A stretch of DNA of 64,000 nt from Megalonaias nervosa (Eukaryota > Mollusca > Bivalvia > Unionida > Unionidae): assembly GCA_016617855.1 (NCBI GenBank), contig JAECUM010096252.1:40322-104321 (forward strand), written 5' to 3'. The notes beneath the pieces are model-generated. The model searched no databases and was not told the origin of the DNA. It saw only the letters and a program-made list of their open reading frames with translations. The stretch's first letter is position 1, and each line of letters begins with the position of its first letter. Position numbers and translations under genes: made by a program. This document shows, piece by piece, positions 1-64,000 of this stretch.

Positions 1-780
1 TGAAATAGTCCTGTGTAACATTCATCGTTTACGTAAAGGTTGATCATATTCGGCTCGTTACAGCTGAATACTCTTTCAGCAGTCAAGATTTATGAAGAGA
101 ATCTCTAAGGCTTTTCATTTGTACGATTTTCTTTAAAATGTATTCATAAATTCTAAATCTTTTCTAGTAGGAACATATATTAAAGTTGGTTGTAATTATA
201 TTGGGATTGGTATATCAAGTCTCAGAGGGTTCATTCTGATTTGTGTTGCTCGAAATAGTTCACCATATGTAATTTGTGTTTTATTTTTGTCTTTATATAT
301 GTGAAAAACTAATATTTTTAATCTTTGCCATACTTTTATGCACCATTTTCGCACCCAGTCACCAGAGCGAACGGCTTTGCAGGCGGACTCGTTTCTCGTC
401 CCTGTTACCACTGATGCCGTGTGCAAAAAAGAAGTTAATTTATGCAACACGCCCAATACAACTTCAACAGATTCTGTAAAAATCAATAGCCCCGCGATAA
501 GATCAACCCCTTTACCACTAGGCTTTTACCACTATTGTCTTTAAATGCATCTATCACTTCGTTGTGTGCTTGAAAATACCTTTTATATTCTGTGTGAACA
601 TAAATGCAAATTGGGTTTTATACGCGTACAACCTTATCCAGGGTAACTTATTGTAGCAGTTTTGAGTTATCTGGTCGTAGATTTTACAACGCCCATCACA
701 AATATCACAACTATGATGGGTCAGCGTTGGCAGATAATCGCATGGTGGGTGTTTTGTATGTGACATTAACGACTCTATGG
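1..780. other. No confident gene; unexplained open frame on minus strand
   Basis: AT-rich DNA without a recognisable gene. The minus strand is open over 196-486 (96 codons from the first Met) and stays open for some codons upstream. The peptide has no motif I recognise and no clear splice signals, so it may be a decayed exon or chance. A second minus frame at 554-784 is equally unsupported. Confidence 0.3.
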
Positions 781-1437
781 TCACAAACGTAAGTAACAGA
801 AAATAAGCAAAACCAACAAGTTTTATAAAATTTAAACAATTTAATTATCAAAGTTATAAATGCAAAATATGAGAGGAACTTACAGTATTATGAAGTAAAT
901 CTAAACTAGTCCCTGTAAAGGTCTATGAAAGTCCTAAATGAATAAACAGTTCCTTATAAATTTCAATACCGGAAATGTAATTCCTTCGAATAATTTACAA
1001 CAGTTCCAGACTAATATTATGGTCCAAATAATGAGCACTTTCTGTTTCCACCGGACAGTCCAAACAAATGTTTTTACTCTCGAAAAATATCTAAGTACAA
1101 CATAAAATACGTCTGCAGACTTACAACAGGAACACAATTAGTGTGAATGACTCCCAAGATCGGAATGAATCTGATTGCTTAACTTTCTCATTATAAACAC
1201 CGTATTTTGCGACTGTACTTGGCAATAGACCCCAAGTGACAGCATACACTATTGATATTATGTCGATTATGAATATACACGTGACCTCGCGAAACCAATG
1301 GGAAGCTACATAGTTATTCTGGAAACATTGAAATCCCATCAGTCACTAAGAAACTACGTCATAGGCACCATTTTAAGTCTTATTTTAAGTCTTATTATTA
1401 AGAGTATTATTACTAATTATATACACATACGTAAACA
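781..1437 (+). mobile_element. Decayed copy of the LTR-like repeat also found at 6975 and 59464
   Basis: The start (GTAACAGAAAATAAGC, then CCAACAAG and TATAAAATTTAAACAATTTA) matches the first 100 bp of the repeat copies at 6975-7838 and 59464-60400. An internal piece around 960-1040 and the CATACGTAA end near 1430 also align. The copy is about 200 bp shorter and much more diverged than the other two. Its ends are approximate and no target duplication is visible. It is probably an old solo LTR of the same family. Confidence 0.5.
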
Positions 1438-3166
1438 TCTATTTATAAATCCTGTGTCATAATACACCCAAGCCACGTAGGCCAGACTGAACCAAAGTTA
1501 TTCTGTACACATTTCAGCCATTAATAAGAATTATAAAAGTAGATAAAATCATGTACCAGGAGATTAAAAATATATAGATATTCAAAATAATGATACTGAG
1601 TCTTAAAATTCCGGCATTGGAAAAGCACTAATTGGACCAACGTTGTTCTGTGGTTAGTAACGCCGACTTTGGGGATATATAGGTTGGCTCAATGTTAACC
1701 AAAGTTTTTCCAAGCTTAATATTTTCTTCCTATAACATAAAGCTCTCTATAAGTGTAAGTTATTTAATTGAAATTAAACGTATCTCCCACATCGTTTTCG
1801 TTTTCATTTAATCGAGAATTCCGCTCAAGACTAACATGGCGCCCCGAGGCATTGAATAGAGTTTTGCTTGAACGGTTCAGTGCGTGGCCGTTTGGAATGG
1901 AAATTTTTTGGTTGAAAGGTTATTGCAGAGTAAGTAGAGTAAGTAGACTTTTTCATGACTTTATGACTTCGATGTTAACAATCATCTGATAATCATATTC
2001 GGCACATACATTACAAAAATGTCCGCGGAAACCAGACGGCGTGATTTTATTGAGGTGGAGCATGGCCAAGATGGTTAAGTTCGACTGCTGGTATACTCAT
2101 TTTCCATTTCACCAAAAATACTTTTATTTTGCTTAATTGTTGTATCTTCGGAGGATATAATCTATACAGGACAGCGTACACCTCGATTAATATAAAATAT
2201 CACGTGTCATCCCAAGTGACTATCAAACTTTAATTTACACATTGGAACCCTGTACGAGATAAAATCTCTCAGGAGATTAAAATAAAGTTATTTTAATTTG
2301 AATCATTACCCTTTCCAAGTTAAACAAATACGCTATGTACATTAATTTGATATTTCCCAGCAGAAAAAAAATTGCATTGATGCCATTATTCTCTTAAACT
2401 CTAAAAGGAGATGAGCGTATTTAAATTCAATTTGTTGTGTGTCTTCTAACAGTCAGTTATCAAGACCTCAGTGAAACGTTTATAAATTAAATCCCCTGCC
2501 ATGCGTGTGGGTATGCTTAACTAAGAGTTTGATCGCAATGTTTCTACTGTCAACCTTTAAATAACCACATTGTATAACGGTACCAATATACAACTCCAGA
2601 TGAGTGGAACTCAATGTGTAGGGAAACTTTTATTCAGAAATAAACAACAAAACTAACTTTTGTACATTGTGCAAAGTTTTAGTTTCTGCGAGGAAGTTGA
2701 GTCTCTTGGCAACATGTGAGATCATGATAATTCATATCTAGATCGTATGTTGTATTTTTATGTTTTTATTTTATTAATCTGTGATACACATAATTCAAAA
2801 TGCATCCATTAGTATAGGATAACTCTTACCCCTCTTTAGTCCCAGCAGAGGTATCTCTCTTGTTGCACTGGTGCACCCGATTCTGTCCTGGTCATATTGG
2901 CAAATTAAAATTGTTCTCTGTAACAGTGTGTGACACGCATGTAGAGGTAGGACAGAGAGTATTTTATTTCACCAAACGTTAGCATTAAGGTCTATGGAAA
3001 ATAAAAGCAATTTGTACCTTGATGCCTATAGGTAACAACCGCTTGGCAGTTTTTCCATAGAAACACATACATGTGGGCGTCATTTATAAACTGGACTAGT
3101 CGATGTAGTAAAACAAATGGACACTGAACATATTTGGTCAAATATTGACAGCCTATTAATAATAAA
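1438..3166. other. Non-coding, nothing recognised
   Basis: About 1.7 kb of AT-rich sequence. I see no long open frame with coding character, no structured RNA and no repeat shared with the rest of the window. A 73-codon plus-strand frame at 1768-1989 has no recognisable features. Confidence 0.4.
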
Positions 3167-3582
3167 ATGTCGGACAGAAAGTTGCTTGACCTGATGGCTT
3201 TATGTCAGTGGAGTCAGCTCCAAGTTTATATAGTTTGGCATATCTACAAGAAAATAATTTATGAAAGATAATGTAGACGATTGGCCGTCTTCGAGCAACC
3301 CGACCACCACCCCTGCAACCTCCTCAACCACAACCTGAAGTTCAACAACAACCTGAACCGCCAAAAGCTGGAACCAAGATAATAGATAAATTCATGCCTG
3401 AAGGTATTGCCGCTATCAAGGACCGAACCCAATTAATTAATATTGCCGCGTATGGATATTGTGATAGAGATAATTATGTGAAACCCGAATATATTGATAC
3501 TCTGAAATCTAGTGATTGGGTTAGGGATTTATATCGCATCGCTACTGATACTCAGCAGATAAGATCTGAAGAAGATGTTTGA
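3167..3582 (+). pseudogene. Unrecognised broken coding relic with Pro/Gln-rich segment
   Basis: A possible start at 3167 follows an AATAAA-like leader and opens with MSDRKLLDLMAL. The frame then shifts and is interrupted by stops around 3220-3276. From 3277 it is open to TGA 3580-3582. This second part begins with a proline/glutamine-rich stretch (PPPLQPPQPQPEVQQQPEPP) and ends in about 70 codons of ordinary mixed composition containing the segment SSDWVRDLYRIATDTQQIRS. I do not recognise the family. The stretch looks more like protein than chance, because composition and codon use are balanced. It could be an exon or a viral or transposon gene relic. No partner gene is visible next to it. 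Confidence 0.35.
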
Positions 3583-3771
3583 CGGTTTGACATTTTTTAG
3601 CCACTGTATTTGTTGACTTAATCCCAACAAAAAGCCTGTGGCACTCACTCTTTTCTGTTACTGATTTTAAGAGCATAGGCTCGTAACAATATAAATATAA
3701 AGGTGATATTGTGGTAAATATGTAGTATATACATAACATAGTGCTTTTGTGGTAAACATGTAGTAGACCGT

Positions 3772-3940
3772 TCCGGTGGCCTAAGTGATTAGAGCGTCCG
3801 CCTCAGATGCGGAAGGCCATGGGCTAGGAACCTGGCCGAGTCATACCAAAGACATACAAGCGGTGCTAGCAGCTGATTCGATTGGCGCACTACATTAAGA
3901 GGTTAGTGTTATGACTGGTCGGCCTGGTGTATGATAATGC
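3772..3940 (+). mobile_element. tRNA-derived SINE
   Basis: The first 70 bp have a tRNA shape: an A-box-like TGGCCTAAGTGATTAGAGC, an anticodon stem (TCCGC/GCGGA) enclosing the 7-base loop CTCAGAT, and a degenerate B box (GGCTAGGAACC). A tRNA-unrelated body follows (about 3842-3940, including CATTAAGAGGTTAGTG and GACTGGTCGGCC). That layout is a SINE head and body, not a functional tRNA, because the acceptor stem is not closed and the B box is mutated. I recall similar bodies in molluscan SINEs, but that is memory, not a search. Confidence 0.65.
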
Positions 3941-3944
3941 AATT

Positions 3945-4215
3945 TGGTGGTACAATACAGATATTGTATGAATGATTGTATATTGTACAATACAGATATT
4001 GTATGAATGATTGTGTATTGTCAATATGGATATTGTATGAATGATTGTGTATTGTACAATACAGATATTGTATGAATGATTGTGAATAGTACAGCGTGGA
4101 CATTATATGAATGACTTTCTATACATCATGGATATTGTATGAATGATTGTGAATAGTGCAGCATGGACATTATATGAATGACTATCTATTATACAATATG
4201 GATATTGTATGTTGA
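3945..4215. repeat. Tandem repeat, ~35-bp unit
   Basis: About seven diverged copies of a unit containing GATATTGTATGAATGATTGT followed by a variable TATTGTACAATACA segment. The 64-codon minus-strand frame here is a by-product of the repeat. Confidence 0.85.
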
Positions 4216-4294
4216 TTGCGTATAGGCTCGAAAGAACACAACACAAGGCACATACAGCAAACTACAACGAAACGAAACTATTGTCGACGTGGTA

Positions 4295-4298
<4 letters not shown>

Positions 4299-4332
<34 letters not shown>
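4299..4332. repeat. (TG)n microsatellite
   Basis: About 17 uninterrupted GT dinucleotides. Confidence 0.95.
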
Positions 4333-4334
<2 letters not shown>

Positions 4335-4699
4335 GAAATGCAACTTATCTCACTGCTCTCTGCTAATCAGATTAACAAAGTTATATTCATCTATATTAAT
4401 AAATGATGTTTAAAATGATACCACTGACTTTATTAAACAGAGAAAGGGCTTAAAATATGATGGAGGTTAACGTCTTCTCCTGACCTAATTAGCTGACTTT
4501 AAAGTTCAACACCCTTTCCGCGCCTTCCATACTGCAGTCTTCGCGCATTTCTGCGAGCCATTTGAACTCGTTACCACGGCAAGTAGATCAGTCAAATTTC
4601 ATGTCAATAGAACAGATAGAGAGAAGGGGGAAATATGTAAAGTTATGGACTCAAAATACACTAGACAGCATAAGTTGTTAGTTTTTAGGGTAATGTGCT

Positions 4700-5110
4700 A
4701 TCATTAATATAAATTTATCGTATGATATCAGTAATAAATGCTTATTGCGTGATATCAGTAATAAAACCTTATTCTGTGATATCAATAATAAAGCCTTATT
4801 ATGTGATATCAATAATAAAGCCCCTTATTGTGTGATATCAGTAACAAAGCCTTACTTTGTGATATCAGTAATAAAGCCTTATTGTGTGATATCAGTAATA
4901 AAGCTTAGTGTGTGATATCAGTAATAAAACCTTATTGTGTGATATCAGTAATAAAGCGTTATAGTGTGATATAAGTAATAAAGCCTTATCGTGTGATATC
5001 AGTTATAAATCCCTATTGTGCGATATCAGTAATAAAGTCTTATTATGTGATATCAGTAATAAAGCCTTATTGTGTGATATCAGTAATAAAGCCTTATTGT
5101 GTTATCAGTA
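4700..5110. repeat. Tandem repeat, ~27-bp unit
   Basis: About 15 copies of a unit containing GTGATATCAGTAATAAAGCC with small substitutions and length changes. Each copy contains the EcoRV-like palindrome GATATC and an AATAAA. Confidence 0.9.
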
Positions 5111-5660
5111 AGATAACCTAAATGATAAGTGATAAATACTGTAGAGCGATGTCTGAAACTTTTGTGAAGAAATTAATGAACACCCAAAACTATGTTATAT
5201 TCCGTACTCGGTTGTATAAAGTTGGTATAAAAGGAAACTGCAAGCTAACTCATACAATACTGAACTCATTACTGATACTATTAGGGGATAATATTATTTC
5301 GCAGTGTCGTGGCACTGACTTTCGTTCAGTGTCTTAACGAAAAATACAGAGTGTACGCATATACTTTTATCACCTACGCCAGCCGTCGAGTTGAATTGCC
5401 ACATATTCTGATATTGCAATTGAAAGCACCCCCAATGCAGTCACGTGTCTTGCGATATGAGTAGCATCTAAACACGTCTAGGGTACTTAAGACTATCCCT
5501 GACTCTTTCCCAGAATATCTTCTTATAGATAACTTCACTTGCTGACCGCCTGCCTTCTATTATCCCTCATAGTTAACGTAAAACAGTTACATTATAGTTC
5601 CGCAAAGGTCGTACTCTTCTAAAACCACAAGCTTATTTGGAAATTGCAAAACGTAATTAA
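5111..5660. other. Non-coding flank of the nested transposon block
   Basis: No recognisable gene. It ends in TTAA (5657-5660), which directly abuts the proposed left terminus of the two-gene transposon. Confidence 0.4.
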
Positions 5661-5671
5661 AGGTCTACTAG
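5661..5671 (+). repeat. Left terminal inverted repeat of the two-gene transposon
   Basis: AGGTCTACTAG, preceded by TTAA. Exact inverted match at 30819-30829. Confidence 0.65.
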
Positions 5672-5845
5672 ATTCTAAAACTATATATCATAATGTTCAT
5701 TTTTTCTAAATAACTCCGAAATGTGCATTTAAGATGCAGATTTTAACTCACGGAGGAGAAAATTAAGATTATTTCATCATACATCGAAGTTTTACGAAAA
5801 ATGCTCCGGAAGTAATTATATATTTCAGGTGAAAAATAGGATTTC

Positions 5846-5857
5846 CGGAAGTGACGC
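5846..5857 (+). promoter_or_regulatory. Shared ETS/CRE-like promoter motif, left gene
   Basis: CGGAAGTGACGC lies 40 bp upstream of the P2X7-like start codon (5897). The same 12 bases occur on the other strand at 30627-30638, 72 bp upstream of the THAP gene start. The motif resembles an ETS site (CCGGAAGT) fused to a CRE half site (TGACGC), an arrangement common in broadly active animal promoters. That reading is inference. It may be part of a subterminal repeat of the transposon. Confidence 0.55.
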
Positions 5858-5896
5858 ACTGTCGAGAACTCCCCCAAGTTTAGCTATGTGATCATA

Positions 5897-6646
5897 ATGG
5901 CTGAATCTAGTGACGACTCTAGCGACTTTATGGCAAATTTGTCATGCTGATCTTCGTCGTTTGAGGAAGGTGAACCCCTAGAAGATGGCCAACGTCATAA
6001 TCTGAAGAAGATTCTGCTCGCTTTGAGGTGAGGCCGTATCAATTTCAGGCCGTATCAATTTCAGGCCGTATCAATTTCAGCCCGAACGAGACGACGATGA
6101 AGGCCCTGAAGAGAACATAGCGCATGATCAAGCTGAGCAGAGCTTGGACTCTACATTCTGGTAATTACTATTATCATTATTGCAATTATTGCTAATGTTA
6201 TTATTCATTCGTTAATGTTATTTCAATTTCATAATGAAAGAGAAGTAAACGAATTTGAGCAAAAGCTTGTTGGATGTCTTAAGAGCAGATTTTCATTTAG
6301 GCTTGGTTTACCAGTAACTAGTGTTACATTTTAACACTTAGACTCTGGCTGTGAGAGGTGTAGATATAAATACTTTATTGACTTTATGACTCAAGTTTGT
6401 TCTTTTAAACCGCGATGAAATGCAGACCCTGAATGTACCTTTTAATCCAGCTAATGGGTATATAGATGCATTGCATACAGGCAGCTGGTAAGATGGTGCT
6501 GGGGATATCTTGGCCGTGAAATCCGAGTTGCTTTGCCATCCTGTGCAAAAGATGCAATCAGGCAGAAGATCCCAAGTGAAGGTGGTAACTACACAGGTTT
6601 CACTCATTTCAGGGACTTGTACTTAGCTTGCAAATGGGATATGTAA
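5897..6646 (+). pseudogene. P2X7 ballast-domain-like protein, broken
   Basis: Exon 1 (5897-6160) opens MAESSDDSSDF. It hits TGA after 17 codons, and then a one-base shift leads into an acidic segment with RPYQFQ and PERDDDEGPEENIAHDQAEQ, ending at a donor (CTG|GTAATT). The last exon (about 6465-6646) carries RQLVRWCWGYLGREIRVALP and a C-terminal NYTGF. These are hallmarks, as I know the family, of the cytoplasmic ballast domain of P2X7 receptors, which also occurs without the channel in many invertebrate proteins. A middle, zinc-binding region is not recognisable, so exons are lost or hidden. A triplicated 16-bp unit (6032-6079) adds 32 bp and destroys the frame. The stop region overlaps the last exon of the minus-strand THAP gene copy, so the two genes are convergent. 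No function should be assumed. Confidence 0.75.
6032..6079 (+). repeat. 16-bp unit in three exact tandem copies inside a coding exon
   Basis: GGCCGTATCAATTTCA occurs three times without change. The unit encodes the RPYQFQ segment of the P2X7-like gene. Two extra copies add 32 bp, which is not a multiple of three. Confidence 0.9.
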
Positions 6647-6769
6647 GACTGGACAGCATTTGACTTGTCTGGCCTCTGGAATCGGCTGCACAGAGATGGC
6701 GGTAACTTTCAACAAACTCTGGCTTCTTGACGATTTTCTCCAGTGCTCCCATAAACTCTTCAACATAGT
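6623..6769 (-). pseudogene. THAP transposase-like gene, last exon, duplicate copy A
   Basis: Acceptor TCTTTCAG|ACTATGTTGAAG. The exon reads DYVEEFMGALEKIVKKPEF and then shifts frame relative to the copy at 7978-8129. It is a redundant, decayed terminal exon left by the tandem duplication. Confidence 0.75.
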
Positions 6770-6785
6770 CTGAAAGAAGGAATTC

Positions 6786-6799
6786 CCCCCCCCCCCCCG
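6786..6799. repeat. Poly-C run
   Basis: A run of about 13-14 C residues within duplication copy A. The corresponding spot in copy B is a short T run, so it arose after the duplication. Confidence 0.8.
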
Positions 6800-6974
6800 T
6801 AATTTAAGAAACTCACAAGAATTACATCCACTTCCTATATCCACACAAACAATTTACCAAAATAAATAAGAGAATTGGGAACAAGATTTAAATAGCATTC
6901 ATTTTAACATAAATATATATTGTAGTAGAATGAATAATTATTTTGACGAGATGTATGATTTTGAATATGTGCTA

Positions 6975-7838
6975 TGTTACGTGTCTAGGCTCGTACAAAA
7001 GTAACAAAGAAAAGTGAAGCCAACAAGCTTTGTAAAATTTAACAAAATAATTTATTTCCCTAGAAAACAAGGTAAAAATATGAAAAAGGACTTGCGGTTT
7101 AAGAATCAAATCCAAAAATTAATCCAATAATTAAAAATATAAACCCCATCAATAAAAAGTTTTAAGTGAATCAAAGTTCGAATCCCGATGAAGTTCCAAG
7201 ATGGAAGGCGATGGCGTCTTCTATAACCTGCTTTGTCCTCATGTGTCAACAGTTCCTTGTTGAATCACCAAAAATAATACTCCAGTTTGGAATTCCGAAT
7301 AATTTCCAATAAATGTCTTTGTCCAAAGATTCTGATGAGCACTAGATATTTCCAGGGAAAATAAATTATTTTAAATAAAAAGTTCAACAAAAACTGGTCA
7401 CAACAAAAATACCTTTGAGCTCCGAAGGTATGAATTACGACTGAATAAAATCACTATGAAACGTCAGTTTTAACCATAACTGAAACGCAATTTAGATCCC
7501 CGTGATGGGGTCGCGTGATCACTTAGTTCAAGGGGCGTAGTAACACCACACGCCAACTATCACGTACACCATGGACGAATTCGACTCTACTGAATGAATC
7601 TTACTAAAAATAAAAAAGTTGTTTACACCAAAGTTGAAACTGGCTCAGAATCTAGGTCAGGAAAAGATACAAAGTTTCTACTACTGCGTGTTTATCAGGT
7701 TTAGCAGAACTGAACTGAATTTTCTGGAAAAATGTCAAATCCAGTAAATAAAGTTTCAATAGCATGTAATGAAATGAAATAAAATAAAAAAGAAAGTTGA
7801 AACTAACACACAAGTAATTAAATTACATATACGTAAAA
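6975..7838 (+). mobile_element. Solo LTR (TG...CA-type element), copy inside duplication A
   Basis: It begins TGTTACGTGTCTAGG and ends ATACGTAAAA; the better-preserved copy at 59464 ends ACGTAACA. Both share AGGCTCGTACAAAA, CCAACAAGCTTTGTAAA and AATAATTTATTTCCCTAG, an internal GATCACTTAG/GGTCTCTTAA block and the TTACATATACGTAA end. GCTA lies on both sides (6971-6974 and 7839-7842). The paralogous duplication copy B at about 8325-8345 is an empty site, which proves insertion. No internal genes are visible, so a solo LTR is the simplest reading. A non-autonomous DNA element with 8-bp inverted ends is the alternative. Confidence 0.75.
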
Positions 7839-7883
7839 GCTACAAAAATGAATCCGCATCGACTTTGTTTTGGTTAGATCCAT

Positions 7884-8352
7884 GAAATCTAATTTGCTTT
7901 GCCATTCTGTGCAGCAGATGCAATCATGGGGAATTTTCCAACTGAAATAGTAACTACACAGGTTTTAGGCCTTGTGCTTATCTTGCAAATAGAGATGAGT
8001 GAGCCTGGACAGCATTCGACTTGTCTGGCTTCTGGAATTGGCTGCATAGAGGTGGAGGCAACTGTCTATCAACAGACTCTGGCTTCTCGACCATTTCCTC
8101 TAGTGCTGCCATTAGTTCTTCAACATATTCTGAAAGAAAAAATTTTTCCCTGGTAATTTATCAAGCTCAGAAGAATTTCATCCACTGCCTATATTCACAC
8201 TGATAATTAACCAAAAATAATTAATGGAACTAGAAAGAAGATTTAAATAGTATTCATTTAACATAAATATAAATTGTAGTTCAATGAATCATTATTTTGT
8301 CACAATATATGATTTTAAATATGTGCTACAAACATGAATCTGCATCAATTTG
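7884..8352. repeat. Tandem duplication, copy B
   Basis: Aligns end to end with 6517-6974 plus 7839-7868. It retains ALPFCAADAI of the P2X7-like C-terminus on plus (7895-7990) and a better-preserved THAP-gene last exon on minus. GTGCTACAAACATGAATC at about 8332 is the uninterrupted version of the LTR target. Confidence 0.85.
7978..8129 (-). pseudogene. THAP transposase-like gene, exon 10 (last)
   Basis: Acceptor TTCTTTCAG|AATATG. It reads YVEELMAALEEMVEKPES, then LPPPLCSQFQKPDKSNAV, and stops at TAA 7978-7980. The exon itself is intact. Confidence 0.85.
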
Positions 8353-8375
8353 ATGTATTATATATGGGTACATAC

Positions 8376-8527
8376 TGTATGTGCAGTCTTCCTTGTATTC
8401 TTTTACAATGTACTCTCCTTTTTGTACTTCTGAAATGAAACCTTGTATCAGCTGGTCCACAGATCGTCATTGTTTGAGTTCTGTTGGCATTTTCATTGAA
8501 ATGGAGTTCCGCTTGAGCAGTCTAATT
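8376..8527 (-). pseudogene. THAP transposase-like gene, exon 9
   Basis: Acceptor TTGTCAG|AATTAG, donor ACA|GTATGT. The conserved pieces FNENANRTQTMT and KGEYIVKEYKEDCTYS are visible but lie in different frames, so at least two small indels have occurred. Confidence 0.8.
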
Positions 8528-8812
8528 CTGACAAGAAAAAATCCTTAAAATAGCAAACAATGCAGTTTTTGTATTCAAACATTATGTGGTACTTTATATA
8601 TGAAATAGAAGAACGAATGTCTTTGTTTGAACAGTTCAAAGCAGTATATGGTTTTTACTTGTGAATATATTTGTATGGATGCAATTATTAAATTATTAAA
8701 CATTTCATCAGACTTTGTCTTTTTTTCTGATTAGCTGACAACTATGAAAATAGCCATTGTTAAGATTAAAGAATCAACTTTAATGAATTTTCGTAGGTTT
8801 TACACAATTTAC

Positions 8813-8984
8813 CTGTTTCTCATTCCGCAGTACGAAAAAGCCAACATTTTTGGAGCGAAATAGTTAACAACACTATGGAATGCTTCTAAATTTGAAGTCT
8901 GGTGGAAGGGTGACAACTCTTGGATGTCTTTCACCAGCTTCTTACTCAGTACAGCTTCTTCAGTCTTCGCACAAGCCTTGGTAC
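8813..8984 (-). pseudogene. THAP transposase-like gene, exon 8
   Basis: Acceptor CTGTTCAG|GTACCAAGG, donor AACAG|GTAAAT. The frame is open and reads VLSKKLVKDIQELSPFHQTS followed by NLEAFHSVVNYFAPK, a strongly conserved block of this family. Confidence 0.9.
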
Positions 8985-9256
8985 CTGAACAGAGATTAAT
9001 ACTATGCTGTAGCTTGATCAATCATAATAAAACAGACACCAATTTTTAAACTTTGTTATATAGCAGGAAATAAAAAAAGGCTTCCTAAAGAAATCTACTA
9101 ATTAAGATCTTTCTTAAAAGTACAAAACATGTAATTTGAATTATGTGAAGCTTTACAATTTAATAAAGAGATGACTTATGTGAGCTCTTTAAGAACAAAC
9201 ATATCCTTTAAATGTTATTGTAGGTTATCAAGTTTAATATTAAATGTAATCCATAC

Positions 9257-9514
9257 CAGATTGTAACCATTTGTAACGTGCATTGTCTTCAGGTAGACAA
9301 TCATGCAGAAAGCTTGGAAACATACCATTTTCATGTGTAAGCCTATTCTGGGCATGATTAGCTACAGAATGCCACTTGGCAACACTTAGGTCACCATTTC
9401 CAGGTTCGGTTGAAGCTGCACGCCAGTACACGTAATTTGAAATACTCCGAATCCATTTCCTCAGATCCTCACATTGCCTTTCTCTGGCAATGTGTTTAAG
9501 TTTCTTCTTCACAC
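9257..9514 (-). pseudogene. THAP transposase-like gene, exon 7
   Basis: Acceptor ATTTCCAG|GTGTGAAG, donor ATCTG|GTATGG. Open frame with CEDLRKWIRSISNYVYWRAA and DLSVAKWHSVANHAQNR, a Cys/Trp/His-rich conserved block. The preceding exon (26742-26922) joins in phase despite 17 kb of inserted Polinton. Confidence 0.9.
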
Positions 9515-9694
9515 CTGGAAATAAAAAGATTCAAGATAGTTATTTTCTCCCTTTTTTCTGATTGTATTCTTAGTGATATGTTCACTTCCCAACTTAAGCA
9601 GTATAATTTAAACATTCAATGATTGTATTACTAAATGTGCTTGTATGCGAGTTGCATCAAATGGTATCACTGAGTGTAGTAAAAACTAGAATAC

Positions 9695-9744
9695 ATACAC
9701 ACATACATACATACATACATACATACATACATACATACATACAT
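9695..9744. repeat. (CATA)n microsatellite at left Polinton junction
   Basis: About ten CATA units end exactly at the Polinton terminus. Related CATAC sequence resumes to the right of the other terminus (26711-26740), so the Polinton appears to have inserted into an intronic microsatellite. Confidence 0.9.
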
Positions 9745-9877
9745 AGTAAAGGAAAACAAGGTTTCTAGCTCAGAAACCCTCCTTTCCCCTCCAAAACCCT
9801 TCTATGTTGACATTTTCTTCAGCTTCGATGATGACTTTAATCTGACAAAATAAGGGGTCTCTGATCTAGAAACGACT
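9745..9877 (+). repeat. Polinton left terminal inverted repeat
   Basis: Pairs with 26573-26706, with about 13 differences over 133 bp. Weak similarity continues inward for perhaps 30 bp. Confidence 0.95.
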
Positions 9878-9878
9878 G

Positions 9879-10366
9879 TTACAGCCATGTTTTATGATAA
9901 TTATTTTCGTACTTGCTAATTCTCATCGGCAGAATATCTGTTAACATACTGTCAATAATACGGAATTCTTGCATTAAATCATCCATATCATATTTTACAC
10001 CTCGCAAATAACATCTTATCTGATCAAGTAATTTTTTGTAAGTGATACTTGCTGTTTTACAAGCAATTTTTTTAGTCTCAACTCGAGGATCAATTTCTTT
10101 TTACACGCCGTTGAAAGAGAAACACCAACACCAGATATTATTAACAAAAACGGATTTAACGATGCGCCACTTGAAATTATACCAGAGCTTGTCATGAGCA
10201 GTGGTAAATATGATATTGCTCGAATTATTCTACTGTAATACTTGTGACATTGTTTAACACACCAAAGGTTTTTATGATAATATCTATAATATTGCATTAG
10301 ATCGTCAACATCTTGTTTTGGAATTTCTTCTGATATATGATTGAAATCGATGATCTGTTTTTTCAT
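9879..10366 (-). pseudogene. Polinton left-arm gene 1, unknown, hydrophobic
   Basis: The start at 10366 gives 116 open codons to a stop at 10016. Near that stop a shifted frame continues with coding character (DDLMQEFRIIDSMLTDILP) and ends at TAA 9879-9881, two bases from the TIR. One frameshift is therefore likely. Residues about 50-85 are hydrophobic (YLPLLMTSSGIISSGASLN, then FLLIISGVGVSLS), compatible with one or two membrane segments. I do not recognise the family. It is the outermost gene of a leftward cluster of four. Confidence 0.6.
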
Positions 10367-10422
10367 TATACAATATTTGCTTACAATTTTTACACGAGAG
10401 TAAAAACACTAGTACCAACAAT

Positions 10423-11131
10423 CTAATAAAAAAACTCACGGGAATTATTATTGTTAGGATCAGCTACAAAATCTCTGTACTTGTCATAAACATCTGACGA
10501 ATTATCTCTATATCTTCAATCTGTTAGTACCTCATTTTTCTTCAACCAAATGTAGGAATCAAACGTGTTTTTACTTAATTTTATACACCCCTGTTTTATT
10601 AATCAAATTACTATATTTTCTTTCTGTTTCATCAATAAACCCAAGTACCAAGTTTATTTGATCCAAAGTAAAATTTTGAGAACAAGATGTTGTCTCAGAA
10701 TTGCGTATGCGACTATGAAATTTATTAGCATTACTCCTCGTAGTTTGTCTTTGTCAATTTTGAGAAGACCAATAACAGAAGCTACTTTAAACATTAATTT
10801 TTCGTATGGTTTCGTGAGTATTTTCTCAACTTCATTATAATAATTTCGTAATGACAATTGTCTAGAGCGCTGGAGCAATGAAGTGGAATATTATTTTCTT
10901 CACTTATGTCGTAGTAAGAATAAAACGTTTCTTCCAACTTTGTTTGTGCTACTTCTTCAAAAAACTTTTCTCGCTCAACATCACTGAGATTATCAATTTC
11001 ATAGTCTAATTCTTTGATGATCTCTAGAGATATGTCAACAATAATCGGATCAAATTCTAGTTTTTTTCACGTATCATTGGTAGAATTGCGTTTGAGTATA
11101 CTTTTATGATTAACGTTGTATTCGCTGCCAT
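10423..11131 (-). pseudogene. Polinton left-arm gene 2, unknown
   Basis: Starts MAANTTLIIKVYSNAILPMI. A frame change follows within 25 codons, then an acidic stretch (ELDYEIDNLSDVEREKFFEE) and, after another shift, LRNYYNEVEKILTKPYEKLM and KDKLRGVMLINFIVAYAILR. The reading ends at TAG 10423-10425 with further breaks. A soluble, helix-rich protein of about 230 residues is likely. The family is unknown to me. At least three frame breaks show it is dead. Confidence 0.55.
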
Positions 11132-11183
11132 TGTAACGATTTTAACTAGGGTTTTCTTGTCGTGGTAGTACATATCGAGATAA

Positions 11184-11666
11184 TTAAAACTTTCTGTTTT
11201 TAAAAAACCTACTGTATAATTCCCTGTTCCTATTTATTCCTATTGTCCTAGATTTCTCTAGTTTTTTGAGACGATTATAGTTATCGTTTATTTTTTCCTC
11301 CTGTGCTATTAGTGCTAATAAACCGGATTGTATTATCAAATTTATACTTTTAGAATCAAGCTCAAGCAATATTTTTTAGACAGGATTTCAACTTGTTTTT
11401 GTTCTTCTAGACAATCATCAGGATGACAGTATCTGCTTATAATATCAAAGTTTTCTATTGCTTTTATTAGTTGTGGTCTCGCATATACATAACACGAACA
11501 AATGTTTCTTCTTCTTTTGACAATGGAGAATTTATCATTGTAATTGTAAAATTTGTCATGGTATTTATCGCACGTGCCGCTAGTGATTTGTCCCCAACAT
11601 CTATTTTGGGGTTAAAAACAGTATCATTAATTCTCCTGCAACGGTTATAATTGCTGGTTCAGACAT
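11184..11666 (-). pseudogene. Polinton left-arm gene 3, unknown
   Basis: Starts MSEPAIITVAGE. Later segments read KSLAARAINTMTNFTITMIN and RPQLIKAIENFDIISRYCHP, and finally a 61-codon open piece with NDNYNRLKKLEKSRTIGINR. Several frame changes separate them. The composition suggests a helical protein of about 165 residues. No motif is recognised. It sits head to tail between the fibre-like gene and left-arm gene 2. Confidence 0.55.
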
Positions 11667-11670
11667 TATT

Positions 11671-13206
11671 TTACAACGTTAGATTAAATCTGATCATCAA
11701 ATGTGTATATTTGAAATGTGTCAATCCTGGAAACGGATGTTCAGCAGCGATAACATAAACTCGGAAATGCAAGTACTTGTTAACAGTATTTTCTGTCGGA
11801 ATCGTAAAATATTGTGTTGTTGAAATATACGTGTTTTCTGTACTGTATAATATTACCCAGTCGATATCATTGTTTGATCCTTCCAATCGCCAATTATACA
11901 TTCGACAAACACTAGAGCTTAATCAACCTCGCAAATGAAATTGCCAAATAGCATCTGCAATGGGACATTTAATTTTAATCAAAAAATTTTCAACTTCTCC
12001 GTTAGCAGTCCATTCTTGTCAATCAGAAAAAGCGTGATAAGGATAATTTTCAGGATAATATGATGATGCACTTACCTCAAACCCAACTCGGTTATCAGTT
12101 GCTTTAAAAAGTGTTGGAATATACCCAACATTGTTTTTGGTTCGTTTTATACCACCACTAAACATACTATCAACGTATGCTTTATTTGTCAGATCATTAG
12201 GGTTAACTGGAACATATAACGTTGTTATTTTGTTATTTCTCATATTTATGTTACCTGACATTGATCCACCGGATTGTCTTCAATACGGAACAAGTGCTCC
12301 TCGTAAGTGAGCGTAACTAATAGCATCAATCCCATTAGCTGGTGGTGAAGTTGTCGGTAATCCAGTTATTTTTGAGTCATTATTCATTACAAGGTTACCT
12401 GTCATTGTGTCGCCAGCTTTATCTAGCTTGTTATCGTTAACAGAATCGACGTAAGCTTTATTTGTTAGATCAGAAGGATTAACTGGAGCATAACTTGTTA
12501 TTATTTTGTTAGGTCCCATATTTAAATTACCTGTCATTGTACCTCCGATTATTTTTACAACGTTGTCTTTAACAAATCTAACATTAGTCAGCCAGACATC
12601 ATTACTAAGACTTATATTGTCAGGTTGAGTATTATAAATCAACTTACCTCACATAACAATCGATCCAGTCATCATTCCACCAGATAATTTTAAATACGGC
12701 GTCAGTGAACCTTTTAACTGAGCATAGCTAATAGCGTCTGTATCACCAGCTGGAGGTGAGGTTATCGGTAATCCAGTTATTTTTGAGTTGTTTCTTATTG
12801 TTAAGTTACCTGTAACAGTTCCACCGGCTTTATCAAGCTTGTTATCATCAACATACTTCAACTGTAAATAACTTACCGCTTGTGTTTGATTTAAGTTTCT
12901 TGGCGGATACGCTGTTTCTAAATTTTTTTTCCTGACATATCCAAGTTACCGCTTAACGTTCCTCCTGTCAGTGATTGTGTGTTATTATCTATCGTTTTTA
13001 GTTGTGCATAACTAACAACTTGTGTATCAGCAACATTTATTGGCGGATAATTTGTTTATAACCTAGAACTCGTTGATTTGACATAAATAAATTTCCTGTC
13101 ATTGTGTCGCCGGGTTTTTGACTAGCGATGACGTATCGGTTATTGTTGGTTCGTCGGCGGAAACAGATCCTGTAAGTGCTGTTCCAAACTTTGTGTAATA
13201 GGCCAT
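11671..13206 (-). pseudogene. Fibre-like virion protein with phage-tail-fibre-type repeats and discoidin-like head
   Basis: The start at 13206 (MAYYTKFGTALTGSVSADEP) is followed by five to six repeats built on GGTMTGNLNM, KITGLP, DLTNKAYVDS and DAISYAQLKG, at about 13110-12010. Such repeats are known from trimeric tail and receptor-binding fibres of tailed phages. The C-terminal 150 residues contain YHAFSD, KCPIADAIWQFHLRG and RMYNWRLEGSNNDIDWVILY, resembling a discoidin/F5-8-type carbohydrate-binding fold. The likely role is host attachment (inference). Breaks: several frameshifts and stops, in at least seven places. The total span corresponds to about 510 codons. Adenovirus-like fibres are an alternative comparison, but I see no adenovirus knob signature. 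Confidence 0.75.
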
Positions 13207-13244
13207 ATTATGTAAATTATATAACATAAAATTATATAACAACA

Positions 13245-13946
13245 ATGGCGAAGTCAACGACATTAAATTTTGACACCGATCGATTAATCAAACATAAACA
13301 CAATAACGAACATCCAGATTGTCATTATCTTATTGTTAGTCGTACAGGCTCTGGTAAAACAAATCTTTTTGCTAAATCTCTTACTTTACAATAACTTTAA
13401 CTACGATAAGGTATATATTTACACAGTTAATCCGCAACAAGACAAATACGAGTTATTACGCGAACACAACGATAAACTGCGTGATGAGCTTGACGCTGGT
13501 GATGATATGTTTATGATCAGGCAACCAGAAGAATTAATCCCCGTCAACGAACTTGATTCGTCCGAGCATAAAACAATTGTATTTGACGATATTCCGCTCA
13601 ACAACAAGATGACTAAGATTAAGTCGTATTTTTCATTATCGCGTAACAAAAAAATGTAATTCGATTTATCTCGCGCAAGGCTATTATAACGTTGACAGAT
13701 TTATTAGGCGAAATACGGGATGTTTATTACTATTTCCTGGACTAGATAATGTTGATGCAAGAAATATTGCAAACGAGTAATGCGGTGATGTAACAAAAGA
13801 TAAATTTATTGAATTATATCATCAAGCAACTAAAGACAAATACAATTTCTTTTGGGGATTTTTTTGATAAACTAGCGCGTGATCCAGCTAAATGTTTCGT
13901 TGTTGTATCGACATATTTCTATAGTCAAATTTTATATCGCGTATAA
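13245..13946 (+). pseudogene. Genome-packaging ATPase (FtsK/HerA type), broken
   Basis: The start at 13245 gives MAKSTTLNFDTDRLIKHKH, then a Walker A motif VSRTGSGKTNLF (about 13335-13370). A frameshift follows near 13385 and the next open piece carries Walker B TIVFDDI (13573-13593). After another shift come CNSIYLAQGYYNVDRFIRR and FPGLDNVDARNIANE, ending with FVVVSTYFYSQ and TAA 13944-13946. This is the order and spacing of Polinton/adintovirus packaging ATPases. They drive DNA into capsids and are about 230 residues long, as here. The catalytic motifs are preserved but the frame is lost at four or more places. It heads the plus-strand virion gene cluster. Confidence 0.9.
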
Positions 13947-13956
13947 AATATAAACA

Positions 13957-14428
13957 ATGGACAAGCATCAACAAAAATTTGAATTACTAAAGAACTTTAT
14001 TACAACTCGAGCTGCTTTTAAGAAAAAAGTGGAAGAAGTTCGTCGAGGACAAGTTCAAGCAGAAGAAACAGCCGCTAAATTTTTTAAACCTGTTACCGAA
14101 GCAGTACCCGGTAAACAACCAGAAATATCAGCATTATTTCCAGAGGAACTAATAAAATTAAAAGTAAAAGGGTTGTTAGGTTTACTAGGAGAAAGATCAA
14201 AAGAGGGAACTAAAAAAAAAAAAAGAGGAACTTGTTAGAAATATTGCTGATCCTGTTGCACAACAGGCTGAATTTGATAGATTAATAAATGACCCTTTTG
14301 AGCTACAACGTGCTATTGCAAGATTGACGGTTAATCCGGACGAGTTAAGAAAGTTGATACAAAATTTATCGGGGCAAACTGAGGAACTAGCTGAAAAACA
14401 AAAAATGATGACTGAATCTATCGCATAA
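13957..14428 (+). pseudogene. Polinton gene, unknown, charged helical
   Basis: The start at 13957 (MDKHQQKFELLKNFITTRAA) gives 93 open codons into a run of 12 A residues (14210-14221). There the frame slips, and it continues as NIADPVAQQAEFDRLINDPF and ends AEKQKMMTESIA with TAA 14426-14428. One slip joins the two halves of a roughly 155-residue, lysine- and glutamate-rich helical protein. The family is not recognised. The A run could be a mutation hot spot or a sequencing-length error. The next gene starts 4 bp downstream. Confidence 0.65.
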
Positions 14429-14431
14429 ATA

Positions 14432-15020
14432 ATGCCGCTCAAAAAACAGATAATACTTTTCAGAAAAAAGGAACGTGATAAAATATCATATGAAGAATAT
14501 AATAATTTTATTAGTAAACATAATATTGGAGACATTGACAAAATTCGAGATTGGTCAGATGAAGAATATCAAAATTTAACAGAACAATTAACAAGGATTA
14601 TAGAAAATGGGTTAAATGCTGATAACAAAATAAAATATTTAACAGAAAATGAAGATTTTTTAAAGAGAATATGATATTATAAGAGAAGGAATTATTGCTG
14701 ATCTTTTACATATGACAACAGAACAGTATCGAAATAAACCAGGAGGTTATGGTAAAGGTTGGACTTTTAAAAGACTATTTAATGAGTACGAAAGCGAACG
14801 AGATAGAAGATTACCAGAGGAAACAACCGGGTCTGGTTTTAAAGTTTTTGCATCAAACGCAGAAATGGATGACAGACTTATCTTATTAATATTATCAAAA
14901 GAACCAGGTAATGAAAGTATTGAAATCGACAACGAAATTGTTGATATATTAGATAATCTAAGATCGCGTAAATTACTGACAGCAGACGAGTATGAAATTT
15001 TACATAGCGATCTTATCTAA
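14432..15020 (+). pseudogene. Polinton gene, unknown, ~195 residues, one frameshift
   Basis: The start at 14432 (MPLKKQIILFRKKERDKISY) is open to 14674. Then a shift near 14670 leads into YDIIREGIIADLLHMTTEQY and GKGWTFKRLFNEYESERD, open to TAA 15018-15020. The second half contains a GSGF motif and an acidic C-terminus. The charged composition suggests a soluble protein. I do not recognise it. Spacing is 3 bp from the upstream gene and 14 bp to the penton-like gene, so the cluster is compact. Confidence 0.65.
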
Positions 15021-15034
15021 CAACTTTGTTAAAA

Positions 15035-15775
15035 ATGTCAACAACACTATTGCTTGATTCATCGCAAACAACAAGAAACAGCGCAAACGTTTTTGTCTAT
15101 TACAATCCGCCAATAATACGGGATCCTGGTAAACAGTACGAAATCGGATTGATTTCTGCTACGGTATGGCATTCTATGGCAAATATAAAAACAAACGTCA
15201 ATGACGACTTCACATTTAATTCTGGTGCTTGGGTATCAGTCAAAATACCACAGGGGGGCATATAATGTAACTGATCTCAACAAAACGATAAGAGAGCTGA
15301 TAACATAATACACTGCCGCAGACAATTTTGAATTAACTCCTAACTATAATACACTACGAGCCAGAATCACATTAAAAAATAATTTGATAATCCATTTTTC
15401 ACCAGCGACTAGTATCGCATCGTTGCCAGGATTTAAAAACCAACGATACGGCAGTGTTACAGAACAAAGTATAACGTATGATAGAGATTTACCGGTTAAC
15501 ATAACAGAAGTAAATACAATTTTAATCAATTGCTCTATTGCATTAGAGTCTTACTCAGCCAAGGGAAGTCAAGGTCAAACAATCTATAGTTTTTCACCAG
15601 ATGTTCCGCCTGGTTCACTGATGCAAATTACTCTAAGACAAATAATATACTATCCGATTACTCTTGAAAATCAAGTAACCAGCATAACGATGCAACTAAC
15701 AGATCAATCAGACGATAAATAGATCTTAACAATGAAATTGTCACGTATTATTTACACCTACGCGCCATCACGTAA
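15035..15775 (+). pseudogene. Penton-like minor capsid protein (single jelly roll), broken
   Basis: The start at 15035 (MSTTLLLDSSQTTRNSANVF) opens with GKQYEIGLISATVWHSMANI, typical of Polinton penton-like proteins. A frameshift occurs at a G run (15254-15259). The remainder contains YNVTDLNKTIRELI, SIASLPGF, INCSIALESYSAKGSQGQTI and SFSPDVPPGSLMQITLRQI. A final shift near 15718 precedes the C-terminal DLNNEIVTYYLHLRAIT. The length of about 245 residues fits the family. The protein is thought to form the capsid vertices. The order penton, small virion proteins and MCP follows known Polintons. Confidence 0.8.
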
Positions 15776-15803
15776 ATTTTGTAAACCTAATTTAATAACA
15801 AAG

Positions 15804-16156
15804 ATGAGACAAAAAAGTTTATAGAAGAAAAATTGTAGGTGGATTTTTTAGAAATATATTTACAAAAATAGCCGAAAACATCCCAGGAATTGCACGTAAA
15901 GTAGCACTATTGCACTTGACGCAGGTAAAGCTTTTGCGACTGGGGCAGTTAGTGCAGCAGGCAGTACAGTAGTACAAAAGATCGCTGAAAAATTAAAGGC
16001 GACGCGGAAATAAAACGTGCAATATCAGATATTGCACCAACAGCGGAAACAGAACGAGCTATGATAGCTACAACAAAAAAATTACTGTCACCATGTGGTG
16101 AAGAGGTAATGCGCAAACTTGTAAAGAAAACAAGAATAACTCCTGCTGCTTTTTAG
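15804..16156 (+). pseudogene. Small amphipathic virion protein candidate (pVI/pX-like position)
   Basis: Start at 15804 (MRQKSL) with an early stop. Overlapping frames then carry RRKIVGGFFRNIFTKIAENI and an Ala/Gly-rich segment AFATGAVSAAGSTVVQKIAE, then basic KLVKKTRITPAAF to TAG 16154-16156. The amphipathic helix plus Gly/Ala-rich segment resembles membrane-active minor capsid proteins of adenovirus-like elements. That assignment is inference from composition and place. It has at least three frame breaks. Confidence 0.5.
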
Positions 16157-16218
16157 TTACTTACATTTTGTGTGCCCGACGACAAAGTCGTTGCAATTTT
16201 GTGTGGATAAAATAAATA

Positions 16219-17673
16219 ATGTCAGTTAAAAATTATCTTGATCTTGCTGAAGAACATGATACCGACAACACAGTGACAGAATTCGAGTATGTTGAGTATA
16301 TCGACGAAAACACAAACAACCCAAATCAAGCTGGCGTCAGAATTTTTAACACAAGAGACGAGGACACGTTTTTGTTGCCACACAAGGCAGTGTTGGAAGT
16401 GCGTGGTCAATTTCTAACTGCGATAGGCGGTGATATTGCAGCTGGTGCAGACATTGCACTTGTCAATAACGACTGGAGTTTATTTAAAAGCGCACGGTAC
16501 CAACTGGCCAATCAGACCGTGGAAGATATTTCAATGCACTTGCCCGTAGCGAGTACAATACTAAATATCGTCTCGTTCAGCGATTATTCAAGAACAATAG
16601 CCACAAATATGATGTGGTTTAAAGATACTGGACCTGGGAGAGCTGTTTCTCGCGAATTTAAAACTGGAGTGCTAGCTGATGCTGATGCTGGAAATAGACT
16701 TATTCTAACACCAGCTGGAGCTGCTGCAGCTGCACAACATACTGTTGCAGCATTAACCGCAGATGCAGCTGGTGGCACTATAGTAGCAGCTGCAATAAGA
16801 AGCGCATTTGGAAATGCACGACGATCAACGTATGATGAAGGATATGCCAAACGAAAAGCATTTGCTGCAGAATCTCGCCAAATACCGATGATGCTTCCGT
16901 TAAGCACAATATTTGGATTCTGCCGCGAGTATAACAAAGTTTTTCGCGGGATAAAAGATACACTTACTTTAGATCGAGCTGATCAAAACAATTGTATAAT
17001 GAACGCTGATGGAGTAGCTGAAGGACAGTTTGATATTACAAGATTAGCGCTGTGGATGCCACGAGCTATCCCATCTGTAGCTAAAACAATGGAACTCGAA
17101 TCATTATTGACCACTTATACGAAAAGAATCTATTTTCAGCAAAGCAGAATTTATCAAACAGCAATTCCTAACGCAGCAGATTACACCTGGCGTGTTACAA
17201 CTACGCCAAGCTAACAAGTACCTCGAAATTTGTTCGTTGTATTTCAACGACAGGCACGTCGTAATGATCAAGAAATGAACAACTTCGTGTTTGATAACCC
17301 AGACGTCAGACGAATATTTGTTAGAGTAAATTCTAAACAATGTCCCTTACGTGCAATCGAATGAAATTTTGCCGTGGACGCCACCAGAAACATATCTCGG
17401 CCGTACATGTACCTTATGGAGGCTATGCAAAAATATCAGGACGCTGACAGTTGGTCTCAAATATCAGTAGAGGAATTTCGATCACTGTATCCTATCTTTT
17501 ATTTTGACATATCATAGCATTCCGAACAAGTTATTGGATCGACTGTTGATATTGAAGTCACCTGGATGCTTGGTGTGGCTCCAGGCGAACAATTTAACGT
17601 ATATGCACTAGTTGTCAGTGATAGATTCTTGACAATTGATGTGATCAAAGGAAGGATGACTGTCCAAGTTTAA
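16219..17673 (+). pseudogene. Major capsid protein (double jelly roll), truncated by stop and frameshifts
   Basis: The start at 16219 follows a TA-rich leader (GGATAAAATAAATAATG) and gives 331 open codons (MSVKNYLDLAEEHDTDNTVT). Then a TAA (17212-17214) falls in VTTTPS*QVPRNLFVVFQ. The frame continues after the stop with NNFVFDNPDVRRIFVRVNSK, shifts twice around 17340-17405 (PWTPPETYLG in the second frame), and has one more TAG in YFDIS*HSEQ. It ends TAA 17671-17673. The total of about 484 codons matches Polinton MCPs, which build the icosahedral shell. Residues 170-210 are unusually Ala-rich (PAGAAAAAQHTVAALTADAA), a likely surface insertion. It is the longest intact reading frame in the element but still incomplete. 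Confidence 0.85.
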
Positions 17674-17692
17674 TCTAACGAACAAGTATAAA

Positions 17693-18091
17693 ATGAAAAC
17701 GGAATACACAGCTAGAGAAATATACCTAACGCCCGGCCAAATTAAAAAATTATCAGCAGCGGTTGCTAAACGTAATTCTGTCTCTGTAATCATAAAATCT
17801 CCGGGGACTGACAGCGCTGCCGCAGTGAAAGTAATGTTAACTCAACAGAAAATTAATAAACTCGATCAGGGAAAACCCTTTGTTCTCAAACTATCCGTTA
17901 CGCAAATAACAGCGATGGCAAAACACGGCGGATTTTTTGGACCAGCACTTTCTCTAATTTTACCAAAGATTCTAACTGTACTAGGAACACTGGGACTAGC
18001 TGCAGCGTCAGGGGCAGTATCTGGAGCAACTACAAAGGCGGTATCTGGAGACGGTGTCTCTGGGGATGGAATCAAACAAATTTCTCGTTAG
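17693..18091 (+). CDS. Virion-associated hydrophobic protein candidate, intact
   Basis: A 132-codon open frame starting MKTEYTAREIYLTPGQIKKL, 20 bp after the MCP stop and behind ACAAGTATAAAATG. The first 85 residues are mixed and end in LKLSVTQITAMAKHGGFFGP. A hydrophobic Gly/Ala-rich tail follows (SLILPKILTVLGTLGLAAAS, GAVSGATTKAV). Similar small proteins with a GGFFG...glycine-rich end are known between capsid genes of Polintons/adintoviruses and have been compared with membrane-active adenovirus proteins. The function here is inferred. It has no stops or shifts, which is unusual in this element. Confidence 0.6.
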   Translation: MKTEYTAREIYLTPGQIKKLSAAVAKRNSVSVIIKSPGTDSAAAVKVMLTQQKINKLDQGKPFVLKLSVTQITAMAKHGGFFGPALSLILPKILTVLGTLGLAAASGAVSGATTKAVSGDGVSGDGIKQISR

Positions 18092-18114
18092 TTTTATGTA
18101 ACAATAATAATATA

Positions 18115-18381
18115 ATGCCAGCTAAAAAGAAGAAATCGCCAGCAACAACAGCTAAAAAAAAGAAGTCGCCAAAGAAAACAACGATTTTATCGCCAGGGGA
18201 AACAATAACAATAAAATGCCAGCAAACGTTAAGGAAAACAACGGCGAAGTCGCCAAAGAAAACAAAACAAGGAGGAATTATTCCTTTCGCTCCGCTGCTA
18301 GCGGAGTTAGCAGGCAGTCTAATTCCAAACCTGCTAGGGATAGGACGTGGAATGGCTCTACCAGGCACCAGACGACGTTGA
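18115..18381 (+). CDS. Small basic DNA-binding/virion core protein candidate, intact
   Basis: An 88-codon frame. The N-terminal half is lysine-rich (MPAKKKKSPATTAKKKKSPK) with repeated AKKKKSP and KSPKKT modules, like histone-H1-type or adenovirus core protein tails. The C-terminal half is hydrophobic (GGIIPFAPLLAELAGSLIPN) and ends GTRRR. Its stop overlaps the protease start (TGATG at 18379-18383), which suggests coupled expression or very tight packing. The role in condensing DNA in the particle is inferred. Confidence 0.65.
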   Translation: MPAKKKKSPATTAKKKKSPKKTTILSPGETITIKCQQTLRKTTAKSPKKTKQGGIIPFAPLLAELAGSLIPNLLGIGRGMALPGTRRR

Positions 18382-18817
18382 TGCCAGTGACGAAGTCACC
18401 GCCATTGAGTAATTTCGATATAATTGAAAAATTGAATGACATTTTCGGATTTCGTGGAGTATATTCCAAAGACGAATTAGATAATGTACCAGCAGGTGGT
18501 TCGTGTATCATAAACATACAAAACTTCGATGATGGATCAGGCACTCACTGGGTTGCTGTTTACATAATAATTATTTTGATTCGTTCAGACTTCTTCCGAG
18601 TGATCTTATAAAAAAATATATTTTTAAAAAATTTACAAAAATAAATTACTCGTCTAATCAACTACAGCCGGTTGTAATATCAGCTTGTGATTATTATTGT
18701 ATTATGTTTATTCGACAGATGTTTGCAGTACAAAATAAAAGTATGTTTTTAAAGAAATTATCCGGAGCAGGAATGTGCCCTGGCAATGTCAGGGAGGTTA
18801 TTCTAGTAGATGATTAA
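18381..18817 (+). pseudogene. Adenain-like cysteine protease, one frameshift
   Basis: The start at 18381 gives MPVTKSPPLSNFDIIEKLND, then the substrate-groove region and the catalytic His in GTHWVAVY (about 18540-18563). A frameshift right after it moves the reading to YFDSFRLLPSDLI, which contains the catalytic Asp. The catalytic Cys lies in ISACDYYCIMFIRQM (about 18680-18724). The reading ends ILVDD, TAA 18815-18817. The His-Asp-Cys order and the length of about 145 residues fit Polinton/adenovirus maturation proteases, which cleave virion precursors. Confidence 0.8.
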
Positions 18818-18858
18818 CTGACGAAGGTAAATATTTTTGTCGACGATTAAAAAATAAA

Positions 18859-20235
18859 ATGAAATGTAATTGTAATTGTAATAAAGATCTTTGTATAGAA
18901 CAAGATAAAATTGTTACATACTGTCAATCATGCAATCGCCTTGAGGTAATTGGTAGCGGTATTGACATCCACAAATTTATTGGTAAGTTACCAAAACCAA
19001 AAACAGGTTGGACATTGCCTGGCGATAAATACACTCGGCCATATAATCCGCTATATAAACAGTTAGATGAAAACGATAATCCATTACCAGGACAAGAGCC
19101 TTATAATCAAGTTGATGCAATAGCGATGCGTCATGATATTTGTTATCGTGATAGAGAACGTCCTGATAACGTTCGTGCAGGAGCTCAAAATCAGACTGTG
19201 ATAAAGTATTGCTAGATGAACTACGCGATATGGAGCCTGCAAATATGTGAGAACGATTTGATAGAAGGTTAGTGCAGGGAATGATAGGAAAAAAATATAA
19301 GTTAGGGCTTGGAAAAGAATTGTATGATGATCTGGCATCAGAGCTACATAAACCTAATAAAAATTCCGCAACGTAAAGTTGTCGCAAATGCCGTTGACGA
19401 TATTTGGCGATAGATTTAGTTGATGTGTCAAATCTTGCTCAGTTTAACGTTGGCGCTGATGGTGCTCCAAAGAAATATCTTTTAAACATCATAGATGTTT
19501 GTAGTAAATACGCGTTTAGTGTACCTGTTTCGGATAAAACAGGAACATCGATGACTGATGCGTCAAAACAGGTCATCGTTAGTACGGAAAGAAAACCAAA
19601 TAAAATCTGGAGTGATCACGGAGCGGAGATTTTTAATAAAAAAATTTGAGCAGTTTCTGGAACAAAATAACATTAAAAAGTATGTTACAGGAAACGACGG
19701 AAAAAGTGTCGTCGTCGAGCGATTTAATCGCATAATAAACGAGCTGATACATAAACATTTGACAGCTAAAAAACACAAAATAAATATATCGACGATCTAC
19801 AGCAGATTGTAGATAATTATAATAACACGAAGCACAGATCAATAAAAATGTCACCTAGCGACGCAGTTAAAAATGTGATTCTTGCAAACGAAAACATGTA
19901 TCGCAGACTTAAATTTAAAGTTGGTGATAAAGTTAGAATTTCTCTGACCAAAAAAAAAAAAAAAAAACATTTGAAAAAGGATTTACCCTAAACTGGAGCT
20001 AAGAAGTATTTGTTGTTGATAAAGTTTTACTGACAATACTGTAACATATGCGCTAAATGATTCATTTGATGAGCCAATAACCGGTAGTTTTTACAAGCAG
20101 GAACTACAAAAAACTGAGCAAGATGTTTTCGTTATTGAAAAGGTTATCAGGAAAAAATGTAATAAAAGTCTTGTCAAATGGAGAGGATACAGCGATAAAT
20201 TTAACACCTGGGTTCCAACTCGGTCGATAAAATAA
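18859..20235 (+). pseudogene. PLA2-like / retroviral-type integrase / chromodomain fusion, broken
   Basis: Start at 18859. The N-terminus is Cys-rich (MKCNCNCNKDLCIEQDK...CQSCN). Then comes a parvovirus-type phospholipase A2-like domain with PYNQVDAIAMRHDICYRD. After frame changes at about 19190, the linker GLGKELYDDLASELHKPN leads into an integrase core. Its acidic residues are D at 19413, D at 19614 (SDHG) and E at 19717 (VERF), about 34 codons apart for the last two. A chromodomain ends the protein (VKWRGYSDKFNTWVP, stop 20233-20235). Breaks: about six frame changes, some in A runs (19953-19968). I recall such PLA2-like/integrase fusions in invertebrate Polintons. The integrase would insert the element, and the chromodomain would guide it to chromatin (inference). 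Confidence 0.85.
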
Positions 20236-20704
20236 TATTGTTATAAATTTCCTCGTACTTACGTTTGACAGATTTACATTTTACTAGTTTACATAACGAT
20301 ATTAGATATTGTCTGCGATCGTCAGAGATCATCATTAGATTAAAAATCGTGACAAATATAAAGAAGAATTTTATATTTTTCTGTCGGTCTGAAATTTTAA
20401 TGTTTAAAAAGAGTTTTATCAGCCGCCAAAAAGACTGATTTTCATCTGCTGAAAAATTAAATTTCGAGATTTTCTTTATGATATATTTAACATCATATCG
20501 TCCAGTTGTCGGTCTGCTAGAATTTCTTTTATCAACCACGCCAAAAATTTCGTCTTGTTCGTCGTCGTTGTTAAATAGAATATCGTCTTTTGTATAACCA
20601 ACAGAGTTGTGTTTATCTGCGGCTATAACATCTCCTCCGCGATTATATTGCGGTGTAAAATTATCGTCTGCGATTATATCAGCAAGTCGTTTCATCAAGT
20701 CCAT
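20201..20704 (-). CDS. Polinton minus-strand gene, unknown, intact
   Basis: A 167-codon frame starting MDLMKRLADIIADDNFTPQY. The first third is acidic (DILFNNDDEQDEIFGVVDKR). The middle carries NQSFWRLIKLFLNIKISDRQ and a hydrophobic KFFFIFVTIFNLMMI, and the end is basic and Cys-containing. Its 3' end overlaps the integrase stop by 35 bp in tail-to-tail orientation. I do not recognise the family. It has no internal stop, in contrast to most neighbours, but length and composition alone cannot prove selection. Confidence 0.55.
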   Translation of the reverse strand: MDLMKRLADIIADDNFTPQYNRGGDVIAADKHNSVGYTKDDILFNNDDEQDEIFGVVDKRNSSRPTTGRYDVKYIIKKISKFNFSADENQSFWRLIKLFLNIKISDRQKNIKFFFIFVTIFNLMMISDDRRQYLISLCKLVKCKSVKRKYEEIYNNIILSTELEPRC

Positions 20705-20740
20705 ATTATAATATATTTTTATCTAATTTACAATAATAAG

Positions 20741-20987
20741 ATGACTAAAGAGATAAAATATCATCAGAATGTTGATATATTACATTACAGAGAATTATTC
20801 GAACCAGTGCGAAAATGTTTGTCGGGATATAGTTCTTATTCTGTCAACGTTAATGTGATGCAAGGTGATTCTAATAAAATTCTTCCAACAGCCGCAGAAA
20901 CAATTTAACAAAGATGATGTTTTAATATTTGCTCACAATTGCCTAATTAAAAACGAGCTGGAAAATATAATTAATTGTCGTATTTGA
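20741..20987 (+). pseudogene. Polinton small plus-strand gene, unknown, one frameshift
   Basis: Starts MTKEIKYHQNVDILHYRELF and is open for about 55 codons to TAAET. A one-base shift near 20900 continues with FNKDDVLIFAHNCLIKNELE and ends at TGA 20985-20987. About 82 residues, no recognised motif. It starts 36 bp from the divergent minus-strand gene at 20704, so the two may share a promoter region. Its end overlaps the end of the HNH gene. Confidence 0.45.
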
Positions 20988-21756
20988 AGATGATTCTGTC
21001 AAATGTCAATTGTGATATTGCTGATTTTGTTCTGCCATCTGCAACTCTCTTAACTGTTATAGGATTTATCTTATAATATCGAGCAGCAGCTGTTATTGAA
21101 GAAAATACTAGTTTTGCTCCGTGTTCTAAATTTATTGAAACAACAGGTCTTTTAGGATTTTTAAAATTACAACCACCACCTTGTCCTCGCCTGGTATTTT
21201 CTTGTTGACTAACAAGATCAAGGTTTTCTAGAAGATTGTCTGTTTTAATACCGTTGATGTGGTCTATTACTAAACCATTAGATATGAGTCCGTTAAACGT
21301 TTCGTAAACAAATTTATGGCTATAATAACCAACAAAATCTGTTTTTGTTCCTCTAACAACCACAAACAAGTATCCACTTTTGTGCAAATTACCTAGCACT
21401 TTTTTCGTTCGGATATTTCGATCATTCGCCTCATAAAGATCAAACATAGGGTGAGGTTGAAATTCACTTTGTAAAGACAAATTTGCAATATTATCATCGT
21501 TAATCGAGTTATTTACTCTATAAACTCGTTGTCCTTCTGGAATTTCATCACAAACTAATGTATAAATAAAATCTTTTCTAAACATTTCAACTCTCTCTGT
21601 ATCTCTTTCCGATTTTACGCTAATCTTATAACCAGCTGGTGTTGATTTACCAAAAGGTTTTCCTTACTTGACGTGAATCACTGAACCTAACATATTTCCC
21701 GCATACACGTTGTACTTGGGATGAACATGATATTCTTCATGTTCCTCTGCCGTCAT
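20971..21756 (-). pseudogene. NUMOD/HNH-type endonuclease, one in-frame stop
   Basis: The start at 21756 (MTAEEHEEYHVHPKYNVYAG) precedes an in-frame TAA (21664-21666) after 30 codons. From Met 21585 the remaining 204 codons are open. The HNH core reads VIDHINGIKTDNLLENLDLV followed by SQQENTRRG, as in HNH_3-type homing and phage endonucleases. A C-terminal AAARYYKINPITVKRVADGR resembles the NUMOD1 helix-turn-helix DNA-binding module. An N-terminal NUMOD4-like part is possible. It lies opposite to its neighbours between integrase and polymerase. A nuclease of this kind could be a selfish passenger or a virus-competition gene. I see no intron or intein around it. Confidence 0.8.
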
Positions 21757-21862
21757 TCTTATGTAACTCAAATTTTGTGTCATTATAATATAAGCATTTT
21801 TATATCTCTAATTGATTTTTCAACTAGCGATATCAATTACATATATAAAATGTTATATAACA

Positions 21863-24800
21863 ATGCTGAAATTGCGAGATACAGCCAAAAGGAGCCTTAT
21901 AGGACAACCTACAAAAATAGCTACCGCTTTTGCAGGATTTGATAACAGTTATAAATTTGATAACCAAAATATTTTAGCAAATTTTAACTCTACAAATTTG
22001 TTTCATCTTCTGCATCCGACTGTAACGCGAGAACTGCAGTATATAAAAGTATCAAACTAATAGTACAGTATCATGTTGTTTTATCAAAGTTACATAATAC
22101 AGATTTCAGCAACGAGATTGCTGAAGCATATATAACAGCTAAATCACGAAAAATATTAGCTGGAACAAATATTTCCTCAGTTGCCGATGAAATACATCAG
22201 GAAATAAATTAAAAAATTGAAAGAATTTACTGCATCAGGATCAGGTTGGAAATTTGAGGTGGTGGAGGAAGTTTTATTTCACACAGCAAGATATAACGTA
22301 CTTCGCGGTAGTTCTTACGTTGATCTCCCTCTAAAAATTAAAAACAAAAAATGTTGCTTAAACGTAAACAACTCTGATAACAAATGTTTCCAGTGGGCTA
22401 TTCTTTCTGCGATGTTTCCAGCTGAAAAAAATGCTGATCGCGTTGACAAGTATATTAGTCACGTATCAAAATAAAATTTTAATGGCATTGACTTTCCAGT
22501 TGCAGAAAATCAAATACCAAAGTTTGAAAAGCAAAATAATATTTCAGTTAATATATTTGGTCTTGACAAGCGTGAAAACGTGTATCCAAGGTATATTTCA
22601 GAAAAAGCTTCGCAATCAAGAATAAATTTGCTGTTTTATAAGAATCATTAAGTTTGGATAAAAAAACTTTAATGGCCTAGTTGGTAGACAATATAATAAA
22701 GATAAAGATAAGAAATATTTCTGTTATCGTTGCTTACAAGATTTTTCTAAGGATGAAAACCTGCAAGAGCATGTTAAATACTGTGTTAATATTCAAAAAA
22801 TAACAATGCCAGGAGAAAAAGAAAAAGCTTTAAAACTTCAAAAATTATAACCATAAATTAAGTATTCCGTTTGTTATTTATGCTGACTTCTAGTGTTTAC
22901 TTGTTCCCGTGGCAGGCGCAGAAAATGATCCAAATAAATTAAGCACCAGAAAAACAAAACAACATGTTCCCTGTGGAGCAGCTTATAAATTAGTTTGTTG
23001 TGCTAACGACAATTTTTCAAGTCCAATAAGATTGTACAGGGGTAAAAATCATGCTGTGTGGTTACGAAAAAATTTAATAGATGATGTTAATAAAATTTTC
23101 AACAGATTATCTAAAACAGCTCCAATAAAAATAACACCCAAACAACAACTTGATTTTGAGGAGGCAGTTAATTGTCATATCTGCTAGAAACCTATGCCTG
23201 GCGATAAAGTGCGCGATCACTGTCATCTAACTGGCCAATATCATGGAGCAGCACATAATAAATAATTTTCGTGGTTATGATAGTCATATTATTGTCGAAG
23301 CATTTGGCGATGAGGAAATTAAATCTAAACTAAAATTAAATAATGTAATAAAATGTATTCCGAACAATTTTGAAAAGTATATGTCAGTTATGCTTGGCAA
23401 ATTACGTTTCATAGACAGTCTGTAATTTATGGCAGCACCGCTGGACGAGCTCGTAAAAGGTTGTAGCAGTTTTGGTAATCTGAGAAGTTACTTTGATGAA
23501 GACTAAGTCGTTCTGACAAAAAAGGTGTCTTTCCGTACGAGTACCTCGACGACTGGAGCAGATTTGATGAAACTTCTCTGCCTGACAAAGATAAATTTTA
23601 CTCACAGCTAAAGGCGAAGGTATATCAGATGACGAGTAAATATATGCATAAGATATTTGGAATAAATTTGGTTGTAAGACACTTGGTGATTATCATGATT
23701 TATATTTTAAAACAGATGTGTTATTGTTAGCTGATGTTTTTGAGAGCTTTCGTAAAGTTAGTCATGAAAATTATGGATTAGACCCGTGTTGGTATTATTC
23801 TGCGCCAGGATTGTCATGGGATGCTCTGATAAAAACAAGCAGGACAGAACTGGATCTCTTAGCTGATGTTGATATGTTTAATTTTATTGAAAAAGGGATT
23901 CGCGTCAGAATTTGCGTTATAGCCAAAAATTATGCGGTAGCTAACAATAAGTACTTAAAAAATTACGATAAAAATTTACCGTCAAATTACACTATTTATC
24001 TAACACTTATAATTTATATGGCTATGCAATGTCAGAGCCAATGCCGTGCAGTGGATTTCATTGGATAACTCCAGATCAATTTCTTAATGAAACTGAGAAA
24101 ATCTCCCAGAAAATATCATTTACTTTTTTGAAGTTGATCTTGATTATCCTAGTTCGTTACATGATCTACATAACGACTATCCGTTTTGTGCAGAGTCAAT
24201 GATGATCGATTACAGTTTATTATCGCCTGAACAACAGGAAATAACAACAGCAAAAACATTTGATCGTTAATAAGCTAGTTCCAAATTTGTTAAGTAAAAG
24301 AAATTACGTGATACATTACAAAAATTTAAAACAAGCAGTAGATGCTGGACTAATTCTGAGAAAACTTCATCGCGTGCTAAAATTTAATCAATCTCGTTGG
24401 ATGGCATATTTTATATTGATTTAAATACCAAACGTCGTGCTGTTGCTAAGACTGATTTTGAGAAATATTTTGTTCAAGTTGATGAACAATTCTCTGTTTG
24501 GTAAAACTATGGAAAATATCAGAAAACGAGTCAATATTGAAGTTGTAAATGATGTAAATCGCAGAAACAAATTAGTCAACAATGACAGTTTTGTCAGTAT
24601 GAAAATATTTAATGAAATCTTTTTGCAATACAGCGATGAAAGAGAAATTTAAAGTTAAATGAACAAATTTATGTTGGTGCAGCTGTACTTGACATATCAA
24701 AATGGCTAATGTACGATTTTCACTATAATTTTACCAAACAACAGTGGCAGATTCGGAATTGCTATTTACTGATACGGACTCACTTGTTTATAACATAAAA

Positions 24801-25278
24801 TGTGAGGATGTTTATCAAGATATTTATAAATACCGTGACCTATTTGATTTATCGGATTATCCAGCAGATAGTGGATTTCATGATGATGCAAATAAAAAAG
24901 TCATCGGCAAGATGAAAGATACATTTATGTTTGTGCCAGTTAGGGAATTTGTTGGACTCAGAAGCAAGATGTATGCTGTAATTTTAGATGACAATAAATT
25001 GAACAAAAAAGCAAAAGATATTCCTTATGGGTATGTAAAAAAGTGTATGGAATTTGATGATTTTAAAGCAGAGCTAAACACCTGCACTAATTTTATTAAA
25101 ACAAAATGTTATCAGAACAAATCACCATAAGCTTGAAACAGATACAATTATAAAATGTGGACTAAGTAATTTTGACGACAAACGATATTGTGAGGACGGA
25201 ATTAATACGTTAGCTATTGGAGACATTATGCCAGTACCAGAGGTGATATATTCAATATCATTAATTAATTTTGTCTAA
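21863..25278 (+). pseudogene. Protein-primed family B DNA polymerase (Polinton pPolB), heavily broken
   Basis: Start at 21863 (MLKLRDTAKRSLIGQPTKIA). The conserved N-terminal block GSGWKFEVVEEVLFHTARYN to NKCFQWAILSAMF lies at 22236-22420. A Cys/His finger (YFCYRCLQDF, HVKYC) is near 22720-22785. Exonuclease I is cut by TAG at 22891 exactly at its second acidic codon (YADF*). CHIC*KPMPGDKVRDHCHL (stop 23185) is a further finger. Motif A is lost in a frameshift near 24005. Motif B, MNNSLFGKTMEN (24480-24515), and motif C, TDTDSL (24768-24785), are intact. The C-terminus reads LSNFDDKRYCEDGINTLAIG and MPVPE and stops at 25276-25278. More than ten breaks in about 1,140 codons. It would replicate the element from a terminal protein. 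Confidence 0.95.
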
Positions 25279-25290
25279 ACTTTAGAAATA

Positions 25291-25547
25291 ATGTTCGAAA
25301 ATTTAACGTTAGCCGATGGAGTTAGTAACAAAATTAAAAATTTAATGGTTAATGCCAGCAATTATCATTTGAATTTAATGATGAAATTTCAGGTATTTGT
25401 TTTAATAAATTTGATAGAATGAAACTCTCGCTTATTAAATCAGATTACAGCAAATATTTTGATTATCTTGAAAAGTTGAGAGACGAGCTTATGTTGAAAT
25501 ACGGTAATCTTCATGATCTGATCAGTGAAGAAAATATACCAGAATAA
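25291..25547 (+). pseudogene. Polinton right-arm small gene 1, unknown
   Basis: The start at 25291 (MFENLTLADGVSNKIKNLMV) is followed by a frame change near 25375. It then reads ISGICFNKFDRMKLSLIKSD and KLRDELMLKYGNLHDLISEE and stops at TAA 25545-25547. It is a short charged protein of about 85 residues, 12 bp after the polymerase stop. The family is not recognised. Confidence 0.45.
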
Positions 25548-25717
25548 ATATTGACCTAAACCGGTCGAAGGTTTTTGCAAAAGGTTGTAAGTATTTTATC
25601 AACAGGATAGCAATGAGAGAGTTATTTCAATGTCATCAAAAAGTAAGCGGAAAAATTAAATTTTATTTGTATAAACACGATAATGAATTATTTCTAATAG
25701 CTACCGTTGATGTTTGA
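25548..25717 (+). pseudogene. Polinton right-arm small gene 2, unknown, no start seen
   Basis: An open stretch reading INIDLNRSKVFAKGCKYFIN, then MRELFQCHQKVSGKIKFYLY and NDELFLIATVDV-like sequence (HDNELFLIATVDV), to TGA 25715-25717. No clear start codon. It may be a continuation of the upstream small gene after a frameshift. Basic and aromatic-rich. The family is unknown. Confidence 0.4.
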
Positions 25718-25737
25718 ATAATTGGGGATAAAATTCT

Positions 25738-25822
25738 TTAAAGGGAGATAACTCTGTCGGTCTTCCTTGTATTTTGAAGGAGATAACTCTGTCTTTCTTG
25801 AATTCTAAAGGGAGATAACTCT
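25738..25822. repeat. GGAGATAACTCT motif, three dispersed copies
   Basis: AAGGGAGATAACTCT-like 15-mers occur at about 25741, 25780 and 25806. I associate this motif with molluscan intergenic and UTR sequence. Within the Polinton right arm it is non-coding. Confidence 0.6.
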
Positions 25823-26219
25823 TATAGGTTGATGTCTCCCTTGCGTTTTGTTTATAAATAATTATATTTGCATTTACTGATAAATAATGTTGTTTTTATT
25901 GGTTTTTTAAGAAATATTATCTTTGTTTTTATGATTTTGTCAAGTTTGTTGCTTCTTTCAGATTTTTTCAGAGATAATAATTAAGATAAAAAGAAAAAAA
26001 TTTCAACAATAAATAAGCCACTCCTACTGTGTGAGCTACTTTTAGGTTTTCAAGTATTGGTTAGCTTACATACAATACAATCCTATATAGTTTGGGGTCC
26101 GCCCCGAATTGCTCTAACTTCAAGAGAAAAGCACACTCACCACATGGTGGGTGCATTTTTGCACTCCCCGGGATTGATTATGGGGGAGGTGTACTTGTCT
26201 GTTGAACGTAGAGAAGGCC

Positions 26220-26520
26220 CCGTTTGTGTATGTGCCATCCCTAGAGATAAGTTAGTTTAGTTTATGTGTATGTGCCATCCCTACAGATAAATTAGTTAAG
26301 TCCTTAGAGATAAATTATGTGTATCCTCTGAGCTTGCTTGGATGTCGTTTGGCAACCTAGGAGTTCACATGGGGGTTGTGTTTCGTCTAATTTCGAATGT
26401 CCTCTGAGCTTGCTAGGATGTCGTTAGGCAACCTAGGAGTTCACATGGGGATTGATTCGAATCCCCCTGAGCTTGCTAGGATGTCGTTTGGCAATCTAGG
26501 AGTTCACATGGAGTTGTGCT
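26220..26520. repeat. Polinton right-arm tandem repeats (~64-76 bp unit and a shorter one)
   Basis: Three copies of a unit containing GAGCTTGCTAGGATGTCGTT and CCTAGGAGTTCACATGG start at 26324, 26400 and about 26464. A shorter duplicated unit with GTGTATGTGCCATCCCTA precedes it (about 26226-26300). No coding potential is recognised. The location beside the terminal repeat suggests a subterminal regulatory or packaging region, which is speculation. Confidence 0.8.
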
Positions 26521-26572
26521 GTGATTATATGTTTTGTAAAACTATTTTAAATCATAACAGTAATAGAAAACA

Positions 26573-26706
26573 AGTCGTTTCTAGCTCAGAGATCTTCTTA
26601 TTTTGTCAGGTGAAAGTCATCATCGGAGCCGAAGAAAATGTCAACATATAAGTGTTTTGGAGGGGAAAGGGGGGTTTCTGAGCTAAATACCTTGTTTTCC
26701 TTTACT
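26573..26706 (-). repeat. Polinton right terminal inverted repeat
   Basis: Inverted partner of 9745-9877. It ends CCTTGTTTTCCTTTACT at 26706. Confidence 0.95.
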
Positions 26707-26741
26707 ACTACATACATACACACATGTACGTACATACATAC

Positions 26742-26922
26742 CTTTTGCAACATGTCAAACATCAAAATAGTGTGTGGCTGTCATATTCTCTCTGATCCAT
26801 TTCTTTATCTGGATATGCATGTCTGTACTAATTGTGCGCACCTCCACACCATGGTTCTGTAGTTTTTGATGGCTCTAGAAAGTCCCTCTTTCTCCATGTG
26901 ATAGCTGCTCATTATATCATTG
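26742..26922 (-). pseudogene. THAP transposase-like gene, exon 6
   Basis: Acceptor GCCTTAAAG|CAATG, donor GCAAAAG|GTATGT only 35 bp from the Polinton end. It reads SSYHMEKEGLSRAIKNY. Then, after a frameshift, TDMHIQIKKWIRENMTATHY ends in FDV*HVAK, with TGA where the family has a conserved Trp. The TD-H motif is the presumed second acidic catalytic site. Confidence 0.85.
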
Positions 26923-27135
26923 CTTTAAGGCAAATAACACTATGTCTTAAAATGTCACTTATACATAGCTTAAATGTATTTAGCAAATGTTTTGCTCATT
27001 TTCTTGCATGAGTAACATGAATGAACGCTTTCAAGTACATGAAAATTTGTACTGTGGCAAAATTGAAATATTTATCAGAATATTCTGTTATATAAATATT
27101 TGAATTTCTATCTGGTAAAGAAGCACACAAATTAC

Positions 27136-27874
27136 CTGTACCAGCTCAATATCCAGGACTTGTCCCAAATTAGCCTCTAGCACACGCTAGGCTCCAAGCA
27201 GGCCCGGCCCTAGGATGTGCGGGACCCAAGGCAGCATGCGGGGCCCAAGGCAGCAAGCAATGAGTGTGGGGCCCCAAGCAAAAAAAAAAAAATGCATCGC
27301 AGAGTTGATTTCCGTCAGCAATGCGGGGCCCTGAAAGCGCGGGGCCCAAGGCGGTTGCCTCGTTCACCTTGCCCAAGGGCCGGGCCTGGCTTCAAACTTT
27401 GCACTGTGGCCTGGACTATCACAGCAACCATCCCCAGCAATAGCAATTGGCTAAGGAACACTCTGTAACTCTCCAAAAGCCCTACTCTGATGCGCCTTTC
27501 ATACTTTATCGATAGTAGGGGTGAGTACCACTCGGTGGTGGGCCATGAATGTGGACAGGTGCATCACTGGGATATATACGTGGTGCATAACCCGAAGAAC
27601 CTTTGTTGGAGTTGCACCTGCAAAAAGGATGGCTCCTGACAAGATAACGTTACCGGCTGGCATATCTCCAAGGTAGAGCTGGCTGTTCTAAGTGCATGAC
27701 TTGCTACACAGGCGGCACTCCTGTGTAACTGTAATTAAAGTGTCATATGTGTGAGTCACTGTCCCTTTTGCTGGTCCATGGCAGTAGCGACAAGTCTAAA
27801 ATAATGACAACAACTGTTCCTCAAACACAATAAACTTTCTCTCGGACATAAGGTTGGTGGATTGTTGTTCTGAA
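27136..27874 (-). pseudogene. THAP transposase-like gene, exon 5, with MITE inside
   Basis: Acceptor CTTTCCAG|TTCAGAAC, donor GTACAG|GTAATT. It reads SERKFIVFEEQLLSLF*TCRYC, then NSQLYLGDMPAGNVILSGA and ILFAGATPTKVLRVMHHVY, and finally IAGDGCCDSPGHSAKF. Four in-frame stops are visible (K/W codons turned to TAG or TGA). Immediately after AKF the exon is split by a 190-bp MITE. The reading resumes with ANLGQVLDIELVQ. The motif GDG-CDSPG is usually GDGRCDSPG in this family. The R to C change is a further decay sign. Confidence 0.9.
27199..27388. mobile_element. hAT-type MITE, 190 bp, GC-rich
   Basis: Terminal inverted repeats CAGGCCCGGCCCTA and AGGGCCGGGCCTG. The flanking 8-mers GCTCCAAG (27191-27198) and GCTTCAAA (27389-27396) differ at two positions, consistent with the 8-bp duplication typical of hAT elements. 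The interior is rich in GGGGCCCAAGGC and has a run of 13 A. It is non-coding and sits inside the exon 27136-27874. Confidence 0.8.
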
Positions 27875-28110
27875 CTGGAAAGAAAATAAAAACATAATAG
27901 GGGCAAGTTTTTAGAATTGAGCAACAAAGATTTTTTTAACCATCCACGAAATTTATTATTTAGTAATTGTTATGTCGTGCTGATAACCGGTTTAATATGT
28001 GGAAAAACTTACTGAATTTTATAGGCCATAAATAGTACTATTAAAAATCTGAAAGCATCATCAAATCAGTAATGATTTCATACATGCTGAGCTCATGCAA
28101 CATACCTTAC

Positions 28111-28282
28111 CTTTTTTCCAGAGGTATTTGAGTTAAGGCTGGAATCAGTAGGGTCACTCTCATCTGGTTTGTAGCGTGAATCATCTGACTCATCATCAAT
28201 ATCATGAACATCAGTATCAGGGTCTGTGTCCAGTTCATCAAAACTGTCTATATTGTTCTCCATTTCATTATCTTTGGGATGT
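28111..28282 (-). pseudogene. THAP transposase-like gene, exon 4 (acidic linker)
   Basis: Acceptor TTCTTTAG|ACATCC, donor AAAAAAG|GTAAGG. It is open and strongly acidic: FDELDTDPDTDVHDIDDESD, SRYKPDESDPTDSS. Probably a disordered linker between the THAP domain and the core. Confidence 0.8.
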
Positions 28283-28695
28283 CTAAAGAACAATGAATGC
28301 CTTTGCTAATTCTCTGTACGTGCCGGATATTTACCTGACAACCTGTGAAATGTGAAATTTCATACACGTGTATACTGATCATCATGGTTTTCACACAGAT
28401 GAGTAATTCTGATGAATATGCTTATGAAAAAAAGAATGTATTATTGCTCAATAACAAAAAGTGGACAAGTGCTTGGTATACCGAGACAATTGTTTACACG
28501 ATCATACTGAGCTTAGTTAACAAAATGTTGCATGTGTCATTTGCTTGTTAATTTTTAATGGTGAGATTGTAACATCGAGTCAATTTACATCAATGAATTA
28601 CAACAGTAGACATGCATAGCATGAATGAAAGATATTACTAAACTTGATGAGTTGAAATATCTGGTGGTGGAGTGTGAAGTCATTCATGGAACTAG

Positions 28696-28696
<1 letters not shown>

Positions 28697-28763
<67 letters not shown>
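28697..28763. repeat. (TA)n microsatellite
   Basis: About 33 TA dinucleotides, 10 bp from a splice donor. Confidence 0.98.
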
Positions 28764-28765
<2 letters not shown>

Positions 28766-28772
28766 ATATTAC

Positions 28773-28881
28773 CAAAATCAATTTGTTTTCCTCCCACTAA
28801 TGCTTGAATTCTCTTTGATCTCTTAAATATCCTGTCCGTCTGACATTCAGCAGCAATATTACATGATGGTGTGTCTAGTCC
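28773..28881 (-). pseudogene. THAP transposase-like gene, exon 3
   Basis: Acceptor ATGTTTCAG|GGACTAG, donor TTTTG|GTAATA. Open: NIAAECQTDRIFKRSKRIQA, a basic segment. Assigned by splice sites and order rather than by a strong family motif. Confidence 0.65.
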
Positions 28882-29160
28882 CTGAAACATAAGCAATACA
28901 TGAAAAATGTGTTGGCAAATTCTAGTGAATAACTTTGCGTTAGATAAGGTGGTCATACTTTAAGTTTTATGCATGTTTGAACAATAATTGACAAATGCAT
29001 CAAACCTCTTTTGTTACTTATAGAAACTGGGGCTGATCATAAAATTTGACATATAACCAACACATTGCAGATCTTTATCGCATTAAATAATGAACTATCT
29101 TTATTGATTTACTCGTATGCTATCATTTATGAGGCCATATGAAATCGTATGAAGCTATAC

Positions 29161-29323
29161 CAACCATTTGAACACTGGAAATGCATGGAAAGATCTCGGT
29201 GACATCAATATGCACACCATGATATGTCACACCATCTACTGTTGACTGTGTTATTGGTGTCTCTTGGGCTCTCTCTTGTACAATATCTTCTGGATGCTGG
29301 TTCTGAAAAATCTCTTTCAACAC
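29161..29323 (-). pseudogene. THAP transposase-like gene, exon 2
   Basis: Acceptor TTGTTAG|GTGTTG, donor GGTTG|GTATAG (less certain). Open: VLKEIFQNQHPEDIVQERAQ and a linker-like remainder. No family motif is recognised. Confidence 0.6.
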
Positions 29324-29430
29324 CTAACAAAAAGACATAAATAAATCGAGCAGCATTAGAAGTTTACATCATAAACAACATTAAAGGGTAAATACTTTTT
29401 ATATTACCTTTTATGATTCTGTACACAATG

Positions 29431-29431
<1 letters not shown>

Positions 29432-29478
<47 letters not shown>
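29432..29478. repeat. (AAT)n microsatellite
   Basis: About 15 units. Confidence 0.97.
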
Positions 29479-29604
29479 TACTTTCCACATCGAACAAACA
29501 TTACTATTCACATTTGCAATCAATGGGTTTGGGTGTGAATCCGACCTAGACCAGGATCCACTGACACAATAGTGGATATATAAGCAAGGAAGGTAATTTA
29601 CTTC

Positions 29605-29702
29605 CAGAGCTTCAGAACTAATTAGCCTTTACAATTAAACACCAGTTAGTGCTGGTGTTTACTGGTGTTTAATTGTAAAGGCTAATTAGTTCTGAGGCTC
29701 TG
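29605..29702. repeat. 41-bp inverted repeat (hairpin) with 16-bp loop
   Basis: Arms 29605-29645 and 29662-29702 pair at 40 of 41 positions (CAGAGCTTCAGAACTAATTA against its complement, one mismatch). The loop is TTAGTGCTGGTGTTTA. It lies in an intron of the THAP gene. It may be a small palindromic transposon or foldback element. No flanking target duplication is obvious. Confidence 0.9.
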
Positions 29703-29709
29703 GGAGCAA

Positions 29710-29743
<34 letters not shown>
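29710..29743. repeat. (GAT)n microsatellite
   Basis: About 11 units, directly next to the hairpin. Confidence 0.95.
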
Positions 29744-29745
<2 letters not shown>

Positions 29746-29942
29746 CACACCATTTAAACACGAGAAGAAAACTTGTGATATGTCATTATTATTTTTGTTG
29801 AAAACAGCAACAGTCAGGAAACAAGCTATGGCATCCACAAGAATTGTTTCTAGCGTAAAGTCCAAACAATGCTGGAGGGGGTGGGGTAGCAAATAAAAAT
29901 CACAGGGATATACATTTCCCTTTGATTTTGGCTTTGTACCTT

Positions 29943-29945
<3 letters not shown>

Positions 29946-29980
<35 letters not shown>

Positions 29981-29981
29981 G
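29946..29981. repeat. (CG)n(CA)n microsatellite
   Basis: Short CG run followed by about 15 CA units. Confidence 0.95.
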
Positions 29982-30160
29982 ATTATGATAAAGTAGGTTT
30001 CATATTTTTGGGGGTAGGGGTGGACCAATTACGATTTGCAAACACCCTCCCACTAAAACCACCCTCTCCCATTAATCGCTCGTTTGCTATGTATATTTGT
30101 GGCAAGAGTGTAGGGTTGACAGCAAATACTATAGCATGCTAAAATCTATAAACTTGTTAC

Positions 30161-30555
30161 CCTTGCTAGCTCTCGCTTTTGAAAAGCTCCTCTCGGGCTA
30201 CGTTTTGTTAAGCCTGCAATAACCCTTGGTTTTTGTTGATCTGTGTGCATGTACTCCGGGTTATCTGGTGAGAAAACACACTTGGAACTGCATTTGGCAG
30301 GAGACGTCCAATGGTCTTAATCCCAAGTGACTGTTTCATTTTATAGGCGGGATCGAAATCGTCTTCTCAGAAGTGGTCACTACAGACAACTTGATTATCT
30401 TGCGTGTCACTAGTCGACTCAATCCAGTCTTTTCTTGTCGTTCGTATCTGCTTAATATATTGTTTCCTTGTAACAGAATTAGTAGGAAATGAGTGCAGAC
30501 TCACTCATTCTCGTGTTGTATTGCTACAACCTCCAACAATACACCTTTTTACCAT
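30161..30555 (-). pseudogene. THAP transposase-like gene, exon 1 with THAP zinc finger
   Basis: The start at 30555 gives MVKRCIVGGCSNTTRE, with the first Cys pair of a C2CH THAP finger. A TGA follows. Later come TRKDWIES, the second metal pair in VVCSDHF, another TGA, then DDFDPAYKMKQSLGIKTIGR and the AVPxxF box in LLPNAVPSVF. The donor is at CAAGG|GTAACA. THAP fingers bind DNA and are found at the N-terminus of P-element and Kolobok transposases and of many domesticated proteins. The finger itself is intact apart from the two stops. Confidence 0.9.
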
Positions 30556-30626
30556 TTTGTTTCACACACGGCTCTAGCCGTTGAACGTAACTAAAATGAA
30601 AATTGGAAAGCTGTTTTCCCTTCACC

Positions 30627-30638
30627 GCGTCACTTCCG
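30627..30638 (-). promoter_or_regulatory. Shared ETS/CRE-like promoter motif, right gene
   Basis: CGGAAGTGACGC on the minus strand, 72 bp upstream of the THAP start codon and 181 bp inside the right end. It mirrors the motif at 5846-5857. Confidence 0.55.
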
Positions 30639-30818
30639 CTTTGTCTTAGGGAAATTACCGAGGGCGAAATCAGCTAAGAGCGAACTGCCTCCAACGATAA
30701 AAAAATCGATGTTCTGTAGTCATTAATGTCATTAATGATGAGGTATATGACAAAATACCTATACAAATCGCTTCGTGAAGGTTAAATTTATAATATGAAC
30801 AAAAGTCGTGTGAGTGCA

Positions 30819-30829
30819 CTAGTAGACCT
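30819..30829 (-). repeat. Right terminal inverted repeat of the two-gene transposon
   Basis: Inverted copy of AGGTCTACTAG, followed on the plus strand by ATAA (30830-30833). Confidence 0.65.
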
Positions 30830-30833
30830 ATAA

Positions 30834-32250
30834 GGGTCATACTTAGGCCTCCGCAGCGTTTGTTTTGTTCATACTTCAGCGAACTTCCAACAATAAACTG
30901 GTCCATCCGTAAAATTAAATTTTACCTCTCATAAAGACCAGATAAGAAAAATGACTCTAAAAGTGTCCTAAATCAACCAATAAATCATAGTCGATCTCAA
31001 TAATAAGCTTTCATAATAACAGGTGCCCACGTAGCATGCTTTATTGCCACGTAATGTACCATATTGCAAGTCGTCTCTTGTGTTATTGAGTGTGTTTGGT
31101 AATAATAACATTTACCCACGCAGTATGCCTTATTTCATGTCGACCCATATTTTGAGCGTGTAAGTTGCTTGTGCCAGCAGAATATTGCCTTCATTTGAAG
31201 ATAAAAATGAGGCTGCCTTCCTATTATTCATAACCATTCATTTAATCTAACGTTAATCGTACAATTCAATCTCAACAGAAAAATAGACCAACAGTAATCA
31301 CCATAAATTCACCAACTACATACACTGGATTCCTCAAGCTAATGAAATTAATTTTACTTCCTTTGTTGACAGATACTATTTTCTTGTCCACACAGTTTAA
31401 TAGATCAAATATGAATTACATTGCCCCTACGTCAGGTTTGAAAAGTCATTTTTGACAGACCATAATAATCCATATGAACTTTAACTGTCATCTTTAAATG
31501 CAGTTTATTATAATAACATTCTTTCATTCTACTATACAAAGCAAAGTTTCCCCACAGCCATTTACCATATTTTTTTTACCTCCTGCGGCTTTTAACTAAA
31601 CTGGCTTGAACAGGGAAGCGAGATAACAGTTCAAAGGACTGGCAGCTAATCTATTATTAGCTCTTTGTCTCGAGTTGCCTGATCGATATGTGTCGCAAGG
31701 GATTTGTCAGAATTTACATGACGGATGAAATTTTAATGCGAATAAGAATAGACTGAGAAATAAATATGCAAAACTTTAATTGAATGCTATCATTAAGCCA
31801 TAATGGGACGATCCACAAATATATGGGTAGATAATTCAATAAACAAACGCTATGCTCTCATCGTTGTAAACTGACGTCCGATCCACCGTCTAAGTTAAAT
31901 ACATGGTCAGAAAGGAAAACAAAGGTTGTCTTAATTACAGTCTTCATTACTAACGTTCTATTTACACGATTTCTTAAAATAACTATACTGTCTTTCGTAA
32001 TCGGTAACTCCAAGCATAAACTTCCTCGTAAATACAATAAATCGAATATTAATGACCTAACATGACTGTAAATAGTCCATTATCAGTCACATCATGCAGA
32101 TCATATCAACCGCCACATCCACCCCTTGTCTGATATTGGTTATTAGGTATTGTATGGAAACATTCCTTTCTAATTTCTCTGTATGGTTGTGGGATGTTTC
32201 AATTTTGATATAAATCACCGGTTTGATCGTCATAATTCTTGATTCTTTAT
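30834..32250. other. Non-coding, nothing recognised
   Basis: AT-rich sequence without a gene, structured RNA or internal repeat that I can recognise. Confidence 0.4.
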
Positions 32251-32251
32251 T

Positions 32252-32339
32252 GGATACATACATACATACATACATACATACATACATACATACATGCATA
32301 CATACATACACACATACATAGGTTAATCCATCCATCCAT

Positions 32340-32374
<35 letters not shown>

Positions 32375-32440
32375 GACAGACAAACAGACAGACAGACTGA
32401 CTGAGTGACTGACTGGCTGACTGACAGACAGACAGACATA
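32252..32440. repeat. Compound microsatellite (CATA)n, (CCAT)n, (CA)n, (CAGA)n, (CTGA)n
   Basis: Five adjoining simple-repeat blocks. The minus-strand frames here are low-complexity artefacts. Confidence 0.97.
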
Positions 32441-32770
32441 GTCTGAAATGCTTCCATCTTATTATAATACTTTCCTTGAACAGCCTGTTTTTATTGTCTT
32501 TCAAAAGATTCCATTACCTGTTTGGTTCCATCTTGTTATAACAAATTATATTAGCTGCCTGTTCATAAGGTATTATAATAGATTCCATTAGCTGCATGTT
32601 CCTACGTATTATAATTGATTCCGTTATTTCTCTGTTTCCATTGTATTATAATAAATTCCATTACCTGTCTGTTCCCATTGCCGTCTGTTTCCATTGTATT
32701 AAAATAGACTTCATTGCCTGCCTGATCCCATCGTATTATAATAAATTCCATTACCTGCCGGGAAGTTGAA
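32441..32770. repeat. Degenerate repeat around TATTATAATAAATTCCATTA
   Basis: About seven irregular copies of TATTATAATA...TTCCATTACCTG...GTTCCAT. Non-coding. Confidence 0.7.
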
Positions 32771-33424
32771 CACTGTTCTTTAGACCAGAAAAGTGGTGAT
32801 GTATGAACTACAGAAATTGAGTTAGGGCCATACCTCAATATTTGTTATCTCGTACTTTTGAGTTAGTAGCTTGTATTTACGACTAACAAACTCGTAATAA
32901 TGACATAGTTATGTCGTAATTACCAGTTAGGTATCTTGCAGTTAAGACTTAGTTGTCTCATAGTTAATGATAGCCTAGTATCGCATGAAAGTCTCACTAA
33001 CGGAAAGGCAAGGCATTTAACGTCATTGAAAGTTACAAGCAAGTCAAAAGGGAATATTAATGCTGCATATCCTGTACGACCCAAACCACGTGCCACGAAA
33101 GAATTATAATAAAAGCATTTTCTTTAGTATGAAATGTGTTTCAGTACAATAGTAAGTCACAATTACGACTCAGTATTTCGTAATTACGAGACGATAAACC
33201 TTTACTATGATACATGTATGCGTAATTGCGAGATACGTAAGTCGTAAAAAAAAAAAAAAACATGTCGTGGTGCTTACAGGCTTCCCTAGTAAATAGCTGA
33301 GATGGGCATTAGAATTATTAATTTGCATGCAACTGTACGAACTTTAAAATTCGTGAAGTATACAAATTTCAGAACCAATGTAAAACATTTAAAGTTTACA
33401 TGAGTTGCATTATAACTTAAGCAT
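32771..33424. other. Non-coding, nothing recognised
   Basis: No gene seen. Short repeated pieces resembling CTCGTAATTACGA occur at 32860-33240. A run of about 15 A lies at 33246-33260. Confidence 0.4.
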
Positions 33425-33830
33425 ATGTGTTACAATATATACGCCAATTTAAACATATGTGTTGCATTAAATAAAGGAATTCAAGCATATTTGTTACATT
33501 ATATGCACGAACTCAAGCATACGTGGTGTATTAAATACACGAACTTTAGCATATATGTTACATTATATACGCGAACTCAAGCATGTGTGTTACATCATAT
33601 ACACGAACACAAGCATATGTGTTACATTATATACACAAGCTGAAGCATACGTGTTACATTATATACACTAACTCAATCATATGTGTTGCATTATATACAC
33701 GAACTCAAGCAAACCTGTGTTGGATCATATACACGAACTCAAGCATATGTGTTGCATTATATACACAAACTCAAGCATACGTGTTACATTATATACAGGT
33801 ACTTAAGAATATGTGTTATACGCTCGATGT
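33425..33830. repeat. Tandem repeat, ~32-bp unit
   Basis: About 12-13 copies of a unit with CACGAACTCAAGCATATGTG and TTACATTATATA. The three overlapping plus-strand frames within it are repeat artefacts. Confidence 0.9.
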
Positions 33831-35106
33831 TAAGCATACGTGTTTGCAATTTTCAAAGATCAGGATTTAGAATGTTTGTTCTTATTATAATTACCATTTC
33901 TTTGCATCAAACAAATTAGATTGTTTATACAGAATAAACATCATCTAACAAATCTGACTGTTTATACAGAATAAACAGCCAGGAAAAAAGGCTTACTATC
34001 CTCCAATAATTAAAATAAGTGTGTCTACTGGACGTGAAGTTCATGAAAAGGTTTGTGCCAGCATTATAGTATAAACACGTGATGGCATGTTGTCTTCGAG
34101 TAGCAGCTACTCACATTCATTCCTTGTGTTAAAGTAAATTAGGGACAGTGTGAGGTTAACTATTGATTAATAGGGAAAATCTTGAATAACGCCTTGCAAA
34201 ATTCTTGACAAAAAAATTGTAGTAGTATGTCATAGAATTAATTAACAATTATACCGGCTATAGTCGTTTAAATATTGAAGCTTTTAATTTTTAAAAAAAT
34301 AGTATGGTGGGTCAATCAATCGCAAACGGGCAACAGACTTTTCAAACGTCGGCCTCATGCACCAATATTTATAGGTAAGGAATTCACACTGCGTTATATT
34401 TGATTGGTCTCCCCTTACTAAAGATACTTAATCAAATAACTGGACCATATATCAATATGATCAACACTTCCTTAATTCGACATCGACAAAATCCCCGTCA
34501 GTATATAGCACAGTTTTTATTCTATTTCATCAATGAATGGCTATGCTATCAACCAATCGCTATTCACTCTTGTCAATAATGGAAGTAGAGCATTGTAGAT
34601 ATAAAGGTGAAATATAAATACCCATGGGAAACGTATCAGAGATTAAACATTCAATTGCAGTGACATGTAATGTGGGTCAAGAACAAGACGGTAACAGTAA
34701 TTCATATCCGACAGGAAGACAACGGCTAAAAAATAACGTGACGAAATTACAGAAAGAAAATTACTGAAACATTATCCCTGCTTTTGCCATATAGGATTCG
34801 AACACATCTCTCTATCCTGGAACGTATAAAATAGGATTCATTTATGTGTGTCGACGTTGCTGTTATACAGTGGAACGAGGTTACAATAAATGCAAGTAAA
34901 AACAGACTGTAAAAGAATGGTAAGTGTTATATACGTTTGTGGAAGATATATTTTTGGAAGATTGTGGTGATATGTTTTCAGAGTTCTAAATAATCGTACA
35001 TGTCTTAAAGTATTTAAGCAGATATGTGTAGATAAAATACTAGATCAGATATATTATCCTTAAGTACGGACACCAAAGGAAAAAAAAATGTGTTAAATCT
35101 GCGTGA
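33831..35106. other. Non-coding, nothing recognised
   Basis: About 1.3 kb of AT-rich sequence. AATAAACAKC-like pieces at 33930-33975 are duplicated once. No gene. Confidence 0.4.
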
Positions 35107-37660
35107 CATTACAATAAAGTTTAATTACATTACCAGCCAGATCAATCAGTTACATTATCAGCTAGATCAATTACATTATCAGCCAGATCAATCACTTACA
35201 TTATCAGCCAGATCAATCATTTACATTATCAGCTAGATCAATCACTTACATTACCAGCCAGATCAATCACTTACATTACCAGCCAGATTAATCACTTACA
35301 TTATCAGCCAGATCAATCACTTACATTATCAGCCAGATCAATCACTTACATTACCAGCCAGATCAATCACTTACATAATCAGCCAGATCAATCACTTACA
35401 TTACCAGGCAGATCAATATATTGCCAGTCAGATCAATTAACTTTTATACAACCAGTAATATTGATCACTTGTATTACCAATCAAATCGATCGTTTATACC
35501 ATTAATCAGAACAGTTACTTGTATTACCAGTAGATCAATCACTTATATTTCATTCACACCAATCTCTCTTTACTGCAGTCAGATAAATCACTTAAATTAC
35601 AGTCCGATCAATCATTTATATTGCAGTCAGACCAATCACGTATATTGCAAACAAATTGATTACGTATGTTATGTTCAGATCCATCAGTTATAATACAGTC
35701 CGGTCAATCATATATATGACACTCAAATCAAGTACTTATGTCACAGTCAAACGAATCACGTACATTACAGCCAGAACAGTCACTTATATTAGTCAAAACA
35801 ATTGATTACTCTCAGACCAATCACATATATTACTGTTACATCAATGACTTATATTAGAGACAAATCAATAACTTACGTTAGTCAAACCTGTCATTTAAAT
35901 TGCATTTAAATCCATTATTATATTACCAGCTGAATCAAGCACTTATACTGCGGTCGAATCAATTATTATATTACAGTCAGACTTGTCACTTATACCACAG
36001 TCAATCAATATTTTGTATTACAGTAGGATAAATCACATATATAAAAATCAAATCAATGATCAATACTACAATCTCATCATTCACTTATATTATAGTCGGA
36101 ACAATCACACATATTACAGTCAAAATCACTCAGTTATATTGCTAGTTCGACCAGTTTAATTATATTACAGTTAAATCAATTACTTATACTACAGTCAGAT
36201 GAATCACTTCAACTACAATCATATCAATCACTTATATTATTGATAGATCCATCAATTTTATTACAGCCAGATCAATCACCTATCTTACAGTCATATCAAT
36301 CATATGTATGACAGTCAAATTAATGGCTTATACTAAAGGCAAATCAACCACTTGCATTACAGTCAAAACAGTTGATTACAGTTCGATGAATCACATATAT
36401 TACAGTCAAATCAATGACTTATATTGCAATTAAATCAATCACTAATATTACAGTTAAAACAGTCATTTATGTTACAGTCAAACCAATTACATTTATTACA
36501 GCCAAATTAACCACTTATATTACCAGTTAGTTCAGTCATTTGTACTAGTCAAATTACCTACTTATATTACAGTCAAATCAATTATATATATAACAGTCAG
36601 AGATGAATCACATTTTACAGTCAAATTAATCATTTATACCACAGTCAAATTAATCATTTATACCACAGTCAATCATTTATACCACAGTCAAATTAATCAT
36701 TTATACCACAGTCGAATCAATCATTTATACCACAGTCGAATCAATCATTTATACCACAGTCAAATTAATCATTTATACCACAGTCGAATCAATCATTTAT
36801 ACCACAGTCAAATTAATCATTTATACCACAGTCAAATTAATCATTTATACCACAGTCAAATTGATCATTTATACCACAGTCAAATTAATCATTTATACCA
36901 CAGTCAAATTAATCATTATATTAGTCAGATACACTACTTTTGTTACAGACAATCAATCACTTATATTATCACGTAGCTTAGTTAATTATATTACAGCCAA
37001 ATCAATTACTTTTATTGAAGAGTAGTCACTTCTATTAGTCAAATCAAACGCCTGTATTACGCTCAGATGAATCACGTAAACTACCATCAGATCAATCAGT
37101 TATACCGGAAGTCCCATCTTTCAGTTCTATTACAGTCAGACCAATCACTTATATTGCAATCAAATCAATCACTTTTATTACAGTAAAATTAATGACTTAC
37201 ATTAGCCATATCGATGACTTATATTACAGTCAAATTAATGACTTACATTAGCCATATCGATGACTTATATTACAGTCAAATTAACGACTTACATTAGCCA
37301 TATCGATGACTTATATTACAGTCAAATTAATGACTTACATTAGCCATATCGATGACTTATATTACAGTCAAATTAATGACTAACATTAGCCATATCGATG
37401 ACTTATATTACAGTCAAATTAATGACTAACATTAGCCATATCGATTACTTATATTACAGTCAAATCGACCGCTTATTAGACCGTCAGGCCATTCTATTAC
37501 ACTAGAGTCAGGCCATTCTATTACACTAGAGTCAGGCCATTCTATTACATTGTAATAAGGTCAATCAGTTATGTTACAGCGAGACCTAACACTTAGATTG
37601 CGGTCAGGTGTGTCACGTACATTAGCGGTCAGATCAATCAAAGTATATTGCAATTATTTA
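35107..37660. repeat. 2.5-kb degenerate tandem array, 23-25-bp family with 46-bp higher-order block
   Basis: The basic unit is about 25 bp (CATTATCAGCCAGATCAATC plus ACTTA), nearly regular at 35128-35420. It degrades in the middle and re-expands as a 24-bp variant (CCACAGTCAAATTAATCATT) at 36610-36915. At 37176-37450 two diverged 23-bp units form a 46-bp dimer repeated about six times (TTACATTAGCCATATCGATG). A third local 24-bp triplet (GTCAGGCCATTCTATTACAC) ends it near 37555. The array lies 0.4 kb upstream of the TLR. Confidence 0.9.
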
Positions 37661-37801
37661 TAAATATAAATTACGCAATAAAATCTAGAAGTCCCAATAT
37701 CGCCAATGATTCGTGATGAAGGAAATCATAATTAAATATTATATTTATAAGAAAAAAGATCATTTCCATGTTTTGATTTAAATGTGAATGGCAAAGTAAG
37801 T

Positions 37802-37955
37802 TATGGCTGTAGAAATGTAACCGTAGCAATGGAATTTATGGCTGTAGGAATGTATCAGTAGCAATGGAATTAATTGCCGTAGAAATGTATCATTTGCAAT
37901 GGAATTAATGGCTGCAGGAATGTATCAGTAGCAATGAAATTAATGGCCGTGGGCA
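37802..37955. repeat. Tandem repeat, ~34-bp unit
   Basis: Four to five copies of TGGCTGTAGGAATGTATCAG followed by TAGCAATGGAATTAA, directly upstream of the TLR. Confidence 0.85.
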
Positions 37956-38134
37956 TATATCAAATAATGTTTAATGATGTGTGCGTGTGTTGCAGAGTTT
38001 AGAGCTTCATAATTTTTTTATTATTTATGCTTGTAACTATTCAAATAAAATATGTAGGAAAAGCAGTTATGTTACACTATCAGATAAACATCCTATCATA
38101 TCGAATACTTCTGTTTCAGCTCTATCAAAAAGAA

Positions 38135-40297
38135 ATGATGGTTGTTACATTCGTGACCATGACCCTAATTGTTGGTCTCTTCCTACCGTTTACTAATGGT
38201 TGCCCATTCAATGGCAGTACGGTGAATTTCAGTTCTAGGCTGAACAACACCTCAGAGATCTCGGAAAGTGACTTCACATTCTGCAATCTCAGCTATGGTT
38301 CCATAACGACACTCATCTTGTCTTACAACAACATCAAAACTATTGCCGCTGATGCATTTAAGGAGTTCTTCAATTTGGAGAATTTAGACTTGTCACATAA
38401 TCTGCTTGAAATGGTTGACAATAATACATTTCGTACTTTGAGGAAGCTAAAAACACTGAATTTATCATACAATAGTCTGACCAACCTTACAAGAGGAACG
38501 CTGGACAACAAAGTTTATCTTGTCGGTCTTAACGTTTCCCATAACAAAATCAGTTATGTTGATCCAAACGCATTTAGTGTGGATCATATCAACATACGGG
38601 AAGCAGATTTTGACTGGAACGAAATATTCACATTTGAACCATGGCCGTACAGTTTACCACGTGATATTAATGAAGAAAGACATGTGTATGTCAGGCACAA
38701 TAATATTTCCGGATTCACTAATTACATGAATTGGACATATAATTTGAAAGCTCCCTTTATGATTTTTGTGTACCTGGATTATAACCAACTCAAAACGTTC
38801 AGCGTTGATGATATTCGTCTGTATAACCAAAACTTAACTGATAGCGAGAGTTTTTCTGAACTTCTGACGTACAGACTGAATGTGTCCAATAACCCTTATG
38901 TATGTGACGGTAGGCTTTACTTTTGGGCATTCCTTGTGAGAAACTCCTTTTTTAAATGGAACCAGGTGGAATCGTACCGCTACCGGTGTAATCTCCCTAA
39001 AGAATTAGAAGGAGAAGATTGGCTGCATGATGTCCCCTATAGCAGCCTTGTCACCAATTTGACGGAAGCCGATGGTTGTCCATCGCGTTGCTTCTGCCAA
39101 ACACGTCCCTACCTAAACTATACCTTTGTTGACTGTGGAGGACTTGGATTGATCAGATTCCCTCCTATCCTTCCCCGTACCAAGTACCCACATTTGGTTC
39201 TAAACTTGAGCTATAATGCCATCCAGCAACTTGAGGAAACAGATTATTCAAACAATATTATCCAATTGTCTCTAGTCAACAACAAGGTACAGACACTTAA
39301 CGAATCTGTACTGATGTTATTTGACAATAATATTTACTTAGATCTTCAGAATAATCAGATAACAACAATTCCCAAGAGCATTCTCAGGTTTGAGTACAAA
39401 AACGTGAGTTTGGGTGGTAACCCTCTCAAATGTTATTGTGAGATAACGTGGATGATTGATTGGATAAAGAAAGACGTTGTTGGAACAAATCAGGATCTCT
39501 CTTGCACAGCGGACGATACCAGCGTACACAAGATCGTAGAGGTAACGCCAAGCATTCTAAAGTGCACCCACGAGGATTGGATCATTATTGGCGTTGTACT
39601 TGGCGCTGTTCTTCTTATAATTTTTATAGTAGGCCTATTCGTCAAAAAGTGTCCTTATGAGACTAAAGTAATGTTATTCAAGATCTTCAAGATTCATCCC
39701 AGGGACAAATACAAGGTGGATGAACAAGTTGGAAACATTCACGACATCTACATCATCTTCGACGAAAAAACACTTGAAGTTTTAAAATGGGTTCGAAGAA
39801 TTTTCCTTGTAAAACTGAGGCGAATTAAACCGCAGTATGAGATATTTAATCCGCATCAACATGTAAAAGCTGGTGAAAATCTCTTCGAACAGCTAGCCAA
39901 AAATGTGGAACAATCCAGGCGTGTAATAATCATTCTTACAGAAGAAATTGCAAAGAATGAAAACAGGGAGTTTGAATGTAATTTTGCAGAAGGTGAATAT
40001 TGTGAGAGGACTCTGGAAGGAAAAATAATATATATTAAATTTAACTCCAAAGTTGACAAATTACTTCAGGAAGAGCCATGGAAAACCAGAATCAGTACGA
40101 AGAAGGTTTTCTCTCCTGACGACCGTTTGTTCTGGTCTAAGTTAAGGTACGAATTACCTCGCGTCAAGAGTGGTTCAAACAGAGTGCATAGTTGCCCGGA
40201 TATTAATAATGAAGTCGCTTTACTGAATGGTACACAGATACAAAGCTCAGCCTCTAATGCTGTACAAATGACACCTGTTTTCAATTATATCGGCTAA
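38135..40297 (+). CDS. Toll-like receptor, single coding exon, intact
   Basis: Transmembrane innate-immune receptor. The start at 38135 is chosen because MMVVTFVTMTLIVGLFLPFT then acts as a signal peptide. An in-frame Met exists at 38027. The ectodomain has leucine-rich repeats (LENLDLSHNLLEMVDNNTF, LKTLNLSYNSLTNLTRGTL) and a Cys-bounded cap (NPYVCDGRLYFWAF). A second N-terminal cap (CPSRCFC...DC) follows, with further repeats and a C-terminal cap (NPLKCYCEITWMIDW). This is the two-array, multiple-cysteine-cluster layout of protostome Tolls. The membrane helix IIIGVVLGAVLLIIFIVGLF is near 39589-39648. The TIR domain (about 39743-40165) has a divergent box 1 (HDIYIIFDE), no classical RDxxPG in box 2 (HQHVKAGENLFEQL), and FW (40130) in box 3. 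About 720 residues, normal length. Likely upstream 5'UTR intron: an acceptor-like GTGTGTTGCAG ends at 37996. Confidence 0.93.
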   Translation: MMVVTFVTMTLIVGLFLPFTNGCPFNGSTVNFSSRLNNTSEISESDFTFCNLSYGSITTLILSYNNIKTIAADAFKEFFNLENLDLSHNLLEMVDNNTFRTLRKLKTLNLSYNSLTNLTRGTLDNKVYLVGLNVSHNKISYVDPNAFSVDHINIREADFDWNEIFTFEPWPYSLPRDINEERHVYVRHNNISGFTNYMNWTYNLKAPFMIFVYLDYNQLKTFSVDDIRLYNQNLTDSESFSELLTYRLNVSNNPYVCDGRLYFWAFLVRNSFFKWNQVESYRYRCNLPKELEGEDWLHDVPYSSLVTNLTEADGCPSRCFCQTRPYLNYTFVDCGGLGLIRFPPILPRTKYPHLVLNLSYNAIQQLEETDYSNNIIQLSLVNNKVQTLNESVLMLFDNNIYLDLQNNQITTIPKSILRFEYKNVSLGGNPLKCYCEITWMIDWIKKDVVGTNQDLSCTADDTSVHKIVEVTPSILKCTHEDWIIIGVVLGAVLLIIFIVGLFVKKCPYETKVMLFKIFKIHPRDKYKVDEQVGNIHDIYIIFDEKTLEVLKWVRRIFLVKLRRIKPQYEIFNPHQHVKAGENLFEQLAKNVEQSRRVIIILTEEIAKNENREFECNFAEGEYCERTLEGKIIYIKFNSKVDKLLQEEPWKTRISTKKVFSPDDRLFWSKLRYELPRVKSGSNRVHSCPDINNEVALLNGTQIQSSASNAVQMTPVFNYIG

Positions 40298-41839
40298 TGC
40301 GGAAAAACTGTTTCTGAAAGAATGTCAAAATAAACTGATATCAAAATCTGAAGAGAATTTTAAATTCAGCCTCCTTCTTGCCCACCGTTCCCATCACCGG
40401 CACTTTCTTAGTTTTTAAATGTAATTTAATCTCATTGGTTCGTCTATCCGCTCAGGACCAACCAAAGGGATGGAACCTACAGCACTTGGAACAAGGGTTC
40501 TCTTGTAATCAGTGACACAAATATTTGCTGGTTTTAAACATCACTTTTATTCTTTTACCCACTATTCCTCACCAAACTCTATGATATTTCTTTTTATTCT
40601 TATTGACACAGTCATAATACAGGGTTAATGATCATAATCATGTCAAAATTAAATCTTGGAAATGCATTCTTAATGTCACTTTATTCGTGGGTCCAATCGT
40701 TACTGCACTTATGTGGTATTGTATTTATTACATATCCCTTTTAATTCACACATTCTATGTATAAAGTTTAATCTATGCTTTTACAAATATGAATTAGGCA
40801 TTTGGCGTTTTATTATAGATATTGTACAACCGCAATATATACATGTACATAGCTGGAGCTAAGCCTGTATGTACTGTGCAGTTTCGTCATCAGTCTGTCT
40901 GCATTACAGATATTGATTGACTATTTAGCTTTGAATTTTAAAAATGTTGTAGGGGAGATATCAATGGATTTAATCTGCAGTGACAGGCAAGGGAATTGTT
41001 TCCTTACTTCTCAAATGGAACATAGGTTTTGATCCAGTAGGTGGTCCCATTTCTCACACTCAACTTTCAAATTTTAGGCAAATTTCAGGGCAGATGTTAC
41101 AGGCTAACAGTAATTCAAGTTTCTACAGAAAACTCATTCATTTACAATACATTCAAACTCTCTATTTTTTATGTTTTCAGTTGTTAATACAAGAAATTAT
41201 CGATGCATTGAACTCAAAGTGATACTTTAAGCATCAAGTTAGGAAATTAAAGATTCACTCTATTTCTAGCAAGTGCATTGGATTTGTAATATTCATTTGG
41301 ATATAACAACTAAATTCTAAACAATATACAGCAGTATTGGTCTGTATTCTTCTCTTTATTTTATGTTTGAACTGTGGCTAAGCAGTAAACATTCAGTTCG
41401 GTTCATGTGTCCCAGTGATCTAGATAAGATCGTAACGGTTGTAATACTTCTAATTTGGGTCCCAATCAAAACAACAGGTGTTCTCTGTGAATTTGCCTTT
41501 ATGTTGCAAATGCTTCTCAGTTTTATCCTCGGATTTACTCAACAAATTCTATTCCTGAGTAATTTCAATAGACAAACTGTAAGTTCCTCCACTTAAAATT
41601 GCTCCTTTAAAGGTACAATGCAGCAGACCATATTTATAAAAAATCTGAAGCTGAAATGGATTGTCTCTATGTTTGGTATTTTAAATGATTACATTGTGGA
41701 ATGTCTCTTGGGAATTGTCCCAAAAATGGATCATTTCAAATCATGCCTTGAATCTTGATATGACTCCCTTAGTCTTTCTTCCTTGATCTGGATTTTTTAA
41801 AAAGTTCAATGCAAGATTTCATATGCCAAAGTACTTGTA

Positions 41840-41840
<1 letters not shown>
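40298..41840. other. TLR 3' flank, non-coding
   Basis: Likely 3'UTR, then intergenic sequence. I see no clear polyadenylation cluster, no second gene and no repeat. Plus frames at 40980-41222 and 41363-41596 have no recognisable motif. Confidence 0.4.

Positions 41841-41841
<1 letters not shown>

Positions 41842-41893
<52 letters not shown>
41842..41893. repeat. (TC)n microsatellite
   Basis: About 25 CT units. Confidence 0.97.
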
Positions 41894-41897
<4 letters not shown>

Positions 41898-42459
41898 AAA
41901 CCAGCTTCACCTGGGAACTCAAGGTCACACCTTCTCTCCAAGATATTGTTGTCCACCTCAAATAACTCTGATCTGTAGGCCTAGATACCTTGAAATGCCT
42001 ATAACTTCAGTAACCTGTCATTATACTCGTTATCACCAGCTACCAAAGCGATCATATTCACCAAATGAAACTGGATTTCTTAAAATTACAAACGTGTGTT
42101 GGCCTTTTTGATGATTTAAAATGTAATGCAGTTAAGCATTCTGGATATGAAATTATTGGACTTTGGTTTCATATTTATTTAGCAAAAGTAGTTCTAGACT
42201 GTGATTCGCGGTGTGGAACAATTTGGTATGCGATACGAAATGTGCGATACGGCGATACAGATTGAACATTTGTATCGACCGCAAGACCAGCCATGTAAGA
42301 TTAAATGGGTATACGATAATGATTTTTCGGACATCTCAAGAGCTTTATCTTACAATTCAGGCGACGTATTTTGCTCACTGGGTGATATGGCATTAAAATT
42401 GATATCTTTTAGCAGGATGGGTCAGGACAAAAAGAGTTAGAGTCATGTGTAAAGGTGCA

Positions 42460-42720
42460 CATAACACAAAATAAATAAATGAATAAATAAATAAAATAAA
42501 TAAATCGCTTGATCAATCCATCATGCAGTGAAGTAATCAATCAATAACAAAAAAAAATAAATCATTATTATATCGATCGATCAACAAATCAATCGATCGG
42601 TTATCAAAACATAGATCAAATAATAAATAAATTAATGAGGAAATCAATTAATAATGAATACATAAATAAAAGAAAATTAAAAACATATTCAATAAAGAAA
42701 TAAAGAAATATACAGCACAT
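42460..42720. repeat. AT-rich AATAAATAAATA / ATCAATCGAT low-complexity region
   Basis: Irregular AAATA and GATCAAT motifs. Non-coding. Confidence 0.8.
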
Positions 42721-43799
42721 TGCCTCAATTATATATGCATGCATTACAAATCACTAAAATTGATGAATTTGTTCTTACTTGTACCTAACATTTGTGCGTA
42801 AAGTATTTGTCAATATAATTCACTTGATTATTAAAGGATTAAATACTAATTCCGTATCTTAAAGTTTGTATGTTTTTTTTCTTTTTACTTCTTATGCGTA
42901 GGTGAACATGGATGGATGTTTTGTGGACAACAAAAGATTTATGATAGGTTGATTTTTGTATGGTATTGCAACTGTTTGCTCAAATATTTTTGTTAGAAAA
43001 GCAATCCATTTTCAAGTGGAAAAGATCAAATCATTAGATTTATAATGCTAAATAGTATATAACTGCTTTCTGAAATAGCAAAATATATAACTAAGCACTA
43101 AATTAGACAAATATCGGCATGGAGAACAAATACAAAGACACGAAAATAAAGAAAAGGAAAACGAAACAAATTGAGGTCGATATGTACATGAAATGATTAT
43201 TGTTAAAAGAACAATATTATGACGATGGCAAAAAATTAGACGGATGTGGAGGGAGAAGGAAAGAAAACCAAAATTGAAAGATGAACCTGACTCACCGAAT
43301 GTATAACAGAGATGACTGAATCACGCACAGTTTGACTAAAATTACTGTAAGACCACAGTAATGCTCTTAGCGCCAATTCCATGTAAAATGTCTGACTCAG
43401 AATCTTTTTATGCTAAGCTTGTACTCCTAACTGGCAGATGAATGAATTTTGAGTACATGGCCACATTTAAGAGGCAGTTTTTTTGTTTTTAACACAAACA
43501 CAGTTATATGTTGATGTCATAAGAAACATACGGGTAATAATTTGACTGCAAGTTGAAATATCTTATATATAAACATCGACATTTGTCTTTCTTCTGTGTG
43601 TTCCAGATTCCAAAAAAATGGTCCCGAGTTTGAAACTCGCGGCGGCATCACAATTTTGTTAAAGATGTTTTTGTACTTTTTATTATATGTGTTCAAACTT
43701 TCTTTCAAACTCATCCATTTTTTATAATTTATTGTAACTTTTCTCTTCACGTCCAAGGAAGGGCAATTAATCTAGTGTTTTGAATAGTATCCTTGAAAT
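42721..43799. other. Non-coding, nothing recognised
   Basis: No gene seen. The 79-codon minus frame at 43517-43756 lacks any motif. Confidence 0.4.
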
Positions 43800-46700
43800 T
43801 AGGATCCGCATGACATACCTGGCTTGAATTGACTGTTATCAAATCTCTACCAGAATCCCTTTGCAAAATAAATGGGTGACAGTCGGGATAATCATATCAG
43901 CATGACATACCTGGCTTGAATTGACTGTTATCAAATCTCTACCAGAATCACTTTGCAAAATAAATGGGTGACAGTCGGGATAATGATATCAGCATGACAT
44001 ACCTGGCTTGAATTGACTGTTATTAAATCTCTACCAGAATCCCTTTGCAAAATAAATGGGTGACAGTCGGGATAATCATATCAGCATGACATACCTGGCT
44101 TGAATTGACTGTTATCAAATCTCTACCAGAATCCCTTTGCAAAATAAATGGGTGACAGTCGGGATAATCATATCAGCATGACATACCTGGCTTGAATTGA
44201 CTGTTCTCAAATCTCTACCAGAATCCCTTTGCAAAATAAATGGGTGGCAGTCGGGATAATCATATCAGCATGACATACCTGGCTTCAATTGATTCTTATG
44301 AAATCTCTACCAGAATCCGTTTGCAAAATAAATGGGTGGCAGTCGGGATAATCATATCAGCATGACATACCTGGCTTGAATTGACTGTTATCAAATCTCT
44401 ACCAGAATCCCTTTGCAAAACAAATGGGTGACAGTCGGGATAATCATATCAGCATGACATACCTGGTTTGAATTGACTGTTATCAAATCTATACCAGAAT
44501 CTCTTTGAAAAATAAATGGGTGGCAGTCGGGATAATCGTATCAGCATGACATACCTGGTTTGAATTGACTGTTATCAAATCTCTACCAGAATCCCTTTGC
44601 AAAATAAATGGGTGACAGTCGGTTTAATCGTATCAGCATGACATACCTGGCTTGAATTGACTGTTATCAAATCTCTACCAGAATCCCTTTGCAAAATAAA
44701 TGGGTGACAGTCGGGATAATCATATCAACATGACATACCTGGCTTGAATTGACTGTTATCAAATCTCTACCAGAATCCCTTTGCAAAATAAATGGGTGAC
44801 AGTCGGGATAATCGTATCACCATGACATACCTGGCTTGAATTGACTGTTATCAAATCTCTACCAGAATCCGTTTGCAAAATAAATAGGTGGCAGTCGGGA
44901 TAATCATATCAGCATGACATACCTGGCTTGAATTGACTGTTATCAAATCTCTACCAGAATCCCTTTGCAAAATAAATAGGTGGCAGTCGGGATAATCATA
45001 TCAGCATGACATACCTGGCTTGAATTGACTGTTATCAAATCTCTACCAGAATCCCTTTGCAAAATAAATGGGTGGCAGTCGGGATAATCATATCAGCATG
45101 ACATACCTGGTTTGAATTGACTGTTATCAAATCTCTACCAGAATCCCTTTGCAAAATAAATGGGTGACAGTCGGGATAATCATATCAGCATGACATACCT
45201 GGTTTGAATTGACTGTTATCAAATCTCTACCAGAATCCCTTTGCAAAATAAATGGGTGACAGTAGGGATAATCATATCAGCATGACATACCTGGTTTGAA
45301 TTGACTGTTATCAAATCTCTACCAGAATCCCTTTGCAAAATAAATGGGTGACAGTCGGGATAATCATATCAGCATGACATACCTGGCTTGAATTGACTCC
45401 TATCAAATCTCTACCAGAATCCCTTTGCAAAATAAATGGGTGGCAGTCGGGATAATCATATCAGCATGACATACCTGGCTTGAATTGACTGTTATCAAAT
45501 CTCTACCAGAATCCCTTTGCAAAATAAATGGGTGGTAGTTGGGATAATCATATCAGCATGACATACCTGGCTTGAATTAACTCTTATCAAATCTCTACCA
45601 GAATCCCATTGCAAAATAAATGGATGACAGTCGGGATAATCACATAAGGATGACATAACTGGTTTGAATTGACTGTTATCAAATCTCTACCAGAATCCCT
45701 TTGCAAAATAAATGGGTGACAGTCGGGAAAGTTATATCAGCATGACATACTTGGATTGAATTGACTTTTATCAAATCTCTACCAGAATCCCTTTGCAAAA
45801 TAAATGGGTGACAGTCGGGATAATCATATCAGCATGACATACCTGGCTTGAATTGACTGTTATCAAATCTCTACCAGAATCCCTTTGCAAAATAAATGGG
45901 TGGCAGTCGGGAAAATCATATCAGCATGACATACCTGGCTTGAATTGACTGTTATCAAATCTCTACCAGAATCCCTTTGCAAAATAAATGGGTGACAGTC
46001 GGGATAGTTATATCAGCATGACATACTTGGATTGAATTCACTGTTTTCAAATCTCTACCAGAATCCCTTTGCAAAATAAATAGGTGACAGTCGGGATAAT
46101 CATATCAGCATGACATACCTGGCTTGAATTGACCGTTATCAAATCTCTACCAGAATCCCTTTGAAAAATAAATGGGTGCCCGTCGAGATAATCATATCAG
46201 CATGACATACCTGGCTTAAATTGACTCTTATCAAATCTCTACCAGAATCCCTTTGCAAAATAAATGGGTGACAGTCGGGATAATCACATCAGCATGACAT
46301 ACCTTTTTTGAATTGACTGTTATCAAATCTCTACCAGAATCCCTTTGCAAAATAAATGGGTGACTGTCGGAATAATCATATCAGCATGACATATGTGGTT
46401 TGAATTGACTGTTATCAAATCTCTACCAGAATCCCTTTGCAAAATAAATGGGTGGCAGTCGGGATAATCATATCAGCATGACATACCTGGCTTGAATTGA
46501 CCCTTATCAAATCTCTACCAGAATCCCTTTGCAAAATAAACGGGTGACAGTCGGGATAATCATATCAGCATGAAATACCTGGCTTGAATTGACTGTTATC
46601 AAATCTCTACCAGAATCCCTTTGCAAAATAAATGGGTGACAGTCGGGATAATCGTATCACCATGACATACCTGGCTTGAATTGACTGTTATCAAATCTCT

Positions 46701-49700
46701 ACCAGAATCCCTTTGCAAAATAAATAGGTGGCAGTCGGGATAATCGTACCAGCATGACATACCCGGCTTGAATTGACTGTTATCAAATCTCTACCAGAAT
46801 CCCATTGCAAAATAAATGGGTGACAGTCGGGAAAATAATATCAGCATGACCTACCTGGCTTGAATTGACTCCTATCAAATCTCTACCAGAATCCCTTTGC
46901 AAAATAAATGGGTGGCAGTAGGGATAATCATATCAGCATGACATACTTGGCTTAAATTGACTGTTATCAAATCTCTATCAGAATCCCTTTGCAAAATAAA
47001 CGGGTGACAGTGGGGATAATCACATCAGCATGACATACCTGGTTTGAATTGACTGTTATCAAATCTCTACCAGAATCCCTTTGCAAAATAAATGGGTGAC
47101 AGTCGGGATAATCATATCAGCATGACATACCTGGCTTGCATTGACTGTTATCAAATCTCTACCAGAATCCCATTGCAAAATAAATGGGTGACAGTCGGGA
47201 TAATCATATCAGCATGACATACCTGGTTTGAATTGACTGTTATCAAATCTCTACCAGAATCCCTTTGCAAAATAAATGGGTGACAGTCGGGATAATCATA
47301 TCAGCATGACCTACCTGGCTTGAATTAACTCCTATCAAATCTCTACCAGAATCCCTTTGCAAAACAAATGGGTGGCAGTCGGGATAATCATATCAGCATG
47401 ACATAGCTGGCTTAAATTGACTGTTATCAAATCTCTACCAGAATCCCTTTGCAAAATAAATCGGTGACAGTCGGAATAATCATATCAGCATGACATACCT
47501 GGCTTGAATTGACTGTTATCAAATCTCTACCAGAATCCCTTTGCAAAATAAATGGGTGGTAGTTGCGATAATCATATCAGCATGACATACCTGGCTTGAA
47601 TTAACTCTTATCAAATCTCTACCAGAATCCCATTGCAAAATAAATGGATGACAGTCGGGATAATCACATAAGGATGACATACCTTTTTTGAATTGACTGT
47701 TATCAAATCTCTACCAGAATCCCTTTGCAAAATAAATGGGTGACAGTCGGGATAGTTATATCAGCATGACATACTTGGATTGAATTGTCTTTTATCAAAT
47801 CTCTACCAGAATCCCTTTGCAAAATAAATGGGTGACAGTCGGGATAATCATATCAGCATGACATACCTGACTTGAATTGACTGTTATCAAATCTCTACCA
47901 GAATCCCTTTGAAAAATAAATGGGTGCCCGTCGAGATAATCATATCAGCATCACATACCTGGCTTGAACTGACCGTTATCAAATCTCTACCAGAATCCCT
48001 TTGCAAAATAAATGGGTGCCCGTCGAGATAATCATATCAGCATGACATACCTGGCTTGAATTGACTCTTATCAAATCTCTACCAGAATCCCTTTGGAAAA
48101 TAAATGGGTGACAGTCGGGGTAATCACATCAGCATGACATACCTTTTTTGAATTGACTGTTATCAAATCTCTACCAGAATCCCTTTGCAAAATAAATGGG
48201 TGGCAGTCGGAATAATCATATCAGCATGACATATGTGGTTTGAATTGACTGTTATCACATCTCTACCAGAATCCCTTTGCAAAATAAATGGGTGGCAGTC
48301 GGGATAATCATATCAGCATGACATACCTGGCTTGAATTGACCCTTATCAAATCTCTACCAGAATCTCTTTGCAAAAATAAACGGGTGACAGTCGGGATAA
48401 TCATATCAGCATCACATACCTGGTTTGAATTGACTGTTATCAAATCTATACCAGAATCTCTTTGAAAAATAAACGGGTGGCAGTCGGGATAATCATATCA
48501 GCATGAAATACCTGGCTTGAATTGACTGTTATCAAATCTCTACCAGAATCCCTTTGCAAAATAAATGGGTCACAGTCGGGATTATCGTATCAGCATGACA
48601 TACCTGGCTTGAATTGACTGTTATCAAATCTCTACCAGAATCCCTTTGCAAAATAAATGGGTGGCAGTCGGGATAATCGTACCAGCATGACATACCTGGC
48701 TTGAATTGACTCTCATCAAATCTCTACCAGAATCCCTTTGCAAAATAAATGGGTGACAGTCGGGATAATCATATCAGCATGACCTCCCTGGCTTGAATTG
48801 ACTCCTATCAAATCTCTACCAGAATCCCTTTGCAAAATAAATGGGTGGCAGTAGGGATAATCATATCAGCATGACATACCTGGCTTAAATTGACTGTTTT
48901 CAAATCTCTACCAGAATCCCTTTGCAAAATAAACGGGTGACAGTCGGGATAACCATATCAGCATGACACACCTGGCTTGAATTGACTGTTATCAAATCTC
49001 TACCAGAATCCCTTTGCAAAATAAACGAGTGACAGTCGGGATAATCATATCAGCCTGACATACATGGCTTGAATTGACTGTTATCAAATCTCTACCAGAA
49101 TCCCTTTGCAAAATAAACGGGTGACAGTCGGGATAATCATATCAGCATGACATACCTAGCTTGAATTGACTGTTATCAAATCTCTACCAGAATCCCTTTG
49201 CAAAATAAATGGGTGGCAGTCGGGATAATCATATCAGCATGACATACCTGGCTTGAATTGACTGTTATCAAATCTCTACCAGAATCTGTTTGCAAAATAA
49301 ACGGGTGACAGTCGGGATAACCATATCAGCATGACATACCTGGCTTGAATTGACTCTTATCAAATCTCTACCAGAATCCCTTTGCAAAATAAATTTGTGG
49401 CAGTCGGGATAATGATATCAGCATGACATACCTGGCTTGAATTGACTCTTATCAAACCCCCACCCGAACCACTTTGAAAAATAAACGGGTGCCAGTCGGA
49501 ATAATCATATCAGCATGACATACCTGGTTTGAATTGACTGTTATCAAATCTCTACCAGAAACCCCTTGCAAAATAAATGGGTGGCAGTGGGGATAATCAT
49601 ATCAGCATGACACACCTGGCTTGAATTGACTGTTATCAAATCTCTACCAGAATCCCTTTGCAAAATAAACGGGTGACAGTCGGGATAATCATATCAGCAT

Positions 49701-52700
49701 GACATACCTGGCTTGAAATGACTGTTATCAAATCTCTACCAGAATCCCTTTGCAAAATAAATGGGTGACAGTCGGGATAATCATATCAGCATGACATACC
49801 TGGCTTGAATTGACTGTTATCAAATCTCTACCAGAATCCCTTTGCAAAATAAATGGGTGGCAGTCGGGATAATCATATCAGCATGACATACCTGGCTTGA
49901 ATTGACTGTTATCAAATCTCTACCAGAATCTCTTTGCAAAATAAACGGGTGACAGTCGGGATAACCATATCAGCATGACATACCTGGCTTGAATTGACTC
50001 TTATTAAATCTCTACCAGAATCCCTTTGCAAAATAAATGGGTGGCAGTCGGGATAATCATATCAGCATGACATACCTGGCTTGAATTGACTCTTATCAAG
50101 TCTCTACCAGAATCCCTTTGAAAAATAACTGGGTGGCAGTCGGGATAATCATATCAGCATGACATACCTGGCTTGAATTGACTGTTATCAAATCTCTACC
50201 AGAATCCCTTTGCAAAATAAATGGGTGACAGTCGGGATAATCATATCAGCATGACATACCTGGCTTGAATTGACTGTTATGAAATCTCTACCAGAATCCC
50301 TTTGCAAAATAAATGGGTGACAGTCGGGATAATCATATCAGCATGACATACCTGGCTTGAATTGACTGTTATCAAATCTCTACCAGAATCCCTTTGCAAA
50401 ATAAATGGGTGACAGTCGGGATAATCATATCAGCATGACATACCTGGCTTGAATTGACTCCTATCAAACCCCCACCAAAACCACTTTGAAAAATCAACGG
50501 GTGCCAGTCAGAATAATCATATCAGCATGACATACCTGGCTTGAATTGACTGTTATCAAATCTCCACCAGAATCCCTTTGAAAAATAAATGGGTGACAGT
50601 CGGGATAATCATATCAGCATGACATACCTGGCTTGAATTAACTGTTATCAAATCTCCACCAGAATCCCTTTGCAAAATAAATGGGTGACAGTCGGGATAA
50701 TCATATCAGCATGACATGCCTGGCTTGAATTGACTGTTATCAAATCTCTACCAGAATCCCTTTGAAAAATAAATGGGTGACCGTCGAGATAATCATATCA
50801 GCATGACATACCTGGCTTGAATTGACTGTTATCAAATCTCTACCAGAATCCCTTTGCAAAATAAATGGGTGACTGTCGGGATAATCATATCAGCAAGACA
50901 TACCTGGCTTGAATTGATTGTTATCAAATCTCTACCAGAATCTCTTTGGAAAATAAACGGGTGACAGTCGGGATAATCATATCAGCATCACATACCTGGC
51001 TTGAATTGACTGTTATCAAATCTCTACCAGAATCCCTTTGAAAAGTAAACGGGTGACAATCGGAATATTCATATCAGCATGAAATACCTGGCTTGAATTG
51101 ACTGTTATCAAATCTCCAACAGAGTCCCTTTGAAAAATACATGGGTGACAATCGGGATAATCATATCAGCATGACATACCTGGCTTGAATTGACTGTTAT
51201 CAAACCTGCACCAGAACCACCTTGAAAATTAAACGGGTGACAGTCGGAATAATCATATCAGCATGACATACTTGGCTTGAATTGACTGTTATCCAATCTC
51301 TACCAGAATCCCTTTGCAAAATAAATGGGTGACAGTCGGGATAATCATATCAGCATGACATACCTGGCTTGAATTGACTGTTATCAAATCTCTACCAGAA
51401 TCCCTTTGCAAAAGAAATGGGTGACAGTCGGAATAATCATATCAGTATGACATACCTGGCTTGAATTGACTCTTATCAAACTTCCACCATAACCACTTTG
51501 AAAAATAAACGGGTGACAGTCGGAATAATCATATCAGCATGACATACCTGGCTTGAATTAACTGTTATCAAATCTCCACCAGAATCCCTTTGAAAAATAA
51601 ATGGGTGACAGTCGGGATAATCATATCAGCATGACATACCTGGCTTGAATTGACTGTTATCAAATCTCTACCAGAATCCCTTTGCAAAATAAATGGGTGA
51701 CCGTCGAGATAATAATATCAGCATGACATACCTGGCTTGAATTGACTGTTATCAAATCCCTACCAGAATCCCTTTGCAAAATAAATGGGTGACAGTCGGG
51801 ATAATCATATCAGCAAGACATACCTGGCTTGAATTGATTGTTATCAAATCTCTACCAGAATCTCTTTGCAAAATAAACGGGTGACAGTCGGGATAATCAT
51901 ATCAGCATCACATACCTGGCTTGAATTGACTGTTATCAAATCTCTACCACAATCCCGTTGCAAAATAAATGGGTGGCAGTCGGGATAATCATATCAGCAT
52001 GACATACCTGGCTTGAATTGACTGTTATCAAATCTCTACCAGAATCCCTTTGCAAAATCAATGGGTGGCAGTCGGGATAATCATATCAGCATGACATACC
52101 TGGCTTGAATTGACTGTTATCAAATCTCTACCAGAATCCCTTTCAAAATAAATGGGTGGCAGTCGGGATAATCATATCAGCATGACATACCTGGCTTGAA
52201 TTGACTGTTATCAAACCTGCACCAGAACCACTTTGAAAAATAAACGGGTGACGGTCGGAATAATCATATCAGCATGACATACTTGGCTTGAATTGACTGT
52301 TATCAAATCTCTACCAGAATCCCTTTGCAAATAAATGGGTGACAGTCGGGATAATCATATCAGCATGACATACCTGGCTTGAATTGACTGTTATCAAATC
52401 TCTACCAGAATCCCTTTGCAAAAGAAATGGGTGACAGTCGGGATAATCATATCAGCATGACATACCTGGTTTGAATTAACTGTTATCAAATCTCTATCAG
52501 AATCCCTTTGCAAAATAAATGGGTGACAGTCGGGATAATCATATCAGCATGACCTACCTGGCTTGAATTGACTCCTATCAAATCTCTACCAGATTCCCTT
52601 TGCAATATAAATGGGTGGCAGTCGGGATAATCATATCAGCATGACATACCTGGCTTGAATTGACTGTTATCAAATCTCTACCAGAATCCCTTTGCAAAAT

Positions 52701-55700
52701 AAATGGGTGGTAGTTGGGATAATCATATCAGCATGACATACCTGGCTTGAATTAACTCTTATAAACTCTCTACCAGAATCCCATTGCAAAATAAATGGAT
52801 GACAGTCGGGATAATCACATAAGGATGACATAACTGGTTTGAATTGACTGTTATCAAATCTCTACCAGAATCCCTTTGCAAAATAAATGGGTGACAGTCG
52901 GGAAAGTTATATCAGCATGACATACTTGGATTGAATTGACTTTTATCAAATCTCTACCAGAATCCCTTTGCAAAATAAATGGGTGACAGTCGGGATAATC
53001 ATATCAGCATGACATACCTGGTTTGAATTGACTGTTATCAAATCTCTACCAGAATCTCTTTGCAAAATAAATGGGTGACAGTCGGAATAATCATATCAGC
53101 ATGACATACCTGGTTTGAATTGACTGTTATCAAATCTCTACCAGAATCCCTTTGCAAGAGAAATGGGTGGCAGTCGGGATAATCATATCAGCATGACATA
53201 CCTGGTTTGAATTGACTGTTATCAAATCTCTACCAGAATCCCTTTGCAAAATAAATGGGTGACAGTCGGAATAATCATATCAGCATGACATACCTGGCTT
53301 GAATTGACTGTTATCAAATCTCTACCAGAATCTCTTTGCAAAATAAACGGGTGACAGTCGGGATAACCATATCAGCATGACATACCTGGCTTGAATTGAC
53401 TCTTATCAAATCTCTACCAGAATTCCTTTGCAAAATAGATGGGTGGCAGTCGGGATAATCATATCAGCATGACATACTTGGCTTGAATTGACTCTTATCA
53501 AGTCTCTACCAGAATCCCTTTGAAAAATAACTGGGTGGCAGTCGGGATAATCATATCAGCATGACATACCTGGCTTGAATTGACTGTTATGAAATCTCTA
53601 CCAGAATCCCTTTGCAAAATAAATGGGTGACAGTCGGGATAATCATATCAGCATGACATACCTGGAATGAATTGACTGTTATCAATTCTCTACCAGAATC
53701 CCTTTGCAAAATAAATGGGTGACAGTCGGGATAATCATATCAGCATGACATACCTGGCTTGAATTGACTGTTATCAAATCTCTACCAGACTCCCTTTGCA
53801 AAATAAATGGGTGACAGTCGGGATAATCATATCAGCATGACATACCTGGCTTGAATTGACTCTTATCAAACCCCCACCAGAACCACTTTGAAAAATAAAC
53901 GGGTGCCAGCCAGAATAATCATATCAGCATGACATACCTGGCTTGAATTGACTGTTATCAAATCTCTACCAGAATCCCTTTGCAAAATAAATGGGTGACA
54001 GTCGGGATAATCATATCAGCATGACATACCTGGCTTGAATTGACTGTTATCAAATCTCTACCAGAATCCCTTTGCAAAAGAATCGGGTGGCAGTCGGGAT
54101 AATCATATCAGCATGATATACTTGGTTTGAATTGACTGTTATCAAATCTCTACCAGAATCCCTTTGAAACGTAAACGGGTGACAATCGGAATATTCATAT
54201 CAGCATGATATACCTGGCTTGAATTGACTGTTATCAAATCTCCACCAGAGTCCCTTTGCAAAATAAATGGGTGACAGTCGGGATAATCATATCAGCATGA
54301 CATACCTGGTTTGAATTGACTGTTATCAAACCTGCACCAGAACCACCTTGAAAATTAAACGGGTGACAGTCGGAATAATCATATCAGCATGACATACTTG
54401 GCTTGAATTGACTGTTATCCAATCTCTACCAGAATCCCTTTGCAAAATAAATGGGTGACAGTCGGGATAATCATATCAGCATGACATACCTGGCTTGAAT
54501 TGACTGTTATCAAATCTCTACCAGAATCCCTTTGCAAAAGAAATGGGTGACAGTCGGAATAATCATATCAGCATGACATACCTGGCTTGAATTGACTGTT
54601 ATCAAACTTCCACCAGAACCACTTTGAAAAATAAACGGGTGACAGTCGGAATAATCATATCAGCATGACATACCTGGCTTGAATTAACTCTTATCAAATC
54701 TCCACCAGAATCCCTTTGAAAAATAAATGGGTGACAGTCGGGATAATCATATCAGCATGACATACCTGGCTTGAATTGACTGTTATCAAATCTCTACCAG
54801 AATCCCTTTGAAAAATAAATGGGTGACAGTCGAGATAATCATATCAGCATGACATACCTGGCTTGAATTGACTGTTATCAAATCTCTACCAGAATCCCTT
54901 TGCAAAATAAATGGGTGACAGTCGGGATAATCATATCAGCAAGACATACCTGGCTTGAATTGATTGTTATCAAATCTCTACCAGAATCTCTTTGCAAAAT
55001 AAACGGGTGACAGTCGGGATAATCATATCAGCATGACATACCTGGCTTGAATTGACTGTTATCAAATCTCTACCAGAATCCCTTTGCAAAATAAATGGGT
55101 GGCAGTCGGGATAATCATATCAGCATGACATACCTGGCTTGAATTGACTGTTATCAAATCTCTACCAGAATCCCTTTGCAAAATCAATGGGTGACAGTCG
55201 GGATAATCATATCAGCATGACATACCTGGCTTGAATTGACTGTTATCAAATCTCTACCAGAATCCCTTTGCAAAATAAATGGGTGACAGTCGGGATAATC
55301 ATATCAGCATCACATACCTGGGTTGTATTGACTGTTTTCAAATCTCTACCAGAATCCCCTTGCAAAATAAATGGGTGACAGTCGGGATAATCATATCAGC
55401 ATGACATACCTGGCTTGAATTGACTGTTATCAAATCTCTACCAGAATCCCTTTGCAAAAGAAATCGGGTGGCAGTCGGGATAATCATATCAGCATGATAT
55501 ACTTGGTTTGAATTGACTGTTATCAAATCTCTACCAGAATCCCTTTGAAAAGTAAACGGGTGACAATCGGAATATTCATATCAGCATGATATACCTGGCT
55601 TGAATTGACTGTTATCAAATCTCCACCAGAGTCCCTTTGCAAAATAAATGGGTGACAGTCGGGATAATCATATCAGCATGACATACCTGGCTTGAATTGA

Positions 55701-56570
55701 CTGTTATCAAACCTGCACCAGAACCACTTTGAAAATAAACGGGTGACAGTCGGAATAATCATATCAGCATGACATACTTGGCTTGAATTGACTGTTATCC
55801 AATCTCTACCAGAATCCCTTTGCAAAATAAATGGGTGACAGTCGGGATAATCATATCAGCATGACATACCTGGCTTGAATTGACTGTTATCAAATCTCTA
55901 CCAGAATCCCTTTGCAAAAGAAATGGGTGACAGTCGGGATAATCATATCAGCATGACATACCTGGCTTGAATTGACTCTTATCAAACCTCCACCAGAACC
56001 ACTTTGAAAAATAAACGGGTGACAGTCGGAATAATCATATCAGCATGACATACCTGGCTTGAATTGACTGTTATCAAATCTCCACCAGAATCCCTTTGAA
56101 AAATAAATGGGTGACAGTCGGGATAATCATATCAGCATGACATACCTGGCTTGAATTGACTGTTATCAAATCTCTACCAGAATCCCTTTGAAAAATAAAT
56201 GGGTGACCGTCGAGATAATCATATCAGCATGACATACCTGGCTTGAATTGACTGTTATCAAACCTCCACCAGAACCACTTTGAAAAATAAACGGGTGACA
56301 GTCGGAATAATCATATCAGCATGACATACCTGGCTTGAATTGACTGTTATCAAATCTCCACCAGAACCCCTTTGAAAAATAAATGGGTGACAATCGGGAT
56401 AATCATATCAGCATGAGATACCTGGTTTGAATTGACCGCTATCAAATCTCCACCAGAACCCTTTTGAAAAATAAATGGGTGACCGTCGGGATAATCACAT
56501 TAGTATGACATACCTGACTTTGATAAGACTGTTATCAAATCCCGACCAGAACCTTGTTGATGATAAAAAT
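43800..56570. repeat. 92-bp satellite array, about 139 copies (12.8 kb)
   Basis: The consensus monomer contains ATCATATCAGCATGACATAC, CTGGCTTGAATTGACTGTTA, TCAAATCTCTACCAGAATCC and CTTTGCAAAATAAATGGGTG, then ACAGTCGGGATA. Most monomers differ from consensus by only a few bases. A distinct subfamily (CACCAGAACCACTTTGAAAA with AAACGGGTGACAGTCGGAAT) is scattered in the right half. Some marker variants recur at multiples of the monomer (see findings). The left edge (43800) is abrupt. The right edge is progressively diverged (56400-56570). The length of 92 is not a multiple of three, so the small minus-strand frames are not genes. Confidence 0.97.
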
Positions 56571-56963
56571 GGGTCGTTGTCGGGATAAACACAGTTTTCT
56601 TGATACCTAAATAATATGCAACAATAAATACAGAGTCATGAGTGATGCTCAGGCACTCTAATTGCTTCTTGATGCTTTGCAAAGGTTACAAGCTTATATA
56701 TTATATATACCATTAGGGCACACCAAGAGAATATAAATATAGGGCATAATAGTAGTGAAGGGGGCGATATAGCGACAATGAGACTTCAGTCTTAAAATTG
56801 GTGTTTGCCTTATGGCGACAAGGGGAATTTAACAAGGGAAATTTAACATGGGTGTGACTATAGAGCGACAAGGGTAAAATGGAACATAGTGACAAGGGAT
56901 TGGGACTGTATAGCAACAAGGGAAATGGAACATACGGTGTCTATAGCGACAAGGGAATGGAAC
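56571..56963. repeat. Degenerate GCGACAAGGGAAATGGAACA repeat
   Basis: From about 56765, six to seven irregular copies of (A)GCGACAAGGG followed by AATGGAACATA or AATTTAACA. The first 190 bp (56571-56760) show nothing recognisable. Confidence 0.65.
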
Positions 56964-57006
56964 ATACATACATACATACATACATACATACATACATACA
57001 TACATA
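56964..57006. repeat. (CATA)n microsatellite
   Basis: About ten CATA units ending at 57006. Confidence 0.97.
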
Positions 57007-57345
57007 CCTCCATGGCCAGCTTATCCAGCAAGCGACGTGCATACTCCAGATGCATTTGAAGTTCCAACGGTTTGGCAATTCTGCTCATCTTGGATGTTCA
57101 CGTGTCAACGATGGGTAGCAAGACTGATGATGATGATGAGCTTGTATTACAGTCGCTTGCGCACACAGTGCATGCGCGACGATTTAAATCCCGCAATAGC
57201 GGACTACTTAATTGTTCGAGGGGGACGGAAGAAGACCCTCGTCTCCAAACATTTTAATGCACACAGAGTGTGCTACTTAATTGTGTCCGATTTCGGGACA
57301 TTGAAATCCCACGGGACAAACGACGAGCGGGATTAGAAGCACCCA
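57007..57345 (+). other. Unexplained open region, possible exon relic
   Basis: Two overlapping plus frames are open: one to 57336 (with DDLNPAIADYLIVRGGRKKT) and one starting MGSKTDDDDELVLQSLAHTV (57111-57257). Composition is coding-like and the GC content is higher than the surroundings. I do not recognise either product and see no splice partner. It may be a decayed transposon gene. Confidence 0.3.
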
Positions 57346-57775
57346 TGCTCAACGATAGAATGTCAGCATCCGCTGCTTCGCTTATTGGTGGATTATACCC
57401 CACTTATAGCGCCACACCAGTACCGTGATGACACGCCCATCGGGGTAGTAGGTTTAATGCGTGCACAGCACAGTATGATTGAATCTCCGGACGAGGATTG
57501 ATTGGTAGGGACATAGTTAGGAAGGGAACCGTTTGTAACAATCAGAGCTAATTTAGATCCCAGTTTCCAAAAATAAATTGCGTCTTGCAGAATTTTGAAA
57601 GATTGTATCTGTGCTGTTGAAGGGAAAAGGAGCACAAAAAAATTTAAGTGGGCATTAAGTTCTACTTTATTTTGATGGGAATTTTATTTATAATGTTTGA
57701 TAGTCTGGGGTTTTATATAAGTAGATAAAGTTATTTTCCGCCTTGAGTGTGTGTGTGTGGGGGGGGGGAGGGCTG
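57346..57775. other. Non-coding, nothing recognised
   Basis: No gene or repeat recognised. A G run (57759-57767) follows a short GT repeat. Confidence 0.35.
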
Positions 57776-60620
57776 ATGACTTGGGTGTTAGTCACCTTAT
57801 ATATTTAGTTTGGGGCCTTAATTTCTCTGAATAATATGGGTTCCGCATTGTGCGGCGGGGCCTGATGGCCATTGGATTTTTGGCCACCTTATAATTCTAA
57901 TTTTGGGGGTTTTACAAAATTATATGGACTTTTTATTTATCAATCATTACCACTTTGTGATACTGGGCCTGATGGCTGGGATGTAGCCACCTTATAATTT
58001 CTAATATTTATGGACCAAGTTAATATAATGAATGCACAGTATAAACTACTCCATTTCACTTTGTGCTGAAAGATGTGTTAGATAACAGAAGACAGAAGAC
58101 AGACGTTGTTAGTAATGAAAATTACTGAATCTCTATGATAATGTATAATTAGGATAAATTACCAACCATTCAATTACACATTTGTTAGATTTGTTATATA
58201 GTTAGTTTATATGATTTATTACTACGTGCATTGCATTATATTTAGTAATTTGAACCTGTCACTACTGCCATTGCTGAGTCTCGAGTTTGCAGACACAGCA
58301 TGGCGAAAGGGGGCAGGTCTGTCTCAATCGGTATAGGGTCCGCCGTATGCGCACAGGCATAATACCACTCCCCTATGCGGCTGGTCTCCAGTTTTTCCTA
58401 TTCGTCTTGATACATTTGCACTGCCCCTCCCCCCCCCCCGCAAGGCCACTGTGTTAGCGCAAGTAATAATGATCCTGTCACTAATGTCATGGCAAGGCTA
58501 GCCTCGGGGGGTTAGGTCTGTCTCAACTCTTTATGACCTGGCCTGTTTTCAATTTACCACTGCTTTGCGTATTGGTAGTCTAAAAATGTAAGTTTTAGAT
58601 CAGTGGCATGAGGGTAAAATCATTAAGTGAATTAGATTTTTCCTTATTTGCCATTTTCTTTCAGGACAAATAGAATATTATTATCTGTTGAATTGATATT
58701 AAGTTTACTGGGAGCTAGGAATTCCGGGTAGGTAGTTGCAGATCCTATGTGTTTTTGCTTGGTCTTAAAGATTTCCCGTTGCGCGTGATATTTGTTGCAC
58801 ACATTAAACACATGACTGATGATATTGTATTTAAGAGGTGTGCGTACTATTTTACATGTACCACTGGTTTATTCCTGCATTGCATGATGATAAATTATTC
58901 CTGGGGAAAGGAATAAGAGCCACATCCCCCAGGCGTTTAATCGCTCAAGGAGTGCTGTTCAATCTAGCCGTCATGGCGCAGAATTATGGGTTCTAAACTA
59001 CTTGAATGTAAGGGTATCATGAGTGGGAAATTAACTCAACATGCACTCATGTTTGCAATCTGCTTCTACCAAAATGAGTAATGAGTGGGAGTAGTTCCAG
59101 CACGAACTCATGTGTTTTAGGTGTGATATGTATGCGTGCATTGCACGCTGTTAATTTGATGCCCGGTCGAGGCAAGGGAGGAAGAAGGGCAGGAAGGCAG
59201 AGGTAGATCCACCGGAAGGCACTCGTTGACTCCAGGGTGCTGGCCTAAATTTTGTGTCTTACACGTGTTTTGAATTTTGGATAATTTAATTATGGATTTG
59301 GCCGAAAAGGTCTTCAAAATTTCTGAAATTTGGAATATACTCTGTGCTGTTTTGTAACAGTTAGTATTAAGCAGGTACTTCAGACGACAGCCGTTTGTAT
59401 GTTATTTATTTTATTATTTGTCGCCTTGTGTGACTGGCCCTGATGGTCCTGGGCTTAGACCACTGTTACGTGTAGGCTCGTACAAAAATAACAAGAGAAA
59501 AGGGTGAAGCCAACAAGCTTTGTAAATTTTAGCAAAATAATTTATTTCCCTAGAAAACAATGTAAAAATTGGAAATAGGACTTACTGTTTGTGAATATAA
59601 TCCAAAATTTAATCCTAAGATTGAAAAATATATGTCCTATCTCTAAACAGTTCTAATTGAATCCGGGTTTGAATCTCGATGAAATTCCAATATGGAGGCG
59701 ATGACGTCATATGATGTCTGTACTGATGGCAACAGATCTTCAACTGAATCACAGTTTATGTTTCCGTATAGAGTTTCCAGAATGAATTTCCACGGAATTT
59801 TTTTCTCCCAGAACTTTTATAAAAAAAAGTACACTTGTTTAGTTTTCTAGAGAATAAATTATTAAATTCCAAAAAATAGATGAACTTCAAACAATCTGAC
59901 AACAACAATAGAAACACCTTGTTCCCTCAAGGTGTTAAGAACGACTGACTGGAAAGCTCTCGGAATGAGTATTAAACCCAACTAAAACATCATCCCATTC
60001 CCTCGAGATGGGTCACGTGGTCTCTTAACATTTGTTCAACGCAATAAAAGGAAATGAAATTTGTCACGTAGGCAAGAACAGCCCTATCTAAGAACCAAAT
60101 TCTCACACTGCAAATATATTAAAAAAAGACAGGCTGTTTACACCTAGCTAACATATGGGCCGAAATGACCTTGGAAATAGCCAATCGTTTTTACTCGATG
60201 TTTACAAAATCTATGAACCAGGGTGAGCTAAAAATAGTGCTAATGTAATGCCTTTTACGTTCTAAGCAAACTGAATTTACTGGAAACAAATATCGAATCC
60301 CGTGAAAATAATCATTACAATAAAATGTAATGAAACAAAAATAAAATAAAAAAGAATTTTAAAACTAATACACAAGCAATTTAATTACATATACGTAACA
60401 ACCACCTTATATCAGCTGTTGTTTTTAGGGTCTGATATAACATACTTTATCATTTATGGGGCCTGATGGTCATAGGGTTTTGACCACCTTATACGTGTCT
60501 ATTTGGGGCCCTAGTGTTGTTTCTAATTTAGGTTCACGTTGCCGCTTTGTGCGGCGGGCCCTGACGGTCCTGGTGTTCGGAACACCTTATAATGTCTAGG
60601 TTTGAGGTCACTATGAACTC
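57776..60620. repeat. Degenerate GC-rich repeat family (GGGCCTGATGG...CCACCTTATA)
   Basis: At least six imperfect units share GGGCCTGATGGC and CCACCTTATAATTTCTA, at about 57858, 57966, 59441 (split by the LTR, resuming at 60401), 60458 and 60550. Some are preceded by GTGCGGCGGG. Between them lie 58230-59400, including two related segments (GTCACTACTGCCATT... and GTCACTAATGTCATG...) and runs of C (58429-58439). No gene is recognised. Possibly part of a larger retroelement UTR. Confidence 0.6.
59464..60400 (+). mobile_element. Solo LTR with perfect 5-bp target duplication
   Basis: It begins TGTTACGTGTAGGCTCG and ends ATACGTAACA: TG...CA termini with 8-bp inverted ends TGTTACGT/ACGTAACA. It is flanked by ACCAC on both sides (59459-59463 and 60401-60405). 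The length is 937 bp. It aligns over its whole length with 6975-7838. No coding region. TG/CA ends, a 5-bp duplication and this length fit a Ty3/Gypsy- or BEL-type solo LTR. The family assignment is inference. Confidence 0.85.
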
Positions 60621-60754
60621 ATATTGGAGTGGCTGCCATCTTTGGTTGAGTAGGGTAGGTTTGTTAGGATTAACGGGTGTATTAGTTAGATAAGGTTAGT
60701 TTGAGTAAAGAGGGAGGGAGAAAAAAAGGAAAGAGATTTTTTTAAGAACAAAGA

Positions 60755-61735
60755 TAAATGTTAATTTGTGGAGGACGTTTCATGTAGAGGATAAAATGGA
60801 ATGGCTTTAGTTACTTGTTAATTTACCTATTTATTTGGGGAGATAGGTGTCAGTGCTGTGTAAACAGGTCTAAGGTGACATTTCGCGGACATCCATCTGT
60901 TGGGCTGAGCCATTATGTTTGATTGAGATTTTTGGGTAGGATGGTAGCAGCCCTGTGTGTGACAGATATCTTTGCTGCATAATCAGGTCCCGAATCGACT
61001 TTTCAAAGACATCCGCCCACAGCAGGTTGGCTAATTCCTACTTTTTTATTTTTAGTTTGTTTAGTGATAACTGATTGTTAATTTGTGGAGGACGTTTTAT
61101 GAGATGGATAAAATGGAATGGCTTTTAAATAATTACTTTTTAATTTACTTATTTATTTAGAGAGACAAATGTCATTGCTGTGTAAACATGTCCCGAGGTG
61201 GCATTTCAAGGACATATCGTCTATTGGGCTGATCCATTATGTCATATCTATTATATTTAGTTTTTGGGTTGGGTGGTGGCGGCCATGTGTGTGAACAAAT
61301 GTCTTTGCTGAATAATCAGGTCCAGAGTCGACATTTCAAAGACATCCGCCCACAGCAGGTTGGCTATTTCCTATTATTTACTTTCACTTTGATTAGTGGT
61401 TCCTGATTGCTAATTTGTGAAGGACGTTTGATGGAGAGTGTGTTGCGGAATTGAGTATGTTGGACCCGATTAAGTTCTTATTTATTTTGAGAGACGGATG
61501 TCAGTGCTGTGTAAACAGGTCTCAAAGTGACATTTCACGGTCATCCGTTTATTGGGCTGAGCCATTATGTTTGATCGTTTATGTTGGATTTTTGAGTGGG
61601 GTGATGGCGGCCCGGCGTGAGACAGATATCTTTGCTAAATAATCAGGTCCCGAGCCAACATTTCAAAGAGATCCGCCCACAGCAGGTTGGCTAATTCGTA
61701 TTATTTATTCCAACTTTGTTTAGGGTTTTTGAGAT
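60755..61735 (-). repeat. Three tandem ~325-bp units downstream of the LINE coding region
   Basis: Copies start at about 60761, 61079 and 61411. Shared landmarks are TAATTTGTGGAGGACGTTT, GTCAGTGCTGTGTAAACAGG, GGGCTGAGCCATTATGT, CAGATATCTTTGCT and CATCCGCCCACAGCAGGTTG. The last unit ends within a base or two of the LINE stop codon. On the LINE strand the array would therefore be its 3'UTR. Confidence 0.85.
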
Positions 61736-61736
61736 T

Positions 61737-64000
61737 TTAGATTTTATTTGCGAGCCCTACTTCATTGATAAATTTTTTGATATTTTGGTAAGTAGTTATG
61801 ATGTTTGGATTTTCTTTTCCTAAAAGTTCTGGGTATGTACTTGGGGATCCAATTTTCTTTTGCGCAAGGTTGAATATAGATCTTTCTTGTTTGTATTCAT
61901 GGCAGATATTGAATATATGATGTAAATCTTCTGGTGTTTCACAGTGGTAGCAGTTGATGTTGGATTTTTTTGATCCAATGTATTTTCCGAAACTATTTGC
62001 TAGTTTGGTTTTTCCTGTATATATTCTGTTTATTAGTTTTTGATCTGAAGTACTTATCTTTGGTGGTTTAAGGGTCCTGTCCATTTCGCTTAGGACAGCG
62101 TACAGTGTCCGCCCTTTGGTGCTTTGATTTCACTGTTCTTGCCATTTGTGATTGATGTGTGTTCTAAAAATACTATGTATTTCATTTACGTTGTATTTTA
62201 TAGGAGTGCGACTAGGGTTTTCTAATCTTAGTTTGGCTGTCAAATCAGCTGTTTTATTTCCTAAGATACCTATGTGGGATGGAATCAACATGAATTCTAC
62301 GTACTGTTTGTTGTTGTTAAGTTCTTTTAGTAGTACGTAGGATTTTCTTAGAAAATTTTCTCTTGATTTGGTGTTGTTAGATTTTATGAATGTGATGACA
62401 TTAAGCGAGTCACTTATTATTACAGATTTTGTTTAATGTTGTTGATTTTAACCCATTTCAGAGCTTCCACAATGGCCAAGAATTCTGCTGTATATATGGA
62501 GCAGTAATGCGGTAGCCTGGCTCCAGTTTGAATATTACGTTCTGGAATTACTGAGGGGGTGCTGCTGTCCTGGGTGGCTCTGATGTTTTTGACCCATCGG
62601 TGTAGATTTTTACAAAACTGGAGTAGGAGTCAAGTAAATCCATTGTTATAGATGTTTTAAGTTGGTGTTCTTGGTCTAGTTTATTCCCGTATTTGGTTGC
62701 TTTGGTGTTAATGTCCGGTTTAGGAGTTCTCCAGGGGGCCTGATCAGGGTATTCTAGTTGTTCAGCTTGACAGTCATGGATTGGTAGTTGTTTTCCAAGT
62801 TCATGAATAAGTTTCCCTCCTGGGATGTTAGGGACTAGTTTTCGGCTAAATGGTTTGTTGTACTTTTCAATTGCTATTTTGGTTGGGTGTGAGTTTGGGT
62901 GAATAGTTACCCTTGCTGCATATTTTAATATAAGCTTATGCTCTCGTAACTGCAGTGGTAGCTTTCCTGTTAGTATTTGAAGTTCGTCAAGTGATGTTGA
63001 TGGGAGGGTGCCTGTGCAGACGATTAGAGCTTTTCTTTGAATTGAATCCAGTTTTTTGAGTAACTGATAATGGGCTGAGTTATATACTTGACATCCGTAA
63101 TCCCGTTTTGACCTTATGAGGGCTCTGTATAAGGATATCAGTGTTTCTTGATTGGATCCCCATGTTGTTCCTTTAAGATTTGTCATTAGGTTTAGGTCTT
63201 TATTACAGTTATTTATAAGGTTTTTTATATGTTGGTTCCAACTTAGATGTTCATCAAAGTACATACCCAGGAATCTAACTATCTTAACATATTTGATGGG
63301 GTTGTTTTGAATGTACAGAATTGGGTATTTTAGATTGTTGTTTCGTTTTAGGTGGAATATTATTGCTACAGTTTTTTTCATGGGAGATTTTGAAACCCAA
63401 TTTATCAGCCCATCTCCCTATTTTGTTTAGGCTTTGTTGGATGTCGTCTATAGTTTGGTGGGTTGCGGGGTTGCCTGATATCCAAATACCGCTATCATCA
63501 ACAAATTGCGATATACCTACTTCACTAAAAGTTAAGTTCTGGTCTAGATCATTTATCATGATAATAAATAGAGTGGGGCTAAGCACACTCCCTTGAGGGA
63601 TACCATTTTCCAGTGGGTGTTCTTCAGAGTAAGCTTCCCCCACTCTGATGATAATTTTCCGACCTGTTAGAAAATTTTCTATCCAGTTGAAAATGGGGCC
63701 AGTTATCCCGTAATTATTTAGTTTTGTTATGAGGCCTTTGGTCCAAATTATGTCGAACGCCTTATCCAGGTTGAGGAAGGCTGCAATTAGGTTTCTATCA
63801 CATTTTCTTTTACTGTTAAATGCTAATTTGATGGCTGCTTCAAGTCTAATTAGTTGGTCAGTAGTAGACCTGTTGTTTCTCAACCCGCACTGGTTTTCAG
63901 AGCATATTTTATTACTTTCCAGATGGTATTTTAGTTGTTTGGTGATAATGGTTTGTGGTGTTCGGAGTGCTCTGGGAGGGATAGTACCTCTGGCCGGGGG
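61737..64000 (-). mobile_element. LINE (I/Nimb-like) with reverse transcriptase and RNase H, decayed, runs off the window
   Basis: On the minus strand from 64000: NKICSENQCGLRNNRSTTDQ, then the RT core with AAFLNLDKAFDIIW, GIPQGSVLSPTLF and FVDD (about 63500). A frameshift near 63360 continues into a thumb-like region (VRFLGMYFDEHLSWNQHIKN). RNase H follows with YTDGSK, YTAEFLAIVEAL, SDS and IPSHIGILGNKTAD. A C-terminal CYHCETPEDLHHIFNIC finger ends it at 61737. RT followed by RNase H and a CCHC-like end is typical of I-superfamily LINEs, of which Nimb is common in molluscs. Breaks: frameshifts near 63360, 62560 and 62435, and a stop near 62130. The 5' half lies beyond the window. Confidence 0.9.

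Follow-up and report, generated by a model that had tools for sequence, protein, structure and literature searches.

Architecture of the locus

The window, a 64-kb stretch of DNA from a probable freshwater mussel, contains two genes that read inward from a pair of inverted termini and meet tail to tail (Table 1). The left gene encodes a P2X7 ballast domain (Pfam PF20478, 2.9e-9 on 6455-6643) and is named KolX here after the second protein that Kol0 Kolobok transposons encode, which has been described as having a P2X7 ballast fold (Kojima and Bao 2022, PMC9587614). The right gene is a transposase gene with a THAP domain (PF05485, 2.5e-7 on 30370-30504). The termini are exact inverted copies of the 11-mer AGGTCTACTAG, which has no further exact match within the window, and they read AGGT...ACCT, in agreement with the 5'-RR and YY-3' rule of Kolobok. 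The left flank is TTAA and the right flank differs from it by one base. The 12-mer CGGAAGTGACGC is present in exact inverted form inside both ends, starting at position 186 (left) and 192 (right) counted from the outer ends of the element, or 175 and 181 bp from the inner edges of the 11-mers, and no other site in the window matches it at two or fewer mismatches. Termini, flanks, 12-mers and inward-reading genes are all as described in the initial annotation. A nested 17-kb element, not mentioned there, takes up most of the 25-kb span, and the outer element is 8.2 kb in this copy.

Table 1. Features of the element in the window, with positions, strand and supporting evidence.
Feature	Position	Strand	Evidence
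Left target-site TTAA (5657-5660) and left terminal inverted repeat (5661-5671)	5657-5671	+	Exact match
Subterminal 12-mer, left	5846-5857	+	Found about 190 nt in across other copies
KolX first exon	5897-6161	+	tblastn P0037 residues 4-79; ATG and donor positions
KolX last exon, C-terminal part of P2X7 ballast domain	6464-6619	+	Pfam PF20478; tblastn P0037 residues 154-201, 85%
Tail-to-tail junction, KolX stop site adjoining transposase stop	6620-6625		By eye, against TAG/TTA of relatives
Repeat separating the two junction copies	6975-7843		Related to window 59464-60405, 65% over 969 columns
Junction duplicate with second transposase last exon	7880-8328		78% to 6514-6974
Transposase exons left of nested element, with catalytic E site (SNLEAF)	7981-9514	-	tblastn P0001 residues 295-537, 50-80% identity per piece
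Nested Polinton/Maverick-type element in transposase intron	9744-26707		Inverted arms, Pfam, P0001 alignment
Capsid-like ORF (double-jelly-roll capsid match)	16219-17214	+	Pfam
PLA2-like ORF	18814-19215	+	Pfam
Integrase piece, rve	19398-19646	+	Pfam
Integrase piece, chromodomain	20023-20232	+	Pfam
HNH ORF	20971-21663	-	Pfam
Transposase exons right of nested element, with sites of first and second catalytic D	26742-29323	-	tblastn P0001 residues 1-296, from 28263 leftwards
Transposase first exon with THAP zinc finger	30164-30555	-	Pfam PF05485
Subterminal 12-mer, right	30627-30638	-	Found about 190 nt in across other copies
Right terminal inverted repeat (30819-30829) and flank ATAA (30830-30833)	30819-30833	-	Exact match

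Twenty relatives of KolX were recovered, the best of which, P0037 from Sinanodonta woodiana (48% over 92%), matches P2X7 structures or chains at 2e-10 and, like the window gene, carries PF20478, the domain that marks KolX of the Kol0 lineage. A cysteine-bearing domain is recognisable in eight aligned relatives. In the window copy, the first exon contains stop codons and, as read by eye, three copies of a 16-bp unit; the middle zinc-cysteine part (P0037 residues 80-153) gave no tblastn match; and the stop site at 6620-6622 is altered to TAC, followed directly by the transposase stop (TTA on the plus strand, 6623-6625). The junction between the genes is duplicated, and the duplicate was rejected as a second KolX because it carries the transposase last exon. 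Its frames give the impression of a 25-nt overlap (7978-8002), but comparison with relatives shows that the KolX stop has changed there; overlapping reading frames were likewise rejected, the state of the family in relatives being abutting ends. A duplicated junction also occurs at locus L018 (the same locus as L056).

Relatives of the transposase number 36, the best again from S. woodiana (74% over 70% of the query). In an alignment of ten relatives, D201, D268, E414 and H291 of P0001 are invariant and D288 is nearly so, delineating a DDE core with a C/DxxH motif in which catalytic positions were assigned by motif and position, and the four residues of an H2CH zinc finger between C/DxxH and E (H348, H353, C363 and H365) are also invariant. 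In the window copy the acidic residues can still be read, but a stop codon replaces the W of DxxH and two of the four H2CH residues have been lost. The first exon has two in-frame stops and one apparent frameshift. Exons on the right-hand side of the nested element, their splice borders judged by eye, lie at 29165-29323, 28773-28881, 28111-28282, 27136-27874 (interrupted by an insert at about 27202-27387) and 26742-26924. With these stop codons and frameshifts, an undetected middle KolX exon and a 17-kb Polinton in a transposase intron, the window copy is decayed.

A Polinton/Maverick-type element is nested in a transposase intron

Polintons feature a protein-primed DNA polymerase B and a 6-bp target duplication. 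The block in this transposase intron is bounded by 111-nt inverted arms (9744-9854 and 26597-26707, 92%) and possesses the terminal inverted repeats, retroviral-type integrase (rve with chromodomain) and double-jelly-roll capsid match by which Polinton/Maverick elements are recognised, in addition to PLA2-like and HNH ORFs. Polymerase-like pieces at 22894-25130 were seen by eye only, four pieces compared with Pfam having given no match, and the insertion point is a CATA repeat, which masks any target duplication. At three other loci (L010, L012 and L022) the sequences flanking the insertion site are contiguous and the block is absent. It is independent of the Kolobok element and merely inserted in it.

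The element is one of many copies with two convergent genes

The TTAA-terminus pattern TTAAAGGTCTACTAG has 413 matches in the genome (198 + 215) versus 8 (3 + 5) for the reversed pattern, so that the element is one of many copies and not single, as initially supposed. Both genes are enclosed in convergent orientation by 14 of 16 fetched terminus pairs, and none of the 14 copies fetched whole exceeds 6.1 kb. A THAP piece is present in all 14 elements, 11 of which have its C-terminal half only. In one of the 16 pairs (C1353, 20 kb) the left terminus is 15.7 kb away from the start of KolX and may therefore belong to another copy, and among the 100 places listed at least one close terminus pair (C6500, 14 kb) faces the opposite way.

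In 28 of the best 30 KolX loci the opposite strand carries transposase sequence; L031 and L037 have no transposase match. The 30 are partly non-independent, since L043/L044 and L048/L049 each appear to be a single element represented on two contigs. A terminus at one or no mismatch lies ahead of KolX in 17 of the 30; these termini were found without requiring TTAA, which adjoins 14 of them, and the other three flanks are one base off. A listed KolX lies within 10 kb of 21 of 33 transposase loci and is convergent in all 21. The other 12 have no listed KolX nearby and are not clean absences, because the KolX search scored 150 of 1,362 candidates and failed to list even the KolX of the window. 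Coding ends are six nucleotides apart in 19 of 20 resolved loci, 16 of which have two abutting stop codons, TAG followed directly by TTA.

One copy (L023) is inserted in a 68-bp tandem repeat, the remaining units of which each have a single TTAA and represent natural empty sites; together with the KolX-side termini, this locus displays the 4-bp TTAA target-site duplication of Kolobok. The initial annotation had proposed that both genes form one mobile Kolobok-type unit, and its suggested searches for copies with the same ends, for TTAA duplications with empty sites, and for co-occurrence of the two genes between shared termini all bore this out, as did the abutting coding ends; the pair is many-copied, not two independent single-copy host genes. 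It had also named members lacking the partner gene as evidence against a joint unit. Two such copies exist, L011 and L019, which measure 1.3-1.6 kb and gave no KolX match. Each still has the THAP exon and both ends, however, and internal deletion is the simplest explanation for them.

Conserved motifs at the element ends

Among 20,000 Markov-resampled pairs of ends of the same size, 4.1% have an 11-mer in common and 1.2% a 12-mer. The window motifs by themselves are thus only moderately unlikely by chance, and it is the genome-wide excess of matches over the reversed pattern that settles the matter. Across the 14 elements, the 12-mer is found at 188-192 nt with at most two mismatches in 23 of 28 ends, at distances of about 190 and 191 nt from the two termini; in a control, 9 of 2,000 single-base shuffles of one end gave a match anywhere in 400 nt. 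In the window it lies 51 nt from the start codon at the left end and 83 nt at the right end. Spacing fixed by the termini and not by the start codons favours a transposase-binding site, for which the 12-mer is a candidate, and we take its letters to be similar to an ETS/CRE-type promoter element. A diverged inverted block at 111-220 nt is common to both ends (score 18 versus 4.4 +/- 2.2, reached by 0 of 1,000 resamplings); at 12-110 nt there is no excess similarity, the score being reached by 194 of 1,000 resamplings.

Interpretation and alternative explanations

The window element is best explained, with a probability of about 0.94, as one decayed member of a Kolobok-type family of DNA transposons with many copies, in which a THAP transposase and KolX lie tail to tail and which likely moved by cut-and-paste into TTAA. 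The THAP finger and zinc finger of the transposase would bind the element ends, at the 11-bp termini and probably also at the subterminal block that includes the 12-mer some 190 bp from each end. Cleavage at the termini and their joining to TTAA would fall to the DDE core, and KolX, which is small and has predicted zinc binding, would assist the reaction as an accessory factor. We infer these roles for the two proteins, and the pairing in other copies supports the initial proposal that the ballast domain belongs to a transposon accessory gene.

Two independent host genes lying tail to tail by accident, between motifs mirrored by chance, would accord with the few per cent expected for motif sharing alone and with the report that each species has one or a few ballast-domain genes, with linkage to two markers across animals (Rump et al. 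2020, PMC7016195). The many copies led to the rejection of this explanation, and the excess of terminus matches, the enclosure of both genes by most terminus pairs, the uniformly convergent neighbours and the empty site leave it a negligible probability. Virus-transposon fusions are exemplified by Teratorn, and virus-like genes do lie between the Kolobok ends here. A single fusion of the whole 25-kb span, with those genes as Kolobok-moved cargo, is nevertheless very improbable and was rejected: the virus-like block has its own arms and integrase with chromodomain, it separates two pieces of the transposase that adjoin one another in P0001, its sides are contiguous without it at three loci, and the copies fetched whole are far shorter than such a fusion.

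That KolX has no role in transposition, being a passenger or acting on the host (for example, in transcription or defence), is unlikely but carries appreciable weight. Its role in transposition is a prediction, and L011 and L019 have kept both ends without a KolX match, so KolX in cis is not required of a substrate; deleted copies, however, can use proteins in trans. KolX has been reported for the Kol0 lineage, in vertebrates, annelids, cnidarians and sponges (PMC9587614), and this spread, along with the recognisable cysteine-bearing domain of the aligned relatives, suggests selection for a shared role.

Relationship to published Kolobok and ballast-domain genes

The mussel family is probably a further Kolobok with KolX of the Kol0 kind, as assigned by its features. 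It resembles Kolobok, credited in PMC9587614 to Kapitonov and Jurka, in its TTAA target duplications, 5'-RR...YY-3' termini (AG...CT here), DDE core with C/DxxH motif, H2CH zinc finger and N-terminal THAP domain, and Kol0 in combining a DDE transposase with a KolX of P2X7 ballast fold. The pairing of KolX and transposase, not known to the initial annotation, was published in 2022 (PMC9587614). The mussel family adds anatomical detail, in that the coding ends abut, the gene junction is duplicated and a subterminal motif is mirrored at about 190 bp from the two ends; no mention of these was found in the accessible part of that paper's text.

We suggest tentatively, at somewhat less than even odds, that Kolobok transposons are the native setting of the P2X7 ballast domain, that most free-standing invertebrate ballast genes are KolX, welded to the transposase gene by abutting stops and matching promoter/transposase sites at both ends, and that their ancestral synteny across animals is at least partly linkage within or between transposons. 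So large and well-bounded a natural family makes a transposon origin of the domain testable, and the termini, TTAA, subterminal motif and deletion derivatives are clear substrates for studying KolX function. The P2X7 receptor ballast and NANOR-like ZCD genes (PMC7016195) have the same domain, PF20478, and the channel part of the receptor is absent from P0037. Ballast-domain genes are described in that paper as fewer than ten per species with no large-family expansion, whereas here they constitute a many-copied transposon gene, whose mobility shows how a genome can come to have large numbers of them.

The window copy and its two genes

The decayed Kolobok-type element of the window contains two genes arranged tail to tail: KolX, which carries a P2X7 ballast domain and reads inward from the left end, and a THAP transposase gene, which reads inward from the right end. 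Both inverted motifs described in the initial annotation, together with the flanks TTAA (left) and ATAA (right), are present as exact matches (see table); stops and frameshifts interrupt the copy. Without a nested 17-kb block, the outer element measures 8205 bp (4083 + 4122) and includes further inserts, namely the repeat at 6975-7843 and another within a transposase exon at ~27202-27387.

Repeats and nested element of the window copy
Feature	Position	Paired parts	Remarks
Terminal inverted repeat AGGTCTACTAG	5661-5671 and 30819-30829	inverted	exact match
Subterminal 12-mer CGGAAGTGACGC	5846-5857 and 30627-30638	inverted	exact match
Nested Polinton-type element	9744-26707	arms 9744-9854 and 26597-26707	own inverted arms, 111 nt, 92%

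The last exon of KolX matches P2RX7_C (PF20478, 2.9e-9; Pfam), and the right gene possesses a THAP domain (PF05485, 2.5e-7; Pfam). Read-through of the right gene yielded 36 relatives; the best, P0001 (537 aa; 74% over 70%), comes from Sinanodonta woodiana, and others come from bivalves, a hemichordate, lancelet, fish, sponge and ticks. Read-through of KolX yielded 20; the best, P0037 (202 aa; 48% over 92%), comes from the same mussel and itself matches P2X7 receptor chains at 2e-10. These relatives are in keeping with the window coming from a freshwater mussel. In tblastn, the window holds P0037 residues 4-79 and 154-201 and gave no match to residues 80-153, the zinc-cysteine part. The features used for membership (THAP, DDE and H2CH) follow a Xenopus Kolobok paper (PMC6004289), and we infer the roles of the two proteins.

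The nested block is a Polinton-type element with Pfam matches to a double-jelly-roll capsid, an rve integrase and a chromodomain; it also holds a PLA2-like ORF (PF08398, which we take to be a parvovirus-type family) and an HNH_3 ORF, in which a NUMOD1 match is weak and below cut-off. Since P0001 residues 1-296 and 295-537 (tblastn) flank the block on its right and left, respectively, on the same strand, the Polinton lies in an intron of the transposase gene, with donor 26741 and acceptor 9515 (borders set by eye). In three other copies from the same genome (L010, L012 and L022), the sequence matching the window up to 9702 runs straight into that matching it from 26735, and these copies therefore lack the Polinton at that point. 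Inside it, at 12019-12945 (-), a motif recurring within ORFs, NPxDLTNKAYVDS...DTMTGNL, resembles by eye a tail-fibre-type repeat; of three such ORFs, two were searched, with no Pfam match above cut-off.

Copies sharing the termini

The element had been regarded as single. However, across the genome (2.19 Gb, 54,709 contigs) the terminus preceded by TTAA, TTAAAGGTCTACTAG, has 198 + 215 matches versus 3 + 5 for the reversed pattern. Among 100 listed of these 413 places, 32 form 16 plus-then-minus pairs, each on one contig and spanning at most 25 kb; another pair lying close together (C6500, 14 kb) is opposite-facing. Fourteen pairs were analysed as complete sequences (L009-L022; element length 1.3-6.1 kb) and two as separate pieces (L024-L028); the left terminus of the 20-kb pair may belong to another copy. 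Twelve of the 14 whole pairs and both pieced pairs enclose KolX and transposase matches in convergent order, which upholds the proposal of one mobile unit holding both genes and answers the suggested search for such copies. Same-end copies without the partner gene do exist: L011 and L019 had no KolX match between their ends, whereas the other 14 of the 16 pairs hold both genes. Both copies keep the two ends and the THAP exon (82.6-94.2% to the window).

Eleven copies of 3.5-6.1 kb form one group, 82-94% alike (matches over 600 nt); in all of them the last KolX exon and most of the transposase went unmatched, while parts of the two genes are left, as is THAP's C-terminal half. Judged from this content, the group is non-autonomous and was likely moved in trans. 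Among gene-bearing copies, L018 is closest to the window (72-88% over all matches, 83-88% in the four longest); it has a duplicated junction and both 12-mers exact.

Junction, subterminal motif and empty site

The last matched codons of the two genes are separated by 6 nt in 19 of the 20 loci with both coding ends readable. This gap consists of two abutting stop codons, TAG|TTA, in 16/20; one of the two is changed in three (L039, L046 and L052), and the gap is lost in L033. The window junction, at 6620-6625, reads TAC|TTA by eye. With up to 2 mismatches, the 12-mer lies 188-192 nt from the end at 11/14 KolX and 12/14 transposase ends, and at 179-192 nt in all 17 additional KolX ends. Of 2000 single-base shuffles of an end, 9 contained a match of this quality at any position within 400 nt. 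Around the 12-mer the ends share a diverged inverted block at 111-220 nt, in which it stands out most clearly.

The L017/L023 copy is inserted into a 68-bp tandem repeat, within a single unit; its joined flanks align via a single TTAA to the adjacent units, and these represent natural empty sites. The expected TTAA duplication is borne out at this locus; the right flank of the window copy is ATAA.

Loci found from the genes

A KolX search of the genome gave 30 best loci, from 150 scored of 1362 first-look candidates, with 2.5-3.3 kb read per locus; these are not all independent, as L043/L044 and L048/L049 each look like one element on two contigs, and L056 is the same locus as L018. Opposite-strand transposase matches occur at 28 of the 30. 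The terminus (up to 1 mismatch) stands ahead of KolX in 17; its flank is TTAA in 14 of these and differs from it by one base in the other three. Of the 30, two, L031 (all KolX parts matched) and L037 (first exon missing), had no transposase match within 2.7-3.2 kb, and their KolX are decayed copies or possibly free-standing genes.

The transposase search scored 81 of 1515 candidates and gave 103 matches, 61 of which were counted as 33 same-family loci. A listed KolX lies within 10 kb at 21 of these, convergent in every case; at the other 12 none of the KolX listed from the 150 scored of 1362 candidates does, and two of the 12 correspond to the two parts of the window copy, which does have a KolX, one outside the 150 scored. 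Further transposase matches in the genome, several without stops, have 31-46% identity to P0001 and by sequence represent other putative Kolobok-like families.

Relation to published work

In the library searched, no paper had P2RX7 together with Kolobok; among the matches listed, one review (PMC9319628) contains the words P2X7, THAP and Kolobok. A single paper there, PMC9587614, names KolX, and it is also the single one with P2X7, 'ballast domain' and 'transposon'; in the P2X7, ballast and Kolobok literature since 2020 the word Kolobok occurs, among the matches listed, only in that paper. The pairing, which the initial annotation did not know to be described, is already published by Kojima and Bao 2022 (PMC9587614), according to whom the second protein of Kol0 Kolobok transposons, KolX, has the P2X7 ballast fold. 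Rump et al. 2020 (PMC7016195) place the P2X7 ballast domain in oyster and limpet, describe a tick ORF with a 'TAHP' domain, here taken as THAP, ahead of the ballast domain, and report that each species has few copies, without expansion to large families. To this the present analysis adds a freshwater-mussel family of many copies, in which the coding ends abut and a subterminal motif is mirrored at the two ends.

Other features of the window

A long open frame at 38003-40294 (+) has leucine-rich repeats and a TIR domain (Pfam) and is, by domain content, a putative Toll-like receptor gene. Frames at 61737-63417 (-) resemble by eye the terminal part of a non-LTR retrotransposon, with RNase H and the end of the reverse transcriptase; of the three frames, two were searched in Pfam, without a match. 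The dispersed repeat found inside the Kolobok element recurs at 59464-60405 and also at 752-905, its copies being 65-67% alike.
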